Shown piece by piece: positions 1 through 64,000 of a stretch of DNA of 64,000 nucleotides. Under the pieces are notes generated by a model. It made no database searches. It saw only the letters and a list, made by a program, of their open reading frames with translations, and was not told where the DNA came from. The translations under genes were made by a program, and so were the position numbers. Position 1 is the first letter of the stretch. The number at the start of each line of letters is the position of its first letter. The DNA comes from Leifsonia sp. 1010 (GTDB taxonomy: Bacteria > Actinomycetota > Actinomycetes > Actinomycetales > Microbacteriaceae). Location of the stretch: assembly GCF_031455295.1 (NCBI RefSeq), contig NZ_JAVDSL010000001.1, positions 1,860,001-1,924,000 of the forward strand. The letters are read 5' to 3'.

Positions 1-1013
1 CGCTGCTCGTCCGCGACCCGAGCGCGTTCAGTTCGGACAAGCCGTGGCTGTGGTTCCTCTGCTCGGTGTTCACCGCGTTCGCCGCGGTCGCCTACCCGCT
101 CTGGCTCGCGATCGTGTACACCTTCGTCGCCCCCATCGCCTACGGCGTCGTCCGGGCCCTGCCCGCCGGCGGCGGCGTCGGGTTCGAGCTGGCGGCGCTC
201 GACACCATCTACGCCGTCATCCTGGGCGGTGTCATCCTCGCGATCATCGCCATGATGCGGCAGGCGTCCAGCGCCGTGGACGCGGCCCAGAGCCAGGCTC
301 TCGCGCGCTACGCCACGGCTGTCCGCCAGCACGCCACCGAGGTGGAGCGCGTGCAGGTCGACGCCATCGTCCACGACAGCGTTCTGACGACCCTCCTCTC
401 GGCCGCGTCCGCCCGGTCGCCGGAGCAGAAGGAGCTCGCCGCCGCGATGGCCGCCGATGCGATCGGGCACCTCCACGCGGCCGAGGCGTCGACTCCGGAG
501 GACCAGTCCCTCGTCGGCCTCAGCCAGCTCGCTGAGCGGCTGGCGACCTCCGCCAACGCCTTCTCGTCGCCGTTCGCCGTCGAGGTGCGCGACGTCGAGG
601 TGCACATGCTGCCCGTGAATGTCGCGGAGGCGGTCTACTCGGCTGCCGTCCAGGCGATGGTGAACAGCATGCAGCACGCCGGCGGCCCGGAGGTGCACCG
701 CAGCCTGTCGATCCGCGGGGGCGGCCCCGCGGCCACCGTCGAGATCATCGTCGGCGACGACGGACGCGGGTTCACCGAGGCGGAGGTCCCGGCGGAGCGG
801 CTCGGCCTGCGGATCAGCATCCGCGACCGTCTGGCCAAGGTGGGTGGCCGTGCGAACATCCGCTCGGAGCCGGGTGAGGGAACGACGGTCACGATCCTCT
901 GGCCCTCAGCCGAGCCGCAGCCCGTCGGTGCGCAGGCGCCCGGAGCAGCGCGCTCCGACCAGCAGGGGTCCTTCGCCCCGCGTGAGCCCCGCGAGACGGA
1001 GGCGGCGGAGTGA
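1..1013 (+). CDS. Sensor histidine kinase, 5' end outside the window
   Basis: The frame is open from base 3, so the N-terminus is missing; 336 residues are visible. They begin with hydrophobic stretches (about visible residues 15-60 and 68-88), probably membrane helices. A helical segment follows with an ER...HD pattern (VHDSV, His near visible residue 124), like the phosphoacceptor helix of NarL-family kinases (HisKA_3). A HATPase_c domain then shows the N-box Asn (VNSMQHA, near 221) and the G-box GDDGRGF (near 251). It should be an inner-membrane two-component kinase; no response regulator is visible, so it may lie upstream. The stop overlaps the next start (GTGA), which indicates translational coupling to the gene at 1010. 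The signal sensed is not evident. Confidence 0.8.
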   Translation, partial: LLVRDPSAFSSDKPWLWFLCSVFTAFAAVAYPLWLAIVYTFVAPIAYGVVRALPAGGGVGFELAALDTIYAVILGGVILAIIAMMRQASSAVDAAQSQALARYATAVRQHATEVERVQVDAIVHDSVLTTLLSAASARSPEQKELAAAMAADAIGHLHAAEASTPEDQSLVGLSQLAERLATSANAFSSPFAVEVRDVEVHMLPVNVAEAVYSAAVQAMVNSMQHAGGPEVHRSLSIRGGGPAATVEIIVGDDGRGFTEAEVPAERLGLRISIRDRLAKVGGRANIRSEPGEGTTVTILWPSAEPQPVGAQAPGAARSDQQGSFAPREPRETEAAE

Positions 1014-2032
1014 TCACCCTCAACCGCGTCCTCTTCCTGATTCTCGGCGCGCTCTTCTCCGCCTATCATCTGTTCCTCGCGCTGTCGTCGTTGTGGATGC
1101 CGCGCTCCGCCGGTCCGATCGTCGTCGCGATGGTGCTCTACGGCGTCGCGACGGTGATGAGCCTGTGGCCGACCAGCCCGACGAAGATGCCGCTCTGGCT
1201 CGCCGCGTTCGACCTCGCTGTGTGCGTCGTCATCCCGATCCTCGTGACGAGCCAGCTGGACGCGTCGAAGGACAACGGGTACGCCACGTGGTACGTCGCC
1301 GCGGTCGGAACGCTGATGACCATCTGCGCGGTCCGTCGGCAGCAGATCGTCGCGTGGGCCGGGGTCGCCTTCCTCGCCGTGCAGACGGTCGTCTGGGCCG
1401 GTCTCGGCGCACTCGCCGGGTTGGGCGTCATCGGGTCGGTCGTGTGGGTCGGTGTGGCCGTCGTGATCTCCGGCTCGCTCGCGAAGGCCGGCCGGGACGC
1501 CCTCCAGTTCGCTCGAGCAGAGCGCGAGGCGACCGAATGGCAGGCCGCGCAGGAGGCGCACGTCATGGAGCGCCAGCTGCGCCTCCGGCAGACGTATCGC
1601 GTCGCCGCCCCGATGCTCGCAGAGATCGTGCGTCGCGGGGGAGACCTCACCGAGGCGGAGCGCCGCGAGTGCCGCTACCTGGAGGGTGCGATCCGCGACG
1701 AGATCCGCGGACGCCGCCTGCTCAATGACGACGTCAGGCGCGAGGTGATGGACGCCCGTCGCCGCGGTGTCGTCGTTAGCCTGCTCGACGAGGGCGGTAT
1801 CGACGACCTCGACCAGCGCGGCCTCGAGACCGTGCTGCGGCGACTGGCGGACGCCATTCGCGGGACGACCACGGACAAGCTGATCATCCGGACCGTCCCC
1901 CGGTCGTCGAAGACCGCGGTGACGGTGGTCGGCCTGCGGATGTCGGACGACGGCGCGGCGAACGCGCTCGGCGCGGAGTCGGAGGACGACGAGGTCGACC
2001 TCTGGCTGGAGATCCCCCGGCCGGTCGGCTGA
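1010..2032 (+). CDS. Membrane protein coupled to the sensor kinase
   Basis: A 340-residue protein whose GTG start overlaps the stop of the kinase gene. The first 160 or so residues contain about six hydrophobic segments. A charged helical cytoplasmic part follows (about 165-260) and then a small globular C-terminus (about 265-340). The C-terminus sits where an ATPase domain would sit in a kinase but shows no N-box or GxG motifs. It could be a degenerate kinase or an accessory membrane subunit of the kinase. No family was recognised; the function is inferred only from coupling and layout. A strong hairpin terminator follows at 2069. Confidence 0.65.
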   Translation: MITLNRVLFLILGALFSAYHLFLALSSLWMPRSAGPIVVAMVLYGVATVMSLWPTSPTKMPLWLAAFDLAVCVVIPILVTSQLDASKDNGYATWYVAAVGTLMTICAVRRQQIVAWAGVAFLAVQTVVWAGLGALAGLGVIGSVVWVGVAVVISGSLAKAGRDALQFARAEREATEWQAAQEAHVMERQLRLRQTYRVAAPMLAEIVRRGGDLTEAERRECRYLEGAIRDEIRGRRLLNDDVRREVMDARRRGVVVSLLDEGGIDDLDQRGLETVLRRLADAIRGTTTDKLIIRTVPRSSKTAVTVVGLRMSDDGAANALGAESEDDEVDLWLEIPRPVG

Positions 2033-2365
2033 CCCTTCCGAGAACGGAACACGCCTCTTAACGAGGAGAAAGGGGCCGACACCCGAATTGTCGGCCCCTT
2101 TTCAAACCCCGAGTCAGGGCGACAACCCGAATATCGCCCTGACTCGCCCCCAAAGCACTCGCCCGCTTACCCTAGTCGGCGAGTGATTGGCGGTGTGACT
2201 CACGAGGAGAGACACCTAGCAATATCTATAGTGGCTTCGCTCTCAGAAAATACATAGTCGTCATTTTGGAGGACACCTGGGGGACATTTCACGACCCCCG
2301 TTCGTGGCACACGCCGAAGAATCCGCGTGTCCCTTACTTGGGGGACGCCCCGATCGGGGTACATC
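2033..2365. other. 333-base gene-free interval with tandem hairpins and an AT-rich tract
   Basis: After the terminator come a second perfect inverted repeat (13-bp arms at 2110-2122 and 2134-2146) and a third hairpin (arms 2156-2163 and 2178-2185). Bases 2218-2266 are distinctly AT-rich for this genome and contain possible -10 boxes on the + strand (TATAGT at 2227-2232, CATAGT near 2253). A perfect 12-base palindrome (CCCCGATCGGGG) at 2348-2359 lies just past the accE stop on the minus strand and may help terminate that operon. No convincing protein gene was found; short frames here look random. A small RNA is possible but unproven. Confidence 0.5.
2069..2102 (+). terminator. Intrinsic terminator after the kinase operon
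   Basis: A perfect 12-bp stem (2069-2080 with 2090-2101) rich in GC, a 9-base loop, and a short T run that is partly inside the stem (CCCCTTTT). It lies 37 bases after the stop at 2032. Confidence 0.85.
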
Positions 2366-2614
2366 TCAGCCCGAGAACGACCGCCAGGCACCCGCGCCGG
2401 GCCGGAGCTCGCCGCGGAGGCTGCGCTGCGTGCGTGCCCAGGCATCCGGGCCCCGCTCGGCCCTGGCCTTCCGACCGGCGGCCGCCTGCTCGGCGGCGGC
2501 AGCGGTCAGGACGGCGGTCACGGCGGCGATCTCCTCCGCGGTCACACCGCGGGTGACGAAGCGCAGCTGCGACGGATCGAGCGGCGCGCCGCCCTGGGCG
2601 TCGTTGCCGCTCAC
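2366..2614 (-). CDS. accE: Acyl-CoA carboxylase epsilon subunit
   Basis: An 82-residue protein at the normal place for this subunit, directly behind the carboxyltransferase gene. The GTG start overlaps the accD stop (GTGA at 2614-2611). The body (about residues 12-60) matches the family pattern: a short strand reading [18 protein letters not shown] followed by an Ala-rich helix, then a W near residue 59. In actinobacterial acyl-CoA carboxylases the epsilon chain bridges and stimulates the alpha and beta subunits. The sequence is short and low in complexity, so the call relies on the neighbour as well as the pattern. Confidence 0.85.
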
Positions 2615-4233
2615 AGCGGGATGTTCCCGTGCTTCTTCGGGGGCAGCGTCGCCCGCTTGGTGCGCAGCGCGCGCAGCGCCTTGATGACCGACACGCGCGT
2701 CGCCGCCGGCTCGATCACGCCGTCGAGCTCTCCGCGTTCGGCGGCGAGGAACGGGCTCGCGACGTTGTAGGTGTACTCGTTGGCGAGCTTCGTGCGGACG
2801 GCCGCCACATCCTCGCCGGCCTCCTCCGCCCGTTTGATCTCACCGCGGTAGAGGATGTTCACCGCGCCCTGGCCGCCCATCACCGCGATCTCGGCGGTGG
2901 GCCACGCGAGGTTCATGTCGGCGCCGAGCTGCTTGGAGCCCATGACGATGTAGGCGCCGCCGTACGCCTTGCGGGTGATGATGGTCACCAGCGGCACGGT
3001 CGCCTCGGCGTACGCGTACAGCAGCTTCGCGCCGCGCCGGATCACGCCCGTCCACTCCTGGTCGGTGCCAGGCAGGTAGCCGGGCACATCCACCAGGGTG
3101 AGGATCGGGATGCTGAAGGCGTCGCAGAAGCGGACGAACCGGGAGGCCTTCTCGCCCGCGTCGATGTTCAGCGTTCCCGCCATCGCGCTCGGCTGGTTTG
3201 CGACGATGCCCACCGACCGGCCCTCGACACGGGCGAACCCGATGACGATGTTGGGCGCGAACAGCGGCTGGATCTCGAGGAACTCGCCGTCGTCGACAAC
3301 GCCCTCGATGATCGTCTTCACGTCGTAGGGCTGGTTCGGGGAGTCGGGGATGATCGTGTTCAGCCGACGGTCGGCGTCGGTGATCTCGAGCTCCGGCTCG
3401 GACTGGAACGTCGGGAGCTCGGCCAGGTTGTTCTGCGGCAGGTAGCTGAGCAGGGTCCGCGCGTAGTCGAGCGCGTCCTCCTCGTCGGAGGCGAGGTAGT
3501 GGGCGACGCCGGAGACCTTGTTGTGGGTCAGCGCGCCGCCGAGCTCCTCGAAGCCGACGTCCTCGCCGGTGACCGTCTTGATGACGTCCGGGCCGGTGAC
3601 GAACATGTGGCTCGACTTGTCGACCATGATGACGAAGTCGGTGAGGGCGGGGGAGTACACGGCGCCGCCGGCGGCCGGGCCCATGACGATGGAGATCTGC
3701 GGGATGACGCCGGAGGCCGCGGTGTTGCGCCGGAAGATCTCGCCGTACTTGCCGAGGGCGACGACGCCCTCCTGGATGCGGGCGCCGCCGGAGTCGAGGA
3801 TGCCGATCATCGGAACGCCCGTCTTGAGCGCGTGATCCATGACCTTGATGATCTTCTCGCCGGCGACCTCGCCCAGGGAGCCGCCGAAGATGGTGAAGTC
3901 CTGGCTGAACACCGCGACGTTGCGGCCGTGAATGGTGCCGACGCCGGTGACGACCGCGTCGCCGTAGGGACGCTTGGCCTCCATGCCGAAGGCGTGGGTG
4001 CGGTGGCGGACGAACTCGTCGAACTCCACGAAGGAGCCCTGGTCGAGCAGGAGGTCGATGCGCTCGCGGGCGGTCAGCTTGCCCTTGGCGTGCTGCTTCT
4101 CGATCGCCGCCTGACCGCTCGCGGTGACGGCCTCGTGGAACCGTTCCTTCAGGTCGGCGAGCTTGCCGGCGGTGGTGGTCAGGTCGGGGAGCTGATCGGT
4201 CTGACGAGGTTCGGTGTCGGTCACGTCGTTCAC
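2611..4233 (-). CDS. accD: Acyl-CoA carboxylase beta (carboxyltransferase) subunit
   Basis: 540 residues, the usual length for AccD5/PccB proteins that transfer CO2 from biotin to propionyl- or acetyl-CoA. Two crotonase-like halves are visible. The N-terminal half has the oxyanion-forming GGARIQEGV and the [16 protein letters not shown] loop; the C-terminal half has GAYIVMGS. The substrate cannot be fixed from sequence alone. The GTG at 4233 is the longest start. A TAGAGT -10 box at 4237-4232 overlaps it and would place transcription start at the GTG of residue 4 (4224-4222), so a leaderless protein three residues shorter is possible. The biotinylated alpha subunit is not in the window. The gene is divergent from birA, as in mycobacteria. 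Confidence 0.95.
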
Positions 4234-4297
4234 TCTACCGGCCAGCCGAATGGCCGTGCCGTTGACGAAACCCTACAAATCCACCGCCCCGCGCTGG

Positions 4298-4312
4298 CAG
4301 ACTGGTCCAGTG
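4298..4312 (+). promoter_or_regulatory. Leaderless promoter of birA
   Basis: The -10 hexamer CAGACT (4298-4303) lies six bases before the GTG at 4310, so transcription should begin at or next to the start codon. No Shine-Dalgarno sequence is present. Confidence 0.5.
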
Positions 4313-5089
4313 CGAGAGACTGACCCCGTCGACTTCCGACGCAGCCGAACCATCGTCCCCGTGCTCGAGGTGCTCCCCGAGGCCGGTTCCACCAACGATG
4401 TCCTGAGCGCCCGTGCCGGCGACCTCCCGGACCTCGCGGTGATCGTCACGGGCAATCAGACCGGTGGTCGCGGCCGGCTCGGCCGGGTCTGGGTGACGCC
4501 GCCGGGACGGGCCCTGGCGATCTCCGTGCTGCTCAAGCCGGTCGGCCTGCCGCCCGAGTCGTTCGGCTGGTTCCCGCTGCTCGGCGGGCTGGCGATGAGC
4601 CGCGCGCTCGGCCGGTTCGTCCCCGGCGGGGTGCAGGTGAAGTGGCCCAATGACGTCCTCATCGAGGGCGACAAGGTGTGCGGCATCCTCGCCGAGCTGC
4701 TGCCGGGGATGTCGGGACTGGTCATCGGCGCCGGCGTCAACCTCACGCAGACGCGTGACGAGCTCCCGACCGAGACGTCGACCTCCTTGGCTCTCGCGGG
4801 CGCGCACGATGTCGACGCGGATGCGGTGCTCTCGGCCTACCTCATCCAGCTGACGACGCTGTACCGCGAGTTCCTGGCCGCCGGGGGCGATCCGCTCCGC
4901 AGCGCGCTGCGCGACGAGGTCGCGGAGGCCTGCCACACGATCGGCCGGCCGGTCCGTGTGCAGCTGCCGTCCGGCAACGACCTTCTCGGCACCGCCGTCG
5001 GCATCGACGAGAGCGGTCGGCTGATCGTGGAGTCGGATGCGGGCCGCACCGCAGTGGCGGCGGGCGACGTGACGCACCTGCGGTATTAA
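4310..5089 (+). CDS. birA: Biotin--[acetyl-CoA-carboxylase] ligase
   Basis: A 259-residue BirA/LplA-fold ligase that activates biotin with ATP and attaches it to the biotin carrier domain of acyl-CoA carboxylase. The ATP/biotin loop GGRGRLGR, the KWPNDVL segment with the catalytic Lys, and GDKVCGILAE are all present. A small SH3-like C-terminal domain follows. There is no N-terminal helix-turn-helix, so it is the monofunctional type without repressor activity. A longer frame begins at 4214, but that region would overlap accD; the GTG at 4310 behind a -10 box is preferred. The divergent accD gene encodes a subunit of the enzyme that BirA serves. Confidence 0.93.
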   Translation: MRETDPVDFRRSRTIVPVLEVLPEAGSTNDVLSARAGDLPDLAVIVTGNQTGGRGRLGRVWVTPPGRALAISVLLKPVGLPPESFGWFPLLGGLAMSRALGRFVPGGVQVKWPNDVLIEGDKVCGILAELLPGMSGLVIGAGVNLTQTRDELPTETSTSLALAGAHDVDADAVLSAYLIQLTTLYREFLAAGGDPLRSALRDEVAEACHTIGRPVRVQLPSGNDLLGTAVGIDESGRLIVESDAGRTAVAAGDVTHLRY

Positions 5090-5095
5090 TGGAGC

Positions 5096-5644
5096 ATGAG
5101 CAGCAGCCCGGACGGGATACCCGCCCAGCCGCCCGAGCGCGTGGTGGCCCGGCTGCGTTCGAACGCCCGCCGGCTGTTCTTCCCGAGCCTCGTGCTGATC
5201 GCGACCGCCGGCGCGGTCGGATACCTCGCGGGCCGGGTCGGTGAGGTCTGGGAGATCGTCCTGCTGTGGTCCGCGGCGGCCGCTGTCGTGCTTCTTCTCT
5301 TCCTCCTGCCGCTCGCTGCCTGGCTGAGCCGCCGCTACACGATCACCAATCGCCGTCTGATCATCCGGCACGGGTTCTTCGTACGCGTCCGTCAGGAGCT
5401 GCTGCACAGCCGCGGCTACGACGTGAGCGTGCGGCGGACCTGGCTGCAGAGCCTGTTCCGGTCCGGCGACGTGCTGATCAACTCGGGCCTCGACCATCCC
5501 GTCGTCCTGAAGGATGTGCCGAAGGCAGACCAGGTCCAGCGCGCGCTGTCCGAGCTCATGGACCACTCGCAGACCGTCGTGGCCGTGCGGCGTCAGCAGT
5601 CGCAGTCAGTCTCCGACGAGACCACGGTCTGGGGCGCTCGCTAG
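5096..5644 (+). CDS. PH-domain membrane protein (DUF304/bPH2)
   Basis: 182 residues with two membrane helices (about 28-47 and 54-78), followed by a bacterial PH-like domain beginning RRYTITNRRLIIRHGFF and continuing to about residue 155. This arrangement is typical of YdbS-like proteins, whose biochemical role is unknown. It starts 6 bases after birA. A TATTAA box at 5084-5089, which includes the birA stop codon, may give it its own leaderless transcript. The 3' end overlaps the convergent gtrA gene by 39 bases. An orthologous gene sits next to birA in mycobacteria (Rv3278c). Confidence 0.85.
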   Translation: MSSSPDGIPAQPPERVVARLRSNARRLFFPSLVLIATAGAVGYLAGRVGEVWEIVLLWSAAAAVVLLLFLLPLAAWLSRRYTITNRRLIIRHGFFVRVRQELLHSRGYDVSVRRTWLQSLFRSGDVLINSGLDHPVVLKDVPKADQVQRALSELMDHSQTVVAVRRQQSQSVSDETTVWGAR

Positions 5645-6184
5645 GGTCGAGCCGGTGATCGGCGCCTTCTCGCGGCCGAGTGACGGCACGTGCGGCCGCG
5701 CCGAAACCGGTGCGCGACGGCCGGCGCGTGCGACCGCGCGGTCGGGCGAGAACACCCACCAGCGGTAGAACGCGAACCGGAACACCGTGCCGAGCGCGAG
5801 ACCGACCACGTTGTTGGAGATGTTGTCGGCAAGCAGGCTCTGGTAGCCGAGCAGGTAATGCGACACCCAGACGCAGAGGAGGGGGATCGCCATGCCCGCC
5901 AGGCTCACGATGAAGAACTCGATGCCCTCGCGCGTGGCGTTCTCGTTGCGGTTGCCGGAGAACGCCCAGTACCGGTTGCCGATCCAGTTGGTGCCGATGG
6001 CGACCAGCGTCGCGATCGCCGTCGAGAAGAGGGTCTTGTGCGGCACGTTCACGAGGACGAAGACCATCAGCACGTTGAACACGAGCAGATTGACCACGAA
6101 ACCGACGGCTCCGACCGCGCCGAACTTGATCAGTTGCGGAAGGAGCCGCGCTCGGCGCGCCGGTGTGCTGGTCTCGGTCGTCAT
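5606..6184 (-). CDS. GtrA-family membrane protein
   Basis: 192 residues with four predicted membrane helices between about residues 17 and 150. GtrA hallmarks are visible: LIKFGAVGAVGFVVN at the start, NWIGNRYWAF after helix 2, and FRFAFYRWWVF after helix 4. GtrA proteins are thought to move polyprenyl-phosphate-linked sugars across the membrane during wall glycan synthesis. The ATG at 6184 is chosen because the open frame upstream of it is arginine-rich shadow of purK. The C-terminal 40 residues are polar and run into the convergent PH-domain gene. The same neighbours occur in mycobacteria (Rv3277). Confidence 0.88.
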   Translation of the reverse strand: MTTETSTPARRARLLPQLIKFGAVGAVGFVVNLLVFNVLMVFVLVNVPHKTLFSTAIATLVAIGTNWIGNRYWAFSGNRNENATREGIEFFIVSLAGMAIPLLCVWVSHYLLGYQSLLADNISNNVVGLALGTVFRFAFYRWWVFSPDRAVARAGRRAPVSARPHVPSLGREKAPITGSTLASAPDRGLVGD

Positions 6185-6304
6185 GCCCCTGCTCTGAGAT
6201 GCGGGAAGATGGTCAATGCGTTCGTCACAGTACGCGGACCAGGTTTCGCGTTCCTGTGAGTTCCCCCCGGCCAGCATGAAAAGTATCAGAGGAGCGGATG
6301 GTCC

Positions 6305-7447
6305 ATGGCTAGTCACATCGTCGGAGTAATCGGCGGAGGTCAGCTGGCACGGATGATGATTCCCCCGGCGATCGAGCTCGGGGTCGACATCCGTGTGCTG
6401 GAGGAGGCGGAGGGCATGAGCGCCGACATCGCCGCGTCGGGCGTCGGCGACTACCGTGATCTCGACACGGTGCTCGCGTTCGCCGAGACCGTGGATGTGG
6501 TCACCTTCGACCACGAGCACGTGCCGCAGGCGATCCTCCGGGAGCTGGTGTCCCGCGGCATCCCCGTGCATCCGGGACCCGACGCGCTGCTGTACGCGCA
6601 GGACAAGCTGCAGATGCGGGCCAAGCTCAGCGAGCTGGGGCTGCCGGTGCCGGACTGGGCCGCGGTGGAGTCCGCGGACGAGCTGGGCGCCTTCCTCGCC
6701 GACCACGGCGGCCGGGCGGTCGTGAAGACCGCGCGCGGCGGCTACGACGGCAAGGGCGTCCGCGTGGTGTCCGACGCGAGCGGGGCCGACGACTGGTTCC
6801 TGGCGCTCGCCGAGGACGGCCGTGGTGGCGCGCTCCTGGTCGAGGAGCTCGTGCCGTTCCAGCGGGAACTCGCACAGCTCGTCGCGCGCCGTCCGTCGGG
6901 GGAGATCGCGGCGTGGCCGGTCGTCGAGACCGTGCAGCGCGACGGCGTCTGCGCCGAAGTGCTCGCGCCGGCCCCGGGAGCGGCAGGCCGGGTCGCGGAG
7001 GCGGCCGCCGACATCGCGCGCAGCGTGGCGGCGGGACTCGGGGTCACCGGGGTCCTCGCCGTCGAGCTGTTCGAGACGACGGATGGGCGGGTGCTGATCA
7101 ACGAGCTGGCGATGCGCCCGCACAACAGCGGCCACTGGTCGATCGAGGGCGCCGTGACGAGCCAGTTCGAGCAGCACCTGCGCGCCGTTCTCGACCTGCC
7201 GCTGGGGTCGACCGAGCCGCGCGCCGACTGGTCGGTCATGGTGAACATCCTCGGCGGCCCGTCGGAGGGCAGCCTCCAGGACCGTTACCCGGCCGCGCTC
7301 GCTGCGCATCCCGAGGCCAAGTTCCACGGCTACGGCAAGGAGCCGCGGCCCGGCCGCAAGGTCGGTCACGTGACGGTCGTGGGCGGGGAGGATGTCGAGG
7401 ACGTCGTGTACCGCGCTCGCGCGGCGGCCGCCTTCTTCGAGGGCTGA
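6305..7447 (+). CDS. purK: N5-carboxyaminoimidazole ribonucleotide synthase
   Basis: 380 residues, the usual size. PurK uses ATP and bicarbonate to convert AIR to N5-CAIR in purine synthesis. The N-terminal nucleotide-binding motif is VGVIGGGQLARMM (residues 6-18). ATP-grasp features include KTARGGYDGKGV (about 141-152), VEELVPF (about 178-184) and the metal site NELAMRPHNSGHW (about 268-280). An AGAGGAG ribosome site lies nine bases before the ATG. It is divergent from gtrA and convergent with the LCP gene. PurE is nearby but on the other strand, so the pair is not co-transcribed here. Confidence 0.96.
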   Translation: MASHIVGVIGGGQLARMMIPPAIELGVDIRVLEEAEGMSADIAASGVGDYRDLDTVLAFAETVDVVTFDHEHVPQAILRELVSRGIPVHPGPDALLYAQDKLQMRAKLSELGLPVPDWAAVESADELGAFLADHGGRAVVKTARGGYDGKGVRVVSDASGADDWFLALAEDGRGGALLVEELVPFQRELAQLVARRPSGEIAAWPVVETVQRDGVCAEVLAPAPGAAGRVAEAAADIARSVAAGLGVTGVLAVELFETTDGRVLINELAMRPHNSGHWSIEGAVTSQFEQHLRAVLDLPLGSTEPRADWSVMVNILGGPSEGSLQDRYPAALAAHPEAKFHGYGKEPRPGRKVGHVTVVGGEDVEDVVYRARAAAAFFEG

Positions 7448-7489
7448 CCTGGGCTGGCCGAGTCGAGCCGAAGGGCGGCCGGCTGCCGG

Positions 7490-8848
7490 TCAGCTCCCCT
7501 TCGGCTTCGCCGTGGCGGGGTTGACCGCCTGGCGCACCAGCTCCTGGATCTGCGCGTAGTCCGGCTCGGTCGGGTTGACCGTCGGCGGCACCAGTTCCAG
7601 CTGCTGCACGGGCAGCTTGCGCGTCTTCATGCCCAGGTCGACGAAGTAGCCGAGCATCGACTGCGGGATGTCGGTCTTCATCACCTGCGCGCCGGCCGTC
7701 GCGATGCCCTGGAACTTCGACACCACGTTGACCGGGTTGACCTGTTTCAGGATGGCGTCCTGCAGCTGCCGCTGACGGGCCATGCGGTCGTAGTCGCTGG
7801 AACCATGGCGGGCGCGGGCGTACCACTGGGCGTGGTAGCCGTCGAGATGGCGCTTGCCCGGCTCGATCCACTCGGCGACGCCGTTGAGGTTCTCGTCGCC
7901 CCCGATCGGCACACGGTCGGTGACGGTGACGTCGACACCGCCGAGCGCGTCGATGAGGTCGGCGAAACCCTGCATGTCGATGAGGACGTAGTACTGGATC
8001 TTCAAGCCGGTCGCGCCTTCGAGGGCGTCGCGCATGGCCTCGATGCCCGGCTCGCTCTTGTTCTTCTTCGCGTTGGGGTACAGGTCCGGCTTGTACAGCT
8101 CCACCTCGGTATAGATGGAGTTCAGCTGGCAGACGTCCACGTCGCAGCGGTCGTTGTAGCCGTAGCCGTCCGGGTACTCCTCGTGCAGCGGCGACGAGGC
8201 CGGGAAGGGCACGGGGTCGAGGTCGCGTGGCAGGCCGACGGTGACGGCCTGACCCGTGTTCGCATCGATGCTGACGATGGACATGCTGTCCGGGCGCAGC
8301 CCGTCGCGGTCGGGGCCGGCGTCGCCGCCGAGCAGCATGATGTTGTACCGGCCGTCGACGGGAGGCTGTGACGGCCCGGCCGAGAAGATGTCGCCGAGCG
8401 CGCCCCGGGCGGACCCGGCGACGACCGACGCATAGCCGGCCGTGCATGAGAGCCCGACGAGGACGAGCACCGAGAACGCGGCGATCCAGCCGCGGGCGTT
8501 CGGCGCGGTTCGGATGAGGCGCACCAGGCGCAGGGTGTCGAGCGTGAGCACGACCCACAGCACCGTGTAGACGATCAGCAGGGTCTGGACGAGGGTCAGG
8601 CTCCCCGCCTGCGTGAAGAGCGTGTAGATCGACGACGGCGAGACCAGGTAGACGACCAGCGTCACGATGCCGAGCAGCCAGAGCAGGAGCGTGGCCAGCA
8701 CGCCGACCCGGCCGAGGAGGCGGTTCCCGGCGACGACCTGGGCGGAGCCGGGCAGCAGGATGTTCATGGTGACCAGCCACCAGCCCCGCTTCGTCATCGT
8801 CTGGGACGAGGAGGCGTCGGGGTGGCGCAGCGGCGTGGCGATCGTCAT
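7490..8848 (-). CDS. LCP-family (LytR-CpsA-Psr) glycan-peptidoglycan ligase
   Basis: 452 residues. The N-terminal third holds about four membrane helices (roughly 23-38, 47-68, 83-105 and 122-142), more than the single helix of a classic LCP protein. The extracytoplasmic LCP domain (about 165-400) shows the expected acidic and arginine residues: LRPDSMSIVSID, VGLPRDL, LIDALGGVDV and ARARHGSSDYDRMARQRQ. LCP enzymes transfer glycans from polyprenyl diphosphate onto peptidoglycan, so this is the likely attachment enzyme for the glycan made further right. It starts 10 bases after purE, probably in one transcript. The mycobacterial counterpart in this block is Rv3267. Confidence 0.9.
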   Translation of the reverse strand: MTIATPLRHPDASSSQTMTKRGWWLVTMNILLPGSAQVVAGNRLLGRVGVLATLLLWLLGIVTLVVYLVSPSSIYTLFTQAGSLTLVQTLLIVYTVLWVVLTLDTLRLVRLIRTAPNARGWIAAFSVLVLVGLSCTAGYASVVAGSARGALGDIFSAGPSQPPVDGRYNIMLLGGDAGPDRDGLRPDSMSIVSIDANTGQAVTVGLPRDLDPVPFPASSPLHEEYPDGYGYNDRCDVDVCQLNSIYTEVELYKPDLYPNAKKNKSEPGIEAMRDALEGATGLKIQYYVLIDMQGFADLIDALGGVDVTVTDRVPIGGDENLNGVAEWIEPGKRHLDGYHAQWYARARHGSSDYDRMARQRQLQDAILKQVNPVNVVSKFQGIATAGAQVMKTDIPQSMLGYFVDLGMKTRKLPVQQLELVPPTVNPTEPDYAQIQELVRQAVNPATAKPKGS

Positions 8849-8858
8849 CGGGCGGTTC

Positions 8859-9362
8859 TCACAGCTGGGCTTGCAGGGCCTGGTTCTTCTGCTCGACGCT
8901 CGCCTCGAGGTCGGCGGCGAAGCGCGCGAGAGCGTCGGCGAGGGCGTCGTCGGAGGTGGCCAGGATCTTGACGGCGAGGAGGCCCGCGTTGCGTGCGCCG
9001 CCGATGGAGACGGTCGCGACCGGCACTCCGGCGGGCATCTGGACGATGGAGAGCAGGGAGTCGAGTCCGTCGAGGCGGGCGAGCGGCACCGGGACGCCGA
9101 CGACGGGGAGGGTCGTGACCGCGGCCAGCATGCCGGGAAGATGCGCTGCGCCGCCCGCTCCGGCGATGATCACCCGGACGCCGCGTCCGGCCGCCTCCTT
9201 GCCGAAGGCGATCATCTTCTCCGGGGTGCGGTGGGCCGAGACGACCTCGACCTCGTGCGCGACGCCGAACTCGGTGAGCAGGCGCGAAGCCTCCTGCATG
9301 ACCGTCCAGTCGGAGTCCGATCCCATGACGACGGAGACCAGCGGTGACGTGGATGCAGGCAT
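8859..9362 (-). CDS. purE: N5-carboxyaminoimidazole ribonucleotide mutase
   Basis: 167 residues, full length for class I PurE, which converts N5-CAIR to CAIR. Visible motifs are VVMGSDSDW (residues 11-19), [22 protein letters not shown] and the GGARNAGL loop. The frame stays open to 9452, but those extra codons do not resemble PurE. A TACCAT box (9375-9370) seven bases upstream supports a leaderless start at the ATG of 9362; an ATG at 9371 is the alternative. It lies 10 bases upstream of the LCP gene. Confidence 0.95.
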
Positions 9363-9490
9363 AGCGAACATGGTAGGTGCCGCCTGCCATGTGGCCGTGC
9401 CGCCACGCGGATGGCCGCTCTCTCGCATCCAGCTGACCCCTGAACGGGTCACAGGAACTGCCCAGGGCCGATGGGTACCGTCGCCCGCCT

Positions 9491-10759
9491 ATGACGGGTA
9501 CAGGTGTAACGGTGGCAGACAAGACGAAACAGACGACGGGCGGCCGTTTGGCCGCGCTGGACGGTCTGCGCGGCATCGCCGCGGTGGTCGTCCTGCTGCA
9601 CCATGCCATGTACACGAACCCGGACTTCCCGGGCGCTCCGGGCACCGGGTCCGCGCCGACCGGATCTGCGATGTGGTGGATCAGCTACACGCCGCTGAAG
9701 CTCGCGACCGCCGGTGTCGAGTCGGTCATCGTCTTCTTCGTGCTCTCCGGCCTGGTGGTCACGCTTCCCGTGATCCGCCACCGCGGTTTCGACTGGGTCG
9801 CCTACTTCCCTCGCCGCGCCGTCCGGCTGCTGGTCCCGGTCATGGCGTCCGTCCTGCTGGCCGCCGTCTGGGTGATGGCCATCCCGCAGGTGTCCACCCA
9901 GCCGAAGGGCACCTGGCTGAGCAGCTCCTCCACGCCGAACTTCAGCTGGGAGTACATCGTCAAGGCCTGGGACCTCCTGGGCGGCGACGGGCAAATCAAC
10001 AACCCGCTGTGGTCGCTCCGCTGGGAGCTGCTGTTCTCGCTCGCCCTGCCGATCTTCGCGGTGGCGGCCCTCGCCGTGCGGAAGTGGTGGATGGGCGCCC
10101 TGGCCGCCGCGTGCGCCTTCACCTACCTGGGCGTGCACGCCGATTCCGGTGCGCTGCAGTACCTGCCGGCGTTCTTCGTCGGCGCGGTCATCGCGGTCCG
10201 CCTCGAGGCGGTGCGCAACGTCGCCGACCGCATCAACACGCACTGGTACCGCCACCCGCTGTGGGCAGCGCTCACCGTGGCCAGCATGCTGCTGCTGATC
10301 GCCCCCTGGCTGGTCGGGCCGAACGTCGGCGAGATCCCCGAGCTCGAGCCGGTGCTGAAGGGACTGGTGCCGCTCGCCGCGGCCGGGCTCGTGGTGGCAG
10401 CGCTCGGCTGGAAGCCGCTCCGCGCCGTGCTCGACACGCGCCCGGTGCAGTTCACCGGGACGATCTCGTTCAGCCTCTACCTCGTGCACGTGCCGATCCT
10501 GATCTTCAGCACCTACCTGTTCGCGGACGAGCCCTGGTACGTGCCTCTGCTCTTCGGCATCCCGGTCGCGGTCGTTGTGGCCGTCGGCTTCACCTGGCTG
10601 ATCGAGAAGCGCAGCCACGGCTGGTCGAAGGCCGTCGGCAACTGGGCGTCCGACCGGTACCGCACCTGGTTCGGCCGTGACGACGAGACCGACGAGCGAG
10701 CGTCGGGGGCGACGGCCGACGAGCGCACTGCGCAGGAGGCGGGTCAGAGGTCGGCGTGA
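9491..10759 (+). CDS. Acyltransferase 3 family membrane protein
   Basis: 422 residues with about ten membrane helices. The N-terminal family signature is clear: LAALDGLRGIAAVVVLLHH with the putative catalytic His, then FFVLSG and a basic FPRRAVRL segment. NPLWSLRWELLF, FTGTISFSLYLVHVP and the hydrophilic C-terminus (about 385-422) are also typical. Such enzymes acetylate or otherwise acylate exported polysaccharide or wall sugars, so this may decorate the glycan of the adjoining locus. The start is uncertain: the ATG at 9491 follows a TACCGT box by nine bases, and GTG codons follow at 9506 and 9512. The last 16 bases overlap the convergent glycosyltransferase gene. Confidence 0.88.
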   Translation: MTGTGVTVADKTKQTTGGRLAALDGLRGIAAVVVLLHHAMYTNPDFPGAPGTGSAPTGSAMWWISYTPLKLATAGVESVIVFFVLSGLVVTLPVIRHRGFDWVAYFPRRAVRLLVPVMASVLLAAVWVMAIPQVSTQPKGTWLSSSSTPNFSWEYIVKAWDLLGGDGQINNPLWSLRWELLFSLALPIFAVAALAVRKWWMGALAAACAFTYLGVHADSGALQYLPAFFVGAVIAVRLEAVRNVADRINTHWYRHPLWAALTVASMLLLIAPWLVGPNVGEIPELEPVLKGLVPLAAAGLVVAALGWKPLRAVLDTRPVQFTGTISFSLYLVHVPILIFSTYLFADEPWYVPLLFGIPVAVVVAVGFTWLIEKRSHGWSKAVGNWASDRYRTWFGRDDETDERASGATADERTAQEAGQRSA

Positions 10760-11892
10760 AGCTGCCAGACCCGCTCGGCGGAGTCACGCCAGCTGAACGC
10801 GCGCGCACGGTCGGAGGCGAGCACCCGGAGACGGGCGCTCAACTCGGCGTCTGACAGCACGCGGCCGATGGCGGCTGCGAGACGCTCGGCATACGGTTCG
10901 TCGTCCTCACCCGGAGCGGGACGCTCGACCAGCACGCTCGCGCCTGCGGCGACCTCGACGAGGGCGGCGTCATCCGAGTGGATGACGGGCAGACCGAACT
11001 TGAATGCCTCCACGATGGGGAGGCCGAACCCTTCGGCGACGCTCGGGTACACGAAGAGCGTCGCACGGTCGAGGGCGACGGCCAGGTCTCCGTCGTCGAG
11101 GCGGCCGAGCGGGCGCACACGATCCTCCGGAAGTCCGGCGGCCGCGGCGACCCCCGTCGCGGAGCTTTCGCCGACGCGGTCGCGTCCCGCGATCAGCAGG
11201 GGAATGCCCTGCGCCTCGGGGCGCGCGATCGCGCGGATCAGGGGCGCGATGCCCTTCCGCGGCTCGACCGTGCCGAGCGTGAACGCGTACCGCTCGGGGA
11301 GATCCAGGCGCGCCGCGCGCTCGTCGGCGTCGGCCGGCAGGCGCAGGGCGGTGGCGGGAGCCCCGCCGATCACGCGGATGCGGTCGCCGAAGTCGAGGTA
11401 CTCGCCGAGCCGGTCGGCGACGGCGTGGGTCGGCACGACGATCGCGTCGGCGTGCTTCCTGGCACGCTTCGCCATCGTCTTCGTCCAGATCGTCGCCGCG
11501 GACCCGAGCGATTCGGGATGCGTCCACGCGAGAGTGTCGTGGATGGTGACCGCGATCTGCTGCGGGGTGTCCAGCTGCACGTGCTTCTTCAGCGGTGCGA
11601 GAAGGGTCGGAGCGTGCAGCATCCCGGGCGGGCCGCCGACCGACAGACCCGACTGCCAGGCCAGGGCCAGCTCCCGCCGGGCGAGCGGCAGGCGGGTGAC
11701 AGCAGCGACACCCGGAAGGCGGTCGCGGACCGCCTGCACCTGCTCGTCGCTCACGTGCGAGACGATCGCCTCGACATAGCAGTCTCGCGGCGCCGTGGCG
11801 ATGAGCTGACGGGTGAGCTCCTCCGTGTACCGGCGCGCGCCGCCGGGCTCGTCTCCGACGAGCTCGTCGACGATCACACGGAGAGTGGTCAT
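10744..11892 (-). CDS. Glycosyltransferase family 4
   Basis: 382 residues with the GT-B layout of family 4 enzymes. The N-terminal acceptor half has VIVDELVGDEPGGARRY. The C-terminal donor half has GTVEPRKGI and the EX7E-type element YPSVAEGFGLPIVEAFKFG. Retaining enzymes of this type use NDP sugars such as GDP-mannose. The ATG at 11892 overlaps the rmlD stop (ATGA), so it is the third gene of an rmlB-rmlD-GT operon; the open frame further upstream is shadow of rmlD. Placement with rhamnose genes suggests work on a rhamnose-containing glycan, but the sugar it transfers cannot be read from sequence. Confidence 0.9.
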   Translation of the reverse strand: MTTLRVIVDELVGDEPGGARRYTEELTRQLIATAPRDCYVEAIVSHVSDEQVQAVRDRLPGVAAVTRLPLARRELALAWQSGLSVGGPPGMLHAPTLLAPLKKHVQLDTPQQIAVTIHDTLAWTHPESLGSAATIWTKTMAKRARKHADAIVVPTHAVADRLGEYLDFGDRIRVIGGAPATALRLPADADERAARLDLPERYAFTLGTVEPRKGIAPLIRAIARPEAQGIPLLIAGRDRVGESSATGVAAAAGLPEDRVRPLGRLDDGDLAVALDRATLFVYPSVAEGFGLPIVEAFKFGLPVIHSDDAALVEVAAGASVLVERPAPGEDDEPYAERLAAAIGRVLSDAELSARLRVLASDRARAFSWRDSAERVWQLHADL

Positions 11893-12737
11893 TCCGCGAA
11901 GAGGCCTTCCGCCGTCGCCGCGGCGAGGGCGTCCTCCCACGGACGCAGGGGAGCGAGGCCGGCACGGGCCCAGCCGTCGTGGCCCAGCACCGAGTACGAG
12001 GGGCGCGGAGCCGGCCGGACGAAGGTCGAGCTGTCGGTGGGCTTCACGCGCTCCGGGTCGAGCCCGGCCTGCGCGAAGACCGCACGGGCGAACCCGTACC
12101 AGCTCGTCTGACCCGAGTTCGTGCCGTGGTACACCCCGGCCGGGGCATCGCTGTCGAGCAGCGCGACGATCTGCGCGGCGAGGTCGCCCGTCCACGTCGG
12201 CTGGCCGAGCTGGTCGTCGACCACGCTGACGCTCTCGTGGCTGCCCGCGAGCTTCACCATCGTCTTGGCGAAGTTCGGGCCGCCCGCGCCGTAGAGCCAG
12301 GCGGTGCGCACGACGAACGTGCCGTCGGGATGCGCCGCGAGCGCGAGCTCCTCGCCCGCGGCCTTCGTGCGGCCGTAGGCGTTGATCGGGTCGCGCGGGG
12401 TGTCTTCCGCGTACGGCTCCGTCGCGTGGCCGTCGAAGACGTAGTCGGTCGAGACCGTCACGAACCGTGCGCCGTTGCGTGCGGCGGCGATCGCGAGGTT
12501 CTCGGTGCCGAGCGCGTTGATGGCGTAGGCGTCGTCCTCGTGCGTCTCGGCGTCGTCGACCTTGGTGTAGGCCGAGGCGTTGACGATCACGTCGTGGCCG
12601 GCGGCGGCCGCGAGCACGGCGTCACGGTCGGTGACGTCGAGGTCGGCACGGGAGAGCGCCGTGACGTCGCGGTCGGCCAGCGCCTTCTGCAGGTCCTGGC
12701 CGAGCATCCCGGCCGCGCCGGCGATGAGGATGCGCAT
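11889..12737 (-). CDS. rmlD: dTDP-4-dehydrorhamnose reductase
   Basis: 282 residues. It carries out the last step of dTDP-L-rhamnose synthesis, reduction of dTDP-4-keto-L-rhamnose with NAD(P)H. The short-chain reductase features are GAAGMLG (7-13), STDYVFDG (96-103), and the catalytic pair in YGRTK (Y121, K125). RmlD-type sequence continues with RTAWLYG and the VVDDQLGQPTWTGDLA region. Its ATG shares one base with the rmlB stop, and its stop overlaps the start of the next glycosyltransferase gene, so the three genes are tightly coupled. Confidence 0.95.
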   Translation of the reverse strand: MRILIAGAAGMLGQDLQKALADRDVTALSRADLDVTDRDAVLAAAAGHDVIVNASAYTKVDDAETHEDDAYAINALGTENLAIAAARNGARFVTVSTDYVFDGHATEPYAEDTPRDPINAYGRTKAAGEELALAAHPDGTFVVRTAWLYGAGGPNFAKTMVKLAGSHESVSVVDDQLGQPTWTGDLAAQIVALLDSDAPAGVYHGTNSGQTSWYGFARAVFAQAGLDPERVKPTDSSTFVRPAPRPSYSVLGHDGWARAGLAPLRPWEDALAAATAEGLFAE

Positions 12738-13726
12738 CAGTTGTCGAGCGCGGCGCGGGCCTTCAGCGGCTCCCACCACGCGCGGTTGTCGCGGTACCAC
12801 TGCACCACATCGGCGAGGCCCTGCTGGAACGGCACCAGCGGCTCGTAGCCCAGCTCGGACTGGATCTTCGAGATGTCGACCGAGTAGCGGAGGTCGTGGC
12901 CGAGCCGGTCGGCGACGCGGTCGACGTACGACCAGTCCTTGCCGGTGGCGTCGAGCAGCAGCTGGGTGAGCTCCTTGTTGGTGAGCTCGGTGCCGCCGCC
13001 GATGTTGTAGATCTCGCCCGCGCGGCCGTTCACGAGCACCATCGCGATGCCGCGGGTGTGGTCGTCGACGTGGAGCCAGTCGCGGATGTTGTTGCCCTCG
13101 CCGTACAGCGGGACGTGCTTGTCGTCGATCAGGTTCGTGACGAACAGCGGGATGACCTTCTCGGGGAAGTGGTACGGCCCGTAGTTGTTGGAGCACCGCG
13201 TGATCGAGAGGTTGAGCCCGTGCGTGCGGAAGTAGCTGCGCGCGAGCAGGTCGCTTCCGGCCTTCGACGCCGAGTACGGCGAGTTGGGCTCGAGCGGGCG
13301 GTCCTCCGCCCACGAGCCCTCGGCGATCGAGCCGTAGACCTCGTCGGTCGAGACGTGCACGAAGCGCTTGAGGTTGTTGCGCAGCGCGGCGTCGAGCAGC
13401 TGCTGCGTGCCGAGGACGTTGGTCTCGACGAAGATGGAGGCGTCGCGCACGGAGCGGTCGACGTGCGACTCCGCCGCGAAGTGGACAACCGCATCCACCG
13501 TGGGGAACAGCTCGTCGAGCAGGCCGCCGTCGCGGATGTCGCCCTTCACGAAGGTGTAGCGAGGCGAGTCGGCCACCGGCGCCAGGTTGGCGAGGTTTCC
13601 GGAGTACGTGAGCGCGTCGAGCACGACCACCTCGGCGCCCTCCAGGCCCGGGTAGGCATCCTGCAGGGTGCGACGGACGAAGTTGGAGCCGATGAAACCG
13701 GCGCCGCCGGTGACGAGAATCTTCAT
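12737..13726 (-). CDS. rmlB: dTDP-glucose 4,6-dehydratase
   Basis: 329 residues. It is the second enzyme of the dTDP-rhamnose pathway, forming the 4-keto-6-deoxy intermediate with bound NAD. The dinucleotide motif GGAGFIGS is at 7-14, the catalytic TDE triad at T127-D128-E129, and the YSASK pair at Y151/K155. NYGPYHFPEKVIPLF and the substrate-binding GEGNNIRDWLHVDDH follow. First gene of a leftward operon with rmlD. A TAGGAT -10 box on the minus strand (13771-13766) is a plausible promoter. Confidence 0.96.
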   Translation of the reverse strand: MKILVTGGAGFIGSNFVRRTLQDAYPGLEGAEVVVLDALTYSGNLANLAPVADSPRYTFVKGDIRDGGLLDELFPTVDAVVHFAAESHVDRSVRDASIFVETNVLGTQQLLDAALRNNLKRFVHVSTDEVYGSIAEGSWAEDRPLEPNSPYSASKAGSDLLARSYFRTHGLNLSITRCSNNYGPYHFPEKVIPLFVTNLIDDKHVPLYGEGNNIRDWLHVDDHTRGIAMVLVNGRAGEIYNIGGGTELTNKELTQLLLDATGKDWSYVDRVADRLGHDLRYSVDISKIQSELGYEPLVPFQQGLADVVQWYRDNRAWWEPLKARAALDN

Positions 13727-13832
13727 GGGGATGTTGGGTGCCTTCTCCTACGATGGTCGCGAGCAATCCTAGCGAAAGTGTTCCCGGGCCACCTGAGACT
13801 CTGCAGCGCACCCCACGACGACTTGGAGACCG

Positions 13833-16800
13833 ATGACCCGCCGCGTCGACCTGATGGACATGCTCGCGCTCTCGCGCGACTTCCTGCGCGACCCCGCGAA
13901 GCGCCAGGCGCTGCGGGCCGCCGCCGCCGCGTATGACGCGCAGCGAGGTGCTGAGAGCGCCCCCGCGCCCGCCGACGTCGTCGAGCAGACGCCGGCCGCT
14001 CCCGTCCGCCCGTCGTCGCCGTATCGCGGGCTGACGCCGTTCTCGGAGTCGTTCCTGCACTGCACCATCGCCGACGCGGACGCCGCGCTCGACCTGGTGC
14101 TGCCCGAGCTGCATCCCGACGGCATCTTCGCCGGGGTGAAGACGGCGCTCGAGTTCGCGGCGGGGCTCGGCCGACGTCTCGGCCTGCCGGTCCGGATCGT
14201 CCTCCTCAAGCCGACGGACCAGGCCGACGCGATCCGCGCGCGCCTCGAAGCGTTCGGGATCGGCGACGCCGCCATCGTCTCCGGCGACGAGATCGACTCC
14301 GCGACGTTCTCGCGGTCCGATCTCTGGGTCGCGACGCACTGGTGGACTGCGCACGCCCTGGATGTCGCCGCGCGCACCGGCCGGATCGACGCGTCCGACG
14401 TCGTGTACCTCATCCAGGACTACGAGCCGGGATTCGTCGGCTGGTCGACGGACTCCGCGGTGGCCGAGTCGACGTACCGCGCTGGCTTCACCCCCGTGGT
14501 GAACTCCACGCCGGTCGCCGCCTACCTGGCCCGCAGCGGAGCGCCCGAGGTGGACCCGGACTTCGTGTTCGCGCCCTCCTTCGACCTCGACGCCCTGCGG
14601 GAGACGGCCGAGGCGCGTCGCCGGGCGGACACGGTGCGCATCTTCTTCTACGGTCGCACCGCGCGTCCGCGCAACATGTACGGGCTGGGGCTCGCGGCCC
14701 TGCGGTACGCCTCGCGCCGGCTGGCCGCCGAGGGCATCCCGGCGTCGTTCGTCATGGCCGGTGAGGACGGCCCTGATGTCGACCTCGACGGCGCCGTGCT
14801 GGTCAACCGCGGCGTGCTGACGCGCGACGACTACTTCGCCCTGCTCTCGGAGGTGGATGTCGGCCTGAGCCTGCAGGCCAGCCCGCACCCGAGCCACCCG
14901 CCGTTCGACCTGGCGATCTCGGGGGCCGTCTCGGTGACCAACGACGTGGACGGCGCTCGCGGCGGCCTCCACGAGCGCCTGCGCGCGGTCGAGGCGCGAC
15001 CGGACGTGCTCGGGGAGGCGCTCGTCGCCGCCGCCCGGCAGGCGCTCACCGAGGATCCGGGGGAGTGGGCGGCGCCCGCCGCCCTCGGCCGCCCCTTCGC
15101 CGAGGTCGTCGACGCTGTCGCCGCGGCGCTCGGCGATCGTCTCGGCCGAAGCGCCCGGCCCGTCGATGTCGCGGCGCCGGTGCCTGCGCGCGAGTCCGTC
15201 CCGTACAGGCCGGCGGCCGATTCCGGCGATCGGACCGACGGTTCGACCACCCTGACCGTCGACCCGAGCCGGGGAGTCGGCGACTCGTGGGCGTCGGAGG
15301 CGAACCGCCTGCTCTCCAGGGTGTCCACGCGCCACGCGCTCCTCCTCGACCCCGCCGTGCGGCTGGACGACGACGCGGCCGCCGAACTGCTGCGCGTCGC
15401 CGTCTCGACCGGTGCCGCGTTCGTCCAGCCCGTGATCGTGCGGGAGTCGGGGACCGTCGTGGACGCCGGGGCCGTCTTCGCCTCCCGCGGCGCCCCGCCC
15501 CTCCGGCTGTTCGAAGGGCACCTCCCCGCCGACCTGCCGGCGGGGGAGTCGCTCCCCGCTCGCGTCGTCGTCTCCCCAGCGGTCCTCGTCGACCTCGCCG
15601 TGTTCGACGGATTCGCCCCCGGAGAGCCGGCGGACGTCGCGCTCGCCCGGGCCAGCGTCGGGAGCGGCGCCGTCGTCGCCCTGCGCGCACGCGCCGAGGT
15701 CGCCGACGCCCACAGCCGCCGGCTGGTCGCCTCGCCTTCCAGCCGCACGGCCTGGAGCGGGCTGCCGAGCGAGAGCCTGGTCGAGCCCACCCCGTCGGCG
15801 GTGTACGGGCACGCCGGGCTCGCCCTGGTCGGACTGGCGGGCGATCCGGTGCCGGACCTGCGCCGCCGCATCGTGCGCAACGACTTCGACGACGTGGCGC
15901 GTCGCGCCCGGCCGATCCTGGTGCGCGAGGCCGAGCAGGGCCCGGCCGACGCATCCCGCGCGCTGCGCTGGTCGATCCGCAGCGGCGCTCCGCTCGGCCC
16001 GGAGGGGCGGGTCTGGGGCGACACCTACTTCGCGGAGGACCTCGCCGCGGCCCTGCGCGAGCGCGGCCAGCAGGTCGTCATCGACACCCGGGAGTCGATG
16101 GTGCGGCCGGACTCCGACCACCTCGACGACGTGTCGATCGCGCTGCGCGGGCTCTACCGCCTGCCGACCAATCCGGCGGCCGTCAACATCCTCTGGGTCA
16201 TCAGCCACCCCGAGCTCGTGACGCTCGACGAGATCGAGAGCTACGACCTGGTCTTCGCGGCCGGGCCGCGGTGGGCGGAGCGGATGGATGCGCTGTCGGC
16301 GGTCCCCGTGCGTCCTCTGCTGCAGGCCACCTCGCCGGCACGCTTCAGTCCTGAGAGGTCGGATCCGGCGCTGGCCTCCGACGTGCTCTTCGTCGGGAAG
16401 ACGCGCAACGTGTTCCGTCCCGTCGTGCGCGACGCCGTCGAGGCGGGAGCCGACCTGGCGGTGTACGGCGACGGATGGGAGCGGTTCATCGACCCGGCGC
16501 ACATCCGGGCCGAGTTCCTGGACAACGACCGGGCCTCCGCCGCCTACGCCAGCGCACGGATCGTGCTCAACGACCACTGGCACGACATGGCGGCGGAGGG
16601 ATTCCTCTCCAACCGGCTGTTCGACGCGGTCGCAAGCGGGGCGCGCGTCGTCACGGACCCGATCGACGGTCTCGAGATCTTCGGAGGTGCGGCCCGCGCC
16701 TACGCCTCGGTGGACGAGCTGCGCGAACTGATCAGCTCGGAGGCCGGCTGGCCCGACGGGCAGGCGATGGCGGCCATCGTCGAGAGCATCCGGCAGCAGC

Positions 16801-16916
16801 ACTCGTTCGGCGCCCGCGCGGACGTCCTGATCGAGGCCGCGCGCGAGACGGCGCGGCTGCTCAGGAGGCCCTTGCTAGACTCCTCGGGTGCAAATCCGCG
16901 AGCTCTCCATCCCTGA
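13833..16916 (+). CDS. Large two-domain glycosyltransferase (WsaF-like plus CgeB-like)
   Basis: 1027 residues. The N-terminal part (about 60-420) resembles WsaF-type rhamnosyltransferases: VYLIQDYEPGF, FFYGRTARPRNMYGLG and DVGLSLQASPHPSHPPFD. A middle segment (about 470-680) is not recognised; it resembles a GT2-like remnant without obvious catalytic residues. The C-terminal part (about 710-1000) has the layout of CgeB/Glyco_trans_1_2 proteins: VLFVGKTRN, YGDGWERF, VLNDHWHDMAAEGFLSNRLF. A TTGGAG ribosome site precedes the ATG. The final 29 bases overlap rmlC. It is probably a bifunctional rhamnan-assembly enzyme; the linkages are unknown. Confidence 0.8.
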   Translation: MTRRVDLMDMLALSRDFLRDPAKRQALRAAAAAYDAQRGAESAPAPADVVEQTPAAPVRPSSPYRGLTPFSESFLHCTIADADAALDLVLPELHPDGIFAGVKTALEFAAGLGRRLGLPVRIVLLKPTDQADAIRARLEAFGIGDAAIVSGDEIDSATFSRSDLWVATHWWTAHALDVAARTGRIDASDVVYLIQDYEPGFVGWSTDSAVAESTYRAGFTPVVNSTPVAAYLARSGAPEVDPDFVFAPSFDLDALRETAEARRRADTVRIFFYGRTARPRNMYGLGLAALRYASRRLAAEGIPASFVMAGEDGPDVDLDGAVLVNRGVLTRDDYFALLSEVDVGLSLQASPHPSHPPFDLAISGAVSVTNDVDGARGGLHERLRAVEARPDVLGEALVAAARQALTEDPGEWAAPAALGRPFAEVVDAVAAALGDRLGRSARPVDVAAPVPARESVPYRPAADSGDRTDGSTTLTVDPSRGVGDSWASEANRLLSRVSTRHALLLDPAVRLDDDAAAELLRVAVSTGAAFVQPVIVRESGTVVDAGAVFASRGAPPLRLFEGHLPADLPAGESLPARVVVSPAVLVDLAVFDGFAPGEPADVALARASVGSGAVVALRARAEVADAHSRRLVASPSSRTAWSGLPSESLVEPTPSAVYGHAGLALVGLAGDPVPDLRRRIVRNDFDDVARRARPILVREAEQGPADASRALRWSIRSGAPLGPEGRVWGDTYFAEDLAAALRERGQQVVIDTRESMVRPDSDHLDDVSIALRGLYRLPTNPAAVNILWVISHPELVTLDEIESYDLVFAAGPRWAERMDALSAVPVRPLLQATSPARFSPERSDPALASDVLFVGKTRNVFRPVVRDAVEAGADLAVYGDGWERFIDPAHIRAEFLDNDRASAAYASARIVLNDHWHDMAAEGFLSNRLFDAVASGARVVTDPIDGLEIFGGAARAYASVDELRELISSEAGWPDGQAMAAIVESIRQQHSFGARADVLIEAARETARLLRRPLLDSSGANPRALHP
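16876..16890 (+). promoter_or_regulatory. Leaderless promoter of rmlC inside the upstream gene
   Basis: TAGACT (16876-16881) lies six bases before the GTG at 16888 and inside the 3' coding end of the large glycosyltransferase gene. No ribosome-binding site is visible, which fits a leaderless rmlC-rmlA transcript. Confidence 0.55.
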
Positions 16917-17511
16917 CGCCTACGAAGTGACGCCGCAGCAGCATGCGGACGACCGCGGCGTCTTCTTCGAGTGGTACCGCTTCGACCGGCTGGAGGAGGC
17001 GGTCGGGCACCCCCTGAACCTGCGCCAGGCCAACAGCTCGGTCTCCAAGCGCGGTTCGGTGCGCGGCATCCACTTCGCGGACATCCCGCCGAGCCAGGCC
17101 AAGTACGTCACCGCCCCCAAGGGTGCGGTCCTCGACTTCGTCATCGACATCCGCGTCGGGTCGCCGACGTTCGGGAAGTGGGACAGCGTTCTGCTCGACG
17201 ACGTCGACCGCCGCGCTATCTACGTGGCCGAGGGCCTCGGGCACTGCTTCGTCGCACTCACGGAGGGCGCGACCGTCAGCTACCTCGTCACCGACACGTA
17301 CAACCCGACCCGCGAGCACGGCATCAACCCGCTCGACGCGGACATCGCCCTGCGCTTCCCGGACGAGGCGGGCGAGCCCCTGCTCTCCCCGAAGGACACC
17401 GACGCACCCGGCCTGCACGAGGCCGCCGAGGCGGGGCTCCTCCCGACGTGGGAGGCCGCACGCGCCTTCTACGCGTCACTCGACCAGGCAGCGAACCAGG
17501 GAGGCAAGTAA
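16888..17511 (+). CDS. rmlC: dTDP-4-dehydrorhamnose 3,5-epimerase
   Basis: 207 residues with a cupin fold. It epimerises C3 and C5 of the 4-keto sugar in the dTDP-L-rhamnose pathway. The active-site His is in RGIHF (H62), with KYV near 72-74 and a likely catalytic Tyr in SYLVTDTYN (Y132). FEWYRFDRLEEA and GLGHCFVALTEGA are family-typical. It starts 29 bases inside the preceding glycosyltransferase gene and ends three bases before rmlA. Confidence 0.94.
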   Translation: MQIRELSIPDAYEVTPQQHADDRGVFFEWYRFDRLEEAVGHPLNLRQANSSVSKRGSVRGIHFADIPPSQAKYVTAPKGAVLDFVIDIRVGSPTFGKWDSVLLDDVDRRAIYVAEGLGHCFVALTEGATVSYLVTDTYNPTREHGINPLDADIALRFPDEAGEPLLSPKDTDAPGLHEAAEAGLLPTWEAARAFYASLDQAANQGGK

Positions 17512-17514
17512 CCC

Positions 17515-18384
17515 ATGCGCGGAATCATCCTGGCCGGCGGATCCGGCACGCGGCTCTGGCCGATCACCAAGGGCATCTCGAAGCAGCTGATGCCGATCTA
17601 CGACAAGCCGATGATCTACTACCCGCTGTCGACGCTGATGATGGCGGGCATACGCGAGATCCTCATCATCACGACGCCGGAGTACAACGAGCAGTTCCAG
17701 GCGCTGCTCGGCGACGGATCGTCGCTCGGCATCCGGCTCGAGTACGCGGTCCAGCCGTCGCCCGACGGCCTGGCACAGGCCTTCATCATCGGCGAGGAGT
17801 TCATCGGCGACGAGTCCGTCGCGCTGGTGCTCGGCGACAACATCTTCCACGGCGCCGGCCTCGGCTCGTCGCTGCGCAACCACAACGACATCGATGGCGC
17901 GCTGATCTTCGCGTACCACGTCAGCAACCCGACGGCGTACGGCGTCGTCGAGTTCGACGACAGCTTCACCGCGCTCTCGATCGAGGAGAAGCCGACCACT
18001 CCGAAGAGCAACTACGCGGTCCCGGGCCTCTACTTCTACGACAACTCGGTGGTCGAGATCGCCAAGACGATCACGCCGAGTGCGCGCGGTGAGCTGGAGA
18101 TCTCGACCGTCAACGAGCGCTACCTCAACGCCTCGAAGCTGCAGGTGCAGGTGCTCGACCGCGGTACGGCGTGGCTCGACACCGGCACATTCGAGTCGAT
18201 GATGCAGGCGTCCGAGTACGTGCGCGTGATCGAGGATCGCCAGGGCTTCAAGGTCGGCTGCATCGAGGAGATCGCCTGGCGCGCCGGGTGGATCGATGAC
18301 GAGCAGCTCGCCGAGCTGGCCAAGCCGCTCGTGAAGAGCGGCTACGGCACGTACATCATGGCGCTGCTCGCAGCCGAGTCCTGA
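17515..18384 (+). CDS. rmlA: Glucose-1-phosphate thymidylyltransferase
   Basis: 289 residues, the usual length. It joins dTTP and glucose-1-phosphate to make dTDP-glucose, the entry step to dTDP-L-rhamnose. The nucleotide-binding start reads [18 protein letters not shown], with the pyrophosphorylase Lys in SKQLMP (K23). VLGDNIFHG, the YGVVEFD segment and GTAWLDTGT follow. A GGAGG ribosome site lies in the rmlC 3' end, so rmlC and rmlA are translated from one mRNA. With rmlB and rmlD on the other strand, all four pathway genes are present. Confidence 0.96.
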
Positions 18385-18432
18385 GGCTGCTCAGACCGTA
18401 GCGGCCCGACCGGCTTATTCGATCGGCTCGGC

Positions 18433-19806
18433 CTATTCGGGCCGTTCGGGCGCCCGCCCACGGAGGCGGGCGACCCACTCGCCGGCCAGGCGCAGTGGGG
18501 CGGTGACCCGCCACGACGAGCTCGACTCCATGCCCGCGATGCGCTTCCGCAGGTCGGCGGTGATCTGGTTGCGCTGCGAGATGACCCCGCGGACGCGGTC
18601 CGCCGCCGGGTAGGGCGCCCGCACGTAGCGCACCAGCGGTTCCAGGGTGGTCGACCAGTGCATCCGCCCGGCGAATGCCCGCACGTTCTCGCGGATCCGC
18701 CCACGCTCCGCATCGTCGAACAGCAGCTCGCCGAGCGCGGCCTCCAGCGCCTCCACGTCCTGCGGCGGCACGACGCGTCCGAGTCCGTTGTCGCGGATGA
18801 GCGGCGCGAAGGTGTCGCCATCGGTGGCGACGACCGGCAGGCCCGCCCACCAGTAGTCGAGCACCCGGGTGCGGAAGCTGTAGGCCGTCTCGATGTGCTC
18901 GAGGTGGGTGCTCACGCCCAGGTCGGCGTCCAGCAGGAAGTCGGCGCGCTGGTCGTAGGGAACCCAGGTCTCATTGAAGAAGACCACGGAGTCGGTCAGT
19001 CCCAGCTCGTCGGAGAGGCGGCGCGCGGCGCGCTCCATCTCCATCTGCGGCACGTCCGGGTTGGGGTGCTTCACGCCCAGGAAGAACAGCCGGACCTCCG
19101 GGTGCTCCTTCGCCAGCCGGCCGACCGCTGAGATCAGCGTGAGCGGGTCGAACCAGTTGTAGACACCGCCGCCCCACAGGATGACCTTGTCGTCCGGTCC
19201 GATGCCGTCGACGACGCCGCGGATGCCGTGGGCCTTCTGCACGGGCGGGGCGTCCTGTATTCCGAACGGCGCCACATCCAGCAGGTTGCGGAGCGTGGGG
19301 TCGGCCGCGTAGGTGGCCGGGTTCACCCGGGTCATCGCCGCGAGCTGACCGAGCCAGAAGTCGCGCTGCTTCTCCGAGGCGCACACCATGAAGTCGGCGC
19401 GCTCGATCTGGTCGTTCATGACTTCGACGGAGTCGACGGAGGATGCGTAGTAGTCGGCCTCGGGGAGGTCGCGGCCCTGCTCCAGCCACTCCAGGTGCAC
19501 GGGGTCGTAGATGTCCGCGACGATGAGCACATCCATCGCCTTGAGCCACGTGTGCGTGCGGAGGATGTGGCCCTGGATGATCACGACATCCGCCCACTCC
19601 GCGTGGGGCTTCAAAGCGTCCTGCCCGGCGTGGACGATGGTGAACTCCGGCGAGGTGACGGTCGCGCCGACCGTGGAGGCGAGCCGCACCTCTCCGACGG
19701 CACTGAGCGCCTGGGCGACGTGCCACGCCCGGATGGCCGGGCCCGCCATCCGCTCGCCGATCGTGTCGGGTGTCACGATGAGGATGCGTTTCGCGCGATT
19801 CTCCAT
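18433..19806 (-). CDS. Glycosyltransferase family 4 with SWRxTxPLR tail
   Basis: 457 residues. GT-B motifs include IGERMAGPAIRAWHVAQALS near the start, IVADIYDPVHLEWLEQGR, then VYNWFDPLTLI and RTRVLDYWWAGLPVVATDGD in the donor half. The last 45 residues form a helical tail with SSSSWRVTAPLRLAG, a tail seen on many wall-polysaccharide glycosyltransferases. It is closely similar to the C-terminal half of the protein at 29495-31972, so the two are paralogues. Last gene of the leftward wzm-wzt-GT2-GT4 run, 16 bases after the GT2 gene, and convergent with rmlA. Confidence 0.88.
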   Translation of the reverse strand: MENRAKRILIVTPDTIGERMAGPAIRAWHVAQALSAVGEVRLASTVGATVTSPEFTIVHAGQDALKPHAEWADVVIIQGHILRTHTWLKAMDVLIVADIYDPVHLEWLEQGRDLPEADYYASSVDSVEVMNDQIERADFMVCASEKQRDFWLGQLAAMTRVNPATYAADPTLRNLLDVAPFGIQDAPPVQKAHGIRGVVDGIGPDDKVILWGGGVYNWFDPLTLISAVGRLAKEHPEVRLFFLGVKHPNPDVPQMEMERAARRLSDELGLTDSVVFFNETWVPYDQRADFLLDADLGVSTHLEHIETAYSFRTRVLDYWWAGLPVVATDGDTFAPLIRDNGLGRVVPPQDVEALEAALGELLFDDAERGRIRENVRAFAGRMHWSTTLEPLVRYVRAPYPAADRVRGVISQRNQITADLRKRIAGMESSSSWRVTAPLRLAGEWVARLRGRAPERPE

Positions 19807-19822
19807 CAGTCGGTCGTTCCTC

Positions 19823-20680
19823 TCATCGGGTGACCCACCACTGCCGCACGCGCAGGCCGACCCACAGGACCACGCGGACGGGCAGCAGGTACCAGCCGGT
19901 GTATTTGCGCGACAGATAGCGGTACGCGCTCTCGTGATGGACGGCCTCCATGCGCCGGGAGGCGGTGCTCGTCGAGTGCGCTCCGGTGTGCACGACGCTC
20001 GCGGTCGGCGCGTAGAGGTTGGCCCAGGCGGCCTTGCTGAGGCGGGCGCCGAGGTCGACGTCCTCGAAGTACATGAAGTACGAGGTGTCGAAGCCGCCGA
20101 TCTGCTCGTAGGCGTCGCGACGCACGACCAGGCACGCACCGGACAGCCAGCCGACCGGACGGACGGCGTCGCTCTCGTAGTCGACCCCGCGGTAGCGTCT
20201 CGTCCACGGGTTGCCGGGCCAGATGCGGCCGAAGATCGCGTGACCGACCCCCGTGCGGAGCGAGGGGAGGCTGCGGGCGGACGGATACACCGTTCCGTCG
20301 ACGTTCAGGATGCGCGGCCCGGCGGAGCCCGCGGCCGGCCGTTCGCGCAGCACGCGCACCAGCTCGTCCACCGATCCGGGGGAGAACTCGACGTCCGGAT
20401 TGGCGATGACCAGGAACTCCGCGTCGGACGATCCGTGCCGGACGCCCTCCTCGATCCCACCGCCGTAGCCCAGGTTCTCGTCGAGGGCGAGGAACTCCGC
20501 ACCGAACTCGGCGCACGCCTCCCGCTCCACGGTCGTGTCGGCCGAGGCGTTGTCGACAACGACGATCTGGGCCGGCTGGGCCGTCGCGGTCCGTGCTGAG
20601 CGCAGGAAGGCGCGCAGCACCTCGCCGGTGTTGTGGGTGACGGTGACGATCAGGACGGAGGGGGAGTCGGCTCCGGGCAT
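19823..20680 (-). CDS. Glycosyltransferase family 2, WbbL-like rhamnosyltransferase
   Basis: 285 residues with a GT-A fold. Motifs seen are VTVTHNTGEVL, the VVVDNASADTT nucleotide site, NLGYGGGIEEGV, the metal-binding region IANPDVEFSP, and GGFDTSYFMYFEDVDLG. This pattern is shared with WbbL-type dTDP-Rha transferases that prime mycobacterial arabinogalactan (Rv3265c in the equivalent block) and with other GT2 enzymes. A rhamnosyl donor is therefore likely but not proven. It starts 14 bases after the ABC transporter ATPase gene. Confidence 0.87.
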   Translation of the reverse strand: MPGADSPSVLIVTVTHNTGEVLRAFLRSARTATAQPAQIVVVDNASADTTVEREACAEFGAEFLALDENLGYGGGIEEGVRHGSSDAEFLVIANPDVEFSPGSVDELVRVLRERPAAGSAGPRILNVDGTVYPSARSLPSLRTGVGHAIFGRIWPGNPWTRRYRGVDYESDAVRPVGWLSGACLVVRRDAYEQIGGFDTSYFMYFEDVDLGARLSKAAWANLYAPTASVVHTGAHSTSTASRRMEAVHHESAYRYLSRKYTGWYLLPVRVVLWVGLRVRQWWVTR

Positions 20681-20694
20681 CTCAGCGCAGGGCC

Positions 20695-21933
20695 TCAGTC
20701 GTCGACGATCGAGAAGGTCGGCTTGGCGTACAGCATCCCCACCGTCGACGGATCCTGGGCGACATCGAAGCTGGTCGCCTGGGGGAGGTCGGCGAAGTGG
20801 CGGCCCGTCGGGTCCATCAGGGACACGTTGACGAAGTACTTGCCCGGGCCGAACTGCGGCCGCTGCAACCGCAGCTGCAGGGTCTGCGGCCCGGTCGACG
20901 CGGGCAGGTCCGTCCCGGCGCGCGGCGTCGAGGTGCCCAGGACGACCTGACCCATGGCGTTGTCGATCTGGACGCCGCAGGTCCAGCCCTCGACGGGCTG
21001 GTAGTGATCGATCTGCATGGTGATGAGGAGGTCGTCGTCGCGCTCCAACGGGGAACCGACGGTCTTGCCGTCCGGCTTCGCGGAGACCACGTTGATGCGG
21101 GCCTCGCGCTCCGGGGCGGTCAGACGGCCGTTGGCGTCGACCTCCGTCACGCGGCGCTCCTCGAGGATGTCGCGGAACTGCGACACCGCGTCACGCGGCT
21201 CCCCGTCGAACACGATCTCGCCCTGGTTGAGGAGGATGGCGCGGTCGCACAACTCGATCACCTGGCTGAGGGTGTGCGTCACCAGGATGATGGTGCGCCC
21301 CTCCTCCTGGAACGAGCGGATCTTGTCGAGGCACTTGCGCTGGAACGCCTCGTCGCCGACAGCGAGGACCTCGTCGACGAGCAGCAGGTCGGGGTCGGTG
21401 TGGACGGCAACGGCGAAGGCCAGACGCACGTACATGCCGGAGGAGTAGAACTTCACCTGGGTGTCGATGAAGTCGCCGATGCCCGAGAACGCCACGATGT
21501 CGTCGAACCGGGCCTCGGTCTCGGCGCGGCTCAGCCCCATGATCGAGGCATTGAGGTAGACGTTCTCGCGACCGGTCAGGTCGGGGTGGAACCCGGCCCC
21601 CAGCTCCAGCAGCGCCGCGATGCGGCCGCGTCGGCTGACGGTGCCGCTCGTCGGGTCGACGATGCCGCCGATGACCTTGAGCAGCGTCGACTTGCCGGAG
21701 CCGTTGTGACCGATCAGGGCGACGGTGTGACCGGCGGTGATGGTCGCCGAGACGTTCCGCAGCGCCCAGAACTCCTCGCGATGCTTCCGGCCGCGGCCGA
21801 AGGCGACGAGGCGCTCCTTGAGGGAGTTGTCCTTGCGCAGCACGAAGCGCTTCGAGACATCGTCGATGACGACGATCTCCGGCGAGCTCTCCGCGGTGCG
21901 GGTCTCCGGGCGGGTGGTGAGTTTGTCCGTCAT
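20695..21933 (-). CDS. wzt: Polysaccharide ABC exporter ATPase with C-terminal cargo domain
   Basis: 412 residues. The ATPase half has Walker A GHNGSGKST (75-83), the signature FYSSGMYVRLAF (162-173) and Walker B LLLVDEVLAVGD (183-194). Residues from about 260 to 412 form a beta-rich domain like the C-terminal domain of Wzt proteins, which binds the chain end and gives substrate specificity. It powers export of a lipid-linked polysaccharide through the permease encoded 10 bases upstream. An extended ATPase of this kind usually goes with chains whose end is chemically capped. Confidence 0.93.
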   Translation of the reverse strand: MTDKLTTRPETRTAESSPEIVVIDDVSKRFVLRKDNSLKERLVAFGRGRKHREEFWALRNVSATITAGHTVALIGHNGSGKSTLLKVIGGIVDPTSGTVSRRGRIAALLELGAGFHPDLTGRENVYLNASIMGLSRAETEARFDDIVAFSGIGDFIDTQVKFYSSGMYVRLAFAVAVHTDPDLLLVDEVLAVGDEAFQRKCLDKIRSFQEEGRTIILVTHTLSQVIELCDRAILLNQGEIVFDGEPRDAVSQFRDILEERRVTEVDANGRLTAPEREARINVVSAKPDGKTVGSPLERDDDLLITMQIDHYQPVEGWTCGVQIDNAMGQVVLGTSTPRAGTDLPASTGPQTLQLRLQRPQFGPGKYFVNVSLMDPTGRHFADLPQATSFDVAQDPSTVGMLYAKPTFSIVDD

Positions 21934-21943
21934 ACCGTGCTTC

Positions 21944-22846
21944 CTAGAGAGCCTGCGCGAAGTTGCCCTGGAGGCGCTGGAAGACGCGCTGGAAGGACAC
22001 CAGCAGCACCAGACCGATGACGAAGGCGATGCCGAGGCGCAGAGCGAGGCCGGCGGGGTACTCCGCGGTGGCCTGGCCGCCCATCCAGAACGCCTTCTGG
22101 AAGCCGAGGACCGCCAGCGTGATCGGGTTGTCGGTGTAGATCTCGAGCGCGAGGCTCGGGCCGAGGATGTCCTTGACCATGCTCCACGAGTAGACGATGG
22201 GGGAGGCCCAGAGCAGGAGGAGCAGCAGCACCTCCACCAGATACTGGATGTCGCGCAGGTAGACGTTGAGTGCCGAGAGCAGCAGGGCGAAGGCAGTGCC
22301 GTAGACCAGCAGCACCAGCAGTGCCGGGAAGAAGTAGAAGAAGTCCGGCGACCACGGAAAGGAGCCGAGGATCGCTGTGAAGATCAGCAGGATCCCGAGC
22401 TGGATGGCGAAGTTGAACAGTGCCGATCCGACGCTCGCCAGCGGGAACACCTCGCGGGGGAGGTACACCTTCTTGATCAGTCCGGCGTTGCCCACGATCG
22501 AGGCGGTACCGCCGCCGATGATCTCGCTGAGCAGGCCGTAGGCCGTCAGACCGGTGAAGACGTACACCGCGAACTCGGGGATGCCGCGCTCGGCGGACAG
22601 GAACTTGCCGATGACGATGTAATAGATGAACAGCTGCGTCAGCGGCCGGATCAGTGTCCAGACGAAGCCGAGGGCGCTGTCCTTGTAGCGGGACTTCAGG
22701 TCGCGCCGGACGAGCAGCGAGAGCATCTCGCGGTGCGAGAAGATCTCCTTCAACGCGGCGATCGACCGTCGGCCGGTGGGCGAGGCGGCTCCGACCGGCG
22801 CCAGTTTCTGGCGGGAGAGAGCCTCGAATCGCGCCTGGGCTGACAT
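21944..22846 (-). CDS. wzm: Polysaccharide ABC exporter permease
   Basis: 300 residues with six predicted membrane helices and an amphipathic N-terminal segment. The ABC-2 type signature is recognisable: LLVRRDLKSRYKDSALGFVW just before helix 1, and the YLRDIQYLVEVLLLLLLWAS region. It forms the channel with the ATPase gene that follows. An ATG start at 22846 is preceded by a weak purine-rich site and, further up, by a TATACT -10 box. First gene of a four-gene leftward run. Confidence 0.92.
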   Translation of the reverse strand: MSAQARFEALSRQKLAPVGAASPTGRRSIAALKEIFSHREMLSLLVRRDLKSRYKDSALGFVWTLIRPLTQLFIYYIVIGKFLSAERGIPEFAVYVFTGLTAYGLLSEIIGGGTASIVGNAGLIKKVYLPREVFPLASVGSALFNFAIQLGILLIFTAILGSFPWSPDFFYFFPALLVLLVYGTAFALLLSALNVYLRDIQYLVEVLLLLLLWASPIVYSWSMVKDILGPSLALEIYTDNPITLAVLGFQKAFWMGGQATAEYPAGLALRLGIAFVIGLVLLVSFQRVFQRLQGNFAQAL

Positions 22847-22880
22847 GCACTTCTTTTCGTCGGGGGCGGGGGACCTCGCA

Positions 22881-22886
22881 AGTATA
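22881..22886 (-). promoter_or_regulatory. -10 box upstream of wzm
   Basis: TATACT on the minus strand, 34 bases before the wzm start, giving an untranslated leader of roughly 28 bases. No clear -35 element was seen. Confidence 0.5.
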
Positions 22887-22940
22887 GTCGGCCGCTCCCG
22901 GACCCGGCCGTGCGCCGCCTGAGTGCCCTGGGAGGCGGAA

Positions 22941-24062
22941 TCAGGCGTGGTCGCGGCGGCCGGAGCGCTGCCGGACGACCCGGGCGACCTTGGCGGAGAG
23001 CCGTTCGTCGGCGCGCTGCCGTGCCTCCGTCAACGCGGCGGAGAGTTCGGCGATGTGCGCGTTGAGGGCTCCGACCTGATCGCTCAGTTCGAAGATCATG
23101 TCGCGCTCGCGCACGCCCTGCCGCTCCAGCTCCCGGATGCGCAGCTCCATCGCGCCGAGCTCCCGGCCGTACGCGTACTCCTGCGCGTACGCCTGCTCGT
23201 CCACGAGCTCGTCGGGGACGGGCGACGGCCAGCGGTCGGCGATCCGCCGCTCCAGCCGGAAGGAGCCGTCGGCGAGCCCGCGCTCAAGCTCTTCGGAGGT
23301 CGGATTGCGCACCAGGTAGGACGCCAGCAGGGAGCCGGCGCGGAGCCGGCGGTAGTCGCGCATCCCGTGATGGTTGGGGCTCGGCGTGAGCTCGGGGTTG
23401 CTCTCGTAGGCGCGGCCGGCGTTCTCGACCTTGTGGGCGAACTGCCGCCACGAGCGCCACGGGAAGTGGAGCACCTCCACCGCGTAGGCGGGGTCCGGCT
23501 CGCCCGTGCTCTCGAGGTTGACGAAGTGGTTGCCCTGCGCGACCTCGATCTCGGGGTCGCCGACGTGTACGGCGTCCGGCGTGGAGTGGGCGTGCAGTCC
23601 GACCGCGTTCAACTGCTCGACCGACCGCTCGTCGCGGTAGATCAGTCGCTGCAGACCGGTGCCGGCCAGGGCGGCCGGCCCCGTCATGTCCACGACCGGG
23701 ACGGTGAACGCACGGAGCGCCGGGTCGATGTGCTCGAACGCCTGCTTGAGCGTGAGCGCCGGGTCGCGGGTGACCCAGAACTCGTCGGCGTCGGCGTTGA
23801 CGACCCAGTCCGCTCCGTACCGGGTGGCGGCGTCGCGCGCCATCCCCGTGACGACGGAGCTCTGCTGCTTGCGCTGCACGGGATCGTGGCGCAGGTCGAT
23901 CAGGCCGCGCTCGGCGAACTCGCCGAGGATCTCCGCGGTGCCGTCGACGGAGCCGTTGTCCGTCACGATCAGGATGTCGACCCCCTGATCGAGATGGTGC
24001 TCGATCATCGGCCGGATGATGTCCGCCTCATCGCGGACCATCACCGTCATAGCGAGTTTCAC
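22941..24062 (-). CDS. Glycosyltransferase family 2 with C-terminal coiled coil
   Basis: 373 residues. The N-terminal catalytic part begins MTVMVRDEADIIRPMIEHH and has TDNGSVDGT and the metal-binding NADADEFWV, a pattern of the GT2/GT92-like group. HFVNLESTG and LHFPWRSW follow. From about residue 300 the protein becomes a charged coiled coil of some 70 residues. Translation is best started at the GTG at 24062, where AAGGA overlaps the TAA stop of the upstream gene; the frame further upstream is shadow. Donor and acceptor are unknown. It is the last gene of the run that begins at 27192. Confidence 0.82.
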   Translation of the reverse strand: MKLAMTVMVRDEADIIRPMIEHHLDQGVDILIVTDNGSVDGTAEILGEFAERGLIDLRHDPVQRKQQSSVVTGMARDAATRYGADWVVNADADEFWVTRDPALTLKQAFEHIDPALRAFTVPVVDMTGPAALAGTGLQRLIYRDERSVEQLNAVGLHAHSTPDAVHVGDPEIEVAQGNHFVNLESTGEPDPAYAVEVLHFPWRSWRQFAHKVENAGRAYESNPELTPSPNHHGMRDYRRLRAGSLLASYLVRNPTSEELERGLADGSFRLERRIADRWPSPVPDELVDEQAYAQEYAYGRELGAMELRIRELERQGVRERDMIFELSDQVGALNAHIAELSAALTEARQRADERLSAKVARVVRQRSGRRDHA

Positions 24063-24070
24063 GGGTTTCC

Positions 24071-26107
24071 TTACCTGAGGAGCGCATCCTTCACGGCGAG
24101 CAGGAACGTCCGGCCGAAGCGCTGCGACGGTTCGAGCACAGCAGACTCCGCCCACTCGTTCCACGCGTTCACGAAGACGATGCGATGTTCGGGTTCACGG
24201 TCGGCGACGGCGGAGATGGCCGAGTTCAACCAACGCCGGAACGTGTACGGATTGGAACCATACCAGAGGTCGGGTCGCCATTGGCGGCGCGCCGTGTTGT
24301 CGAAATTGACCATCACGCCGGGGTAGCGTTCGTCCTCCACGGGCTCGCGGAGGACGAGCTCCGAGGTGACCGCCATCTCGGGATAGCTGAGCACGTGCCC
24401 CTCGAAGCGCGGGTCGAAACGGTCGAGCTTCTCGAGGTCGACGGTGGTCCAGCGGCGATTGTGCGGAGCGAACTCGAGGAAGGCGTCGATCCCGTAGTCC
24501 GAGAGGGCGCCGTCGATGCCGTCCATCTCCCGCCCCACGTCGACCGTGGCGATGTGGAGGCCGGGCAGGCCCTCCTCGACGGCGCGCTCCCGCCAGCGCT
24601 GCAGCGTCTGCGGGAAGTCGGGCAGCTGGGCGATCTTGTACACGGCGACCAGCGGCTTGCCGTCGACGCGGATGTACCGCGGATCGAGGAGCAGGTGCAT
24701 GACGTCCTCGATGAACTGCTCCGCCGGCACCTGGTCGTAGTCCTGGGCGATGAGGATGCTGGACTCGCTGCCGTCCCAGCGCCGCGACCAGTTCTCGTTG
24801 GCCCACATCAGACAGAACGGCTGGTCCCCATCGGCGGCGTGCAGCCGCTCCACGGGCAGGTCCATGAGCTTCTTGCCGGAGAACCAGTAGTAGTAGTACA
24901 TGAAGCCCTCGATGCCGGCGGACCGGGCGAGGTCGTACTGCCGATCCCGCACACCCTCCACCGAGAGGTCGTAGAAGCCCAGTTCCGAGGGGAGCAGCGG
25001 CTGGTTGTGCCCTTCGAAGATGGGCCGTGCCGCCGTGACGTTCGACCACTCGGTGAACCCCGGTCCCCACCACTGGTCGTTCTCGGGGAAGGTGTGGAAC
25101 TGCGGCAGGTAGAAGGGGATGACGCGGGCGCGCGCCGTGCGGTCGGCGTCCAGCTCGAAGTGCCGCCAGCTGTCGTCGGCGGGGGCCTCGATGGTCCCGC
25201 GGCCGGCGATCCGGTAGCCCGCCTCGAGCGTCACCAGCCCGAGCGCGCGCTCGACCGCGTGCGCGGTCGTCCCGTCGACCTGACCGGCCTCCGGCTCGAA
25301 GTCCTCCGCGTCCATGGCGAACGCCCGGAGTCCCTGAAGCAGGAAGCCGCGGATCCAGTACACGGAGCCCGAGGCGAAGCGGAGGTCGTGCTCGCTGACC
25401 GAGAGCTGCAGGCGGCGCATGAGGGCTCGCGTCCGCTCCAGGTCGCCGCCCCAGAACTCCGTGCCGACGATGTCCTCGTCCGCGGTGACGATCCCGACGC
25501 TCGGGTCTTCCGCGAAAGCGCCGAGCACGGTCTGCACGTTGTCCGCCGAGCCGAGCACGGTGCCGTAGAGAGAGGAGCGCCAGTCGTCGCCCGTGCCGGA
25601 CAGTTCCGCGTGCTCCTCCCGCCAGGTGCTCTTCTTCGTGTGCACCTTGAGGACGAGCTCGTACGGGTCGAGCAGCCCGGCGTTGACGACCTCGACCATC
25701 GGCAGGATGTCGCGGCCGTGATTCGCGACGGGCAGCACCGCGACGTGTCCGGCCAGCGGGACGCCATCCAGAGGGAGGTCCAGCTCCTCGCCGCTCGCGT
25801 TCGTGACGATGAGGTCGAACGGCACCGGGATGTTCCGCAGCTGTTCGCACAGCTCGGCCACCAGATCCGTGTAGAAGACGTGCATCAGCACGCCGATCCG
25901 GGCGGGTGCCGCCGGGTACTCGTACCGCGACGCCCACGCGTCCGGCAGCGTCGGCCGGAGCTTCCCGGTGCGACGATCCACCCAGGCCGCGTGGTCCGCC
26001 GGGTGGGGCTGCGGCGGGATGACCGTCTCGCGCGGAGCGATGCCGCTCGCCGCGATCTGGAACGCTGCGCTGATGTTGCGGCGGATCTGCCGTCCTCTGG
26101 ATGCCAC
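24071..26107 (-). CDS. RgpF-like / WbsX-like (GH99-like) fusion protein
   Basis: 678 residues. Residues of about 70-325 resemble rhamnan synthesis protein F: HVFYTDLVAELCEQL, NHGRDILPMVEVVNAG and LKVHTKKSTWREE. Residues of about 335-678 are a WbsX-type, GH99-like TIM-barrel domain: FYLPQFHTFPENDQWWGPGF, GIEGFMYYYYWFSGKKLM, WANENWSRRWDG and VFVNAWNEWAE. RgpF-type proteins build rhamnose polymers; WbsX domains occur in O-antigen loci, and their exact chemistry is poorly known. The GTG at 26107 is preferred over one at 26137 because AAGGAG precedes it by five to six bases. Confidence 0.87.
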   Translation of the reverse strand: MASRGRQIRRNISAAFQIAASGIAPRETVIPPQPHPADHAAWVDRRTGKLRPTLPDAWASRYEYPAAPARIGVLMHVFYTDLVAELCEQLRNIPVPFDLIVTNASGEELDLPLDGVPLAGHVAVLPVANHGRDILPMVEVVNAGLLDPYELVLKVHTKKSTWREEHAELSGTGDDWRSSLYGTVLGSADNVQTVLGAFAEDPSVGIVTADEDIVGTEFWGGDLERTRALMRRLQLSVSEHDLRFASGSVYWIRGFLLQGLRAFAMDAEDFEPEAGQVDGTTAHAVERALGLVTLEAGYRIAGRGTIEAPADDSWRHFELDADRTARARVIPFYLPQFHTFPENDQWWGPGFTEWSNVTAARPIFEGHNQPLLPSELGFYDLSVEGVRDRQYDLARSAGIEGFMYYYYWFSGKKLMDLPVERLHAADGDQPFCLMWANENWSRRWDGSESSILIAQDYDQVPAEQFIEDVMHLLLDPRYIRVDGKPLVAVYKIAQLPDFPQTLQRWRERAVEEGLPGLHIATVDVGREMDGIDGALSDYGIDAFLEFAPHNRRWTTVDLEKLDRFDPRFEGHVLSYPEMAVTSELVLREPVEDERYPGVMVNFDNTARRQWRPDLWYGSNPYTFRRWLNSAISAVADREPEHRIVFVNAWNEWAESAVLEPSQRFGRTFLLAVKDALLR

Positions 26108-26127
26108 GGGCGCTCCTTCCTGGCCGC

Positions 26128-26952
26128 TCACAGCCACTCGTCGACGTCGGCGCCGAACCGCTCGCGGATGATCTCGGGGGCCAGACGGGCGTCCGGCGTG
26201 ACGGAGGGGTCACGCACCAGTTCCCGCTTGACGAACGGGAAGCCGAGCTCGACCAGTCGCCGCCACCCGGTGATGACCGGGTTGTCGGTGGGCGACACGA
26301 CACGCTCCGAGTCGAACCACGCGCGCGACGTCAGGCCCTCTGCGCGCAGGAGGCGGCTGAAGCCCAGCTCGTAATCGCCGATGATGCTGGTCTTGTCGTC
26401 GAGGTGCTTGATATTGCGCCAGAACTGACGGATCGCGGGATCGGCGAGCACGCCCCCGTGGAAGCCCAGCAGGTAGCTCTGCAGGTGCGGCACGATCTGC
26501 CGCGTGTTCGTGGCGCCCCAGACGTCGGCGGCGGTCCCCTCGAAGGAGTCGATCATCCCGTCGAGCGGTGCGAACGGGCCGAGCATGGAGTCGTTGACGA
26601 GGATCACATTGCGGCGCTTCGCGACGGAGCGGAACCGGTCGAGGCCGACGGCCCAGGAACCGAAGTCGTAACCGATGTTGGGCTTGCGCACGACGATCGT
26701 CGACTCGGGCAGGGGAGTCGGCCAGCGCAGCGGCGAGCGGTCGTCCGATGCGCGGACCACGATGGACGGGTAGCCGGCCGCATCGAGGGCGCCGACCAGC
26801 TCGCCGAGCGAGCGGCTCACCTGGTTGTCGGTTCCCCAGCTGGCGACGATGGCGATGCGGTCGCCGGCGGGCGGCCGGGCCGGTCCGCGCTCGACCGTGA
26901 CATCGCGGCGGACGAGATCGAGGACGCGCTCGGAGGCGCGGTGCGGGGCCAC
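26128..26952 (-). CDS. Rhamnan synthesis F-like protein
   Basis: 274 residues. IAIVASWGTDNQVSRSLGEL near residue 33, the KPNIGYDFGSWAVGLDRF motif near 110, ILVNDSMLGPF near 135 and WGATNTRQIVPHLQSYLLGF near 165 match the pattern of RgpF/DUF616-like proteins and part of the neighbouring fusion protein. It is likely a rhamnosyltransferase or related sugar transferase of the wall glycan. The GTG start lies three bases after the stop of the small coiled-coil gene. A duplicated RgpF function next to the fusion protein suggests different linkages. Confidence 0.78.
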   Translation of the reverse strand: MAPHRASERVLDLVRRDVTVERGPARPPAGDRIAIVASWGTDNQVSRSLGELVGALDAAGYPSIVVRASDDRSPLRWPTPLPESTIVVRKPNIGYDFGSWAVGLDRFRSVAKRRNVILVNDSMLGPFAPLDGMIDSFEGTAADVWGATNTRQIVPHLQSYLLGFHGGVLADPAIRQFWRNIKHLDDKTSIIGDYELGFSRLLRAEGLTSRAWFDSERVVSPTDNPVITGWRRLVELGFPFVKRELVRDPSVTPDARLAPEIIRERFGADVDEWL

Positions 26953-26955
26953 CCG

Positions 26956-27192
26956 TCAGCCCCGGCGCGCGAGCATGCGGAGCGGCTTGGTGATGCGCCA
27001 CGACATCGACGAGCGCATGGCGGTGACCTGCTTCCTGTAGCGCTCCGCCTGCTCCTCGGCCGCCGTCACCTGACGCCGGAGGTCGTCGATCGTCGGCGCG
27101 TTGGACGCGAGCTCGGCGCGCAGCGCGCGGATCTCGCGCCGGGCGGCGGCCAGCTCGTCGTCCGTGGATGGACGGGAAGGGGTGGAAGCCAT
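26956..27192 (-). CDS. Small coiled-coil protein with SWRxTxPLR tail
   Basis: 78 residues, ATG start preceded by a GAGAGAA purine stretch. Residues 10-60 form a heptad-rich charged helix. The C-terminus reads SSMSWRITKPLRMLARRG, the same tail that ends the glycosyltransferase at 18433-19806 (SSSSWRVTAPLRLAG). Usually this coiled coil plus tail is the end of a glycosyltransferase; here it stands alone at the head of the operon. It has no catalytic domain. A docking or scaffold role at the membrane for the glycan assembly enzymes is an inference. It could also be the remnant of a lost transferase gene. Confidence 0.72.
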   Translation of the reverse strand: MASTPSRPSTDDELAAARREIRALRAELASNAPTIDDLRRQVTAAEEQAERYRKQVTAMRSSMSWRITKPLRMLARRG

Positions 27193-27228
27193 CGGAACCG
27201 TTCTCTCTGCCGTGCGTGTGCCCCTGCC

Positions 27229-27268
27229 ATCTTACGAGGGCCGCCTCCGTGCCCCTCAAAGAGGGGCA
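27229..27268 (-). promoter_or_regulatory. Promoter region with hairpin, head of the coiled-coil/RgpF operon
   Basis: TAAGAT at 27234-27229 on the minus strand would start a leader of about 30 bases. Just upstream, at the -35 position, is a perfect 8-bp inverted repeat with a three-base loop (27250-27257 with 27261-27268). Neither neighbouring gene ends here, so it is an operator candidate rather than a terminator. Confidence 0.4.
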
Positions 27269-27424
27269 GTCAGAGGAGCGCGACAGCCCGCTCAAATGCT
27301 GGGAAAGCGCCGAGAGCTGACGTACTCTGATGGCGGATGCGCCCGCCGACCCGGTGCATCCGGGCCGCCCGGCGCCGCGAGAGTGCGCTGGGGAGTGCTC
27401 CCGCCGACCAGGGAACCCCCAACC

Positions 27425-29422
27425 ATGAAGCGAGTCCTCTCCATCCTCGGGACGCTGCTGCTCGCCGTCGCCGTGCTCGTTCCGGTGACCCAGCTGCTGC
27501 CGGCTCCGTCGGCAGAGGCGGCGAGCGGAAGCGACTTCCAGCCGGGCTACATCATCAGCGACGAGAACTTCTACGATCCGGCCGCGATGACGACCGCCGA
27601 GATCCAGTCGTTCCTCAACTCGCGCGTGCCGAGCTGCCAGTCGGGGTACACCTGTCTGAAGAGCTTCACACAGAGCACCTACAGCCGGGGCGCGGACCCG
27701 ATGTGCCGCGCGTACAGCGGGGCGTCGAACGAGTCGGCCGCTCAGATCATCTTCAAGGTCCAGCAGGCGTGCAGCATCAGCGCCAAGGCGATCCTGGTCA
27801 CGCTCGAGAAGGAGCAGGGGCTCGTCTCCTCGACCGCCCCGACCGCATCCCGCTACCAGATCGCGATGGGCTACGCCTGCCCCGACACCGCACCGTGCGA
27901 CTCGGAGTACTTCGGCTTCTACAACCAGGTCTACAAGGCGGCGTGGCAGTTCAAGCGCTACGGCAACCCGGCGGGCACCAGCAACTTCTTCACCTGGATC
28001 CCGGTCGGCGGCGTCGCGAACATCCAGTACAGCCCGAACGCGGCCTGCGGCACCAAGGCGGTGCAGATCCAGAACGCCGCCACCGCGGCGCTCTACTACT
28101 ACACGCCGTACACGCCCAATCCGGCGGCCCTCGCCAATCTCTACGGCACGGGCGACGGATGCTCGGCGTACGGAAACCGCAACTTCTTCCGCATGTACAC
28201 CGACTGGTTCGGCTCGACCACCGCGCCGCACTACGGCTCGTTCGACAGCGCAGCGGGCGCCTACAAAGGCATCCAGATCAGCGGGTGGTCCTACGACCCG
28301 AGCACGGCGGCGTCGTCGTACATCTGGGTGAACGTGGACGGCCAGGGCGGCCCGTACAAGGCAGACAAGCCACTGAGCTGGTTCAACAACATGTTCCCGA
28401 ACTACGGGGCGAATCACGGATTCTCGGAGCTGATTCCCGCGTCGCCGGGCGATCACCAGGTCTGCGTCTACAACGTCCGCGGCTCCAACAACTCGCTTCT
28501 CGGGTGCAAGTACGTGACCGTCCCGTATGGTTCGGGGAGCCTCGACACTGCGGCGGGCACCTGGGGTGGCGTCCGCCTGACGGGCTGGGCTGTCGACTTC
28601 GCGACGACGGCGCCCGCCTACATCTGGGTCAACGTCGACGGTCAGGGCGGTCCGTACAAGGCGGGCAACCCGACCAGCTGGCTGAACAACTACTACCCGG
28701 GCTCGGGCGTCAGTCACGGCTTCGACGTCACCGTCCCCGCCTCACCAGGGGCGCACAAGATCGACGTCTACGGCGTCTACGGAACCCAGAACGTCCTGAT
28801 CAAGAGTGTGACCCTCGCGGTGCCGCGCGGGACGGGATCGTTCGACTCGGTGACGGCTGTGCCGGGCGGAGTGCAGATCGCGGGCTGGTCGGCGGACTAC
28901 ACCTCGCCGGCGCAGTCCTACGTCTGGGTGAACGTCGACGGCGCCGGCGGCGCCTACAAGACCAACAAGGCGCTGAGCTGGCTGCCCAACCTCCTCCCCG
29001 GCATCGGACAGGGCAACGGGTTCGACCTGTTCATCCCGGCGGTGAAGGGGACGCACCAGATCTGCGTCTACGGCGTCGGCGGCACCACCCTGCTGAGCTG
29101 CAAGAACGTCACCGTGACCCAGTCGGATGCGGCGGCGCTCGACGGCGTCGAAGCGGTCGCCGGCGGTATCCGGGTCCACGGCTGGGCGGTCGACCTCACC
29201 CAGCGGAGCGCTTCGTCGTACGTCTGGATCAACGTCAATGGCGTGGGCGGACCGGCCAAGGCCAACCTGCCGGTCAGCTGGTTCAACGGCCTCTATCCCG
29301 GGGCCGGGATCTACCACGGCTATGACGTGACCCTTCCGCGGCCTCCGGGCACCTACTCGGTCTGCGTGCAGACGAGCACCGGATACACACAACTCGGCTG
29401 CCGCTCCGTGACCGTGCGCTGA
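27425..29422 (+). CDS. Secreted lysozyme-like/hemagglutinin protein with four 100-residue repeats
   Basis: 665 residues. A Sec signal peptide ends near residue 33 (SAEAASG). Residues 38-265 form a Cys-containing domain often annotated as hemagglutinin; ILVTLEKEQGLVSS (E128, E130) recalls the catalytic helix of lysozyme-like enzymes, but activity is unproven. Four repeats follow at about 271-370, 371-470, 471-569 and 570-665. Each has GW near the start, W(V/I)NV(D/N)G at 301, 401, 501 and 601, and an HGF-like element 30 residues later. There is no sortase motif or C-terminal membrane anchor. The start is the ATG directly before the Lys-Arg of the signal peptide; the leader upstream is GC-rich. 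It sits amid glycan genes and may bind or trim the wall polysaccharide. Confidence 0.82.
   Translation: MKRVLSILGTLLLAVAVLVPVTQLLPAPSAEAASGSDFQPGYIISDENFYDPAAMTTAEIQSFLNSRVPSCQSGYTCLKSFTQSTYSRGADPMCRAYSGASNESAAQIIFKVQQACSISAKAILVTLEKEQGLVSSTAPTASRYQIAMGYACPDTAPCDSEYFGFYNQVYKAAWQFKRYGNPAGTSNFFTWIPVGGVANIQYSPNAACGTKAVQIQNAATAALYYYTPYTPNPAALANLYGTGDGCSAYGNRNFFRMYTDWFGSTTAPHYGSFDSAAGAYKGIQISGWSYDPSTAASSYIWVNVDGQGGPYKADKPLSWFNNMFPNYGANHGFSELIPASPGDHQVCVYNVRGSNNSLLGCKYVTVPYGSGSLDTAAGTWGGVRLTGWAVDFATTAPAYIWVNVDGQGGPYKAGNPTSWLNNYYPGSGVSHGFDVTVPASPGAHKIDVYGVYGTQNVLIKSVTLAVPRGTGSFDSVTAVPGGVQIAGWSADYTSPAQSYVWVNVDGAGGAYKTNKALSWLPNLLPGIGQGNGFDLFIPAVKGTHQICVYGVGGTTLLSCKNVTVTQSDAAALDGVEAVAGGIRVHGWAVDLTQRSASSYVWINVNGVGGPAKANLPVSWFNGLYPGAGIYHGYDVTLPRPPGTYSVCVQTSTGYTQLGCRSVTVR
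28235..29422 (+). repeat. Four in-frame tandem repeats of about 300 bases
   Basis: The units begin near 28235, 28535, 28835 and 29130. The core W-V-N-V-D-G codons recur at exactly 300-base spacing. Units 1 and 2 are the most alike, including YIWVNVDGQGGPYKA in both; unit 4 is the most divergent. Confidence 0.85.
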
Positions 29423-29458
29423 CGGTCGCGGCGCAGCCGTCGCCGGGGGGCCGATTGC

Positions 29459-29464
29459 TAAGAT
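29459..29464 (+). promoter_or_regulatory. -10 box before the GT2-GT4 gene
   Basis: TAAGAT lies 30 bases before the ATG at 29495, and AGGAAGG precedes that ATG by five bases. This suggests a conventional leadered transcript starting near 29471. Confidence 0.5.
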
Positions 29465-29494
29465 CGGTTTCCGCAAGCGAACAGGAAGGCCTCT

Positions 29495-31972
29495 ATGCCG
29501 AACCTCCGTCCCGGCGTCGTCTCCGTCGTTCTCGTGAACTTCCGCGGGACCGACGACACCCTCCAGGCGATCCGTCATCTGCGTGAGCAGGACTGGCCCG
29601 CCGAGCGTCTCGAGATCGTCGTCGTCGAGAACGGTTCGGGGGACGACAGCGCCGAGCGGCTGCGCGCGATCGAGGGGATCACGCTGATCGTCTCGAAGAA
29701 GAACCTCGGGTTCGCCGGCGGCTGCAACCTCGGTGTGCGGTCGTCCTCCGGCGACATCGTCGCCTTCCTGAACAACGACGCCCGTCCGGATGCGCGGTGG
29801 ATCGCGGCCGCCGTCGAGCGCTTCGGCGAGAGCAGCGCGATCGGTGCGGTCGCCAGCAAGGTGCTCGACTGGGACGGCGAGCTGGTCGACTACATCGGCT
29901 CGGCGCTGACCTGGTTCGGTCAGGGCTACAAGCCGCTCACCGCCCAGCCCGTCCCCTCCAGCGCCGACGAGCCGGCCGACGTGCTGTTCGGCACCGGGTC
30001 GGCGATGTTCGTCCGCCGCGACGTCTACGACGCACTGGGCGGTTTCGACGAGCGCTACTTCATGTTCTTCGAGGACGTCGACCTCGGCTGGCGTCTCAAC
30101 CTCCGCGGCTGGCGCTACGTCTACGAGCCGCGTTCGCTGGCGTACCACAAGCACCACGCCTCGATGAGCAAGTTCGGGGCGTTCAAAGAGACCTACCTGC
30201 TGGAGCGCAACGCGCTGTACACGCAGTACAAGAACCTCGGGGATGAGGCGCTCGCCGACGCGCTGCCGGCCACCCTCGCGCTCGCCGTCCGACGCGCGGT
30301 GGCCAAGGGCGACCTCGACTCCGCCTCCTTCGACCTCCGCAAGGGCGGCGACGACGCGCCGACGCAAGAGGTGTCGCGCGAGACCCTGGCCGGTGTCTTC
30401 GCCATCGACCAGTTCGTCGAGAACCTGCCGTCGCTGGCCGAGTCGCGGCGCGAGATCCAGGCATCCCGGGTCGTCTCGGACGCGCGGCTGTGGTCGCTGT
30501 TCGGCCAGACGGATGCGCCCTCGTTCCAGAACGATCACTATCTCGAGGGCTACGACAAGCTGGCGACCGCGTTCGCCGTCACCGAGCCGCCCCAGGTGAC
30601 CCGCGTGCTCATCATCACCGGCGACCCCATCGGCGAGAAGATGGCCGGCCCCGCCATCCGCGCCTGGCACATGGCCGAGGCGCTCTCCGCCGACAACGAG
30701 GTCACCCTCGTCTCGCTCGCGGGCGTCGAGCCGGTCTCCGCGCCGTTCCGCGTCGCGCATGTCCGGCCCGGAGACGACCGTGCGATGAAGCCGTTCGAGC
30801 GCGAGGCCGACGTCATCGTCTTCCAGGGCCTGGCGATGGCGCTGTTCGACAGCATCCGCACCACCGACAAGATCATCGTCGCCGACATCTACGACCCGAT
30901 GCACCTCGAGCAGCTGGAGCAGGGCCGCGAGCTCGGAGCCGCTCAATGGAAGAAGCAGGTCGGCGACGCGACGGACGTCCTCAACGAGCAGCTGGAGCGC
31001 GGCGACTTCTTCCTGTGCGCGTCGGAGCGCCAGCGTCACTTCTACCTCGGTCAGCTGGCGGCCCTCGGCCGCGTGAACCCGTCGGTGTACGAGACCGACC
31101 CGGACCTCGAGCGGCTGATCGACGTCGTACCGTTCGGGCTCTCCAGCACCCCGCCGCGGCACGAGCGCGAGGTGCTCAAGGGCGTCCGGCCGGGCATCGG
31201 CGTCGAGGACAAGGTGCTGCTGTGGAGCGGCGGGCTCTACAACTGGTTCGACCCGACATCCCTCATCCGGGCCGTCGCCGCGCTGAACGAGACGCACCCC
31301 GACGTCCGGCTGTTCTTCCAGGGCACCAAGCACCCGCATCCCGGTGTCCCGGAGATGGGCATCGTCGCGGAGTCGCGGGCGCTCGCCCGCGAACTCGGCG
31401 TGCTCGACAGTGCTGTGTTCTTCAACGACTCGTGGGTCGACTACGCCGACCGGCAGAACTACCTCACCGAGGCGGATGCGGGCGTCAGCACGCACTTCGC
31501 CCACATCGAGACCACCTTCTCGTTCCGGACCCGCATCCTCGACTACCTGTGGGCCGAGCTGCCCATGGTGGTCACCGAGGGCGACCACTTCGCCGATCTG
31601 GTGCGCGAGGAGAAGCTCGGCATCGTGGTCCCGTCCGGCGATGTCGCCGCCCTGCGCGACGCGCTGGAGAAGATCCTCTACGACGAGGCGTTCGTGAAGG
31701 CCGCGAAGCGCAACATCCGTCGCGTGCGCGAGCGGTACTTCTGGGAGAACGTCCTGCGCCCGCTCACCGCGTTCGTCGCCGACGCCCGGCACGCGCCGGA
31801 CCTCGTCGAGAGCGGCGCCGTGCGGTCGTCGCGTCCGGTCGCCGGGCGGGCCGTGCGCCGCAAGAAGCACGGCATCCGCCATGACGTCGGGCTGTTCTTC
31901 CACTACCTGAGCAACGGCGGCCCGAAGGTCGTCGCCAAGAAGATCACCAGCCGGGTCAAGCGGTCGCTGTGA
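29495..31972 (+). CDS. GT2-GT4 fusion glycosyltransferase
   Basis: 825 residues. The N-terminal domain (about 8-250) is a GT2 enzyme: VVLVNFRGTDDTL, VVVENGSGDDS, KNLGFAGGCNLGV, FLNNDARPD and GGFDERYFMFFEDVDLGWRL. After a linker, residues of about 365-790 are a GT4 enzyme: GEKMAGPAIRAWHMAEALS, IVADIYDPMHLEQLEQGREL, WFDPTSLIRAVAAL and FRTRILDYLWAELPMVVTEGD. The second half is clearly paralogous to the 457-residue enzyme at 18433-19806. A basic tail ends the protein. Such fusions can add two sugars in sequence. The GTGA overlap couples it to the next GT2 gene. Confidence 0.88.
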   Translation: MPNLRPGVVSVVLVNFRGTDDTLQAIRHLREQDWPAERLEIVVVENGSGDDSAERLRAIEGITLIVSKKNLGFAGGCNLGVRSSSGDIVAFLNNDARPDARWIAAAVERFGESSAIGAVASKVLDWDGELVDYIGSALTWFGQGYKPLTAQPVPSSADEPADVLFGTGSAMFVRRDVYDALGGFDERYFMFFEDVDLGWRLNLRGWRYVYEPRSLAYHKHHASMSKFGAFKETYLLERNALYTQYKNLGDEALADALPATLALAVRRAVAKGDLDSASFDLRKGGDDAPTQEVSRETLAGVFAIDQFVENLPSLAESRREIQASRVVSDARLWSLFGQTDAPSFQNDHYLEGYDKLATAFAVTEPPQVTRVLIITGDPIGEKMAGPAIRAWHMAEALSADNEVTLVSLAGVEPVSAPFRVAHVRPGDDRAMKPFEREADVIVFQGLAMALFDSIRTTDKIIVADIYDPMHLEQLEQGRELGAAQWKKQVGDATDVLNEQLERGDFFLCASERQRHFYLGQLAALGRVNPSVYETDPDLERLIDVVPFGLSSTPPRHEREVLKGVRPGIGVEDKVLLWSGGLYNWFDPTSLIRAVAALNETHPDVRLFFQGTKHPHPGVPEMGIVAESRALARELGVLDSAVFFNDSWVDYADRQNYLTEADAGVSTHFAHIETTFSFRTRILDYLWAELPMVVTEGDHFADLVREEKLGIVVPSGDVAALRDALEKILYDEAFVKAAKRNIRRVRERYFWENVLRPLTAFVADARHAPDLVESGAVRSSRPVAGRAVRRKKHGIRHDVGLFFHYLSNGGPKVVAKKITSRVKRSL

Positions 31973-32943
31973 CCCGTCCGTCGGTCTCGGTCGCGCTGTG
32001 CACGTACAACGGCGCGGCCTTCCTCGACACCCAGCTGCGGTCCATCCGGGCTCAGACGCGGCCGCCTGCGGAGATCGTGGTCTCCGACGACGGCTCGGCC
32101 GACACGACGGTGGCGGTCGCGGAGACCGCGCTCGCCGGGTTCGCCGACGCCCGCATCCTCCGCAACGAGGTCGCTCTGGGGGTGGTCCGCAACTTCGAGC
32201 AGGCGGTCACGGCCACCCACGGAGACCTGATCGCACTCAGCGACCAGGACGACGTGTGGATGCCGGACAAGCTCGAGCGGATGGCCGCGCGCTTCGCCGA
32301 CGATCCGTCGCTCCTGTTCCTCCACACCGACGCGCGGCTGATCGACGGCGTCGGACGGCCGGCGGGGGCGACCCTGTTCCAGTCGCTCGAGGTGTCGCGC
32401 GCCGACCGCGACAGCATCCACGCCGGTGACGCCTTCCGGGTCTACCTGCGCCGCAACCTGGCGACAGGCGCGACGGTCGTCTTCCGCCGGTCCCTCCTGG
32501 AGGCCGCCCTGCCGTTCCCGGACGAGTGGGTGCACGACGAATGGCTGGCGATCATCGCGGCGGCTCTCTCGGGCGCCGACGTGCTCGAGGACCCGCTGAC
32601 CGACTACCGTCGCCACGGCTCGAACCAGATCGGGGTCGCCGACCCGACGCTCCGGGGCAAGGCGGCGCGGGTCCTGCAGGCTCGCGGCGACCGCAACCGC
32701 GGGCTGGCGCGACGGGCCGACCTGCTGGTCGCCCGTCTCGAAGCACTGGGGGAGCGCATCCCCACCTCGTCGATGGCGCTGGCCAGGCGGAAGCGGGAGT
32801 TCGAGACCGCACGCGCCGCCATGCCGCCCGCGCGGATCCTCCGGGTAGCGGCCGTAGCTCGGCTGGCCGCGCGCGGCGACTACGCGCGCTTCGCCAGCAG
32901 GGGCAACGCGGACATCGTCCGCGACCTGCTGCAGCCGGCCTGA
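31969..32943 (+). CDS. Glycosyltransferase family 2
   Basis: 324 residues, GTG start overlapping the stop of the fusion gene. The motifs VALCTYNGAAFLDTQLRSI, VVSDDGSADTT, ALSDQDDVWMPDKLE, the EWVHDEWLAI region and YRRHGSNQIG are typical of GT2 enzymes in rhamnose-containing O-antigen and rhamnan loci. The Asp-rich DQDD element should bind the metal and sugar nucleotide. The C-terminal 90 residues are helical and basic, likely membrane-associated. The donor is not known; dTDP-rhamnose is a reasonable guess from the locus. Confidence 0.87.
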   Translation: MTRPSVSVALCTYNGAAFLDTQLRSIRAQTRPPAEIVVSDDGSADTTVAVAETALAGFADARILRNEVALGVVRNFEQAVTATHGDLIALSDQDDVWMPDKLERMAARFADDPSLLFLHTDARLIDGVGRPAGATLFQSLEVSRADRDSIHAGDAFRVYLRRNLATGATVVFRRSLLEAALPFPDEWVHDEWLAIIAAALSGADVLEDPLTDYRRHGSNQIGVADPTLRGKAARVLQARGDRNRGLARRADLLVARLEALGERIPTSSMALARRKREFETARAAMPPARILRVAAVARLAARGDYARFASRGNADIVRDLLQPA

Positions 32944-32966
32944 CCGAGCGCTGCGCTCCGAGTCAG
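32940..32966. terminator. Bidirectional hairpin between convergent genes
   Basis: Outer arms CTGAC/GTCAG (32940-32944, 32962-32966) enclose an inner GAGCG/CGCTC stem. It overlaps the stop of the leftward gene and just follows the rightward one. No T run, so termination strength is uncertain. Confidence 0.4.
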
Positions 32967-34501
32967 CGGGACTCGACCGCTCCTGCTTCCGTCGGCGTGG
33001 ATTCCGGCGAGGCGTCCACCGGGTCCGCGAACATGCGCGGCAACGCACGCCACAACGCGACCGTCGCTGGGATCAGGACAGCCGCCATGATGACGACCAG
33101 CCCGATCGTCCCGCCGGGCGGCAGCCAACTCGGCCGGAACAGCGCGTGGAGCCAATTCGAGTCGACGACGGCGTAGCGACGAACCACGGCGGCAAGGGCG
33201 ACGAACTGGCCGACGGACACCAGAACCAGGATCGCCCGGAGGACACTCACCGTTCGGCGCGGCCCACCGAGCCGCGCGGTGTCGAGCGCCAGTCCGCCGG
33301 TGATCGCGAGCATCAGGAGGACAGCGAGGACGTACCGGCCCTGCCAGACATCGCCGACCTGTCGCCAGAGGGCGACCTGTGTCACAACCGGGATGACCAC
33401 CATCGCGCCCACGAGCCCCAGCGTCACCCACCTCTCGCGGCCGCGGCCGAGCACGACGGGGAGCAGGCAGAGCGCGAAGATGAGGCAGGTCCACAACGCC
33501 GGCACGAATTGCGGCATCCCGTAGTCGACGGCGCCCTGGCCGGCCATCTGCTGCCAGTACCGCACCGTCTCCTCGAGCATGTTCTGCGCGACGATCAGCC
33601 TGTTCCCGGCCACGGGTGCCCCTGCCCCGGGGCGTACGGCGTTCTCCGGCCGTGTGAACCAGAGCAACGCGCCGACGCAGATCACCGCGAGAAGAACGGC
33701 CACGATCCACGTCGACCTGCGGCGGAGGAGCTCACGCCAGTCGCTCCTGTTCATCACCGCGATGACCGCCGCGGCGGCGAGCACGACCCACAGCAGTGCC
33801 AGGCTGCGGCCGCCGGTCACGAACAGGGTCGAGATCACCGCGCTGGCTCCCGCGAGGCCCAGCAGCCATCCCGTGGGCCTGAGCCGTGCGAGCACGAACA
33901 ACGACACGAGGAGAGCGCCCGCCGAGGCGACCTCCATGCCATTCGGATTGACCGAACCGCCGAGGAAGAGGACCTCGGGATTGATCACGGCGAGGCCGAG
34001 CAGCCATGCCCAGCGGCGGCCGGGGAACGCCGCGAGCAAGGCAGCCGTGACGGCGAAGGTCAGCGCCGTCAGCGCGGCGGAGAGGATGCGCATCCCATAG
34101 ATGGCGGGCAGACCCTCGGACACCAAGGTGGGCAAGCCGACGGCCAGGTAGTAGATCGGGCTGTTCGTGTCGGCGGTGCTCCACAGGCTGCGCGTCTCGT
34201 CTCCGCCGGCGGGATCGCTCGTGCATGCCGGAGTGCGGTCCATACGGCCGGCGTAGCACGAGAGCACTCCCGTGTTCTGCGCACCGGGGATCTTCAGGTA
34301 GGCGGGAACCTGGAAGTTCGAGTCCGTTCCGACGATCTCGCCGCGCACCGCCGCGGCCGCCCGGATGGAGTGCGACGCCTCGTCCGGAACGGCGTACAAC
34401 GGGGTGGCCAGCGCCCACACGGTCATCAGCCCGAAGAGGACCACGAAGACGGCGGAGAAGAGGCGCCACGGGAAGCGGGCGAGGGCGGCTACGGGGCTCA
34501 T
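32963..34501 (-). CDS. DUF2142 membrane protein (copy 1)
   Basis: 512 residues with about eleven membrane helices. The first extracytoplasmic loop carries VPDEASHSIRAAAAV, the DE motif position shared with the two neighbours; GGSVNPNGMEVAS, DVWQGRYVLAVL and LPPGG also match. DUF2142 proteins look like GT-C glycosyltransferases that use polyprenyl-phosphate sugars, but this is an inference from topology and the acidic loop. The ATG at 34501 is chosen; a TAGAAT -10 box (34551-34546) lies inside the longer open frame and rules against a start at 34555. Confidence 0.83.
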   Translation of the reverse strand: MSPVAALARFPWRLFSAVFVVLFGLMTVWALATPLYAVPDEASHSIRAAAAVRGEIVGTDSNFQVPAYLKIPGAQNTGVLSCYAGRMDRTPACTSDPAGGDETRSLWSTADTNSPIYYLAVGLPTLVSEGLPAIYGMRILSAALTALTFAVTAALLAAFPGRRWAWLLGLAVINPEVLFLGGSVNPNGMEVASAGALLVSLFVLARLRPTGWLLGLAGASAVISTLFVTGGRSLALLWVVLAAAAVIAVMNRSDWRELLRRRSTWIVAVLLAVICVGALLWFTRPENAVRPGAGAPVAGNRLIVAQNMLEETVRYWQQMAGQGAVDYGMPQFVPALWTCLIFALCLLPVVLGRGRERWVTLGLVGAMVVIPVVTQVALWRQVGDVWQGRYVLAVLLMLAITGGLALDTARLGGPRRTVSVLRAILVLVSVGQFVALAAVVRRYAVVDSNWLHALFRPSWLPPGGTIGLVVIMAAVLIPATVALWRALPRMFADPVDASPESTPTEAGAVESR

Positions 34502-34545
34502 GATGGAGAACTTTCGGTCGCCCCGTTGTCGGTTGGGGACGCACC

Positions 34546-34551
34546 ATTCTA
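34546..34551 (-). promoter_or_regulatory. -10 box of DUF2142 copy 1
   Basis: TAGAAT on the minus strand, 44 bases before the start at 34501. A small stem (TCAGG/CCTGA at 34556-34560 and 34572-34576) lies between it and the stop of the upstream DUF2142 gene and may act as a terminator for that gene. Confidence 0.45.
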
Positions 34552-34577
34552 CCAATCAGGCCGACGATCGTCCTGAC

Positions 34578-36122
34578 TTACGACACCCCGGAGGCCGTGG
34601 TGACGAGGGCAGGCGGGCGTGTCACCGACCGTGCCAGAAGGATGACCCCGGCGACGGTCCCGATGGCGAACACGACCGTCACGGGCAGCCATCCGCCCGG
34701 CGGTTGCCAGTGCGGTGAACGGACCAGGTCGAGCCATGTGGTGTTCCAGGACAGGCCGATCACGTAGCGGCGGAGCACCCAGATGAACGCTGCCAGCTGC
34801 CCGATCGCCACCGCACTGAGGGAGATCCACACGACCCGACGGCCGACACCCGACATCGATGCACCCGGAAGGCCGTCGTCCAGGCTCCTGCCCGCGACCA
34901 TCACCAACAGGACGGCGAGAGCCAGTGTGTACCGGCCCTGCCAGATGTATCCAGCGTCGTGGACGACGGCGGCCTGCGAGAACGGTGGAACCAGGACGAG
35001 CACGAGGGCGATCATCCCGAGCGCGAGACCCGTCCGCCGACGTGTCACCGCGGCGCCGAAGAGGAGCGCCGCCCCGCCGACCGCCGCCACGACGGCGACG
35101 GTGAGGGCCGGCGCCGGCGACTCCAGCCACCCGAACTGCCCGATCCACCCGACCATGAACGAGAACGTCTGGTCGAGGGTCGTCGAGAAACCCTGCGACC
35201 AGCTGCTGCCCCCGCCGACCGGCTGGTACGAGGGCGTGAGCGCACGAGGGCGCAGGTAGTAGAGGGCCGCTCCTGCCGCGATGAGCGCGACGAGTACCGC
35301 CGCGGCGACCACCCACCAGACCCGCACCACCGCGCGCAAGGCTCCGGGCGACGCGATCAGCAGAGCGGCGACGAGAGCCACGAGCAGCCAGAGGATGGCG
35401 ATGCTCCTGGTGAAGATCAGAAGGGCCCCGATGACGACGACGGCGCCGACGACGAGCGGGGTGAAGAGTGACGGCGGACGCGAGAACAGCAGCGTCAGCA
35501 GGGCGAAGGAGGCGACGGTGGCGGCGATCTCCAGACCGTTCGGGTTGAGTGTGCCTGACAGGAACAGCGCCATGGGCGTGAGACCGACACCGAGGGCTGC
35601 CGCGGTCCAGCGCCAGCGTGGCAGTGCGCGCACCGCGGCGAACGCCACCCCGAGCAGGACGGCGCACAGGAGGGCGCTGACGAGGCGCATCCCGTACAGG
35701 GCCTTGGACTCGTGCAGGAACAGGCTGGGCCAGCCCGTCAGCACATAGAACACGGGCGTGTTCGCCGTCGCGGACGAGTGCCCGGTCACGATGGGATCCG
35801 CGGCCGGAAGCGGCGCGACGCAGGCGGGGGTCTGTGTGATGACCCGCTTGAAGCAGGCCATCCGGGTCTCAAGCTGGGCGAAGTACTGCGGAACGCGAAG
35901 GTCGATGGTGCCGGGCGCGCTCCGCGAGGCCGGGCCGTCGAGCTGTCCGTGTGCTGCTGCGAATGCCCGCATGGCGTGGGCGGGCTCGTCCGGGCTGCCC
36001 CCTTGCGGAGTCGCGAGCGAGAAGGAGGCCATGAGGACGAAGAGGATGCCGGCGGCGATGCCGAAGACCCGTGCAAGCACTTTCGGCGTGGCCGGCGTCT
36101 CCGGGTTCTCGCTGTCGGTCAC
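34578..36122 (-). CDS. DUF2142 membrane protein (copy 2)
   Basis: 514 residues with about eleven helices. Hallmarks are GSPDEPAHAMRAFAAAHG in the first outer loop, SGTLNPNGLEIAAT, AGYIWQGRYTLALAV and a C-terminal QPPGGWLP. A ribosome site AAGGAG lies seven bases before the start, and a TAATGT -10 box lies at 36215-36210. It is the middle of three consecutive paralogues. The acidic DE pair in the first periplasm-side loop is where GT-C enzymes carry catalytic residues. Confidence 0.83.
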   Translation of the reverse strand: MTDSENPETPATPKVLARVFGIAAGILFVLMASFSLATPQGGSPDEPAHAMRAFAAAHGQLDGPASRSAPGTIDLRVPQYFAQLETRMACFKRVITQTPACVAPLPAADPIVTGHSSATANTPVFYVLTGWPSLFLHESKALYGMRLVSALLCAVLLGVAFAAVRALPRWRWTAAALGVGLTPMALFLSGTLNPNGLEIAATVASFALLTLLFSRPPSLFTPLVVGAVVVIGALLIFTRSIAILWLLVALVAALLIASPGALRAVVRVWWVVAAAVLVALIAAGAALYYLRPRALTPSYQPVGGGSSWSQGFSTTLDQTFSFMVGWIGQFGWLESPAPALTVAVVAAVGGAALLFGAAVTRRRTGLALGMIALVLVLVPPFSQAAVVHDAGYIWQGRYTLALAVLLVMVAGRSLDDGLPGASMSGVGRRVVWISLSAVAIGQLAAFIWVLRRYVIGLSWNTTWLDLVRSPHWQPPGGWLPVTVVFAIGTVAGVILLARSVTRPPALVTTASGVS

Positions 36123-36248
36123 AGGTCTCCTTGGGATGTCGGACTCGGCTGACCCGCCGATGCCAGGTCCGATGGTGCGCGGCGGTGCCCCACCGGAAGG
36201 ACCAAGTGGACATTACCAGTGGGACCCCGCGCGTCCCGTGGACGCTGC

Positions 36249-37838
36249 TCAGGCAGTCCCGGCCGGCGTGAGCGGGCGCGGGTCGCGCGGCCACACGGAC
36301 GCCGTGAGGAGGACACCACTCGCCACGAGCACCACCCCCATGAGTCCGAGCCAGAGCAGGTTCCCGCCGGGAGGCGTCCAGGGCGCTCCGCCGAGAAGGA
36401 ACAGCTTGAGCGTTCCGTTCCCGCCGACGGAGTAGCGTCGCAGCGTCGCCTCGAAGGCCCACCACTGGGCGCCGACGCCGACGGCAGCGACCAGGAGGAT
36501 CAACCGTCGGAACGTCGTCGCCCCGATCAACTCGGCGCGCGGCCCGAGAAGAGCGGCAGCACCGACGACGAGGCAGAGGAAGAGCGGGAGGTTGTAGCGG
36601 CCCTGCCAGATGAGGCCGCCACCGTGGATGTAGACGGCCTGCACGATCGCGGGGAACAGCAGGAAGGCGGCGACCAGGATCGCCAGCGCGAGCAGGCGCC
36701 GCCCCCGGAGCACGAGGAGCGCGCTTACGACGAGTGCGGCGATTCCGGCCCCGTAGACGTAGATCACCACGTCGGGGGCGGGGGTGTCCAGCCAGCCGAA
36801 CAGACCGATGAGACCCTGCCCGTAACCCACGGTTCCGGTGAACACGCGAAGGAATCCGGTCACCGGTGATGCGCCGACTCCCGGGAAGTGGAGCGCCTCC
36901 TCCGGCTTCGCGATCGCATTGGCCAGCGAATTGGATCCCAGGGTCCAGGCGAGGGCGCCGACAACGAACAGTGCCGAGACGGCAATGGCGACGAGCGTCG
37001 CCCGGCGGCGCACCAGTGCGAGGAATCTGGTGCGAGGGATCAGAACGAGCGGCGCTCCGATGGCGACGAGCAGCCACAGAGGAGACAGCCCCCGGGCGTT
37101 GACGCCGACGGCGATACCCGCGGCCACGACGACGAGGTCCGAGCGGAGGCGCAGCGACCGGACATCCAGAACGATCGAGAGCATCGCCACGAAGACGGCG
37201 AGGGTCGCTGCGGCCTCGAGGGTGTTGGGGTTCACCGTGCCGCCGAGGAACAGCATCATCGGGGTGATCGCCAGGGCGTAGGACAACATCGCCAGGCGCC
37301 GCTGGGGGAGGGTCGTGGTGATCGCGAAGGCGAGCGCGAGGAAGAGCGCCGTGAGGAGGGCGCTGACCGCTCGCATCGCGTAGATGCCACCGGTGTCGTG
37401 GATGAGGAGGGTGGGCCACCCGACGGCCAGGTAGTAGAGGGGGTTGTACAGGCCGGCGGAGGTGGTCGACCGGACGTCCGCATCCGGATCGGCCGGTTCG
37501 GCGACACCGCAGTCGGCATCGACGGCGGGGTTGAAGGCGAAGCACGTGACCGCCTGCGACCGCGCGATATACGCCGGCACGGTGACGATGTTGCCCGTCG
37601 ACGAGGCGGGGCCGACCCACTCGCCACGGACGACACTGGCCGCGCGGACGATGTGCGCGGGCTCGTCCGGGGAGCCGGAGATCGGCGTGGCGAAGCCCCA
37701 GCAGAGGCACAGCGCCGTGAGCAGGGCCCAGGAGACGAGGAAGGCCCGGACCGGGAATGCCGGACGCGGGGCGGTGGCTGTTTCGTCGTTCACAGGGTTC
37801 GTCTCATCGGCGCCGACAGATCGCTGCAGGACCGTCAT
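36249..37838 (-). CDS. DUF2142 membrane protein (copy 3)
   Basis: 529 residues with about eleven helices. It shows GSPDEPAHIVRAASVVRG, GGTVNPNTLEAAATL, GGLIWQGRYNLPLFL and TPPGGNLLW, the same set as its two neighbours. A TATGGT -10 box at 37876-37871 lies just upstream, so each of the three copies may have its own promoter. The first 25 residues are polar and cytoplasmic. The three copies differ enough to expect different sugar acceptors or donors. Confidence 0.83.
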   Translation of the reverse strand: MTVLQRSVGADETNPVNDETATAPRPAFPVRAFLVSWALLTALCLCWGFATPISGSPDEPAHIVRAASVVRGEWVGPASSTGNIVTVPAYIARSQAVTCFAFNPAVDADCGVAEPADPDADVRSTTSAGLYNPLYYLAVGWPTLLIHDTGGIYAMRAVSALLTALFLALAFAITTTLPQRRLAMLSYALAITPMMLFLGGTVNPNTLEAAATLAVFVAMLSIVLDVRSLRLRSDLVVVAAGIAVGVNARGLSPLWLLVAIGAPLVLIPRTRFLALVRRRATLVAIAVSALFVVGALAWTLGSNSLANAIAKPEEALHFPGVGASPVTGFLRVFTGTVGYGQGLIGLFGWLDTPAPDVVIYVYGAGIAALVVSALLVLRGRRLLALAILVAAFLLFPAIVQAVYIHGGGLIWQGRYNLPLFLCLVVGAAALLGPRAELIGATTFRRLILLVAAVGVGAQWWAFEATLRRYSVGGNGTLKLFLLGGAPWTPPGGNLLWLGLMGVVLVASGVLLTASVWPRDPRPLTPAGTA

Positions 37839-37923
37839 GTCGCCGTCGCACGCGCATTCTGCACATCAACACCATAGGGGATTCGCAGCTAAGTCCGCGT
37901 CATGAACCAGCGGTTCCCACGTG

Positions 37924-39246
37924 TTACCGAACGCGCATCCCGACCAGGTGCACGACGAGACCGACGGCGGGACCGGCGGCCAGCGCGAGCGCCGCTCTCT
38001 CGGGCAGGGGCAGCGGAAGGAACAGAAGAGCCAGAGTGACCACCGAGGCCGCCACCCACCCGATCGCATAGAGCCCGTGAAGGTTCCGCGCGAGAACGGC
38101 GGAGCCGCTCACAAAGAGTGCCCCGATCAGCCCGGACGAAGCGATGAGCGCGACCAGGACCCCCGACCCGAGGTCGAACTCCGGCCCGAACACGAACCGC
38201 ATGACCGGCAGCCCCCAGAGCCACGCCGCCAGGCACAGCACCGCGATCACGGCCGCGATGGCGCCGAGCAGCACGGCCACGGTCCTTCCCGTGTTCTCCG
38301 GGTGGTGCGAGAAGCGGTTCACCAGGAAACTGGACAGCGCCGTCAACGGGACGAGGATGGGCGCGCGCGTCAGCGTGATCGCCAACACGAGCGAGCCGAG
38401 GTCGGCGTGGTTGTCGGGGCCCGCGAAGAACGAGAGTACGAGCGGGAAGCCGTTGATCAGCACCGCGGTCGCGGATGCCGCGAGCATCGTGCGGCCGGTG
38501 TTCGCGACCAGGGCGCCCAATCCGAGCGAGACGCGCGCATTCTGGACGAGCGCCCGAGGCGCGGTCAGGAACACGATCGCGAGCGACACCGGGAACGGCA
38601 GGATCACGGCGATGGCGAGCGGGACGATGTCATCCGTGACGCCGAGCACCGCGACGACCCCGATGACACGCAGGATGCCGTCGAGCGCGACGATCGCGGC
38701 CAGCTGCCGCCACATCCCCGCCCCCGCCATGACTCCGGATGCAGCCGCCACCAGGCAGTTCAGCGCCGCCCCGGCAGCCACGAACCACGCGAGCCCCGCG
38801 TTCGCCGCGCCCAGGCTGGGAACCGCCCACAGCAGGCTCGTGAGGAGAACGACGACGCCCACGGTCACGGCGGCGACGGAGGCGAAAGCCCAGAGAGAGG
38901 TCGTCCGGGGGGAGGCGGCCGGTGCATCCGGAACCGCTGAGGGCTCCGCCACAGCGCGCGCGGTCTGTGCGGTCGCCCGCGTCGACTCCTGCTGCAGACC
39001 GAACAGAATCCCCACGACGAGGAAGAGCGCCGACCAGAAGACGGAGAAGACGCCGTAGCCGGCAGCGCCCACCTCCGTGTACACCCGCCACGTCACGACA
39101 TAGCCCGCAACACCTGCAATCGCGGTCGCTCCGAGGATCAGAACGACGGACGAACGGGCCGATCGAGGAGCCGCCGGTTCCTCGAGATCCGGGATGGGCT
39201 CGTTCAGCGGTTCGAAAGCGGTGATGGGTGGCTCCCCGTGACGCAT
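37924..39246 (-). CDS. MOP-type polysaccharide flippase-like membrane protein
   Basis: 440 residues, with about twelve hydrophobic segments between residues 33 and 440. The opening helix pattern (residues 33-65, ending AAGYGVFSVFWS) and NRFSHHPENTGR after helix 8 resemble Wzx/MOP polysaccharide flippases. The protein would turn lipid-linked repeat units across the membrane. The ATG at 39246 is taken because the open frame further upstream is shadow of the divergent glycosyltransferase gene. No strong ribosome site is present. The same locus also has an ABC exporter. Confidence 0.75.
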   Translation of the reverse strand: MRHGEPPITAFEPLNEPIPDLEEPAAPRSARSSVVLILGATAIAGVAGYVVTWRVYTEVGAAGYGVFSVFWSALFLVVGILFGLQQESTRATAQTARAVAEPSAVPDAPAASPRTTSLWAFASVAAVTVGVVVLLTSLLWAVPSLGAANAGLAWFVAAGAALNCLVAAASGVMAGAGMWRQLAAIVALDGILRVIGVVAVLGVTDDIVPLAIAVILPFPVSLAIVFLTAPRALVQNARVSLGLGALVANTGRTMLAASATAVLINGFPLVLSFFAGPDNHADLGSLVLAITLTRAPILVPLTALSSFLVNRFSHHPENTGRTVAVLLGAIAAVIAVLCLAAWLWGLPVMRFVFGPEFDLGSGVLVALIASSGLIGALFVSGSAVLARNLHGLYAIGWVAASVVTLALLFLPLPLPERAALALAAGPAVGLVVHLVGMRVR

Positions 39247-39306
39247 GAAAGGATGGACGGCGACCGCGGCGCGCGGCACGCTTACCCTACGACGAAAGTC
39301 AGACGA

Positions 39307-40194
39307 GTGACGATCGACATCATGATGCCGTTCTACGGCGACCCGGACCTGTTCCGTGCCGCAGTGGAGAGCGTCTTGGCGCAGACCGACCCTGACTGGC
39401 GTCTGGTCGTCGTCGACGACGTGTACCCCGACAGGGAGCCCGGCGAGTGGGTCGCCTCCCTGAGCGACCCGCGTGTCGAGTACGTCCGCAACGAGGCGAA
39501 CCTCGGCGTGAACGGCAACTTCTCGAAATGCGTCCGGCTGGTCGAGGCGGACTACTTCGTGCTGATGGGATGCGACGACCTGATGGAGCCCGGCTACGTG
39601 GCGTCCATGCGCACGGCCATCGCGGAGCATCCCGACGCCTCGTACCTTCAGCCGGGGGTGACGGTCATCGGCGACGACGGCCTCCCCGCCCTCCCGCTCG
39701 CCGACCGCGTGAAGACCTGGTATCGGCCGGACAAGAGCGATCCACTGGTCATGACCGGTCAAGACCTCGCCGTGAGCCTCCTGCGCGGCAACTGGACCTA
39801 CTTCCCCTCGATCTGCTGGCGCAGGGAGGCGGTGGACCGACACGGATTCAACGGGTCCTTCGACGTCGTGCTCGACCTCGCGCTGCAACTCGACATCGTG
39901 CTCGATGGAGGCGACCTGGTTCTGCTGCCCGAGCGCACGTTCCGTTACCGTCGCCACGAGGGGAGCGTCTCCTCCTGGACGGCGCTGGACGGAACGCGCT
40001 TCGAGGAGGAGCGCGCCTTCTTCCTCGAGACCAAGCGGCGGCTCCGGGCCCGCGGGTGGACGCGGGCCGCGCGCGTCGCGTCGGCGCACCTGTCGAGCCG
40101 GCTCAACGCCGCTACTCGGCTCCCCGCGGCCGTGTCCAAGCGCGACGGCGCAGGGGTCCGCTCCCTGCTCGGTCACGTCCTGCGCGGGTGGTGA
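39307..40194 (+). CDS. Glycosyltransferase family 2
   Basis: 295 residues. MMPFYGDPDLFRAAVESVLA, VVVDDVYPDREP, NLGVNGNFSKCV and the VLMGCDDLMEPGYV metal site show a GT-A fold family 2 enzyme. RYRRHEGSVSSW near residue 220 is a conserved acceptor-side segment. The GTG at 39307 begins the family alignment; the frame is open to 39238, but those residues are unlike GT2. A TACCCT box at 39283-39288 could give a short leader of about 12 bases. It is divergent from the flippase gene. Confidence 0.85.
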   Translation: MTIDIMMPFYGDPDLFRAAVESVLAQTDPDWRLVVVDDVYPDREPGEWVASLSDPRVEYVRNEANLGVNGNFSKCVRLVEADYFVLMGCDDLMEPGYVASMRTAIAEHPDASYLQPGVTVIGDDGLPALPLADRVKTWYRPDKSDPLVMTGQDLAVSLLRGNWTYFPSICWRREAVDRHGFNGSFDVVLDLALQLDIVLDGGDLVLLPERTFRYRRHEGSVSSWTALDGTRFEEERAFFLETKRRLRARGWTRAARVASAHLSSRLNAATRLPAAVSKRDGAGVRSLLGHVLRGW

Positions 40195-40246
40195 GGGCCT
40201 CGCCTTCGCCGCTTCCGGACACCCCCGACTGCTAGAATCCCTGATC

Positions 40247-40984
40247 ATGCCCACCTCGCTCGCACAGACGCTGATCGTCGTGCCCGCCTTCAACGAGGAG
40301 GCCTCCGTCGGCGCCGTCGTCCACGAGATCGCCGAGAAGCTGCCCGGCGTGAGCGTCCTGGTCGTCGATGACGGCTCGGCCGACACCACCAGCGTCGTCG
40401 CGGCCGAGGCGGGCGCCGAGGTCGCCCGGCTTCCCTTCAACATGGGCGTCGGCGGCGCGATGCGCTTCGGCTTCAAGTACGCGCTGGAACACGGCTACAG
40501 CAACGTCATCCAGATCGACGCGGACGGCCAGCACGACCCGGGCAACGTGCCCGCTCTGCTCGCGGCGCTCGAGAACGCGGACCTGGCGATCGGCGCCCGC
40601 TTCGCCGGCGCAGGCGACTACACCGTCCGCGGCCCGCGCAAGTGGGCGATGCGGATGCTGTCGCGCACGCTGAGCCGTACGGCAGGGACGACGCTCAGCG
40701 ACACCACCTCCGGATTCAAGGCGAGCGGTCCGCGCGCCGTCGCCCTGTTCGCCCGCAACTACCCCGCGGAGTACCTCGGCGACACCATCGAGGCGCTCGT
40801 GATCGCGGCCCGCGCCGGCTGCCGCATCGTGCAGGTCCCGGTGATCATGCGGCCGCGTGCCGCGGGCGTCCCGTCGCACAACCCGGTCAAGGCTGCGACC
40901 TACCTCGGCCGCGCCTTCCTCGCTCTCGGTTTCGCCCTGTTCCGCCCGATCGCCCCCGCCGAGAGGCAGCTGAACGCGTCGTGA
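40247..40984 (+). CDS. Polyprenyl-phosphate sugar synthase (DPM1-like GT2)
   Basis: 245 residues. VVPAFNEEASVGAVVHEI, VVDDGSADTT, NMGVGGAMRFGFKYA, QIDADGQHDPGNVP and the SDTTSGFKAS segment match dolichol-phosphate mannose synthase-like enzymes, which load a sugar from an NDP donor onto polyprenyl phosphate for use outside the membrane. There is no membrane domain of its own; the next gene probably supplies one. TAGAAT (40233-40238) eight bases before the ATG indicates a leaderless message. The product could feed the DUF2142 GT-C-like proteins. Confidence 0.88.
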   Translation: MPTSLAQTLIVVPAFNEEASVGAVVHEIAEKLPGVSVLVVDDGSADTTSVVAAEAGAEVARLPFNMGVGGAMRFGFKYALEHGYSNVIQIDADGQHDPGNVPALLAALENADLAIGARFAGAGDYTVRGPRKWAMRMLSRTLSRTAGTTLSDTTSGFKASGPRAVALFARNYPAEYLGDTIEALVIAARAGCRIVQVPVIMRPRAAGVPSHNPVKAATYLGRAFLALGFALFRPIAPAERQLNAS

Positions 40985-41382
40985 GTCTCACCGCCTACAT
41001 CCTCGGCATCCTCGCCGCACTGCTCACCCTGGGTGTCGTCATCGAGATGATGCGCCGCAAGCGGATGCGCGAACGGCACGCCATCTGGTGGCTGCTCGCC
41101 GGCACGCTGGCGCTCATCATCGGCATCTTCCCGGGCATCCTGAACTGGACGGCCGAACTCCTGGGTGTCGGCGTCGGAACCAACCTCGTGTTCTTCGTCA
41201 GCATCGCTGTGCTGTTCCTGGTCTGCATCCAGGCGAGCGCCGAGCTCACCACCCTCGAGGACAAGACCCGGTCGCTCGCCGAGCAGACGGTGCTGCTGCA
41301 GCTGCGCGTCAAAGAGCTCGAGCGCCGGCTCGCCGCCGACGACGGCCGCGCCTCGGACGCGGGCGCGCCTCCCGCGGCCTGA
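40981..41382 (+). CDS. DUF2304 membrane protein, partner of the polyprenyl-phosphate sugar synthase
   Basis: 133 residues, GTG start overlapping the stop of the synthase gene (GTGA). Three membrane helices (about 4-22, 35-55 and 65-83) are followed by a coiled coil (about 85-120). The family DUF2304 is regularly coupled to DPM1-like synthases; in mycobacteria the synthase Rv3631 has a similar small membrane partner, Rv3632. It probably anchors or stimulates the synthase. Confidence 0.82.
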   Translation: MSLTAYILGILAALLTLGVVIEMMRRKRMRERHAIWWLLAGTLALIIGIFPGILNWTAELLGVGVGTNLVFFVSIAVLFLVCIQASAELTTLEDKTRSLAEQTVLLQLRVKELERRLAADDGRASDAGAPPAA

Positions 41383-41415
41383 CCATCGAGCCGGAGCTGC
41401 GCACGCCCTGCGGGC

Positions 41416-42705
41416 TCAGCTCGCGTCGCGGTGCGGCAGCCGAAGCCGCCAGCTCATCCCCTGCGACGCCTTCACCGTGCAGATGACGAGCACCATCCAG
41501 CCGGACTCCACCAGGATCGAGCTCTCGAACACGCTCGTGACCAGCAGCGCGACGAGCACGAGCGGGGCCCAGGCGTAGACGACGCTGCGGCGGTTGGAGG
41601 CCAGCAGCCAGGAGCGGCTGAACGCCAGCGCGATCAGGGCGACGAAGAGCAGCAGGCCGATGACGCCGACCTGGAGGTACACGTCGAGGTACGCGTTCAG
41701 TCCGTCGGAGTGATAGACCCCGGTGTTCGCCTGGATGGCCGTGAACGGGTAGAGGTCCGTCGGCCAGGCGCCGATCCATCCCCACCCGACCGTCTGCTGC
41801 ACCGGGATCAGCTGCCAGATCTGGATCCACAGCTGATAGCGCACCTGGAAGTCGGAGCGCGCGTTGAGCAGGTCGATCACGCGCGTGCGGTAGATGTAGG
41901 CGGTCACGAGCGCTGCGACGGTGAGGATCGCGAGTCCCCACTGGAAGTACGGGCGCTGGTTCGCCGGGGCCTTCCGCAGCAGGTAGAGGGCGAGGGTGGC
42001 GAGTCCGACGACCACCGAGACCGCCGCGATGACGGGGGAGTGGGCGAGCAGGATGCAGAGGCCGGCGAGCGTGATGGAGTACGCCGCGACGGGCGGCCGC
42101 ACCGATCGGGTGCGGAGCTCGACGAGGAACGTCACGAACGCGATCAGGGCGACGATGCTGAGCTGGTTGCGGGTGCCGAACAGCCCCTGGATCGGGCCGC
42201 CGAGGCCGATGTTGCCCTGGATGCCGAGGAAGCGGATCGGCGCATCCAGCAGCAGTCCGCTCAGCACCTCCAGCGCCAGCGACAGGGTGAGCAGGAATCG
42301 CAGGGCGTCGCCGACGACGCGGACGATCTGGATGGCGTCGCGCACCAGCGCGATGTACACGGCGATGAAGGCGAAGATCAGCTGGTACACCACCCCGGTG
42401 AGCGTCGCCCACTGGTACTGGCTCCACAGGATGGAGGCCGCACACCATCCGACGAACAGCAGCGCAGAGATGGGCAGCAGGCCGTGCCACTCGATCAGCC
42501 GCCACTGCGCCGCGAACGAGAGGGCCGCGAGGACCACCAGCACGGCGAGGGCGCCGATCAGCCCCGGCCAGCCGATCAGCCCGCGGATGGCGTGCGTCGA
42601 GAACCCGGTGATGACCGCCAGCAGGGCGAGCGTCGAAGTGAAACGGGCGGAACCGAGGAACTCGATGACCGCGGGCGGCACCAGGGTTCGACGGGGCGTT
42701 GCCAT
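41416..42705 (-). CDS. O-antigen ligase/polymerase-like membrane protein (copy 1)
   Basis: 429 residues, about ten to eleven membrane helices. The signature is the long outer loop near residues 270-350 with FQVRYQLWIQIWQLIP, GWGWIGAWP and HSDGLNAYLDVYLQVG, matching Wzy_C/WaaL proteins that join glycans using polyprenyl diphosphate donors. It could polymerise repeat units or ligate finished chains; sequence alone does not decide. The ATG at 42705 is six bases behind TAGTCT, so a leaderless start is likely. A GTG at 42711 is an alternative. It is paralogous to the next gene. Confidence 0.84.
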   Translation of the reverse strand: MATPRRTLVPPAVIEFLGSARFTSTLALLAVITGFSTHAIRGLIGWPGLIGALAVLVVLAALSFAAQWRLIEWHGLLPISALLFVGWCAASILWSQYQWATLTGVVYQLIFAFIAVYIALVRDAIQIVRVVGDALRFLLTLSLALEVLSGLLLDAPIRFLGIQGNIGLGGPIQGLFGTRNQLSIVALIAFVTFLVELRTRSVRPPVAAYSITLAGLCILLAHSPVIAAVSVVVGLATLALYLLRKAPANQRPYFQWGLAILTVAALVTAYIYRTRVIDLLNARSDFQVRYQLWIQIWQLIPVQQTVGWGWIGAWPTDLYPFTAIQANTGVYHSDGLNAYLDVYLQVGVIGLLLFVALIALAFSRSWLLASNRRSVVYAWAPLVLVALLVTSVFESSILVESGWMVLVICTVKASQGMSWRLRLPHRDAS

Positions 42706-42711
42706 GCTCAC

Positions 42712-42717
42712 AGACTA
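42712..42717 (-). promoter_or_regulatory. -10 box formed partly by the upstream stop codon
   Basis: TAGTCT on the minus strand. Its first three bases are the TAG stop of the ligase-like gene at 42715-44058, and its 3' end is six bases from the ATG of the next gene. Confidence 0.5.
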
Positions 42718-44058
42718 CGGGGCCGTCGTGTTCGCGGACCGCTTGGTGGCCACCGAGAGCGCCACGAGGAGCGCCCAGCCGCCTTCGATCAGGATGCGGC
42801 TCTCGGCGAAGCTCTGAGCGATCAGGGCGCCGAGGAGCAGCAGCGGCAGCAGGGTGACCGCGCGGTACGGCTGGTCGTCGACGATCGTGGAGCGGGGGCG
42901 GTCGACGGCGAGGAACCAGGCGCGGCCGAACGTCGTGAGCACGAGCAGGATGAAGACGACGAGGCCGACGATCCCGAGTTGCAGCCACACGTCGAGCCAC
43001 GCGTTGTGCGCCTGCAGGTATTCGACGCCGTTGCGGGTGGCGAGGCCGTCGAAGGGCTTCACCCACGGCGCCCAGTAGCTGACCCATCCCCAGCCGAAGG
43101 CCGGGCGTTCCTGCGCGAGGTGCGTGACAGCCGCCCAGATGTCGAGGCGCCCGGTGAGGTCCTCGCTCTTGCCGAACAGGGCGGGGATGCGCGAGGAGAA
43201 CAGCGAGACGCCCACGATCACGGCCGCCACCACGACGATCGCCACCAGGTAGACGGGACCCCGTCGCTCAGCGCCGGCACGGCGGCCCCACAGCGCGAAC
43301 GCCAGCACGACGGCGGTGACGAGCGCGGCCGCGGTGACCGTCGCCGAGCGGGTGAGCGCGAGGGTCAGCACCGCCACGATCAGCCAGCCCAGCGCCGAGC
43401 CGTGTCGCGTGGTCCGGTCGGCGACCTGGATGGCGAACACCACGATCGCCAGCAGCGCGATCATGGCCAGCAGGTTGCTGTTGCCCACGATGCCCTGGAT
43501 CGGTCCGCCGTGGAACAGCAGGTCGCGGCTCCAGAAGAAGGCCTGGGGGAGCTTCCCCTCCGGCACTGTGTAGACCGGCGTGAGCGGAAGCACCGGCTGC
43601 CGGACGAAGAGGGCGACGACCAGCTCGAAGACCAGCGAGAGACCCAGGATCCAGCGGAACGCGTTGCCGAGAGCGCTGAGCAGGCCGGGCCACCCCAGGC
43701 GCAGTCCGAGGAAGACCCCGCCGAGTGCCGTGACGAGCGTCGACAGGACTCCGAGAGCGCTCGCCCCCGGGTACGCCGACCATGCGATCGACGCGATCGC
43801 CAGCACCAGGAACAGCAGCAGCGTCTTCGGCGTGGTCCTCCAGCGGAAGCGGGGGCGCGAGCTCACGATGAGCACCGCGCTGACGACGGCGAGCACTCCG
43901 GCCAGGACGAAGTACCCCGGCCAGCTGATCGTGTTGCGCCAGAAGTCGCCGGCGAACAGGGTGAACAGCACGAGCGCGGCGAACGCGTTCTCCGCCGTGC
44001 CGGTCGCGGTGCGCGCGACGGCGATGCGGGCGGGGAGCGTGGCGCGGGGCGATGTCAC
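42715..44058 (-). CDS. O-antigen ligase/polymerase-like membrane protein (copy 2)
   Basis: 447 residues with about eleven membrane helices. The Wzy_C-type outer loop includes LTGRLDIWAAVTHLAQERP, GWGWVSYWAPW, and the HNAWLDVWLQLG segment with the conserved His. It shares its layout with copy 1, indicating duplication. A GTG start follows TATCCT (44070-44065) by six bases, so the mRNA is probably leaderless. One copy may be the polymerase and the other the ligase of the pathway. Confidence 0.84.
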   Translation of the reverse strand: MTSPRATLPARIAVARTATGTAENAFAALVLFTLFAGDFWRNTISWPGYFVLAGVLAVVSAVLIVSSRPRFRWRTTPKTLLLFLVLAIASIAWSAYPGASALGVLSTLVTALGGVFLGLRLGWPGLLSALGNAFRWILGLSLVFELVVALFVRQPVLPLTPVYTVPEGKLPQAFFWSRDLLFHGGPIQGIVGNSNLLAMIALLAIVVFAIQVADRTTRHGSALGWLIVAVLTLALTRSATVTAAALVTAVVLAFALWGRRAGAERRGPVYLVAIVVVAAVIVGVSLFSSRIPALFGKSEDLTGRLDIWAAVTHLAQERPAFGWGWVSYWAPWVKPFDGLATRNGVEYLQAHNAWLDVWLQLGIVGLVVFILLVLTTFGRAWFLAVDRPRSTIVDDQPYRAVTLLPLLLLGALIAQSFAESRILIEGGWALLVALSVATKRSANTTAP

Positions 44059-44101
44059 CTGGGAAGGATAGCCGACCGCACCCGGCGATCCCGTCGGCGG
44101 C

Positions 44102-45259
44102 TCAGGAGTTCGGGTGCGCGACGAACACCGTACCGTGGCCGCTCACCCTGAGCTCCGTCTCGTCGACCACGACCGCCGACTCACCGCGGGCGAGCGTCAC
44201 CGTGTCGTTCGCGCCGCTCAGCTTCACCTCTCCGTCGGTGACGAGTGCGATGGCCGTGCCGGGGAGGCGGACGGTCGTGGGTTGTCCGTCGTCGACGACG
44301 ATGTGCTCCAGAGCGAAGTCGGGCACGTCGGGCCGGAAGGTCTCCACGCCGGCGGCCGGGTGCTCCGGCGCGAGCGGCGTCGCCTCGATCGGCGTGAAGT
44401 CGAGCACGCTCACCAGCTCGGGTACGTCGATGCGCTTGCGTGTCAGTCCGCCGCGGAGCACGTTGTCGGACGCAGCCATCAGCTCGATGCCGAGACCGCG
44501 GAGGTAGGCGTGGATGTTCCCCGCGGGCAGGTAGAGCACCTGGCCGGGGCGCAGAGTCGCGCGGTTCAGCAGCAGTGCGAGGACGATCCCGGGGTCGCCG
44601 GGGAAGGCCTCGTCGAGCATGCGCACCGTGTCGGCGTCGCGGTCGTCCGGGAGGGCGCGCGCCGCACGGACCACCTCCGCGACGAGCAGGTCGACTTCCG
44701 GGTCCTCCCCGAGCAGCCATTCTGTCGCACGCCGCAGCGCGGCGCCGGGCTCGCCGACGAGGGTGCGGGCGAACCCGCTGAGCACGGCACCGCCGGGGGT
44801 GGCGGCCGCGAGACGCTCGAAGGCATGGCGCGACTCCTCCGTGTCGCGGAACCCGCACAGGGCCTCGAAGGGATCACTGAGGGCGAAGATGAGCTCCGGC
44901 TTGTGGAACGGGTCCTTGTAGTTGCGCTCAGGAGAGTCGGGCGCGAGCCCCGCCGCGTTCTCGCGCTCGAAGCCGGCGCGGGCCTGCTCCGGGGAGGGAT
45001 GCGCCTGCAGCGACAGCGGCCCCGCAGCGGCCAGCACCTTCAGCAGGTACGGGAGGTCGCGCGTGCGCTCCCAGGCGGCGAGGTCGGCCGCGCCGCCGGC
45101 CAGGGCCGGGTCGAGCACGCGGGCGGGGGAGCCGGGATGGGCGCCGAGCCACAGCTCCGCCTCCGGTCCGCCGCTCGGCTCCGTGCCGAGGAGGCCCGCG
45201 ATCGCGGTCGTGGAGCCCCACGCGTAGTCGCGCGGGGTGTTGCCGATGCGCACAAACAT
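44102..45259 (-). CDS. manA: Mannose-6-phosphate isomerase, class I
   Basis: 385 residues. It interconverts fructose-6-phosphate and mannose-6-phosphate, feeding GDP-mannose synthesis with manB. The N-terminus DYAWGSTTAIAGLLG, then SLQAHPS, the metal-binding HKPELIFAL, and GNIHAYLRG with ELMAASDNVLRGGLTRK are all class I features. The ATG follows a purine-rich AAAGGGA at slightly long spacing; a TAGTTT box (45295-45290) may be the promoter. It belongs with manB and whiB in the conserved actinobacterial block that resumes here. Confidence 0.95.
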   Translation of the reverse strand: MFVRIGNTPRDYAWGSTTAIAGLLGTEPSGGPEAELWLGAHPGSPARVLDPALAGGAADLAAWERTRDLPYLLKVLAAAGPLSLQAHPSPEQARAGFERENAAGLAPDSPERNYKDPFHKPELIFALSDPFEALCGFRDTEESRHAFERLAAATPGGAVLSGFARTLVGEPGAALRRATEWLLGEDPEVDLLVAEVVRAARALPDDRDADTVRMLDEAFPGDPGIVLALLLNRATLRPGQVLYLPAGNIHAYLRGLGIELMAASDNVLRGGLTRKRIDVPELVSVLDFTPIEATPLAPEHPAAGVETFRPDVPDFALEHIVVDDGQPTTVRLPGTAIALVTDGEVKLSGANDTVTLARGESAVVVDETELRVSGHGTVFVAHPNS

Positions 45260-45374
45260 CCGTCGCCATCCCTTTCGTTCCGTTGGACCAAACTACCAAT
45301 CGCTTTGTCCGCGCCGCGCGCGTTCCTTAGGCTGACGGCGGCCCGACCATCCCTGTGGACGCAATGGAGCAGAC

Positions 45375-46553
45375 ATGCCCTTCGAGACCATCGCCGGCGA
45401 CTTCTACGGCTTCGAGAACCTCCTCTCCGACCGTGAGAAGGACTTCATCACCACGCTGCGCTCGCAGCTGGAGTCCGAGGTGAAGCCGATCGTCAACGAG
45501 TACTGGGAGAAGGCGGAGTTCCCGCACCAGATCATCGACGTCCTGCACAGGAACGGCGCCATCGGACTCGGCTTCCCGGAGACCGCTCCATTCGAGAACT
45601 CCGCCGTGTTCCGTGGCTGGGTCGCACTGGAGCTGGCGCGGGTCGACGCCTCCGTGAGCACGTATGTCGGCGTGCAGAACGGTCTCGCCCTCGGGGCGAT
45701 CGGCGTCTGCGGTTCGGACGAGCAGCGCGCGGAGTGGCTACCGAAGCTGGCGAGCGGCGAAGTGCTCGGCGCCTTCGGTCTCACCGAGCCGACTTCTGGC
45801 TCGGACTCCGCGCAGGGCCTCAAGACCGTGGCGACCCGCGACGGCGACAACTGGGTGCTGAACGGCTCCAAGCGCTGGATCGGGAACGCCACGTTCAGCG
45901 ACATCACCGTGATCTGGGCGAAGAGCGCGGAGGACGGCCAGGTGAAGGGCTTCATCGTCCCCAACTCCACCCCCGGCTTCACGACGACGAAGATCGAGGG
46001 CAAGCAGTCCCTCCGGATCGTGCAGAACGCCGACATCACGCTCGAGAACGTCGTCGTTCCCGAGTCGCTCCGCCTGCAGAACGCGAACAGCTTCAAGGAC
46101 ACCGCCCGGGTGCTCCGCCTCACCCGCGCCGAGGTCGCCTGGGCTGCCGTCGGCGTCGCGGTCGGCGCCTACGAGGCGGCCCTGCGTTACACGAAGGAGC
46201 GCGTCCAGTTCGGCAAGCCGATCGCCTCCCACCAGCTCATCCAGGACCTCCTGGTCAAGTCGATCGGCAACATCACGGCCTCGATCGGCCTGTGCACCCG
46301 CGTCTCGCAGATGCTCGACGACGGCGAGCAGCGCGACGAGCACTCGGCCCTGGCGAAGGCCTTCGCGACCGCGCGGATGCGCGAGACGGTCGCCTGGTGC
46401 CGCGAGGCTCTCGGAGGAAACGGCATCGTGCTCGACTACGACGTCGCCCGCTTCTTCGCGGATGCCGAGGCCCTGTACTCCTACGAGGGCACGCGCGAGA
46501 TGAACACGCTCATCGTCGGCCGCGCGATCACCGGGCAAGCGGCGTTCGTGTGA
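45375..46553 (+). CDS. Acyl-CoA dehydrogenase, glutaryl-CoA dehydrogenase-like
   Basis: 392 residues. FAD enzyme features are GLTEPTSGSD near 137-146, NGSKRWIGN near 160-168, the RVQFGKPIASHQ segment, ALGGNGI and the catalytic-base motif YEGTREMNTLIVGRAITG. The AITG ending and YEGT context resemble glutaryl-CoA dehydrogenase more than short-chain enzymes, but specificity is unsure. A GGAG site precedes the ATG; TAGGCT at 45329-45334 may be the -10 box. It stands where mycobacteria have fadE25, which is a different subfamily. It overlaps the convergent membrane-protein gene by 26 bases. Confidence 0.9.
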   Translation: MPFETIAGDFYGFENLLSDREKDFITTLRSQLESEVKPIVNEYWEKAEFPHQIIDVLHRNGAIGLGFPETAPFENSAVFRGWVALELARVDASVSTYVGVQNGLALGAIGVCGSDEQRAEWLPKLASGEVLGAFGLTEPTSGSDSAQGLKTVATRDGDNWVLNGSKRWIGNATFSDITVIWAKSAEDGQVKGFIVPNSTPGFTTTKIEGKQSLRIVQNADITLENVVVPESLRLQNANSFKDTARVLRLTRAEVAWAAVGVAVGAYEAALRYTKERVQFGKPIASHQLIQDLLVKSIGNITASIGLCTRVSQMLDDGEQRDEHSALAKAFATARMRETVAWCREALGGNGIVLDYDVARFFADAEALYSYEGTREMNTLIVGRAITGQAAFV

Positions 46554-47037
46554 GCTTCTCCGCGGCCTCCAGTCGCATCGTCAGCCGGTGGGCGAACAGC
46601 AGAGGGATGACCCCGAACACACCGAACGACATGTCGATCAGCTGCCAGCCGATCGGGATGCTGCGCGCGGCGCCCGCGATCAGCGCGAGCGGGATGACGC
46701 CGGCGCAGGCGATCATCCCGAACCGGATCACCCAGATGTTGCGGACGGGATCGACCAGCGGGCCGATGAACGCCACCGCGATGACGAGGTGCGCGAACGC
46801 GAGCCAGTCCGTCCCGTAGGCGAGGAACGGGTAGCGCGTCCCCGTGTCGGTGACCGCGTCGCGGACGCGGTCCACCCAGTGGACGAGGTCGGGCAGCAGT
46901 GCGGGCGCCGGCGTGAAGTGCAGGACCTGGGACGCCCAGCGGAGTTCGGCCTCCAGCGGGAACGCGGTCAGTCCGCTGAGGACGAGTCCGACGAGGAAGA
47001 CGACGAGCCAGACCCGGACGGCCGTGATGGTGCGCAT
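46528..47037 (-). CDS. Conserved membrane protein, four helices
   Basis: 169 residues with hydrophobic helices at about 8-28, 78-97, 103-122 and 130-150. The conserved-looking parts are FPLEAELRW after helix 1 and YGTDWLAFAHLVIA at helix 2. No named family was recognised, and no catalytic motif is apparent. TACGGT (47049-47044) six bases before the ATG suggests a leaderless transcript. It is divergent from galE. Confidence 0.7.
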   Translation of the reverse strand: MRTITAVRVWLVVFLVGLVLSGLTAFPLEAELRWASQVLHFTPAPALLPDLVHWVDRVRDAVTDTGTRYPFLAYGTDWLAFAHLVIAVAFIGPLVDPVRNIWVIRFGMIACAGVIPLALIAGAARSIPIGWQLIDMSFGVFGVIPLLFAHRLTMRLEAAEKLTRTPLAR

Positions 47038-47132
47038 GCTCCGACCGTAGGACGGGGCGGGCGCCCGTCGCGTCCGTCGAGCGGACGATAGTCTGGCGGC
47101 ATCCCGTTGACGAACGATCAGGAGGACCGCAC

Positions 47133-48095
47133 GTGGCGTGGTTGGTGACCGGAGGCGCAGGCTATATCGGAGCGCACGTCGTGCGGGCGTTCCTCGACGA
47201 GGGGATGGACGTGGTCGTCGTCGACGACCTGTCGAGCGGTCACGAGGAGTTCGTGCCGGCGGATGTGCCGTTCTACCGGGGCACCATCCTCGACGGCGAG
47301 CTGCTGTCGCGCATTTTCGCCGAGAACACGGTCTCCGGCGTCGTGCATGTCGCCGGCTTCAAGTACGCCGGTGTGTCCGTTCAGCGGCCGCTTCACACCT
47401 ACGAGCAGAACGTGACCGCCACCGCGGTGCTGCTCGCCGCGATGCAGGACGCCGGCGTCGATGCCGTCGTGTTCAGCTCGTCCGCCGCGGTCTACGGCAC
47501 GCCGGACGTCGACATCGTCACCGAGGCGACGCCCAAGAACCCCGAGTCGCCCTACGGCGAGTCGAAGCTGATCGGCGAGTGGCTGCTGCGCGACCAGGGC
47601 GTCGCGGCGGGCCTCCGCCACACCTCCCTGCGCTACTTCAACGTGGTCGGATCGGGCGATCCGGCGCTCCGCGATACCAGCCCTCACAACCTGTTCCCGC
47701 TCGTCTTCGACGCCCTGGTCGCCGGCCGCACCCCTCGCATCAACGGGAACGACTACCCGACCCCCGACGGCACCTGCGTCCGCGACTACATCCACGTCGC
47801 CGACCTGGCGGTCTCGCACGTCGCGGCCGCGAAGCGACTCGACGCCGGCGAGGCGATCGAGCCCGTCTACAACCTGGGCAGCGGCGACGGCGTCTCCGTC
47901 GGCCAGATCATGTGGACGGTGGCCGAGGTGACGGGAATCGCCTTCACCCCAGAAGTGGGGCCTCGACGCGCAGGGGATCCCGCGAGGATCGTGGCTTCGG
48001 GAGACCTCGCAGCACGCGATCTCGACTGGAGGATGCGTCACTCGCTCGAGGACATGGTGCGCAGCGCCTGGGAAGCACGCCAGGCGGCGTCCTGA
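47133..48095 (+). CDS. galE: UDP-glucose 4-epimerase
   Basis: 320 residues. It interconverts UDP-glucose and UDP-galactose. The NAD motif GGAGYIGA is at 7-14, the SSSAAVYG strand at 115-122, and the catalytic YGESK gives Y141 and K145. GTCVRDYIHVADLA is typical of GalE. A strong AGGAGG ribosome site precedes the GTG, with TAGTCT (47089-47094) further up as the -10 box. UDP-galactose could supply galactose for the wall glycan. A clear terminator hairpin follows. Confidence 0.94.
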   Translation: MAWLVTGGAGYIGAHVVRAFLDEGMDVVVVDDLSSGHEEFVPADVPFYRGTILDGELLSRIFAENTVSGVVHVAGFKYAGVSVQRPLHTYEQNVTATAVLLAAMQDAGVDAVVFSSSAAVYGTPDVDIVTEATPKNPESPYGESKLIGEWLLRDQGVAAGLRHTSLRYFNVVGSGDPALRDTSPHNLFPLVFDALVAGRTPRINGNDYPTPDGTCVRDYIHVADLAVSHVAAAKRLDAGEAIEPVYNLGSGDGVSVGQIMWTVAEVTGIAFTPEVGPRRAGDPARIVASGDLAARDLDWRMRHSLEDMVRSAWEARQAAS

Positions 48096-48102
48096 CACCG
48101 TT

Positions 48103-48142
48103 CCCGACAGGCCCGGCCGACCGGGCGTGTCGGGATTGTTGT
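48103..48142 (+). terminator. Terminator after galE
   Basis: A two-part stem: CCCGACA/TGTCGGG (48103-48109 and 48128-48134) around GCCCGG/CCGGGC (48111-48116 and 48121-48126). It is followed by the T-rich ATTGTTGT. Confidence 0.8.
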
Positions 48143-48199
48143 CGTTCTCCGGCGCGTCGCGAACTCTCGACCTGCGGTCAAGGCTTTACGATTCGCGAC

Positions 48200-48230
48200 T
48201 TGACGTGAGCGAATGACAACGGTGTAATTA
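48200..48230 (+). promoter_or_regulatory. Promoter of whiB
   Basis: TTGACG at 48200-48205 and GTAATT/TAATTA at 48224-48230, spaced 18 or 19 bases. This is one of the few promoters here with both hexamers clear. Expected leader is about 45 bases, ending in a GGGGAG ribosome site. Confidence 0.6.
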
Positions 48231-48281
48231 GGGCAACGCGGGAATCTCGTGTTTCAGCAGTTCATGGGTGGGGAGACCGAT

Positions 48282-48605
48282 ATGCCAGTTCCTGAATATC
48301 GTTCTGGGGTACCCGACGACTGGTTCATCGACCCGGTCCGCCTCGGGGTCCCGGGCGTCCGACCGGCGGAGGTCGAAGAAGACAACCCGCTGGCCTGGCA
48401 GACCGACGCTCTCTGCGCTCAGACGGATCCGGAGGCGTTCTTCCCCGAGAAGGGCGGCTCGACCCGCGACGCGAAGCGCATCTGCACCTCGTGCGAGGTG
48501 CGGTCGCAGTGCCTCGAATACGCTCTCGCCAACGACGAGCGGTTCGGGATCTGGGGCGGCCTCTCCGAGCGCGAGCGCCGCAAGCTCCGCAAGCGCGCCG
48601 GCTGA
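48282..48605 (+). CDS. WhiB-family iron-sulfur transcription regulator
   Basis: 107 residues. Four cysteines (C45, C68, C71, C77) in the CxxC plus C pattern hold a [4Fe-4S] cluster, the GIWGG turn is at 89-93, and a basic tail ERRKLRKRAG should contact DNA or the sigma factor. The ATG at 48282 is preferred because GGGGAG lies six bases upstream; ATG and GTG codons at 48264 and 48249 extend the frame. The position beside manA, the DUF3499 gene and manB matches mycobacterial whiB2, an essential cell-division regulator, so a WhiB2-type role is likely. Confidence 0.93.
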   Translation: MPVPEYRSGVPDDWFIDPVRLGVPGVRPAEVEEDNPLAWQTDALCAQTDPEAFFPEKGGSTRDAKRICTSCEVRSQCLEYALANDERFGIWGGLSERERRKLRKRAG

Positions 48606-48678
48606 CTCGTTCGCTGAAACCGCGCCGCGCCCGACCCAAAGACGGGATCGGCGCGAGCCCGACCTAGGCTGACTGGCG

Positions 48679-51600
48679 ATGTATCCGAGAGTCACCGCCA
48701 TCGTCGTCGCCCACAGCGGCGGCCCCCGCCTGCAGCGCACTCTCGACGCCCTCGCGGAGCAGACCCGTCGACCGGACGCCGTGATCGCCGTCGACTGTGC
48801 GACCTCCGACGACGCCGCCCGTCTGCTCTCGGAAGCCCAGCCCACCCAGCTGCTCAATGTCCCCGAGAAGCTCCCGTTCGGCGCTGCCGTCGCGACGGCT
48901 GTGCGGGTCCTGCCTCCCGCGTCCGATTCGGAGCAGCTGCTCTGGCTGCTGGCGCAGGACACCGCGCCGGAACCGGGGGCGTTGGAGGCGCTGCTCGCGG
49001 CGCTCGAGGTGTCTCCCTCGGTCGCCGTGGTCGGTCCGAAGCTGGTGGATTGGGATGACCCGGCTCTGATCCGCGAGTTCGGTGAGGCGATGACGCCGTT
49101 CGGCGCCTCTGTGCCGCTGGTCGAGAACGAGCTCGACCAGGCTCAGCACGACGGCCTGAGCGACGTCTTGGCCGTTTCGAGCGCGGGGATGCTCGTCCGT
49201 CAGGCGCTCTGGGAGCGGCTCGAGGGCTTCGACCCCGCCCTGCCGACCGTCGAGGACGGTCTCGACTTCTGCACACGGGCCCGCCTGGCCGGGTTCCGCG
49301 TCACGTTGGTGGCTCAGGCGCGCGTCGCCATCGCGGGGGAGGGCGTCGCCGGGCCGAACCTCTCGTCGAAGTGGACGGTGCGCCGTCGTCTGTCGGGGGA
49401 GCGGCGCCGTGCGCAGTTGCATCGACGGATGGTGTACGCCCCCGGATGGGCCGTCCCGCTGCACTGGCTGACCCTGGTGCCGCTCGGCATCCTGCGCGGG
49501 CTCCTGCGGCTTCTGCGCAAGGAGCCGGGCTCGGTCGGCGGTGAACTCGGTGCCGCGTTCCGGGTGGCGTTCTCCGGCCTCGCGGTGAGCGGCGCCCGGC
49601 GGCGCCTCGCGGCCGCCCGCGAGGTGAGCTGGGCGGCAGTCGCCCCTCTGCGCATCCCGTTCGCCGAGGTGCGCCGCGCCCGTGCGCTGAAACACGAAGC
49701 GGCGATGGTCCGCCAGCAGGGCGAGAAGCAGGACCTCGACTTCTTCGGGACCGGCGGCGGCTGGGCGGTGCTCGCCGCGCTCCTCGTCGGCGTCGCCCTG
49801 TTCTTCCCCCTCATCGGCTCCGGCGCGCTCTCCGGCGGCGGACTCCTGCCGCTCGACTCATCCGTCGGCCAGCTCTGGGCGGACCTCGGCTACGGCTGGC
49901 GCGACACGAGCCTCGGCTTCGTCGGCGCCGCTGACCCGTTCTCCGCGGTGCTCGCGGTCCTGGGAACGCTGACGTTCTGGCAGCCGTCCCAGTCGCTCGT
50001 GCTGCTCTGGATCCTCGCCGTGCCGCTCGCGGCGCTCGGCGCCTGGCTCGCGGCCGCACGGCTGACCACCCGGGCAACGCTCCGTGCGTTCGCCGCGCTC
50101 GCCTACGCGTTGGCACCGACCCTGCTGGTGGCTCTGCAGGGCGGGCGCCCGTCGGCAGTGCTCGCGCACATCCTGCTGCCGTGGCTGTTCTTCGCCGGCC
50201 TCGCCGCCCGCCGGTCCTGGGCGGCCAGCGCCACCACGGCCCTGCTCGCCGCAGCGACGGCGGCGTGCGCCCCGATCCTCATCCCGGCGCTCGTCATCGC
50301 GTGGATCGCCGCCCTCGTCTTCGCCGGCCGTCGCGCCGCGCGCATCGCGTTCATCCCGCTGCCCGCCCTCGTGCTGTTCGCGCCGCTCGTCTGGCAGCAG
50401 GGAGCCCGCGGAGCCTGGCTGTCGATCTTCGCGGACCCGGGCGTCCCGCTGGACGCACGGCAGACGCCGGCCTGGCAGCTCGCGCTCGGCTTCCCGGACG
50501 GCACCCTCGGCGGCTGGCATGCTCTCGCCACCGCCCTGCAGCTGCCGACGGCGTCGGCCAACCTGATCGTCCCGATCCTGCTGGCGCCGCTCGGCGTGCT
50601 GGCGATCCTCGCCCTCTTCTTGCGGGGCACGGTCCGGGCGATCGTCGCCCTGTTGGTCGCCCTCGCCGGGTTCCTGACGGCCGTCGCCGCCCTCCACGTG
50701 CAGGTCGCGGTCTCGGGCGGCACCGTCGTCCCGATCTGGCCGGGCACCGCGGTGAGCCTGTACTGGCTCGGGCTCATCGGCGCCGCCGTTCTCGCGCTGT
50801 CCGCCATCGGACGCGCCGCCGTCTATCCGGCCTGGGTCGCGATCGTGACGCTGGCGATCGCCGTCGTGCCGGTCGGGATCGTCAGCCTCACGGGTCACGC
50901 CGAGGTCGCCGAGAGCGACGGCCGCACGATGCCCGCCGTCGTCACGGCCAAGGCGGCCACGCAGCCGCGCACCGGGACGCTGCGCATCATCCCGCAGGGC
51001 GAGGGCGGCATCCGCGCCGAAATCGTGCGGGGCAGCGGTCAGACGCTCGACGACCAGTCGACGCTCGCGGACACCCAGCGCGCGCTCACGGCCGACCAGC
51101 GGGCGCTGGCGCAGCTGGCGGGCAACCTCTCCTCCCGAAGCGGATACGATGCGTCGGCCGAGCTGAAGCGCCTCGGCATCGACTTCGTTCTGCTGACACC
51201 CCCGCAGACCGCCCTGCCGGGCCAGGACGTCGCGGCCGGCGACGCCACGCGTACGCGCGCGGCCGTGGCGATGGATGCGAACCCGCTGCTCGCGCCGGTG
51301 GGCGTCACCTCCACCGGTCGGCTCTGGGCCTTCGACCGAGGAACGTCCGATGTCCCCGCCGCGGCCCAGATCCCCGCGAACGCCGGAGGCATCTGGCGCG
51401 TCATCGTGCTGCTCGTACAGGGCATCGTCGTCGGTCTCACTGTGCTGATGGCCATTCCGACCACGCGATCCGCAGACCGCATCTCCGAGCTGTCGGCCCG
51501 CCGGCCCGACCGTCGGCGCCGTGAGGAGGCCGCGGTCGAGCCAGACGATGAGCCCGAGACGCCGGCCGCCGCCGATGGTGTGGCGGACGAGAGCCTCGAC

Positions 51601-51948
51601 GAGTACGAGGCGGAGCCGGACGACGAGGCCGTCGTGGAGTCCGCCGAGGAGGAGGACGTTCCGGACGTCGAGCCGGCGGTGGAGAGCGAGCCGGCTGTGG
51701 AGAGCAAGCCGGTCGTGGACACCGAGCCGGTCACGGAGAGCGAGCCGGAGCTGCCGTCCGCGTCGGATGGCGAGCCCGAATCGAGCCGGGACGAGCCCGT
51801 CGACACCGCCCTCGACGACACCGATCGCCCCTTCGAGCGCGAGCCGGAGCGCGTGACGACGCCCCCGTCGCCGACGACGCTCGAAGACGGACTGGAGGAG
51901 ACCATCATCCGACCACGACGCAGCTTCGAGGGAGGCGACCGTGGCTGA
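48679..51948 (+). CDS. Large GT2 glycosyltransferase with multi-helix membrane domain and acidic tail
   Basis: 1089 residues. Residues 5-230 are a GT2 domain: VTAIVVAHSGGPRLQRTLDAL, WLLAQDTAPEPGALEALL, VGPKLVDWDDP and the GFDPALPTVEDGLDF region. Residues of about 260-760 contain a dozen or more membrane helices, another helix lies near 915-935, and an outer loop spans about 770-910. The C-terminal 145 residues are highly acidic and probably disordered. Homologous GT2-membrane proteins often lie beside whiB in actinobacteria; their product is unknown, but a wall glycan is likely. TAGGCT eight bases before the ATG suggests a leaderless mRNA. It overlaps the next gene by eight bases. Confidence 0.85.
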   Translation: MYPRVTAIVVAHSGGPRLQRTLDALAEQTRRPDAVIAVDCATSDDAARLLSEAQPTQLLNVPEKLPFGAAVATAVRVLPPASDSEQLLWLLAQDTAPEPGALEALLAALEVSPSVAVVGPKLVDWDDPALIREFGEAMTPFGASVPLVENELDQAQHDGLSDVLAVSSAGMLVRQALWERLEGFDPALPTVEDGLDFCTRARLAGFRVTLVAQARVAIAGEGVAGPNLSSKWTVRRRLSGERRRAQLHRRMVYAPGWAVPLHWLTLVPLGILRGLLRLLRKEPGSVGGELGAAFRVAFSGLAVSGARRRLAAAREVSWAAVAPLRIPFAEVRRARALKHEAAMVRQQGEKQDLDFFGTGGGWAVLAALLVGVALFFPLIGSGALSGGGLLPLDSSVGQLWADLGYGWRDTSLGFVGAADPFSAVLAVLGTLTFWQPSQSLVLLWILAVPLAALGAWLAAARLTTRATLRAFAALAYALAPTLLVALQGGRPSAVLAHILLPWLFFAGLAARRSWAASATTALLAAATAACAPILIPALVIAWIAALVFAGRRAARIAFIPLPALVLFAPLVWQQGARGAWLSIFADPGVPLDARQTPAWQLALGFPDGTLGGWHALATALQLPTASANLIVPILLAPLGVLAILALFLRGTVRAIVALLVALAGFLTAVAALHVQVAVSGGTVVPIWPGTAVSLYWLGLIGAAVLALSAIGRAAVYPAWVAIVTLAIAVVPVGIVSLTGHAEVAESDGRTMPAVVTAKAATQPRTGTLRIIPQGEGGIRAEIVRGSGQTLDDQSTLADTQRALTADQRALAQLAGNLSSRSGYDASAELKRLGIDFVLLTPPQTALPGQDVAAGDATRTRAAVAMDANPLLAPVGVTSTGRLWAFDRGTSDVPAAAQIPANAGGIWRVIVLLVQGIVVGLTVLMAIPTTRSADRISELSARRPDRRRREEAAVEPDDEPETPAAADGVADESLDEYEAEPDDEAVVESAEEEDVPDVEPAVESEPAVESKPVVDTEPVTESEPELPSASDGEPESSRDEPVDTALDDTDRPFEREPERVTTPPSPTTLEDGLEETIIRPRRSFEGGDRG
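51670..51741 (+). repeat. Four tandem 18-base units encoding acidic hexapeptides
   Basis: In-frame units encode EPAVES, EPAVES, KPVVDT and EPVTES, with a partial fifth. They lie in the acidic tail of the membrane glycosyltransferase. Confidence 0.75.
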
Positions 51949-53377
51949 CCGCAGAGGCATCGCCCGCATCGGTGCGCGCGCCGTCGGCGGCCTGGTGGGC
52001 GTCGGCATCGCCGTCGTAGCCGTCGCCGGGGCCACCCTGCTCCCGCTGCCCGACTTCGCGATCGGGGCACCCGCACAGGTCGTGACCCCCGTACCGGCGG
52101 ATCAGCAGCGCATCTGCCCCGGGCCGCTGCTCCAGCTGGCGGCCGACGCGGGAGAGGCCACCCGTCCGAGCGCAGTCGGCGCCCCGACCTACACCTCCCG
52201 CGCGGAAGGCGCAGAGGTGCGCACGAGCACCCTGAAGCCGGACGCCGACACGTCCTCGTCGGACGAGTCGCCGCTGGTGGCGACCGTCTCCACTCCGCAG
52301 GGCGCCACGAAGCCGCCGCTGTTCGCCGCCGCCCAGTCCCAGACGGCCGCCGCGGACGACCTCTTCGGGCTGGCCGCCGCTGCGTGCGCCGAGCCGAGCG
52401 CCGACACCTGGCTCGCCGCCGGCTCGACCTCCCTCGGCCAGACGAGCCTTGTGATGCTCTCGAACGCGAGCGAGGTCGATGCAACGGTCGACCTGACGCT
52501 GTACACCGAGACCGGCCCGGTCAGCGCACCGGGCGCCGCCGGCATCCTGGTCCCGGCCGGATCCCAGAAGGTCGTCCCGCTCGCCGGGCTCGTGCCATCC
52601 GCCGCGGCGCCGGTCGTCCGTGTGCAGACGACCGGCGGCGAGGTCGCCGCATCGCTCCAGCAGAGCTTCGAGCAGGGCATCCAGCCGCGCGGAGCCGAAC
52701 TCGCCGGGCCGACCGGCGCCCCGGCACGCCAGCAGATCATCCCAGGGGTCACGATCGCCTCGATGGCGGCGGTCCAGGCGGAGCAGTCGGCGGAGGGCGT
52801 CGGATTCACCTACCCGGTCGTCCGACTCCTCGTTCCCGGCGACACCGACGCCCAGATCACGATCGGCGCCGTCGGCGAGGCCGGCACGGCAGCGGGCGAC
52901 TCGTACGCCACCACCGTCAAGGCGGGAACAGTCGCCGAGGTTCCGCTCGACCACCTCAAGGACGGCAACTACACGGTCACCGTGAACGCGAACGTCCCCG
53001 TCGTCGCCGCGGTCCGCACCTCGGTCATCGGGACCAGGACGCGCGACTTCACCTGGTTCTCGTCGGCCCAGCCGCTCCAGAAGGATCTGCTCGCAACCGT
53101 CCCGACGGACGGCGCGGCCACCTTCCACTTCGCGAACGCCGGCGAGGCCGACAAGACGGTGACGGTGCAGGGGCTCGCACCCGGCAGCAAGCCCGCCACG
53201 CTGACGGTCCCCGCGGAGGGAGGCGCGCTGTTGCGCGTCGCACCGGACAGCTACCGCATCACGGGCGCGGACGGCCTGCGCGGCAGCATCAGCTTCGCCG
53301 CGGACGGTCGCGCGAGCAGCTTCGCGCTCACTCCGCCCGGTCCGCTCGCCGCACCGATCACGGTCTACCCGAACTGA
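51941..53377 (+). CDS. DUF5719 family exported protein
   Basis: 478 residues, GTG start inside the last codons of the membrane glycosyltransferase gene. A signal-anchor helix (about 14-34) is followed by an extracytoplasmic region rich in Ala, Thr and Val, with repeated beta-strand patterns such as TSLVMLSNASEVDATVDLTL and later TFHFANAGEADKTVTVQGL. Two cysteines, at about 59 and 148, could form a disulfide. The family DUF5719 is found next to the same large glycosyltransferase in other actinobacteria, so the two probably act together; the role is unknown. Confidence 0.82.
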   Translation: MADRRGIARIGARAVGGLVGVGIAVVAVAGATLLPLPDFAIGAPAQVVTPVPADQQRICPGPLLQLAADAGEATRPSAVGAPTYTSRAEGAEVRTSTLKPDADTSSSDESPLVATVSTPQGATKPPLFAAAQSQTAAADDLFGLAAAACAEPSADTWLAAGSTSLGQTSLVMLSNASEVDATVDLTLYTETGPVSAPGAAGILVPAGSQKVVPLAGLVPSAAAPVVRVQTTGGEVAASLQQSFEQGIQPRGAELAGPTGAPARQQIIPGVTIASMAAVQAEQSAEGVGFTYPVVRLLVPGDTDAQITIGAVGEAGTAAGDSYATTVKAGTVAEVPLDHLKDGNYTVTVNANVPVVAAVRTSVIGTRTRDFTWFSSAQPLQKDLLATVPTDGAATFHFANAGEADKTVTVQGLAPGSKPATLTVPAEGGALLRVAPDSYRITGADGLRGSISFAADGRASSFALTPPGPLAAPITVYPN

Positions 53378-53380
53378 CCG

Positions 53381-53399
53381 GAGGGGCGGATCGCCCCTC
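53381..53399. terminator. Bidirectional hairpin between convergent genes
   Basis: Perfect 8-bp arms GAGGGGCG/CGCCCCTC with a three-base loop, four bases after the DUF5719 stop and 20 bases before the end of the convergent gene. No T run. Confidence 0.6.
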
Positions 53400-53418
53400 G
53401 CCGATCAGACGTGCCGGA

Positions 53419-53862
53419 TCAGAAGTGCCGGTAGCGGTCGGGGGCGAGGTCCCACGGGTCCTTGCCGAGCAGCTCGGCGACCGCGCGGAAGACGCATCCC
53501 TCGATGTACATGCGCCGGTGCAGCTCGTCGTCGTGGTGCAGCTTGGTCAGGCGCTGGATGGGCACCCGGTAGAGGACGATGCGCCGGTGGACCGCATCCA
53601 CCCGCCAGCGGTCGACGCCGTCGGCGCCCGAGTTGCCGATCGGAGTCGCCGCGACCTCGAAGTGGACGTTCGCCAGTTCCTCCGGCCAGACGCCCTTGAG
53701 GTAGTCGGCGGTGGATGCGACGGTCATGTCGAAGAAATCGATCCGGTTCTGGAGCATCGGCAGGTGCGGGCCGGTCACCGGCCCCCGCGCGCCACGGCCG
53801 TGCCTGCTCCGCCAGCGGCTGGTCGCCGGGGTCTGACTGCTGGTGCGGCGGTTGCGGGGCAT
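53419..53862 (-). CDS. Metallopeptidase family (Zincin_1-like) protein lacking the HExxH motif
   Basis: 147 residues. The basic N-terminus SRWRSRHGRGARGP, the FDMTV segment and RRIVLYRVPIQRL match the family of mycobacterial Rv3259, annotated as zincin-like metallopeptidase. In the helix where those proteins carry an HE motif, this one reads YIEGCVFRAVAELLG, with the Glu kept and the His absent. It may thus be catalytically inactive. The neighbours (DUF3499, manB, whiB) are the same as in mycobacteria. The start is the ATG at 53862, 42 bases from the divergent DUF3499 gene. Confidence 0.78.
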   Translation of the reverse strand: MPRNRRTSSQTPATSRWRSRHGRGARGPVTGPHLPMLQNRIDFFDMTVASTADYLKGVWPEELANVHFEVAATPIGNSGADGVDRWRVDAVHRRIVLYRVPIQRLTKLHHDDELHRRMYIEGCVFRAVAELLGKDPWDLAPDRYRHF

Positions 53863-53891
53863 GTCGCCATCCTACGTCGGCCGCCGTCCGG

Positions 53892-53907
53892 TAGTCTGAG
53901 CCCGATG
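53892..53907 (+). promoter_or_regulatory. Leaderless promoter of the DUF3499 gene
   Basis: TAGTCT (53892-53897), then a seven-base spacer and the ATG at 53905. No ribosome-binding site is present. Confidence 0.6.
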
Positions 53908-54114
53908 TTGAGCCGTCCCTGTTCCCGTGTCGCGTGTCCTCGCGATGCCGTGCAGACGCTCACCTACGTCTACGCCGACTCGATGGCCGTGCTCGGACCG
54001 CTGAGCCTGAAGCACGAGCCGCACTCGTACGACCTGTGCGCCATCCACGCCGAGCGGCTCTCCGCACCGCAGGGCTGGCAGATCGTCCGGCACGTCAGCG
54101 TCGCCGACGCCTGA
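53905..54114 (+). CDS. DUF3499 family protein
   Basis: 69 residues. The pattern RPCSRVACPRDAVQTLTYVY, then LGPLSLKHEPHSYDLCAIHA and ERLSAPQGWQIVR, is the DUF3499 signature. The cysteines (6, 11, 45) and histidine 48 look like a small metal site. The function is unknown, but the gene is kept beside manB and whiB across actinobacteria (Rv3258c in M. tuberculosis). Confidence 0.88.
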   Translation: MLSRPCSRVACPRDAVQTLTYVYADSMAVLGPLSLKHEPHSYDLCAIHAERLSAPQGWQIVRHVSVADA

Positions 54115-54179
54115 CTCCGGCGCCTGACTCCGGCGCCCGGCTCCGGCATCCGGGGCGGCCGTCGCGATAGGTTAGGGCC

Positions 54180-55601
54180 ATGAGCATCACCGACCCGCGT
54201 CTGCAGTCCGTCGTCAAGACCTACGACATCCGTGGACTGGTCGGGAAGGACCTCACGGAGGAGGTCGTCGAGGCCATCGCCGCGGCCTTCGTCGACGAGG
54301 TGGAGGCCGCGGGGACCGACGTCATCGTCGGCCACGACATGCGCGACTCCTCTCCGGCTTTCGCCGCGGCCTTCGCCCGCGGAGCGCAGGCGCGCGGTGC
54401 CGACGTCGTGTCGATCGGGCTGTGCTCCACCGACGAGTCGTACTTCGCCTCCGGCTCTCTGCAGGCGCCGGCCGCGATGTTCACAGCGAGCCACAACCCC
54501 GCGACGTACAACGGCATCAAGCTCTCTCGGGCCGGTGCCCAGGGCCTCAGCATGGACACCGGCCTCGGTGCGGTGCGCGACCGTGCCGCCGAGTACCTGC
54601 GCGACGGCATCCCCGCCGTCGACCGCCCGGGATCCTTCCGCGAGGAGGATGTGCTCGAGCGCTACGCCGCCTACCTGCGCTCGCTCGTCGACCTGAGCGG
54701 CATCCGGCCGATCAGGGTCGTGGTCGACGCGGGCAACGGGATGGGCGGGCTGACCGTTCCGGCCGTGCTCGAAGAGGCCGCCGGGCTTTCTGCGCTTCCG
54801 ATCACCGTCATCCCGCTGTACTTCGAGCTCGACGGCACGTTCCCCAACCACGAGGCCAACCCGCTGGAGCCGAAGAACATCGTGGACCTGCAGCGCGCGG
54901 TCGTCGAGCACGGCGCCGACCTCGGTCTCGCCTTCGACGGCGACGCCGACCGCTGCTTCGTCGTGGACGAGCGCGGTTCGGCCGTCACGCCGTCCGCCGT
55001 GGCCGCGATCGTCGCCCTGCGAGAGATCGCGCGGGCTCGGGCCGAGGATCCGGACGCGGAGATCACCGTCATCCACAACCTCATCACGTCGAACATCGTC
55101 CCCGAGACGATCGAGGCAGCGGGGGCGGTTCCGCTGCGGACCCGCGTCGGCCACACCCTCATCAAGGATGCGATGCGCCGCTCCGGCGCCGTGTTCGGCG
55201 GCGAGCACTCGGCGCACTACTACTTCCGCGACTTCTGGAGCGCCGACAACGGGATGCTCGCGGCGATGCACCTGCTCGCCGAGTTCGGTGCGCAGGACCG
55301 CCCGCTGTCCGAGCTGTCCGCCCGCTACACGCCGTACGCGATGTCGGGGGAGATCAACTCGACCGTCGCGGACGTCCCAGCGGCCTTCACCCGCATCGTG
55401 GAGGCGTTCACGCCGCGCGCCGACTTCGACGAGCTCGACGGCCTCACGGTCACCGGCCGGGTCGGGCAGGACGAGCCGTTCTGGTGGTTCTCGGTGCGCC
55501 CGTCCAACACCGAGCCGCTGCTGCGACTGAACGTCGAGGCGGCCGACCAGGCGACGATGGCGCGCATCCGCGACGAGGTGCTCGCGCTCATCCGCGCCTG
55601 A
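54180..55601 (+). CDS. manB: Phosphomannomutase/phosphoglucomutase
   Basis: 473 residues. It converts mannose-6-phosphate to mannose-1-phosphate, linking manA to GDP-mannose. The catalytic phosphoserine is S104 in [11 protein letters not shown], the metal loop is [10 protein letters not shown] (D253, D255, D257), the sugar-binding GEHSAHYYF lies near 341-349, and the phosphate loop RPSNTEP near 440-446. TAGGTT (54168-54173) six bases before the ATG points to a leaderless mRNA. It lies 65 bases after the DUF3499 gene and 47 before ahcY. Confidence 0.94.
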
Positions 55602-55648
55602 GCGTCATCCCCGGGACGCAGCGGGGAGGGCATGCCACAATAGAGGCC

Positions 55649-57126
<1,478 letters not shown>

Positions 57127-57127
<1 letters not shown>

Positions 57128-57678
57128 TGGTCCTCGACTTCGCCGACCGGGAGCTTCCCGACGGCCTGATCCTCCGGGTGCGGAGAGAGCAGGACGCCGG
57201 GGCGCTCGCCGCCGCCTACCAGCGCAATCGCGGGCACCTGGCCCCGTGGGACCCGACTCGCACGGAGGACTTCTTCACGGAGGCCGGGCAGCTCGCTCAG
57301 ACGCGTGAACTACTGGCGCTGCGCGACGTGGATGCGGCCCTCCCGCTCGTGATCGCCGACGGCGACCAGATCGCCGGCGGGTTCACGCTCAGCCAGCTCG
57401 TCCGCGGCGCGTTCCAGTCGGCGAGCGTCGGCTACTGGCTCGACCGCGACCACGTCGGCCGGGGGCTCGCCTCCGCGGCGCTCGGTGCGCTCATCGACGC
57501 GGCACGCGACGAGTACGGCCTGCACCGCATCCAGGCGGCGACGCTGCTCGCCAACCATGCCTCCCAGTCAGTCCTGACCCGCGCCGGATTCGAGCGGATC
57601 GGTGTCGCCCCGAACTATCTCAAGATCGCGGGCCGCTGGCAGGACCACGTGCTGTTCCAGCGCATCCTGCACGACTGA
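57127..57678 (+). CDS. GNAT acetyltransferase, RimJ/RimL-like
   Basis: 183 residues, ATG overlapping the last base of the ahcY stop. The fold is recognisable from LRVRREQDAGALAAAYQRN, SVGYWLDRDHVGRGLASAAL (acetyl-CoA pyrophosphate loop) and LANHASQSVLTRAGFERIG. Proteins of this group acetylate N-termini of ribosomal proteins or small amines. The substrate is unknown. Confidence 0.88.
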
Positions 57679-57691
57679 GCGCGGTCACGCG

Positions 57692-58372
57692 TCAGTCGGC
57701 GGCCGGCACTTCCGCGAAGGCGCGCACCGGGAACGTGCCGAATCCCTCGATGGCCGGCGGCACCGCCGTGAACAGGGCCCCGCGCTCCGGGAGCGCGCCC
57801 AGCCCGGTGAGGTGCTCGACGACGTGGATGCCCGCGGCAAGCAGGATGCTGTGCGCCGGCCTGCTGCCGCCCGACTCGGCGTCGTCGATGTTGAGCGAAT
57901 CGATGCCGACGAGCGCGACACCGGCATCAGCGAGCATTCGCGCGCCGTCCTCGGTGAGGAACGGGGCGCCCGTGGCGTATGACGGCGTCCCGAAATGCGC
58001 ATCCCAGCCGGTGTGCAGCAGCACCGCGGAGCCCCGCTCTGCACGGCCCTCCAGCGCCGACACCGTGATGCCGCGTTCCTCCCGCCCGGTCAGGCGGACG
58101 ACCTCCGCCGGCAGACCGACGAGCGTGTCGAGGTCGAGACCGGCGAGGTCCGCGCCGTCCGCGTAGCGATGGAAGGGGCTGTCCAGGTAGGTGCCGGTGT
58201 TGCCGATCATGGTGATGACATCCATCGCGAACTCGGTCCCCGCGGCGTACACGGACCGGGACGCCTCGCGCGTCAGGTGCGGCTCGATCGTCGGCGCGGG
58301 GAGGCCGGGATAGGTCACGAGGCCCGCGCGGATGCGGTGGCTGAGGTCGATGATGCGGCGGCGGTGCGTCAT
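57692..58372 (-). CDS. Cyclase family (kynurenine formamidase-like) hydrolase
   Basis: 226 residues. IIDLSHRIRAGLVTYPGLPAP at the start and the AVLLHTGWDAHF, VGIDSLNIDD and HVVEHLTGLGALP segments match the cyclase family (PF04199). The metal motif, usually HxGTHxDxPxH, reads NTGTYLDSPFH, so two of its histidines are replaced by Asn and Tyr while Asp and the last His remain. Substrates of this variant are not known. It is convergent with the GNAT gene, 13 bases away. Confidence 0.85.
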   Translation of the reverse strand: MTHRRRIIDLSHRIRAGLVTYPGLPAPTIEPHLTREASRSVYAAGTEFAMDVITMIGNTGTYLDSPFHRYADGADLAGLDLDTLVGLPAEVVRLTGREERGITVSALEGRAERGSAVLLHTGWDAHFGTPSYATGAPFLTEDGARMLADAGVALVGIDSLNIDDAESGGSRPAHSILLAAGIHVVEHLTGLGALPERGALFTAVPPAIEGFGTFPVRAFAEVPAAD

Positions 58373-58413
58373 GGCGTCTCCAGTCAGGGGGCGGGCGGCG
58401 ACAGGAGGGGCGG

Positions 58414-59253
58414 TCAGCGGTCGGGGAAACCGTGCGGGAGAGCGCCGAGCACCGGGTCCAGCCGGTCGAGGCGCTGCTTCTCGAGAGCCAGTCCACGGGC
58501 GTCGCGGTCGCGGCGCAGCACCGCGACGGCGACGAGGAAGGTCTCAGCGTCGACCGGTGGCAGCGGTGAGACGTACGGGGCGGCCTCCCGGGCGAGCTCG
58601 GTGCTGAGCCCGTGACGAGCCGCGGGAGTCAGGTCGGGCGCCTGGCGGACGAACTGGGCGATGCGGCGCGAGAGGCGGTCGGGCAGGCGGGCGACATCCG
58701 CCGTCGCGGCCCAGGCGGTCAGGTGCGGCGCGAGGTAGAGGGGGAGCGGGGTCGGCCGCGGCACGCGGACCAGCTGGCTGTACGTGCCCGCGAGGAGGTC
58801 GCCGAGGCGCTTGGAGCGGCTGTTGAGGAGGCCGGTCAGTGCTGCGATCGACCCGAACGTCAGGAAGATCTCGAGCACGCCGACCAGCGCGCGGATGAAC
58901 GCGTGCCGGAAACCGGTGGCCCCGCCGTCGTCGCGGACGATGCGTGCCCCGACCGCCAGCTTGCCGAGGGATCGGCCATGCGAAAGCAATTCGACCGTGG
59001 TGGGCAGGATCACCATCCCGAACACCAGGATCAGGATGACCAGCGCCCGCGCGAGGGCCTCGTCGAGCCCGGCGCCCGTGTACGCGAGCAGCACGATGCA
59101 GCCGAACATGACGAGCAGGTAGGCCAGCCAGTCGATGATGGTGCCGGCGGCCCGCAGGATGTAGCTGGCCGGCTTCACGTCGAGGGCGACGGCCTCGCCC
59201 GTGACCAGTTCGCGGTCGTCCTGAGACACGTTCCCCGCCCCGGCCTGCATCAT
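58414..59253 (-). CDS. RDD family membrane protein
   Basis: 279 residues. ASYILRAAGTIIDWLAYLL opens the RDD domain (the usual RD appears as RA...ID), with two further helices near 72-90 and 118-140. HGRSLGKLAVGARIV and SRSKRLGDLLAGT are typical. The last 110 residues are hydrophilic. It starts head to head with the SpoIIM-like gene; ATG codons at 59262, 59253 and 59250 compete, and 59253 is chosen because TTAGAT lies seven bases upstream. Confidence 0.85.
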   Translation of the reverse strand: MMQAGAGNVSQDDRELVTGEAVALDVKPASYILRAAGTIIDWLAYLLVMFGCIVLLAYTGAGLDEALARALVILILVFGMVILPTTVELLSHGRSLGKLAVGARIVRDDGGATGFRHAFIRALVGVLEIFLTFGSIAALTGLLNSRSKRLGDLLAGTYSQLVRVPRPTPLPLYLAPHLTAWAATADVARLPDRLSRRIAQFVRQAPDLTPAARHGLSTELAREAAPYVSPLPPVDAETFLVAVAVLRRDRDARGLALEKQRLDRLDPVLGALPHGFPDR

Positions 59254-59256
59254 AGA

Positions 59257-59266
59257 TATCATCTAA
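59257..59266. promoter_or_regulatory. Overlapping divergent -10 boxes
   Basis: TATCAT on the + strand (59257-59262) serves the ATG at 59271; TTAGAT on the minus strand (59266-59261) serves the ATG at 59253. The two hexamers share bases 59261-59262, so both polymerase complexes cannot open this DNA at once. Confidence 0.5.
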
Positions 59267-59270
59267 GCAG

Positions 59271-60266
59271 ATGGACCTCGACGCCTACACCGCCGCGCGC
59301 AGCGCCGACTGGGAAGAACTCTCCCGGTTGGCGTCGAAGCGACGCCTCGACGGCCCGGAGGCCGACCGCCTGATCGACCTCTACCAGTCGGGAGCGGCCG
59401 ACCTGTCGGCCATCCAGACGAGCGCCGGCGCGACGGCGGCGGGCGACCGGCTCTCGCTCGCGCTGTCGTCAGTTCGGCTGCGATTCACCGGCGCAGGAGC
59501 GAATCTGTTCGCCCAGCTGCCCCGCTTCTTCGTGCTCCAGCTGCCCGCCGCCCTGTACCGGCTGCGGTGGATCGTCCTCGGCGTGACGGTCGCGACGATC
59601 GTGATCGCGACGCTGTACGCCCTGTGGATCACGGGCAACCCGGATGTGCTCCGCAACCTGGGCGACGACGCCAACCTCCGGAAGTACGTCGAGCACGATT
59701 TCATCGACTACTACTCCAACAACCCGGCGGCGTCGTTCGCCGGGCAGGTGTGGACGAACAACGCGTGGATCGCCGCTCAGTGCATCGCCTTCGGAATCAC
59801 CGGGCTGTTCGTGCCCTACGTGCTCATCCAGAACGCCGTCGGCGTCGGCACGGCGGCCGGCGTGATGTTCGCCTACGGGCGCGGCGACGTGATGTTCTCG
59901 TACATCCTGCCGCACGGCATGCTCGAGCTCACGAGCGTCTTCGTGGCGGCCGCGGCAGGGCTCCGCATCTTCTGGGCGTGGATCGCCCCGGGGCCGCGGA
60001 CTCGCGGCCAGGCGCTCGCCGAGGACGGCCGGGCACTCTTCACGGTCGCCGTCGGCTGCGCCATCTCGCTGTTCATCTCGGGACTGATCGAAGGCTTCGT
60101 GACGCCGTCGGGGCTGCCCGTGTGGGCGAAGATCAGCATCGGCGCTCTCGCGCTGGCGGCGTTCCTCGCCTACATGCTGGTGCTCGGCCGACGGGCCGTG
60201 CGCGCGGGGGAGACCGGCGACCTCGAGGAGTTCGAGGCGGGCGCGCGCCGCATCGTCGCCGCCTGA
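59271..60266 (+). CDS. Stage II sporulation protein M-like membrane protein (DUF95)
   Basis: 331 residues. The N-terminal 85 residues are soluble (WEELSRLASKRRLDGPEADR, IDLYQSGAADLSAIQ), followed by about five membrane helices. The DUF95 pattern NNAWIAAQCIAFGITGLF and LPHGMLELTSVFVAAAAGLR is clear. SpoIIM homologues are common in non-sporulating actinobacteria beside RDD, DUF58 and MoxR genes; their job there is unknown. No ribosome site is visible, which fits the leaderless promoter. Confidence 0.88.
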   Translation: MDLDAYTAARSADWEELSRLASKRRLDGPEADRLIDLYQSGAADLSAIQTSAGATAAGDRLSLALSSVRLRFTGAGANLFAQLPRFFVLQLPAALYRLRWIVLGVTVATIVIATLYALWITGNPDVLRNLGDDANLRKYVEHDFIDYYSNNPAASFAGQVWTNNAWIAAQCIAFGITGLFVPYVLIQNAVGVGTAAGVMFAYGRGDVMFSYILPHGMLELTSVFVAAAAGLRIFWAWIAPGPRTRGQALAEDGRALFTVAVGCAISLFISGLIEGFVTPSGLPVWAKISIGALALAAFLAYMLVLGRRAVRAGETGDLEEFEAGARRIVAA

Positions 60267-60279
60267 CGACAACCGCGGT

Positions 60280-61611
60280 TCAGAGCCGACCGGCCGCCTT
60301 CAGGGCCAGATAGCGGTCAGCCAGCGCGGGCGGCAGATCGGCCGGTGACCCCGTCACGACGTCGCCGCCGAGGCGCTTCACCGCCGCGGCGACGCGGCTG
60401 AGGTCGAGCAGCGAACGCTCCGCCGCAGCGGCGCGGTACACCTCGGCACGGTCACGGCGTTCGCCGGTGGCCGCAACTGTGTCCGGATCCATCACGCTCG
60501 CCACGACGACCAGATGCTTCGCCGTGAGCTGTGGAAGCACGGAGAGCAACCCCCGGGAGCCTCCGGGGGACTCGATCGAGGTGAGCAGCACGACCAGCGA
60601 GCGCTGCGAGGTCAGCGCGGAGACCTGGGCCGGGATGGCGGACCAGTCCATCTCGATGAGGGCCGGCTCGATGCCGGCCATCGCATCCACCATTCGTGAG
60701 AGCAGCTCCGGGCCCGTCGCGCCCTGCACCCGACCGCGCACCATGCGGTCGTAGGCGACCATGTCGACACGGTCGCCGGCGCGGGTGGCGAGGGCCGCGA
60801 GGAGCAGCGCCGCCTCGAAGGCGGTGTCGATGCGCGGCTCGTCGGACACGCGGGCCGCGGAGGTCCGGCCGGAGTCGATCACGACGATGACCCGGCGGTC
60901 CCGCTCGGGGCGCCACGTCCGCACCATCACACGTGCGCCATGCCCGCCGTTGGGATCGTGCCGCCGTGCCGTGGCCCGCCAGTCGATGGAGCGCACGTCG
61001 TCGCCGCGCACGTACTCGCGCAGCGAGTCGAACTCCGTCCCCTGGCCGCGGAGCAGGACGCTCGTGCTGCCCTCCAGCTCGCGCAGCCGCGCCAGGCGCG
61101 ACGGCAGGTGCTTCCGGGCGGTGAACGGCGGGAGGACGCGGATGCGACCGGGAGCGTCGAGGGTCGCCTGACGAGCCCACAGGTGCAGGGGCCCCCACGA
61201 CCGCACCGTCACGTTCCTCACGCGGCGTTCGCCGCGCCGCCACGGTCGCAGGGACGCCACGACCCGGCGCCGCTCGCCCGAGGGGATGTCGACCTTCGTC
61301 CGGGTCGGTTCGGCGGCTGCCGACGGCTCCCAGGCGTCGCGGACCGTTCCGTGCAGCCTCCGGCGGCCGGTGTTCGTCACGTACAACTCGGAGACGGCCT
61401 CGGCGCCGAGACGCACGCGGCCGGGCAGCGTGCGCTCGAGCGCGACCGCACGCGGGGACGCGGCCAGGAGGAGGTCGAGCAGCCCGAGGACGACGCAGAG
61501 CAGCAACCAGCCGCCGAGCACGGCGTACGCCATCCCCGTCGCACCGCCGAGCAGCACGACGGGAAGCGCGCCGAGCGCGAGCAGGGCGACGAAACGTCCG
61601 GATACGGTCAC
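60280..61611 (-). CDS. DUF58 domain protein
   Basis: 443 residues. Two membrane helices at about 8-50 are followed by a beta-rich segment and then the DUF58 core with GTEFDSLREYVRGDDVRSID near 190-210. A von Willebrand A-like region follows, with a partial metal site VVIDSGRTS near 248 and later MVAYD. Proteins of this type are adaptor partners of MoxR ATPases. It starts nine bases after the MoxR gene, in one leftward operon. Confidence 0.92.
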   Translation of the reverse strand: MTVSGRFVALLALGALPVVLLGGATGMAYAVLGGWLLLCVVLGLLDLLLAASPRAVALERTLPGRVRLGAEAVSELYVTNTGRRRLHGTVRDAWEPSAAAEPTRTKVDIPSGERRRVVASLRPWRRGERRVRNVTVRSWGPLHLWARQATLDAPGRIRVLPPFTARKHLPSRLARLRELEGSTSVLLRGQGTEFDSLREYVRGDDVRSIDWRATARRHDPNGGHGARVMVRTWRPERDRRVIVVIDSGRTSAARVSDEPRIDTAFEAALLLAALATRAGDRVDMVAYDRMVRGRVQGATGPELLSRMVDAMAGIEPALIEMDWSAIPAQVSALTSQRSLVVLLTSIESPGGSRGLLSVLPQLTAKHLVVVASVMDPDTVAATGERRDRAEVYRAAAAERSLLDLSRVAAAVKRLGGDVVTGSPADLPPALADRYLALKAAGRL

Positions 61612-61620
61612 AGCGGGGGC

Positions 61621-62628
61621 CTAGATCGGAACCTGGACCTGCTGCAGGATCGACCGCAGGATCGCGTCGGCGCCCACCCCTTCGAGCTCGGCCTCCGGGC
61701 GGAGCTGGATGCGGTGGCGCCACACCGGCACGAGCATCGCCTGCACATGGTCCGGTGTGATCGACTCGTAGCCGGAGAGCCACGCCCAGGCCTTGGCGGC
61801 GGCGAGCAGCGCGGTGGTGCCGCGCGGGCTCACGCCGAGGCGCACGGAGGGGCTGCGGCGGGTCGCGCGCGCGAGGTCGACGATGTACGCGAGAACGTCG
61901 GCGTTCGCGCCGACCAGGGCTGCGGACTCCCGCGCCGCCTGGAGCTCGGCGGCGCTGAGCACGGGCGTCACTCCGGCGGCTGCAAGATCGCGCGGGTTGA
62001 ACCCTGCGGCGTGACGGCGGAGCACCTCCACCTCGGTGTCCCGCTCGGGCACATCGAGTGTGAGCTTGAGAAGGAAGCGGTCGAGCTGCGCCTCCGGAAG
62101 GGAGTAGGTGCCCTCGTACTCGATCGGGTTCTGCGTCGCCGCCACGATGAACGGGACCGGCAGGCGGCGGCTGACGCCGTCCACGCTGACCTGACGCTCC
62201 TCCATGGCCTCGAGCAGGGCCGACTGGGTCTTCGGGGGCGTCCGGTTGATCTCGTCCGCGAGCAGGATGTTCGTGAACACCGGCCCCTCACGGAAGACGA
62301 AACCGCCGGTCTGGGCGTCGTAGACCAGCGAGCCGGTGACGTCTCCCGGCATGAGGTCGGGGGTGAACTGCACGCGCTTGGTGTCGAGACTGAGGGCCTG
62401 GCTGAGCGAGCGGACCAGCAGGGTCTTCGCCACACCGGGCACGCCCTCCAGCAGCACGTGGCCGCGCGCCAGCAGCGCGATCATGAGACCCGTGACGGCG
62501 CCGTCCTGTCCGACGACCGCCTTGCCCACCTCGGTCCGCACGGCGGAGAGGGCGGAGCGGAGGCGCGCCGCGTCAGCGGGTGCGCCGGGGGAGGAGGGGA
62601 ACGCCGTCCCCGTCGTGACGTCTGTCAT
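61621..62628 (-). CDS. MoxR family AAA+ ATPase
   Basis: 335 residues. Walker A is GVPGVAKT (62-69) and Walker B is ILLADEIN (121-128), with FTPDLMPGDVTGS between them and the sensor region ATQNPIEYEGTYSLPEAQLD. The ATG follows the DUF4350 stop with no gap. MoxR ATPases act as chaperones, maturing or inserting metal into partner complexes together with the DUF58 protein. The target here is not known. Confidence 0.95.
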   Translation of the reverse strand: MTDVTTGTAFPSSPGAPADAARLRSALSAVRTEVGKAVVGQDGAVTGLMIALLARGHVLLEGVPGVAKTLLVRSLSQALSLDTKRVQFTPDLMPGDVTGSLVYDAQTGGFVFREGPVFTNILLADEINRTPPKTQSALLEAMEERQVSVDGVSRRLPVPFIVAATQNPIEYEGTYSLPEAQLDRFLLKLTLDVPERDTEVEVLRRHAAGFNPRDLAAAGVTPVLSAAELQAARESAALVGANADVLAYIVDLARATRRSPSVRLGVSPRGTTALLAAAKAWAWLSGYESITPDHVQAMLVPVWRHRIQLRPEAELEGVGADAILRSILQQVQVPI

Positions 62629-63918
62629 TCATCCATTCTTCCGGTCGGGCCCTGCGGAGGGCGTAACGGCGGACGCGGTGGCTCTCTCGAGCTCCGCGAG
62701 TTCGTCGGACAACGCGATCAGGTCGCGGTCGGTCTGGGGGATGCGCTCGACCAGCAGGTCGCGGACGGCCAGTCGGTCGCGGCGCGTGATCGCGGCGACG
62801 GCGTCGGCGACCTCCGGCACGGTTGCCGTGGTCGGCAGACCCGCGAGGGCGGAGAGCCGGCCGATGGTTCCGACGCGCAGGGCGTCGGCCGCGCGCAGCC
62901 GCGCGGACGACCGCTGATAGAGGCGCGCACGGCCCTCGCGGGTCTCGCCGGCGCGGACCACCACCGGCAGGCTCTCGACGACGAGAGGGCCGAACCGGCG
63001 CCCGCGCCAGATCGCAGCAGCGATGAACACCACGACGAGCAGCAGCATCACCGGGGTCACCCACCCGGGTGTGAGCTCCGCGATGTCCGGCGGCCCACTG
63101 ACCGGACGGTCGTCGAGGGAGGGCAGGTACCAGACCAGAGTGCGGTGGCCGCCGAGGAGGTTGAGGGCGAGGGCCGCATTGCCGAGGCGGTCGATGCCGT
63201 CATTTGTCAGGACGGCGGCAGATCCCAGCAGGTAGACGGGTGAGGCGTTGAAGGAGGTGCGCACGAGCGAGGAGCGCCCGCCGGTGTCCGAGAAGCACGC
63301 GGCAGCGTCGTCGGCCACCCGGAAGGTTCCGGGGACGACCACATCCTCCGTCGTGGACGTGGTGCGCGGGTCGATGCGTTCGGCGCGCTCGGCGGCGGGC
63401 ACGTCGCAGTCGGCGGGAGCCGGACCACGCGGTGCCCCCGCCGCCGTCACATCGCGATCGAGAGTCTGCAGGGCCTCGAAGTCCGGTTCGACGACGACCA
63501 GCGTCCGTCCCTCGCCGGTCAGGGCACGATAGCCGTCCGAGGTCAGATTGCCGAGGGGATCGTAGACGAGCACGGTGGCGCCGTCATCGGCGGCCGCGGT
63601 CGCACGGTCGAGTGTCGACACCGTCCGAACATCCACCCCCTGCCCGCGCAGGACCTGCGCGACCGCCTTCGCTCCGGCGGGTGCGGGGTTGGTCGCGTCG
63701 AGCGTCTCGCCCGGCGCGACGCGTCCGCCGGTGAGCAGCGCACCGCCGAGTGCGATGACGACCGCGATCACGGCGAGCACGATCCACGGGAGCGCGCGGC
63801 GCGCGGTCTGACGGACCGTCGGGGTCTGAGCCGTCGCAGCCTGAGCCGTCGTCGCCTGCGAATTGCGCGTCTCACGCTGGACCGTCTCCGGGCCGCGCAC
63901 CGGCGACGGGGCGCTCAC
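62629..63918 (-). CDS. DUF4350 domain protein
   Basis: 429 residues, GTG start overlapping the stop of the next gene to the right. A membrane helix lies at about 38-60, followed by an outer domain (about 65-280) that contains VAQVLRGQGVDVRTVSTLD, as in DUF4350 proteins. A second helix lies near 287-307, then a cytoplasmic helical tail. It is the third gene of the DUF4129-DUF4350-MoxR-DUF58 run; the function is unknown. Confidence 0.87.
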   Translation of the reverse strand: MSAPSPVRGPETVQRETRNSQATTAQAATAQTPTVRQTARRALPWIVLAVIAVVIALGGALLTGGRVAPGETLDATNPAPAGAKAVAQVLRGQGVDVRTVSTLDRATAAADDGATVLVYDPLGNLTSDGYRALTGEGRTLVVVEPDFEALQTLDRDVTAAGAPRGPAPADCDVPAAERAERIDPRTTSTTEDVVVPGTFRVADDAAACFSDTGGRSSLVRTSFNASPVYLLGSAAVLTNDGIDRLGNAALALNLLGGHRTLVWYLPSLDDRPVSGPPDIAELTPGWVTPVMLLLVVVFIAAAIWRGRRFGPLVVESLPVVVRAGETREGRARLYQRSSARLRAADALRVGTIGRLSALAGLPTTATVPEVADAVAAITRRDRLAVRDLLVERIPQTDRDLIALSDELAELERATASAVTPSAGPDRKNG

Positions 63919-64000
63919 GCGTTCACCGCCGGCAGCTGGGCCCGCACGCGCTGCAGCCGCTGATCCAGCGCGACGAGGTGCTGGTACGCGGCCTCGGTGC
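63915..64000 (-). CDS. C-terminal end of a DUF4129-type protein, cut by the window
   Basis: Only the last 28 codons are present, ending ALDQRLQRVRAQLPAVNA. The GTGA overlap with the DUF4350 gene and the usual order of this cluster suggest a DUF4129 domain protein, but the fragment itself is too short to prove it. Confidence 0.55.
   Translation of the reverse strand, partial: TEAAYQHLVALDQRLQRVRAQLPAVNA

Follow-up and report, generated by a model that had tools for sequence, protein, structure and literature searches.

A purE-manA slot in Leifsonia and other Microbacteriaceae that probably holds exchangeable cassettes for a rhamnose-containing cell-wall polysaccharide

Results

Gene content of the locus

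The window, i.e. the whole 64,000-nucleotide stretch of Leifsonia sp. 1010 (genome G000) analysed here, harbours a large set of glycan genes between purE and manA. Genes were called with a codon-usage-based caller, and families were assigned by Pfam and NCBIfam profile searches. The features are as follows:

5606..9371 (strands mixed or not given): left constant flank with GtrA-like gene (below cut-off), purK, LCP and purE; NCBIfam; recovered in relatives
7490-8848 (-): LCP glycopolymer transferase, left flank; NCBIfam
8859-9371 (-): purE, left flank; NCBIfam
9512..13726: g11 (+) Acyl_transf_3, g12 (-) GT4, g13 (-) rmlD, g14 (-) rmlB; constant; Pfam, NCBIfam
13833..16916 (+): g15, candidate WsaF-like two-domain rhamnosyltransferase that opens the variable segment; Pfam WsaF_N, WsaF_C, Glyco_trans_1_2
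16888..18384 (+): g16 rmlC (below NCBIfam cut-off) and g17 rmlA; Pfam/NCBIfam
18433..20680 (-): g18 GT4, g19 GT2; Pfam
20695..22846 (-): g20 Wzt (ABC ATPase with Wzt_C), g21 Wzm permease; Pfam; NCBIfam below equivalog cut-offs
22941..27192 (-): g22 GT2, g23 RgpF+WbsX fusion, g24 RgpF N-part, g25 coiled coil (weak matches only); Pfam
27425..29422 (+): g26, apparently secreted, lysozyme-fold-like N-domain and repeat C-terminus; signal peptide by eye, fold from model
29495..32943 (+): g27 GT2+GT4 fusion, g28 GT2; Pfam
32963..37838 (-): g29, g30 and g31, three DUF2142 candidate GT-C-type membrane glycosyltransferases; Pfam, g31 also model
37924..41382 (strand not given): g32 (no family), g33 GT2, g34 polyprenyl-phosphate sugar synthase-like GT2, g35 DUF2304; Pfam
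41416..44058 (-): g36 and g37, Wzy_C (O-antigen ligase/polymerase family) membrane proteins; constant; Pfam, g36 below cut-off
44102..48605 (strand not given): right constant flank with manA, acyl-CoA dehydrogenase, galE and WhiB; Pfam/NCBIfam

The locus encodes an export system and several glycosyltransferases, as judged from the Wzm/Wzt_C and GT families (Pfam), and it combines the dTDP-rhamnose genes rmlABCD with an RgpF-type enzyme (PF05045; Pfam/NCBIfam). A previous sequence-only reading had counted at least 24 glycan genes between 9,491 and 44,058. Family assignments yield 23 (with g36 below the cut-off), and adding g35 (DUF2304), g32 and g26 gives 24-26, in agreement with that count. 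We do not claim g32 as a Wzx flippase; the protein has ~11 hydrophobic stretches and matches no family above the cut-off. The flanking genes named in that reading were recovered for the most part, on the left as an accD-type carboxyltransferase and a GtrA-like gene (both below cut-off), birA, a bPH_2 protein, purK, LCP and purE, and on the right as manA, acyl-CoA dehydrogenase, galE, WhiB, a manB-type mutase and ahcY. For DUF3499, profile searches returned no family for g45 (53419-53778). GC content was dropped as an island marker because it shows no clear step along the window. The idea of a tRNA- or mobile gene-associated insertion was likewise abandoned: there are no tRNA genes in the 64-kb window, and the family search found no mobile-element families among g11-g40.

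Constant borders and a variable interior

In all 28 species of the genus (one genome each), purE and manA flank the slot. The locus is complete in 27; G003, whose 134-kb interval was covered at its two ends alone, was excluded from the gene-family count and the C-terminal typing. Proteins of the flanks are well conserved among the same-genus species, with identities to the window of 86-99% (g8), 83-99% (g10), 74-96% (g12), 95-100% (g14), 76-99% (g36) and 85-99% (g39). Both g12/g14 and g36/g37 have matches in 27/27 relatives; exceptions in the flanks are g11, which was not found in G027, and g13, which in G015 shows 28% identity. The LCP-purE pair is inverted relative to purK in 8/28 genomes, including the window genome. 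The relative orientation of purE and manA was discarded as a mark of the slot, since two distinct two-gene inversions blur it.

Between these borders the gene content changes. A total of 188 gene families occur inside the slot across the 27 complete loci, and 100 of them were found in a single locus. A match to g15 with >50% coverage is present in 2/27 relatives (the same family only in G021, a weaker one in G011), and within the genus g23 and g24 have a convincing counterpart only in G021. The g19 family is found in 27/27 loci, and rmlC and rmlA (16.9-18.4 kb) lie within the variable segment yet are kept in all 28 loci. In other loci, what matches g18 is often the GT4 portion of a g27 relative, so that the presence of g18 outside the window is overcounted.

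The expectation of constant flanks around a variable middle thus holds for the 28 species compared within the genus and, judging from the distance between purE and manA, for the wider family, although its span of 9.5-44 kb has to be narrowed: the variable segment comprises ~13.73-41.4 kb, while constant sequence takes up 4.2 kb at the left end and 2.6 kb at the right. An identical full gene set in all relatives, the contrary case, was not seen; the closest approach is G021, which keeps g15-g28 in order.

For the family-wide survey, both genes were matched in 142/149 other sampled genomes, and manA places were available for 140. The two genes are on different contigs in 24/140, and the remaining 116 include two genomes of the window genus; lower-scoring second manA matches were omitted. 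The spacing amounts to 25-80 kb in 91/116 genomes, and the slot is contracted to 2-7 kb in 13/116, each at most 2.0 Mb in size. In the contracted sites of G085 and G153, the g36/g37 pair comes after LCP. By sequence comparison, the slot is a family-wide chromosomal address, running from LCP/purE/rmlBD to the Wzy_C pair/manA. Among the papers listed in one literature collection, none deals with this locus, as judged by titles and abstract openings.

Break points and conflicting histories

When the window is compared with the sister species G010, nucleotide identity is ~90% up to ~13.7 kb, is gone at 13.75-16.75 kb, stays at or below ~89% up to 41.25 kb and is back at ~90% from 41.5 kb. Between the two species, identity is 100% for rmlB and 84% for rmlC. 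Sharp breaks are found at 13.7 and 41.4 kb against G010, and at 33.0 and 40.25 kb against G021, the closest relative. In this one species pair of G000 and G021, replacement or strong divergence within 13.7-41.4 kb is confined to 33.0-40.25 kb. This block corresponds to the putative side-chain genes and includes g32 and g33; G021 has nothing equivalent to g29 and g30. The notion that G021 lost g29/g30 and was left with an empty gap proved wrong, because the 1.4-kb gap carries a different open membrane-protein frame, which has no Pfam family and is 59% identical to a G018 protein.

The export genes and the flanks tell different histories. In AU tests, the Wzm/Wzt alignment rejects 4/5 tested flank clades and recovers the remaining one; conversely, 4/4 tested Wzm/Wzt clades are rejected by the flank alignment. 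These tests exclude G015 (long branch) and genomes that do not have both genes, and {G003,G027} was skipped. In G089, a member of another genus, the same slot contains g16-g28 and g31-g35. The window Wzt/Wzm share 73/74% identity with those of G089 vs 54/49% with those of the sister species G010. The g23 gene is present in 9/150 family genomes (including the window genome) from 8 genera, and in 8/9 it is inside the purE-manA interval.

Constant flanks, a variable interior, sharp breaks and the conflict between the Wzm/Wzt and flank trees together argue for cassette exchange; on these alignments, large blocks have been replaced between sharp borders, and the history of the cassettes conflicts with that of the flanks. 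One could instead ascribe the differences to lineage-specific loss and rapid divergence of a bigger ancestral locus, with no exchange involved. Loss (or never having gained) does occur, as the contraction of the slot to 2-7 kb in 13 family genomes no larger than 2.0 Mb indicates. As a general explanation, however, this is very improbable, given that the window Wzt/Wzm resemble those of another genus more closely than those of the sister species, that a shared history is rejected by the AU tests, and that identity changes abruptly at two borders while the flanks hold ~90%.

DUF2142 proteins

DUF2142 is highly concentrated at the locus, with 57/60 matches of the genus inside the slot, which makes up ~1.1% of the sequence. 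A sequence search of the PDB with DUF2142 gave no relative, only chance-level matches. Searching with an AlphaFold model of g31 (pLDDT 84) gave six matches at E<=0.001, all of them GT-C proteins (ArnT at 1.2e-4, ALG9, AglB, PMT and the EmbA/B complex), with TM 0.36-0.42 and rmsd 11-14 A. According to the model, g31 has a GT-C fold, its best structural matches being GT-C enzymes. D58 in the first outer loop is invariant in 21/21 alignment rows; in GT-C enzymes an acidic residue in this loop has a catalytic role, which D58 may share. DUF2142 proteins have been proposed as the WpsJ transferase or the WpsI polymerase (PMC12599335).

g26 and its changing C-terminus

The g26 protein has an apparent signal peptide (by eye), an N-domain of ~240 aa (residues ~30-275, 27512-28249) and a C-terminal part (28250-29419) with about four ~97-aa repeats, as recognized by eye. 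The N-domain has no family in Pfam, NCBIfam or PHROG; none of 23/23 members matches a Pfam lysozyme-fold family at E<=10, and a PDB sequence search found chance-level matches and no relative. Its structural model resembles LytB and other lysozyme-fold hydrolases at ~10% identity among the matches listed. E101, the candidate catalytic glutamate, is invariant in 23/23 and 12/12 rows and is the sole invariant acidic residue over distant relatives.

The N-domain occurs in 28/28 slots of the genus (38 copies) and once more outside the slot in 28/28 genomes, in the window genome as a single-domain protein. In the family, 139/150 genomes have it. The C-termini found in the genus are of CWB2, LGFP and unnamed kinds. 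In a comparison of 37 proteins, the N-domain is homologous throughout, and the C-termini sort into three groups that show no resemblance to one another at E<1e-10. Type A relatives, to which the window's g26 does not belong, have three CWB2 (PF04122) stretches each (3/3 scanned). The C-terminal type tracks the similarity of Wzt, Wzm and g19 (0/2000 shuffles each, with shuffles that ignore kinship), and by the same test it has no association with rmlC, manA or g12 similarity. The N-domain is likewise associated with export type.

Discussion

With a probability of roughly 0.75, we propose that the slot is occupied by exchangeable cassettes that direct the synthesis of a cell-wall polysaccharide containing rhamnose, and that the cassettes of the genus also carry g26. 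RmlABCD would provide dTDP-rhamnose, from which cytosolic transferases (WsaF-like g15, g18, g19, g22, the RgpF/WbsX proteins g23-g24, g27 and g28) would build a backbone. The finished polymer would be exported by Wzm/Wzt (g20-g21). Polyprenyl-linked sugars could be supplied by g34, with g35 and perhaps g32, and the DUF2142 GT-C-type enzymes g29-g31 would add them outside as side groups. Finally, the flank-encoded LCP enzyme would join the chain to peptidoglycan. The last step distinguishes this route from one leading to a free exopolysaccharide or to an S-layer-like glycan attached to protein, an option we deem improbable. WsaF, the namesake of the g15 domains, reportedly acts in S-layer glycan assembly (PMC3898925). 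Yet the LCP gene lies at the edge of the slot, and it does so as well in the seven sites examined that are short or contracted. In addition, some Curtobacterium walls are reported to have rhamnan (PMC9862828).

As to g26, the model suggests a wall hydrolase that would be held at the wall by an anchor fitting the polymer of its own cassette. Tentatively, each cassette may carry its own putative lysozyme-fold hydrolase with an anchor recognising that cassette's polymer, and exchange would swap both. It is conceivable, with slightly less than even chances, that the match between C-terminal and export type merely reflects neighbouring genes travelling together, the anchor having no polymer specificity. 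Any gene inside a cassette would show such an association, and the N-domain does so, too. Furthermore, the window-type C-terminus (E<=1e-20, among the matches listed) is found in at least 24 family genomes, of which 8/24 have g23 and 16 do not; at E<=1e-42, a cut-off chosen after seeing the list, g23 and the C-terminus overlap in 8/9 and 8/9 cases among the matches listed. Against mere co-travel, the N-domain stays homologous while the C-termini form three mutually dissimilar groups. Two of the C-terminal kinds belong to named families, CWB2 ('cell wall binding domain 2') and LGFP, and CWB2 is reported to bind wall polysaccharide in Clostridioides difficile (PMC4973711). It is rather unlikely that g26 serves as an adhesin or as a structural protein of the surface and simply uses an old lysozyme fold, although the large C-terminal parts and the single acidic residue (E101) invariant over distant relatives would be compatible with such a role. 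If the polymer-specific anchor is real, cassette exchange would mean that a coat is swapped together with its matching wall-remodelling enzyme, and the g26-domain copy outside the slot would handle coat-independent work.

The fixed address from purE/LCP to manA, kept in most sampled family genomes, suggests where Microbacteriaceae keep and trade surface-polymer genes. The slot lends itself to typing as it stands and may give rise to variation in phage receptors. Moreover, a common domain to which none of the libraries searched gives a family name, joined to a half that varies along with the polymer genes, points to a wall enzyme that is co-inherited with, and possibly matched to, the polysaccharide.

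Comparison with known systems

O-antigen and capsule loci are bordered by fixed genes, e.g. galF-gnd. The slot resembles them in its constant borders, variable middle and Wzm/Wzt or Wzy logic, but it concerns a Gram-positive wall with presumed LCP attachment, and rmlB/rmlD lie on the constant side whereas rmlC/rmlA are inside the exchanged part. Like the LytB/Atl glucosaminidases (GH73) with their wall-binding modules, g26 joins a putative lysozyme-type fold (from the model) to a C-terminal part, for which some relatives have a wall-binding domain of a named family. Unlike these enzymes, g26 has no Pfam lysozyme-fold match, is only ~10% identical, and is encoded inside polysaccharide cassettes.

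In the rgp/cwps loci of Streptococcus thermophilus and (Pseudo)lactococcus, rhamnan backbone and side-chain parts mix and match, and GT-C-type proteins are proposed for side-chain attachment (PMC9746298). A putative rhamnan backbone part and a side-chain part with GT-C-type proteins are seen here as well. In contrast to those loci, the site is an actinobacterial slot from purE/LCP to manA with WsaF-like and RgpF/WbsX enzymes, its cassettes are common to several genera at one site, and every locus of the genus has a putative lysozyme-fold protein with a changing anchor. A parallel for this anchor is found in C. difficile, where surface proteins are attached through three CWB2 motifs in tandem, which bind wall polysaccharide (PMC4973711), and type A g26 relatives with three CWB2 stretches are akin to these CWB2 proteins and the PSII locus. 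However, the abstract of that source describes one anchor motif and one polymer (PMC4973711), whereas in the slot described here the kind of anchor changes with the cassette.

Gene content of the locus

Gene calling gave 55 genes (g1-g55) in the window, which covers G000:C1:1860001-1924000 of a 3.88-Mb genome. Pfam and NCBIfam bore out most of the flank genes named in the sequence-only reading, as well as the dense packing of carbohydrate genes between them.

Genes g11-g37 in order; family assignments are from Pfam/NCBIfam
g11: Acyl_transf_3
g12: GT4
g13, g14: rmlD, rmlB
g15: WsaF-like, plus a second GT domain
g16, g17: rmlC, rmlA
g18: GT4
g19: GT2
g20: Wzt with Wzt_C
g21: Wzm
g22: GT2
g23: RgpF+WbsX fusion
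g24: RgpF N-part
g25: coiled coil
g26: no family above cut-off
g27: GT2+GT4 fusion
g28: GT2
g29-g31: three DUF2142 proteins
g32: membrane protein without family
g33: GT2
g34: GT2; likeness to polyprenyl-phosphate sugar synthases, below cut-off
g35: DUF2304
g36, g37: Wzy_C, g36 below cut-off

Constant flanks and nested replacements

All 28 genus genomes carry purE and manA, on a single contig each time, 33-52 kb apart in 27 and 134 kb apart in G003 (G003:C1:463634-597813). When the intervals from the 27 relatives were searched with all window genes (for G003, both ends only), the flank proteins proved conserved and the interior variable, except that g11 was not found in G027 and g13 stands at 28% in G015. 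Between rmlB and g36, the 27 complete loci hold 18-36 called genes each and, taken together, 188 gene families (50% identity, 70% coverage), 100 of them confined to a single locus; only the rmlC, rmlA and g19 families are common to all 27.

This confirms, in narrowed form, the earlier claim of a variable glycan locus at 9491..44058 between conserved flanks. Nucleotide identity to the sister species G010 is ~90% until 13.73 kb, is then lost, and returns to ~90% at 41.5 kb. These breaks restrict the variable part to the middle of that span: 9.5-13.7 and 41.4-44.06 kb count as constant flank, while rmlC and rmlA fall in the exchanged part (identity to G010: rmlC 84% versus rmlB 100%). The island of G010 includes a further gene, for an 821-aa protein of the GH25 family (L008:4799-7261).

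Against the nearest species, G021, the window is mostly 91-97% identical per kb, and the order of g15-g28 is retained. Here 33.0-36.1 kb (g29, g30) lacks a counterpart, its position being taken by another membrane-protein frame; identity drops to 72-88% at 36.25-40.25 kb (g31-g33) and is 91-97% once more to 42.5 kb. From the two comparisons, two nested replacements are therefore visible, the inner one being a putative side-chain block. G021 has an additional acyltransferase paralogue between g11 and g12 (L004-L006, oriented 10897-12084; 42% to g11), absent from the window.

LCP and purE (window 7490-9371) are inverted relative to purK, likewise in seven other genus genomes; the co-directed order occurs in the other 20 of 28 and in all 12 other-genus genomes looked at. 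On the right, manA and the acyl-CoA dehydrogenase gene form a pair whose orientation in the genus is opposite to that at the eight sites in other genera which showed the two genes.

Probable exchange between lineages

The tree of 12 flank proteins conflicts with that of Wzm+Wzt. In clade tests excluding the long-branched G015, the Wzm/Wzt data rejected four of the five flank clades tested and recovered the fifth; the flank data rejected all four Wzm/Wzt clades tested. Judging from the sequences, cassette differences probably reflect exchange and not loss alone.

G089, from another genus, carries g16-g28 together with g31-g35 in this slot. Its Wzt/Wzm are 73/74% and its g23 63% identical to those of the window, but g36-g38 only 50-57%; the sister G010 reaches just 54/49% for Wzt/Wzm. 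Of 150 family genomes, nine have g23 (the window's included), and they represent 8 of 85 genera. In eight of the nine it lies between purE and manA; the ninth copy (G161) is on a different contig. Among the named loci compared (16 of 80 found), g19-g21, g23, g24, g26 and g27 occur together in Herbiconiux, Glaciihabitans tibetensis and an Aeromicrobium MAG, and in the Zimmermannella loci L094 and L099 the manA/WhiB side adjoins the cassette.

A family-wide slot

We sampled 149 further family genomes, 142 of which matched both purE and manA. Among the matches listed, manA could be placed in 140, with both genes on one contig in 116. In these 116 the distance is 25-80 kb in 91, 10-25 kb in 4, 2-7 kb in 13 (all genomes of <=2.0 Mb) and larger in 8. 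The site order in G085 and G153 is purK-purE-LCP, g36-g37, manA (g39 too in G153), the island being absent. The slot, ~1.1% of the sequence, holds 57 of the 60 DUF2142 matches in the genus, from 27 of 28 genomes. A fourth DUF2142 gene of the window's own genome lies ~41 kb past manA (G000:C1:1946340-1947449), and G021 has a similarly placed match.

The putative lysozyme-fold N-domain of g26 recurs outside the slot, as one extra copy in each of the 28 genus genomes. In the window's genome this copy is single-domain (L184:6513-7370, on G000:C2); its neighbours we take to be FKBP-type lipoprotein, dxr, rseP and ispG genes. In the small genomes G040, G121, G107 and G169 a g26-type N-domain lies ~0.7 kb from purE; manA is far off in G040 and G121, was not found in G169, and has no position among the matches listed for G107.

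Working model and known systems

In our working model, RmlABCD would supply dTDP-rhamnose, and g15, g18, g19, g22-g24, g27 and g28 would assemble the backbone in the cytosol. Wzm/Wzt would export it, Wzt_C reading the chain; g34/g35 may provide lipid-linked sugars for addition outside by g29-g31, and LCP would join the polymer to peptidoglycan. The AlphaFold model of g31 (pLDDT 84) has six structural matches at E<=0.001 (TM 0.36-0.42), and the top matches are the GT-C glycosyltransferases ArnT, ALG9, AglB, PMT and EmbA.

Loci of this class are familiar. Limited literature searches returned neither the family-wide address nor the co-exchanged protein with its putative lysozyme fold and changing anchor. 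Work on the S. thermophilus rgp locus describes mix-and-match of backbone and side-chain parts and proposes side-chain attachment by GT-C-type proteins (PMC9746298). For Pseudolactococcus DUF2142 proteins, another account proposes a role in attachment or polymerisation (PMC12599335). In Curtobacterium, one publication mentions 32 loci that carry such enzymes, and walls some of which contain rhamnan (PMC9862828).
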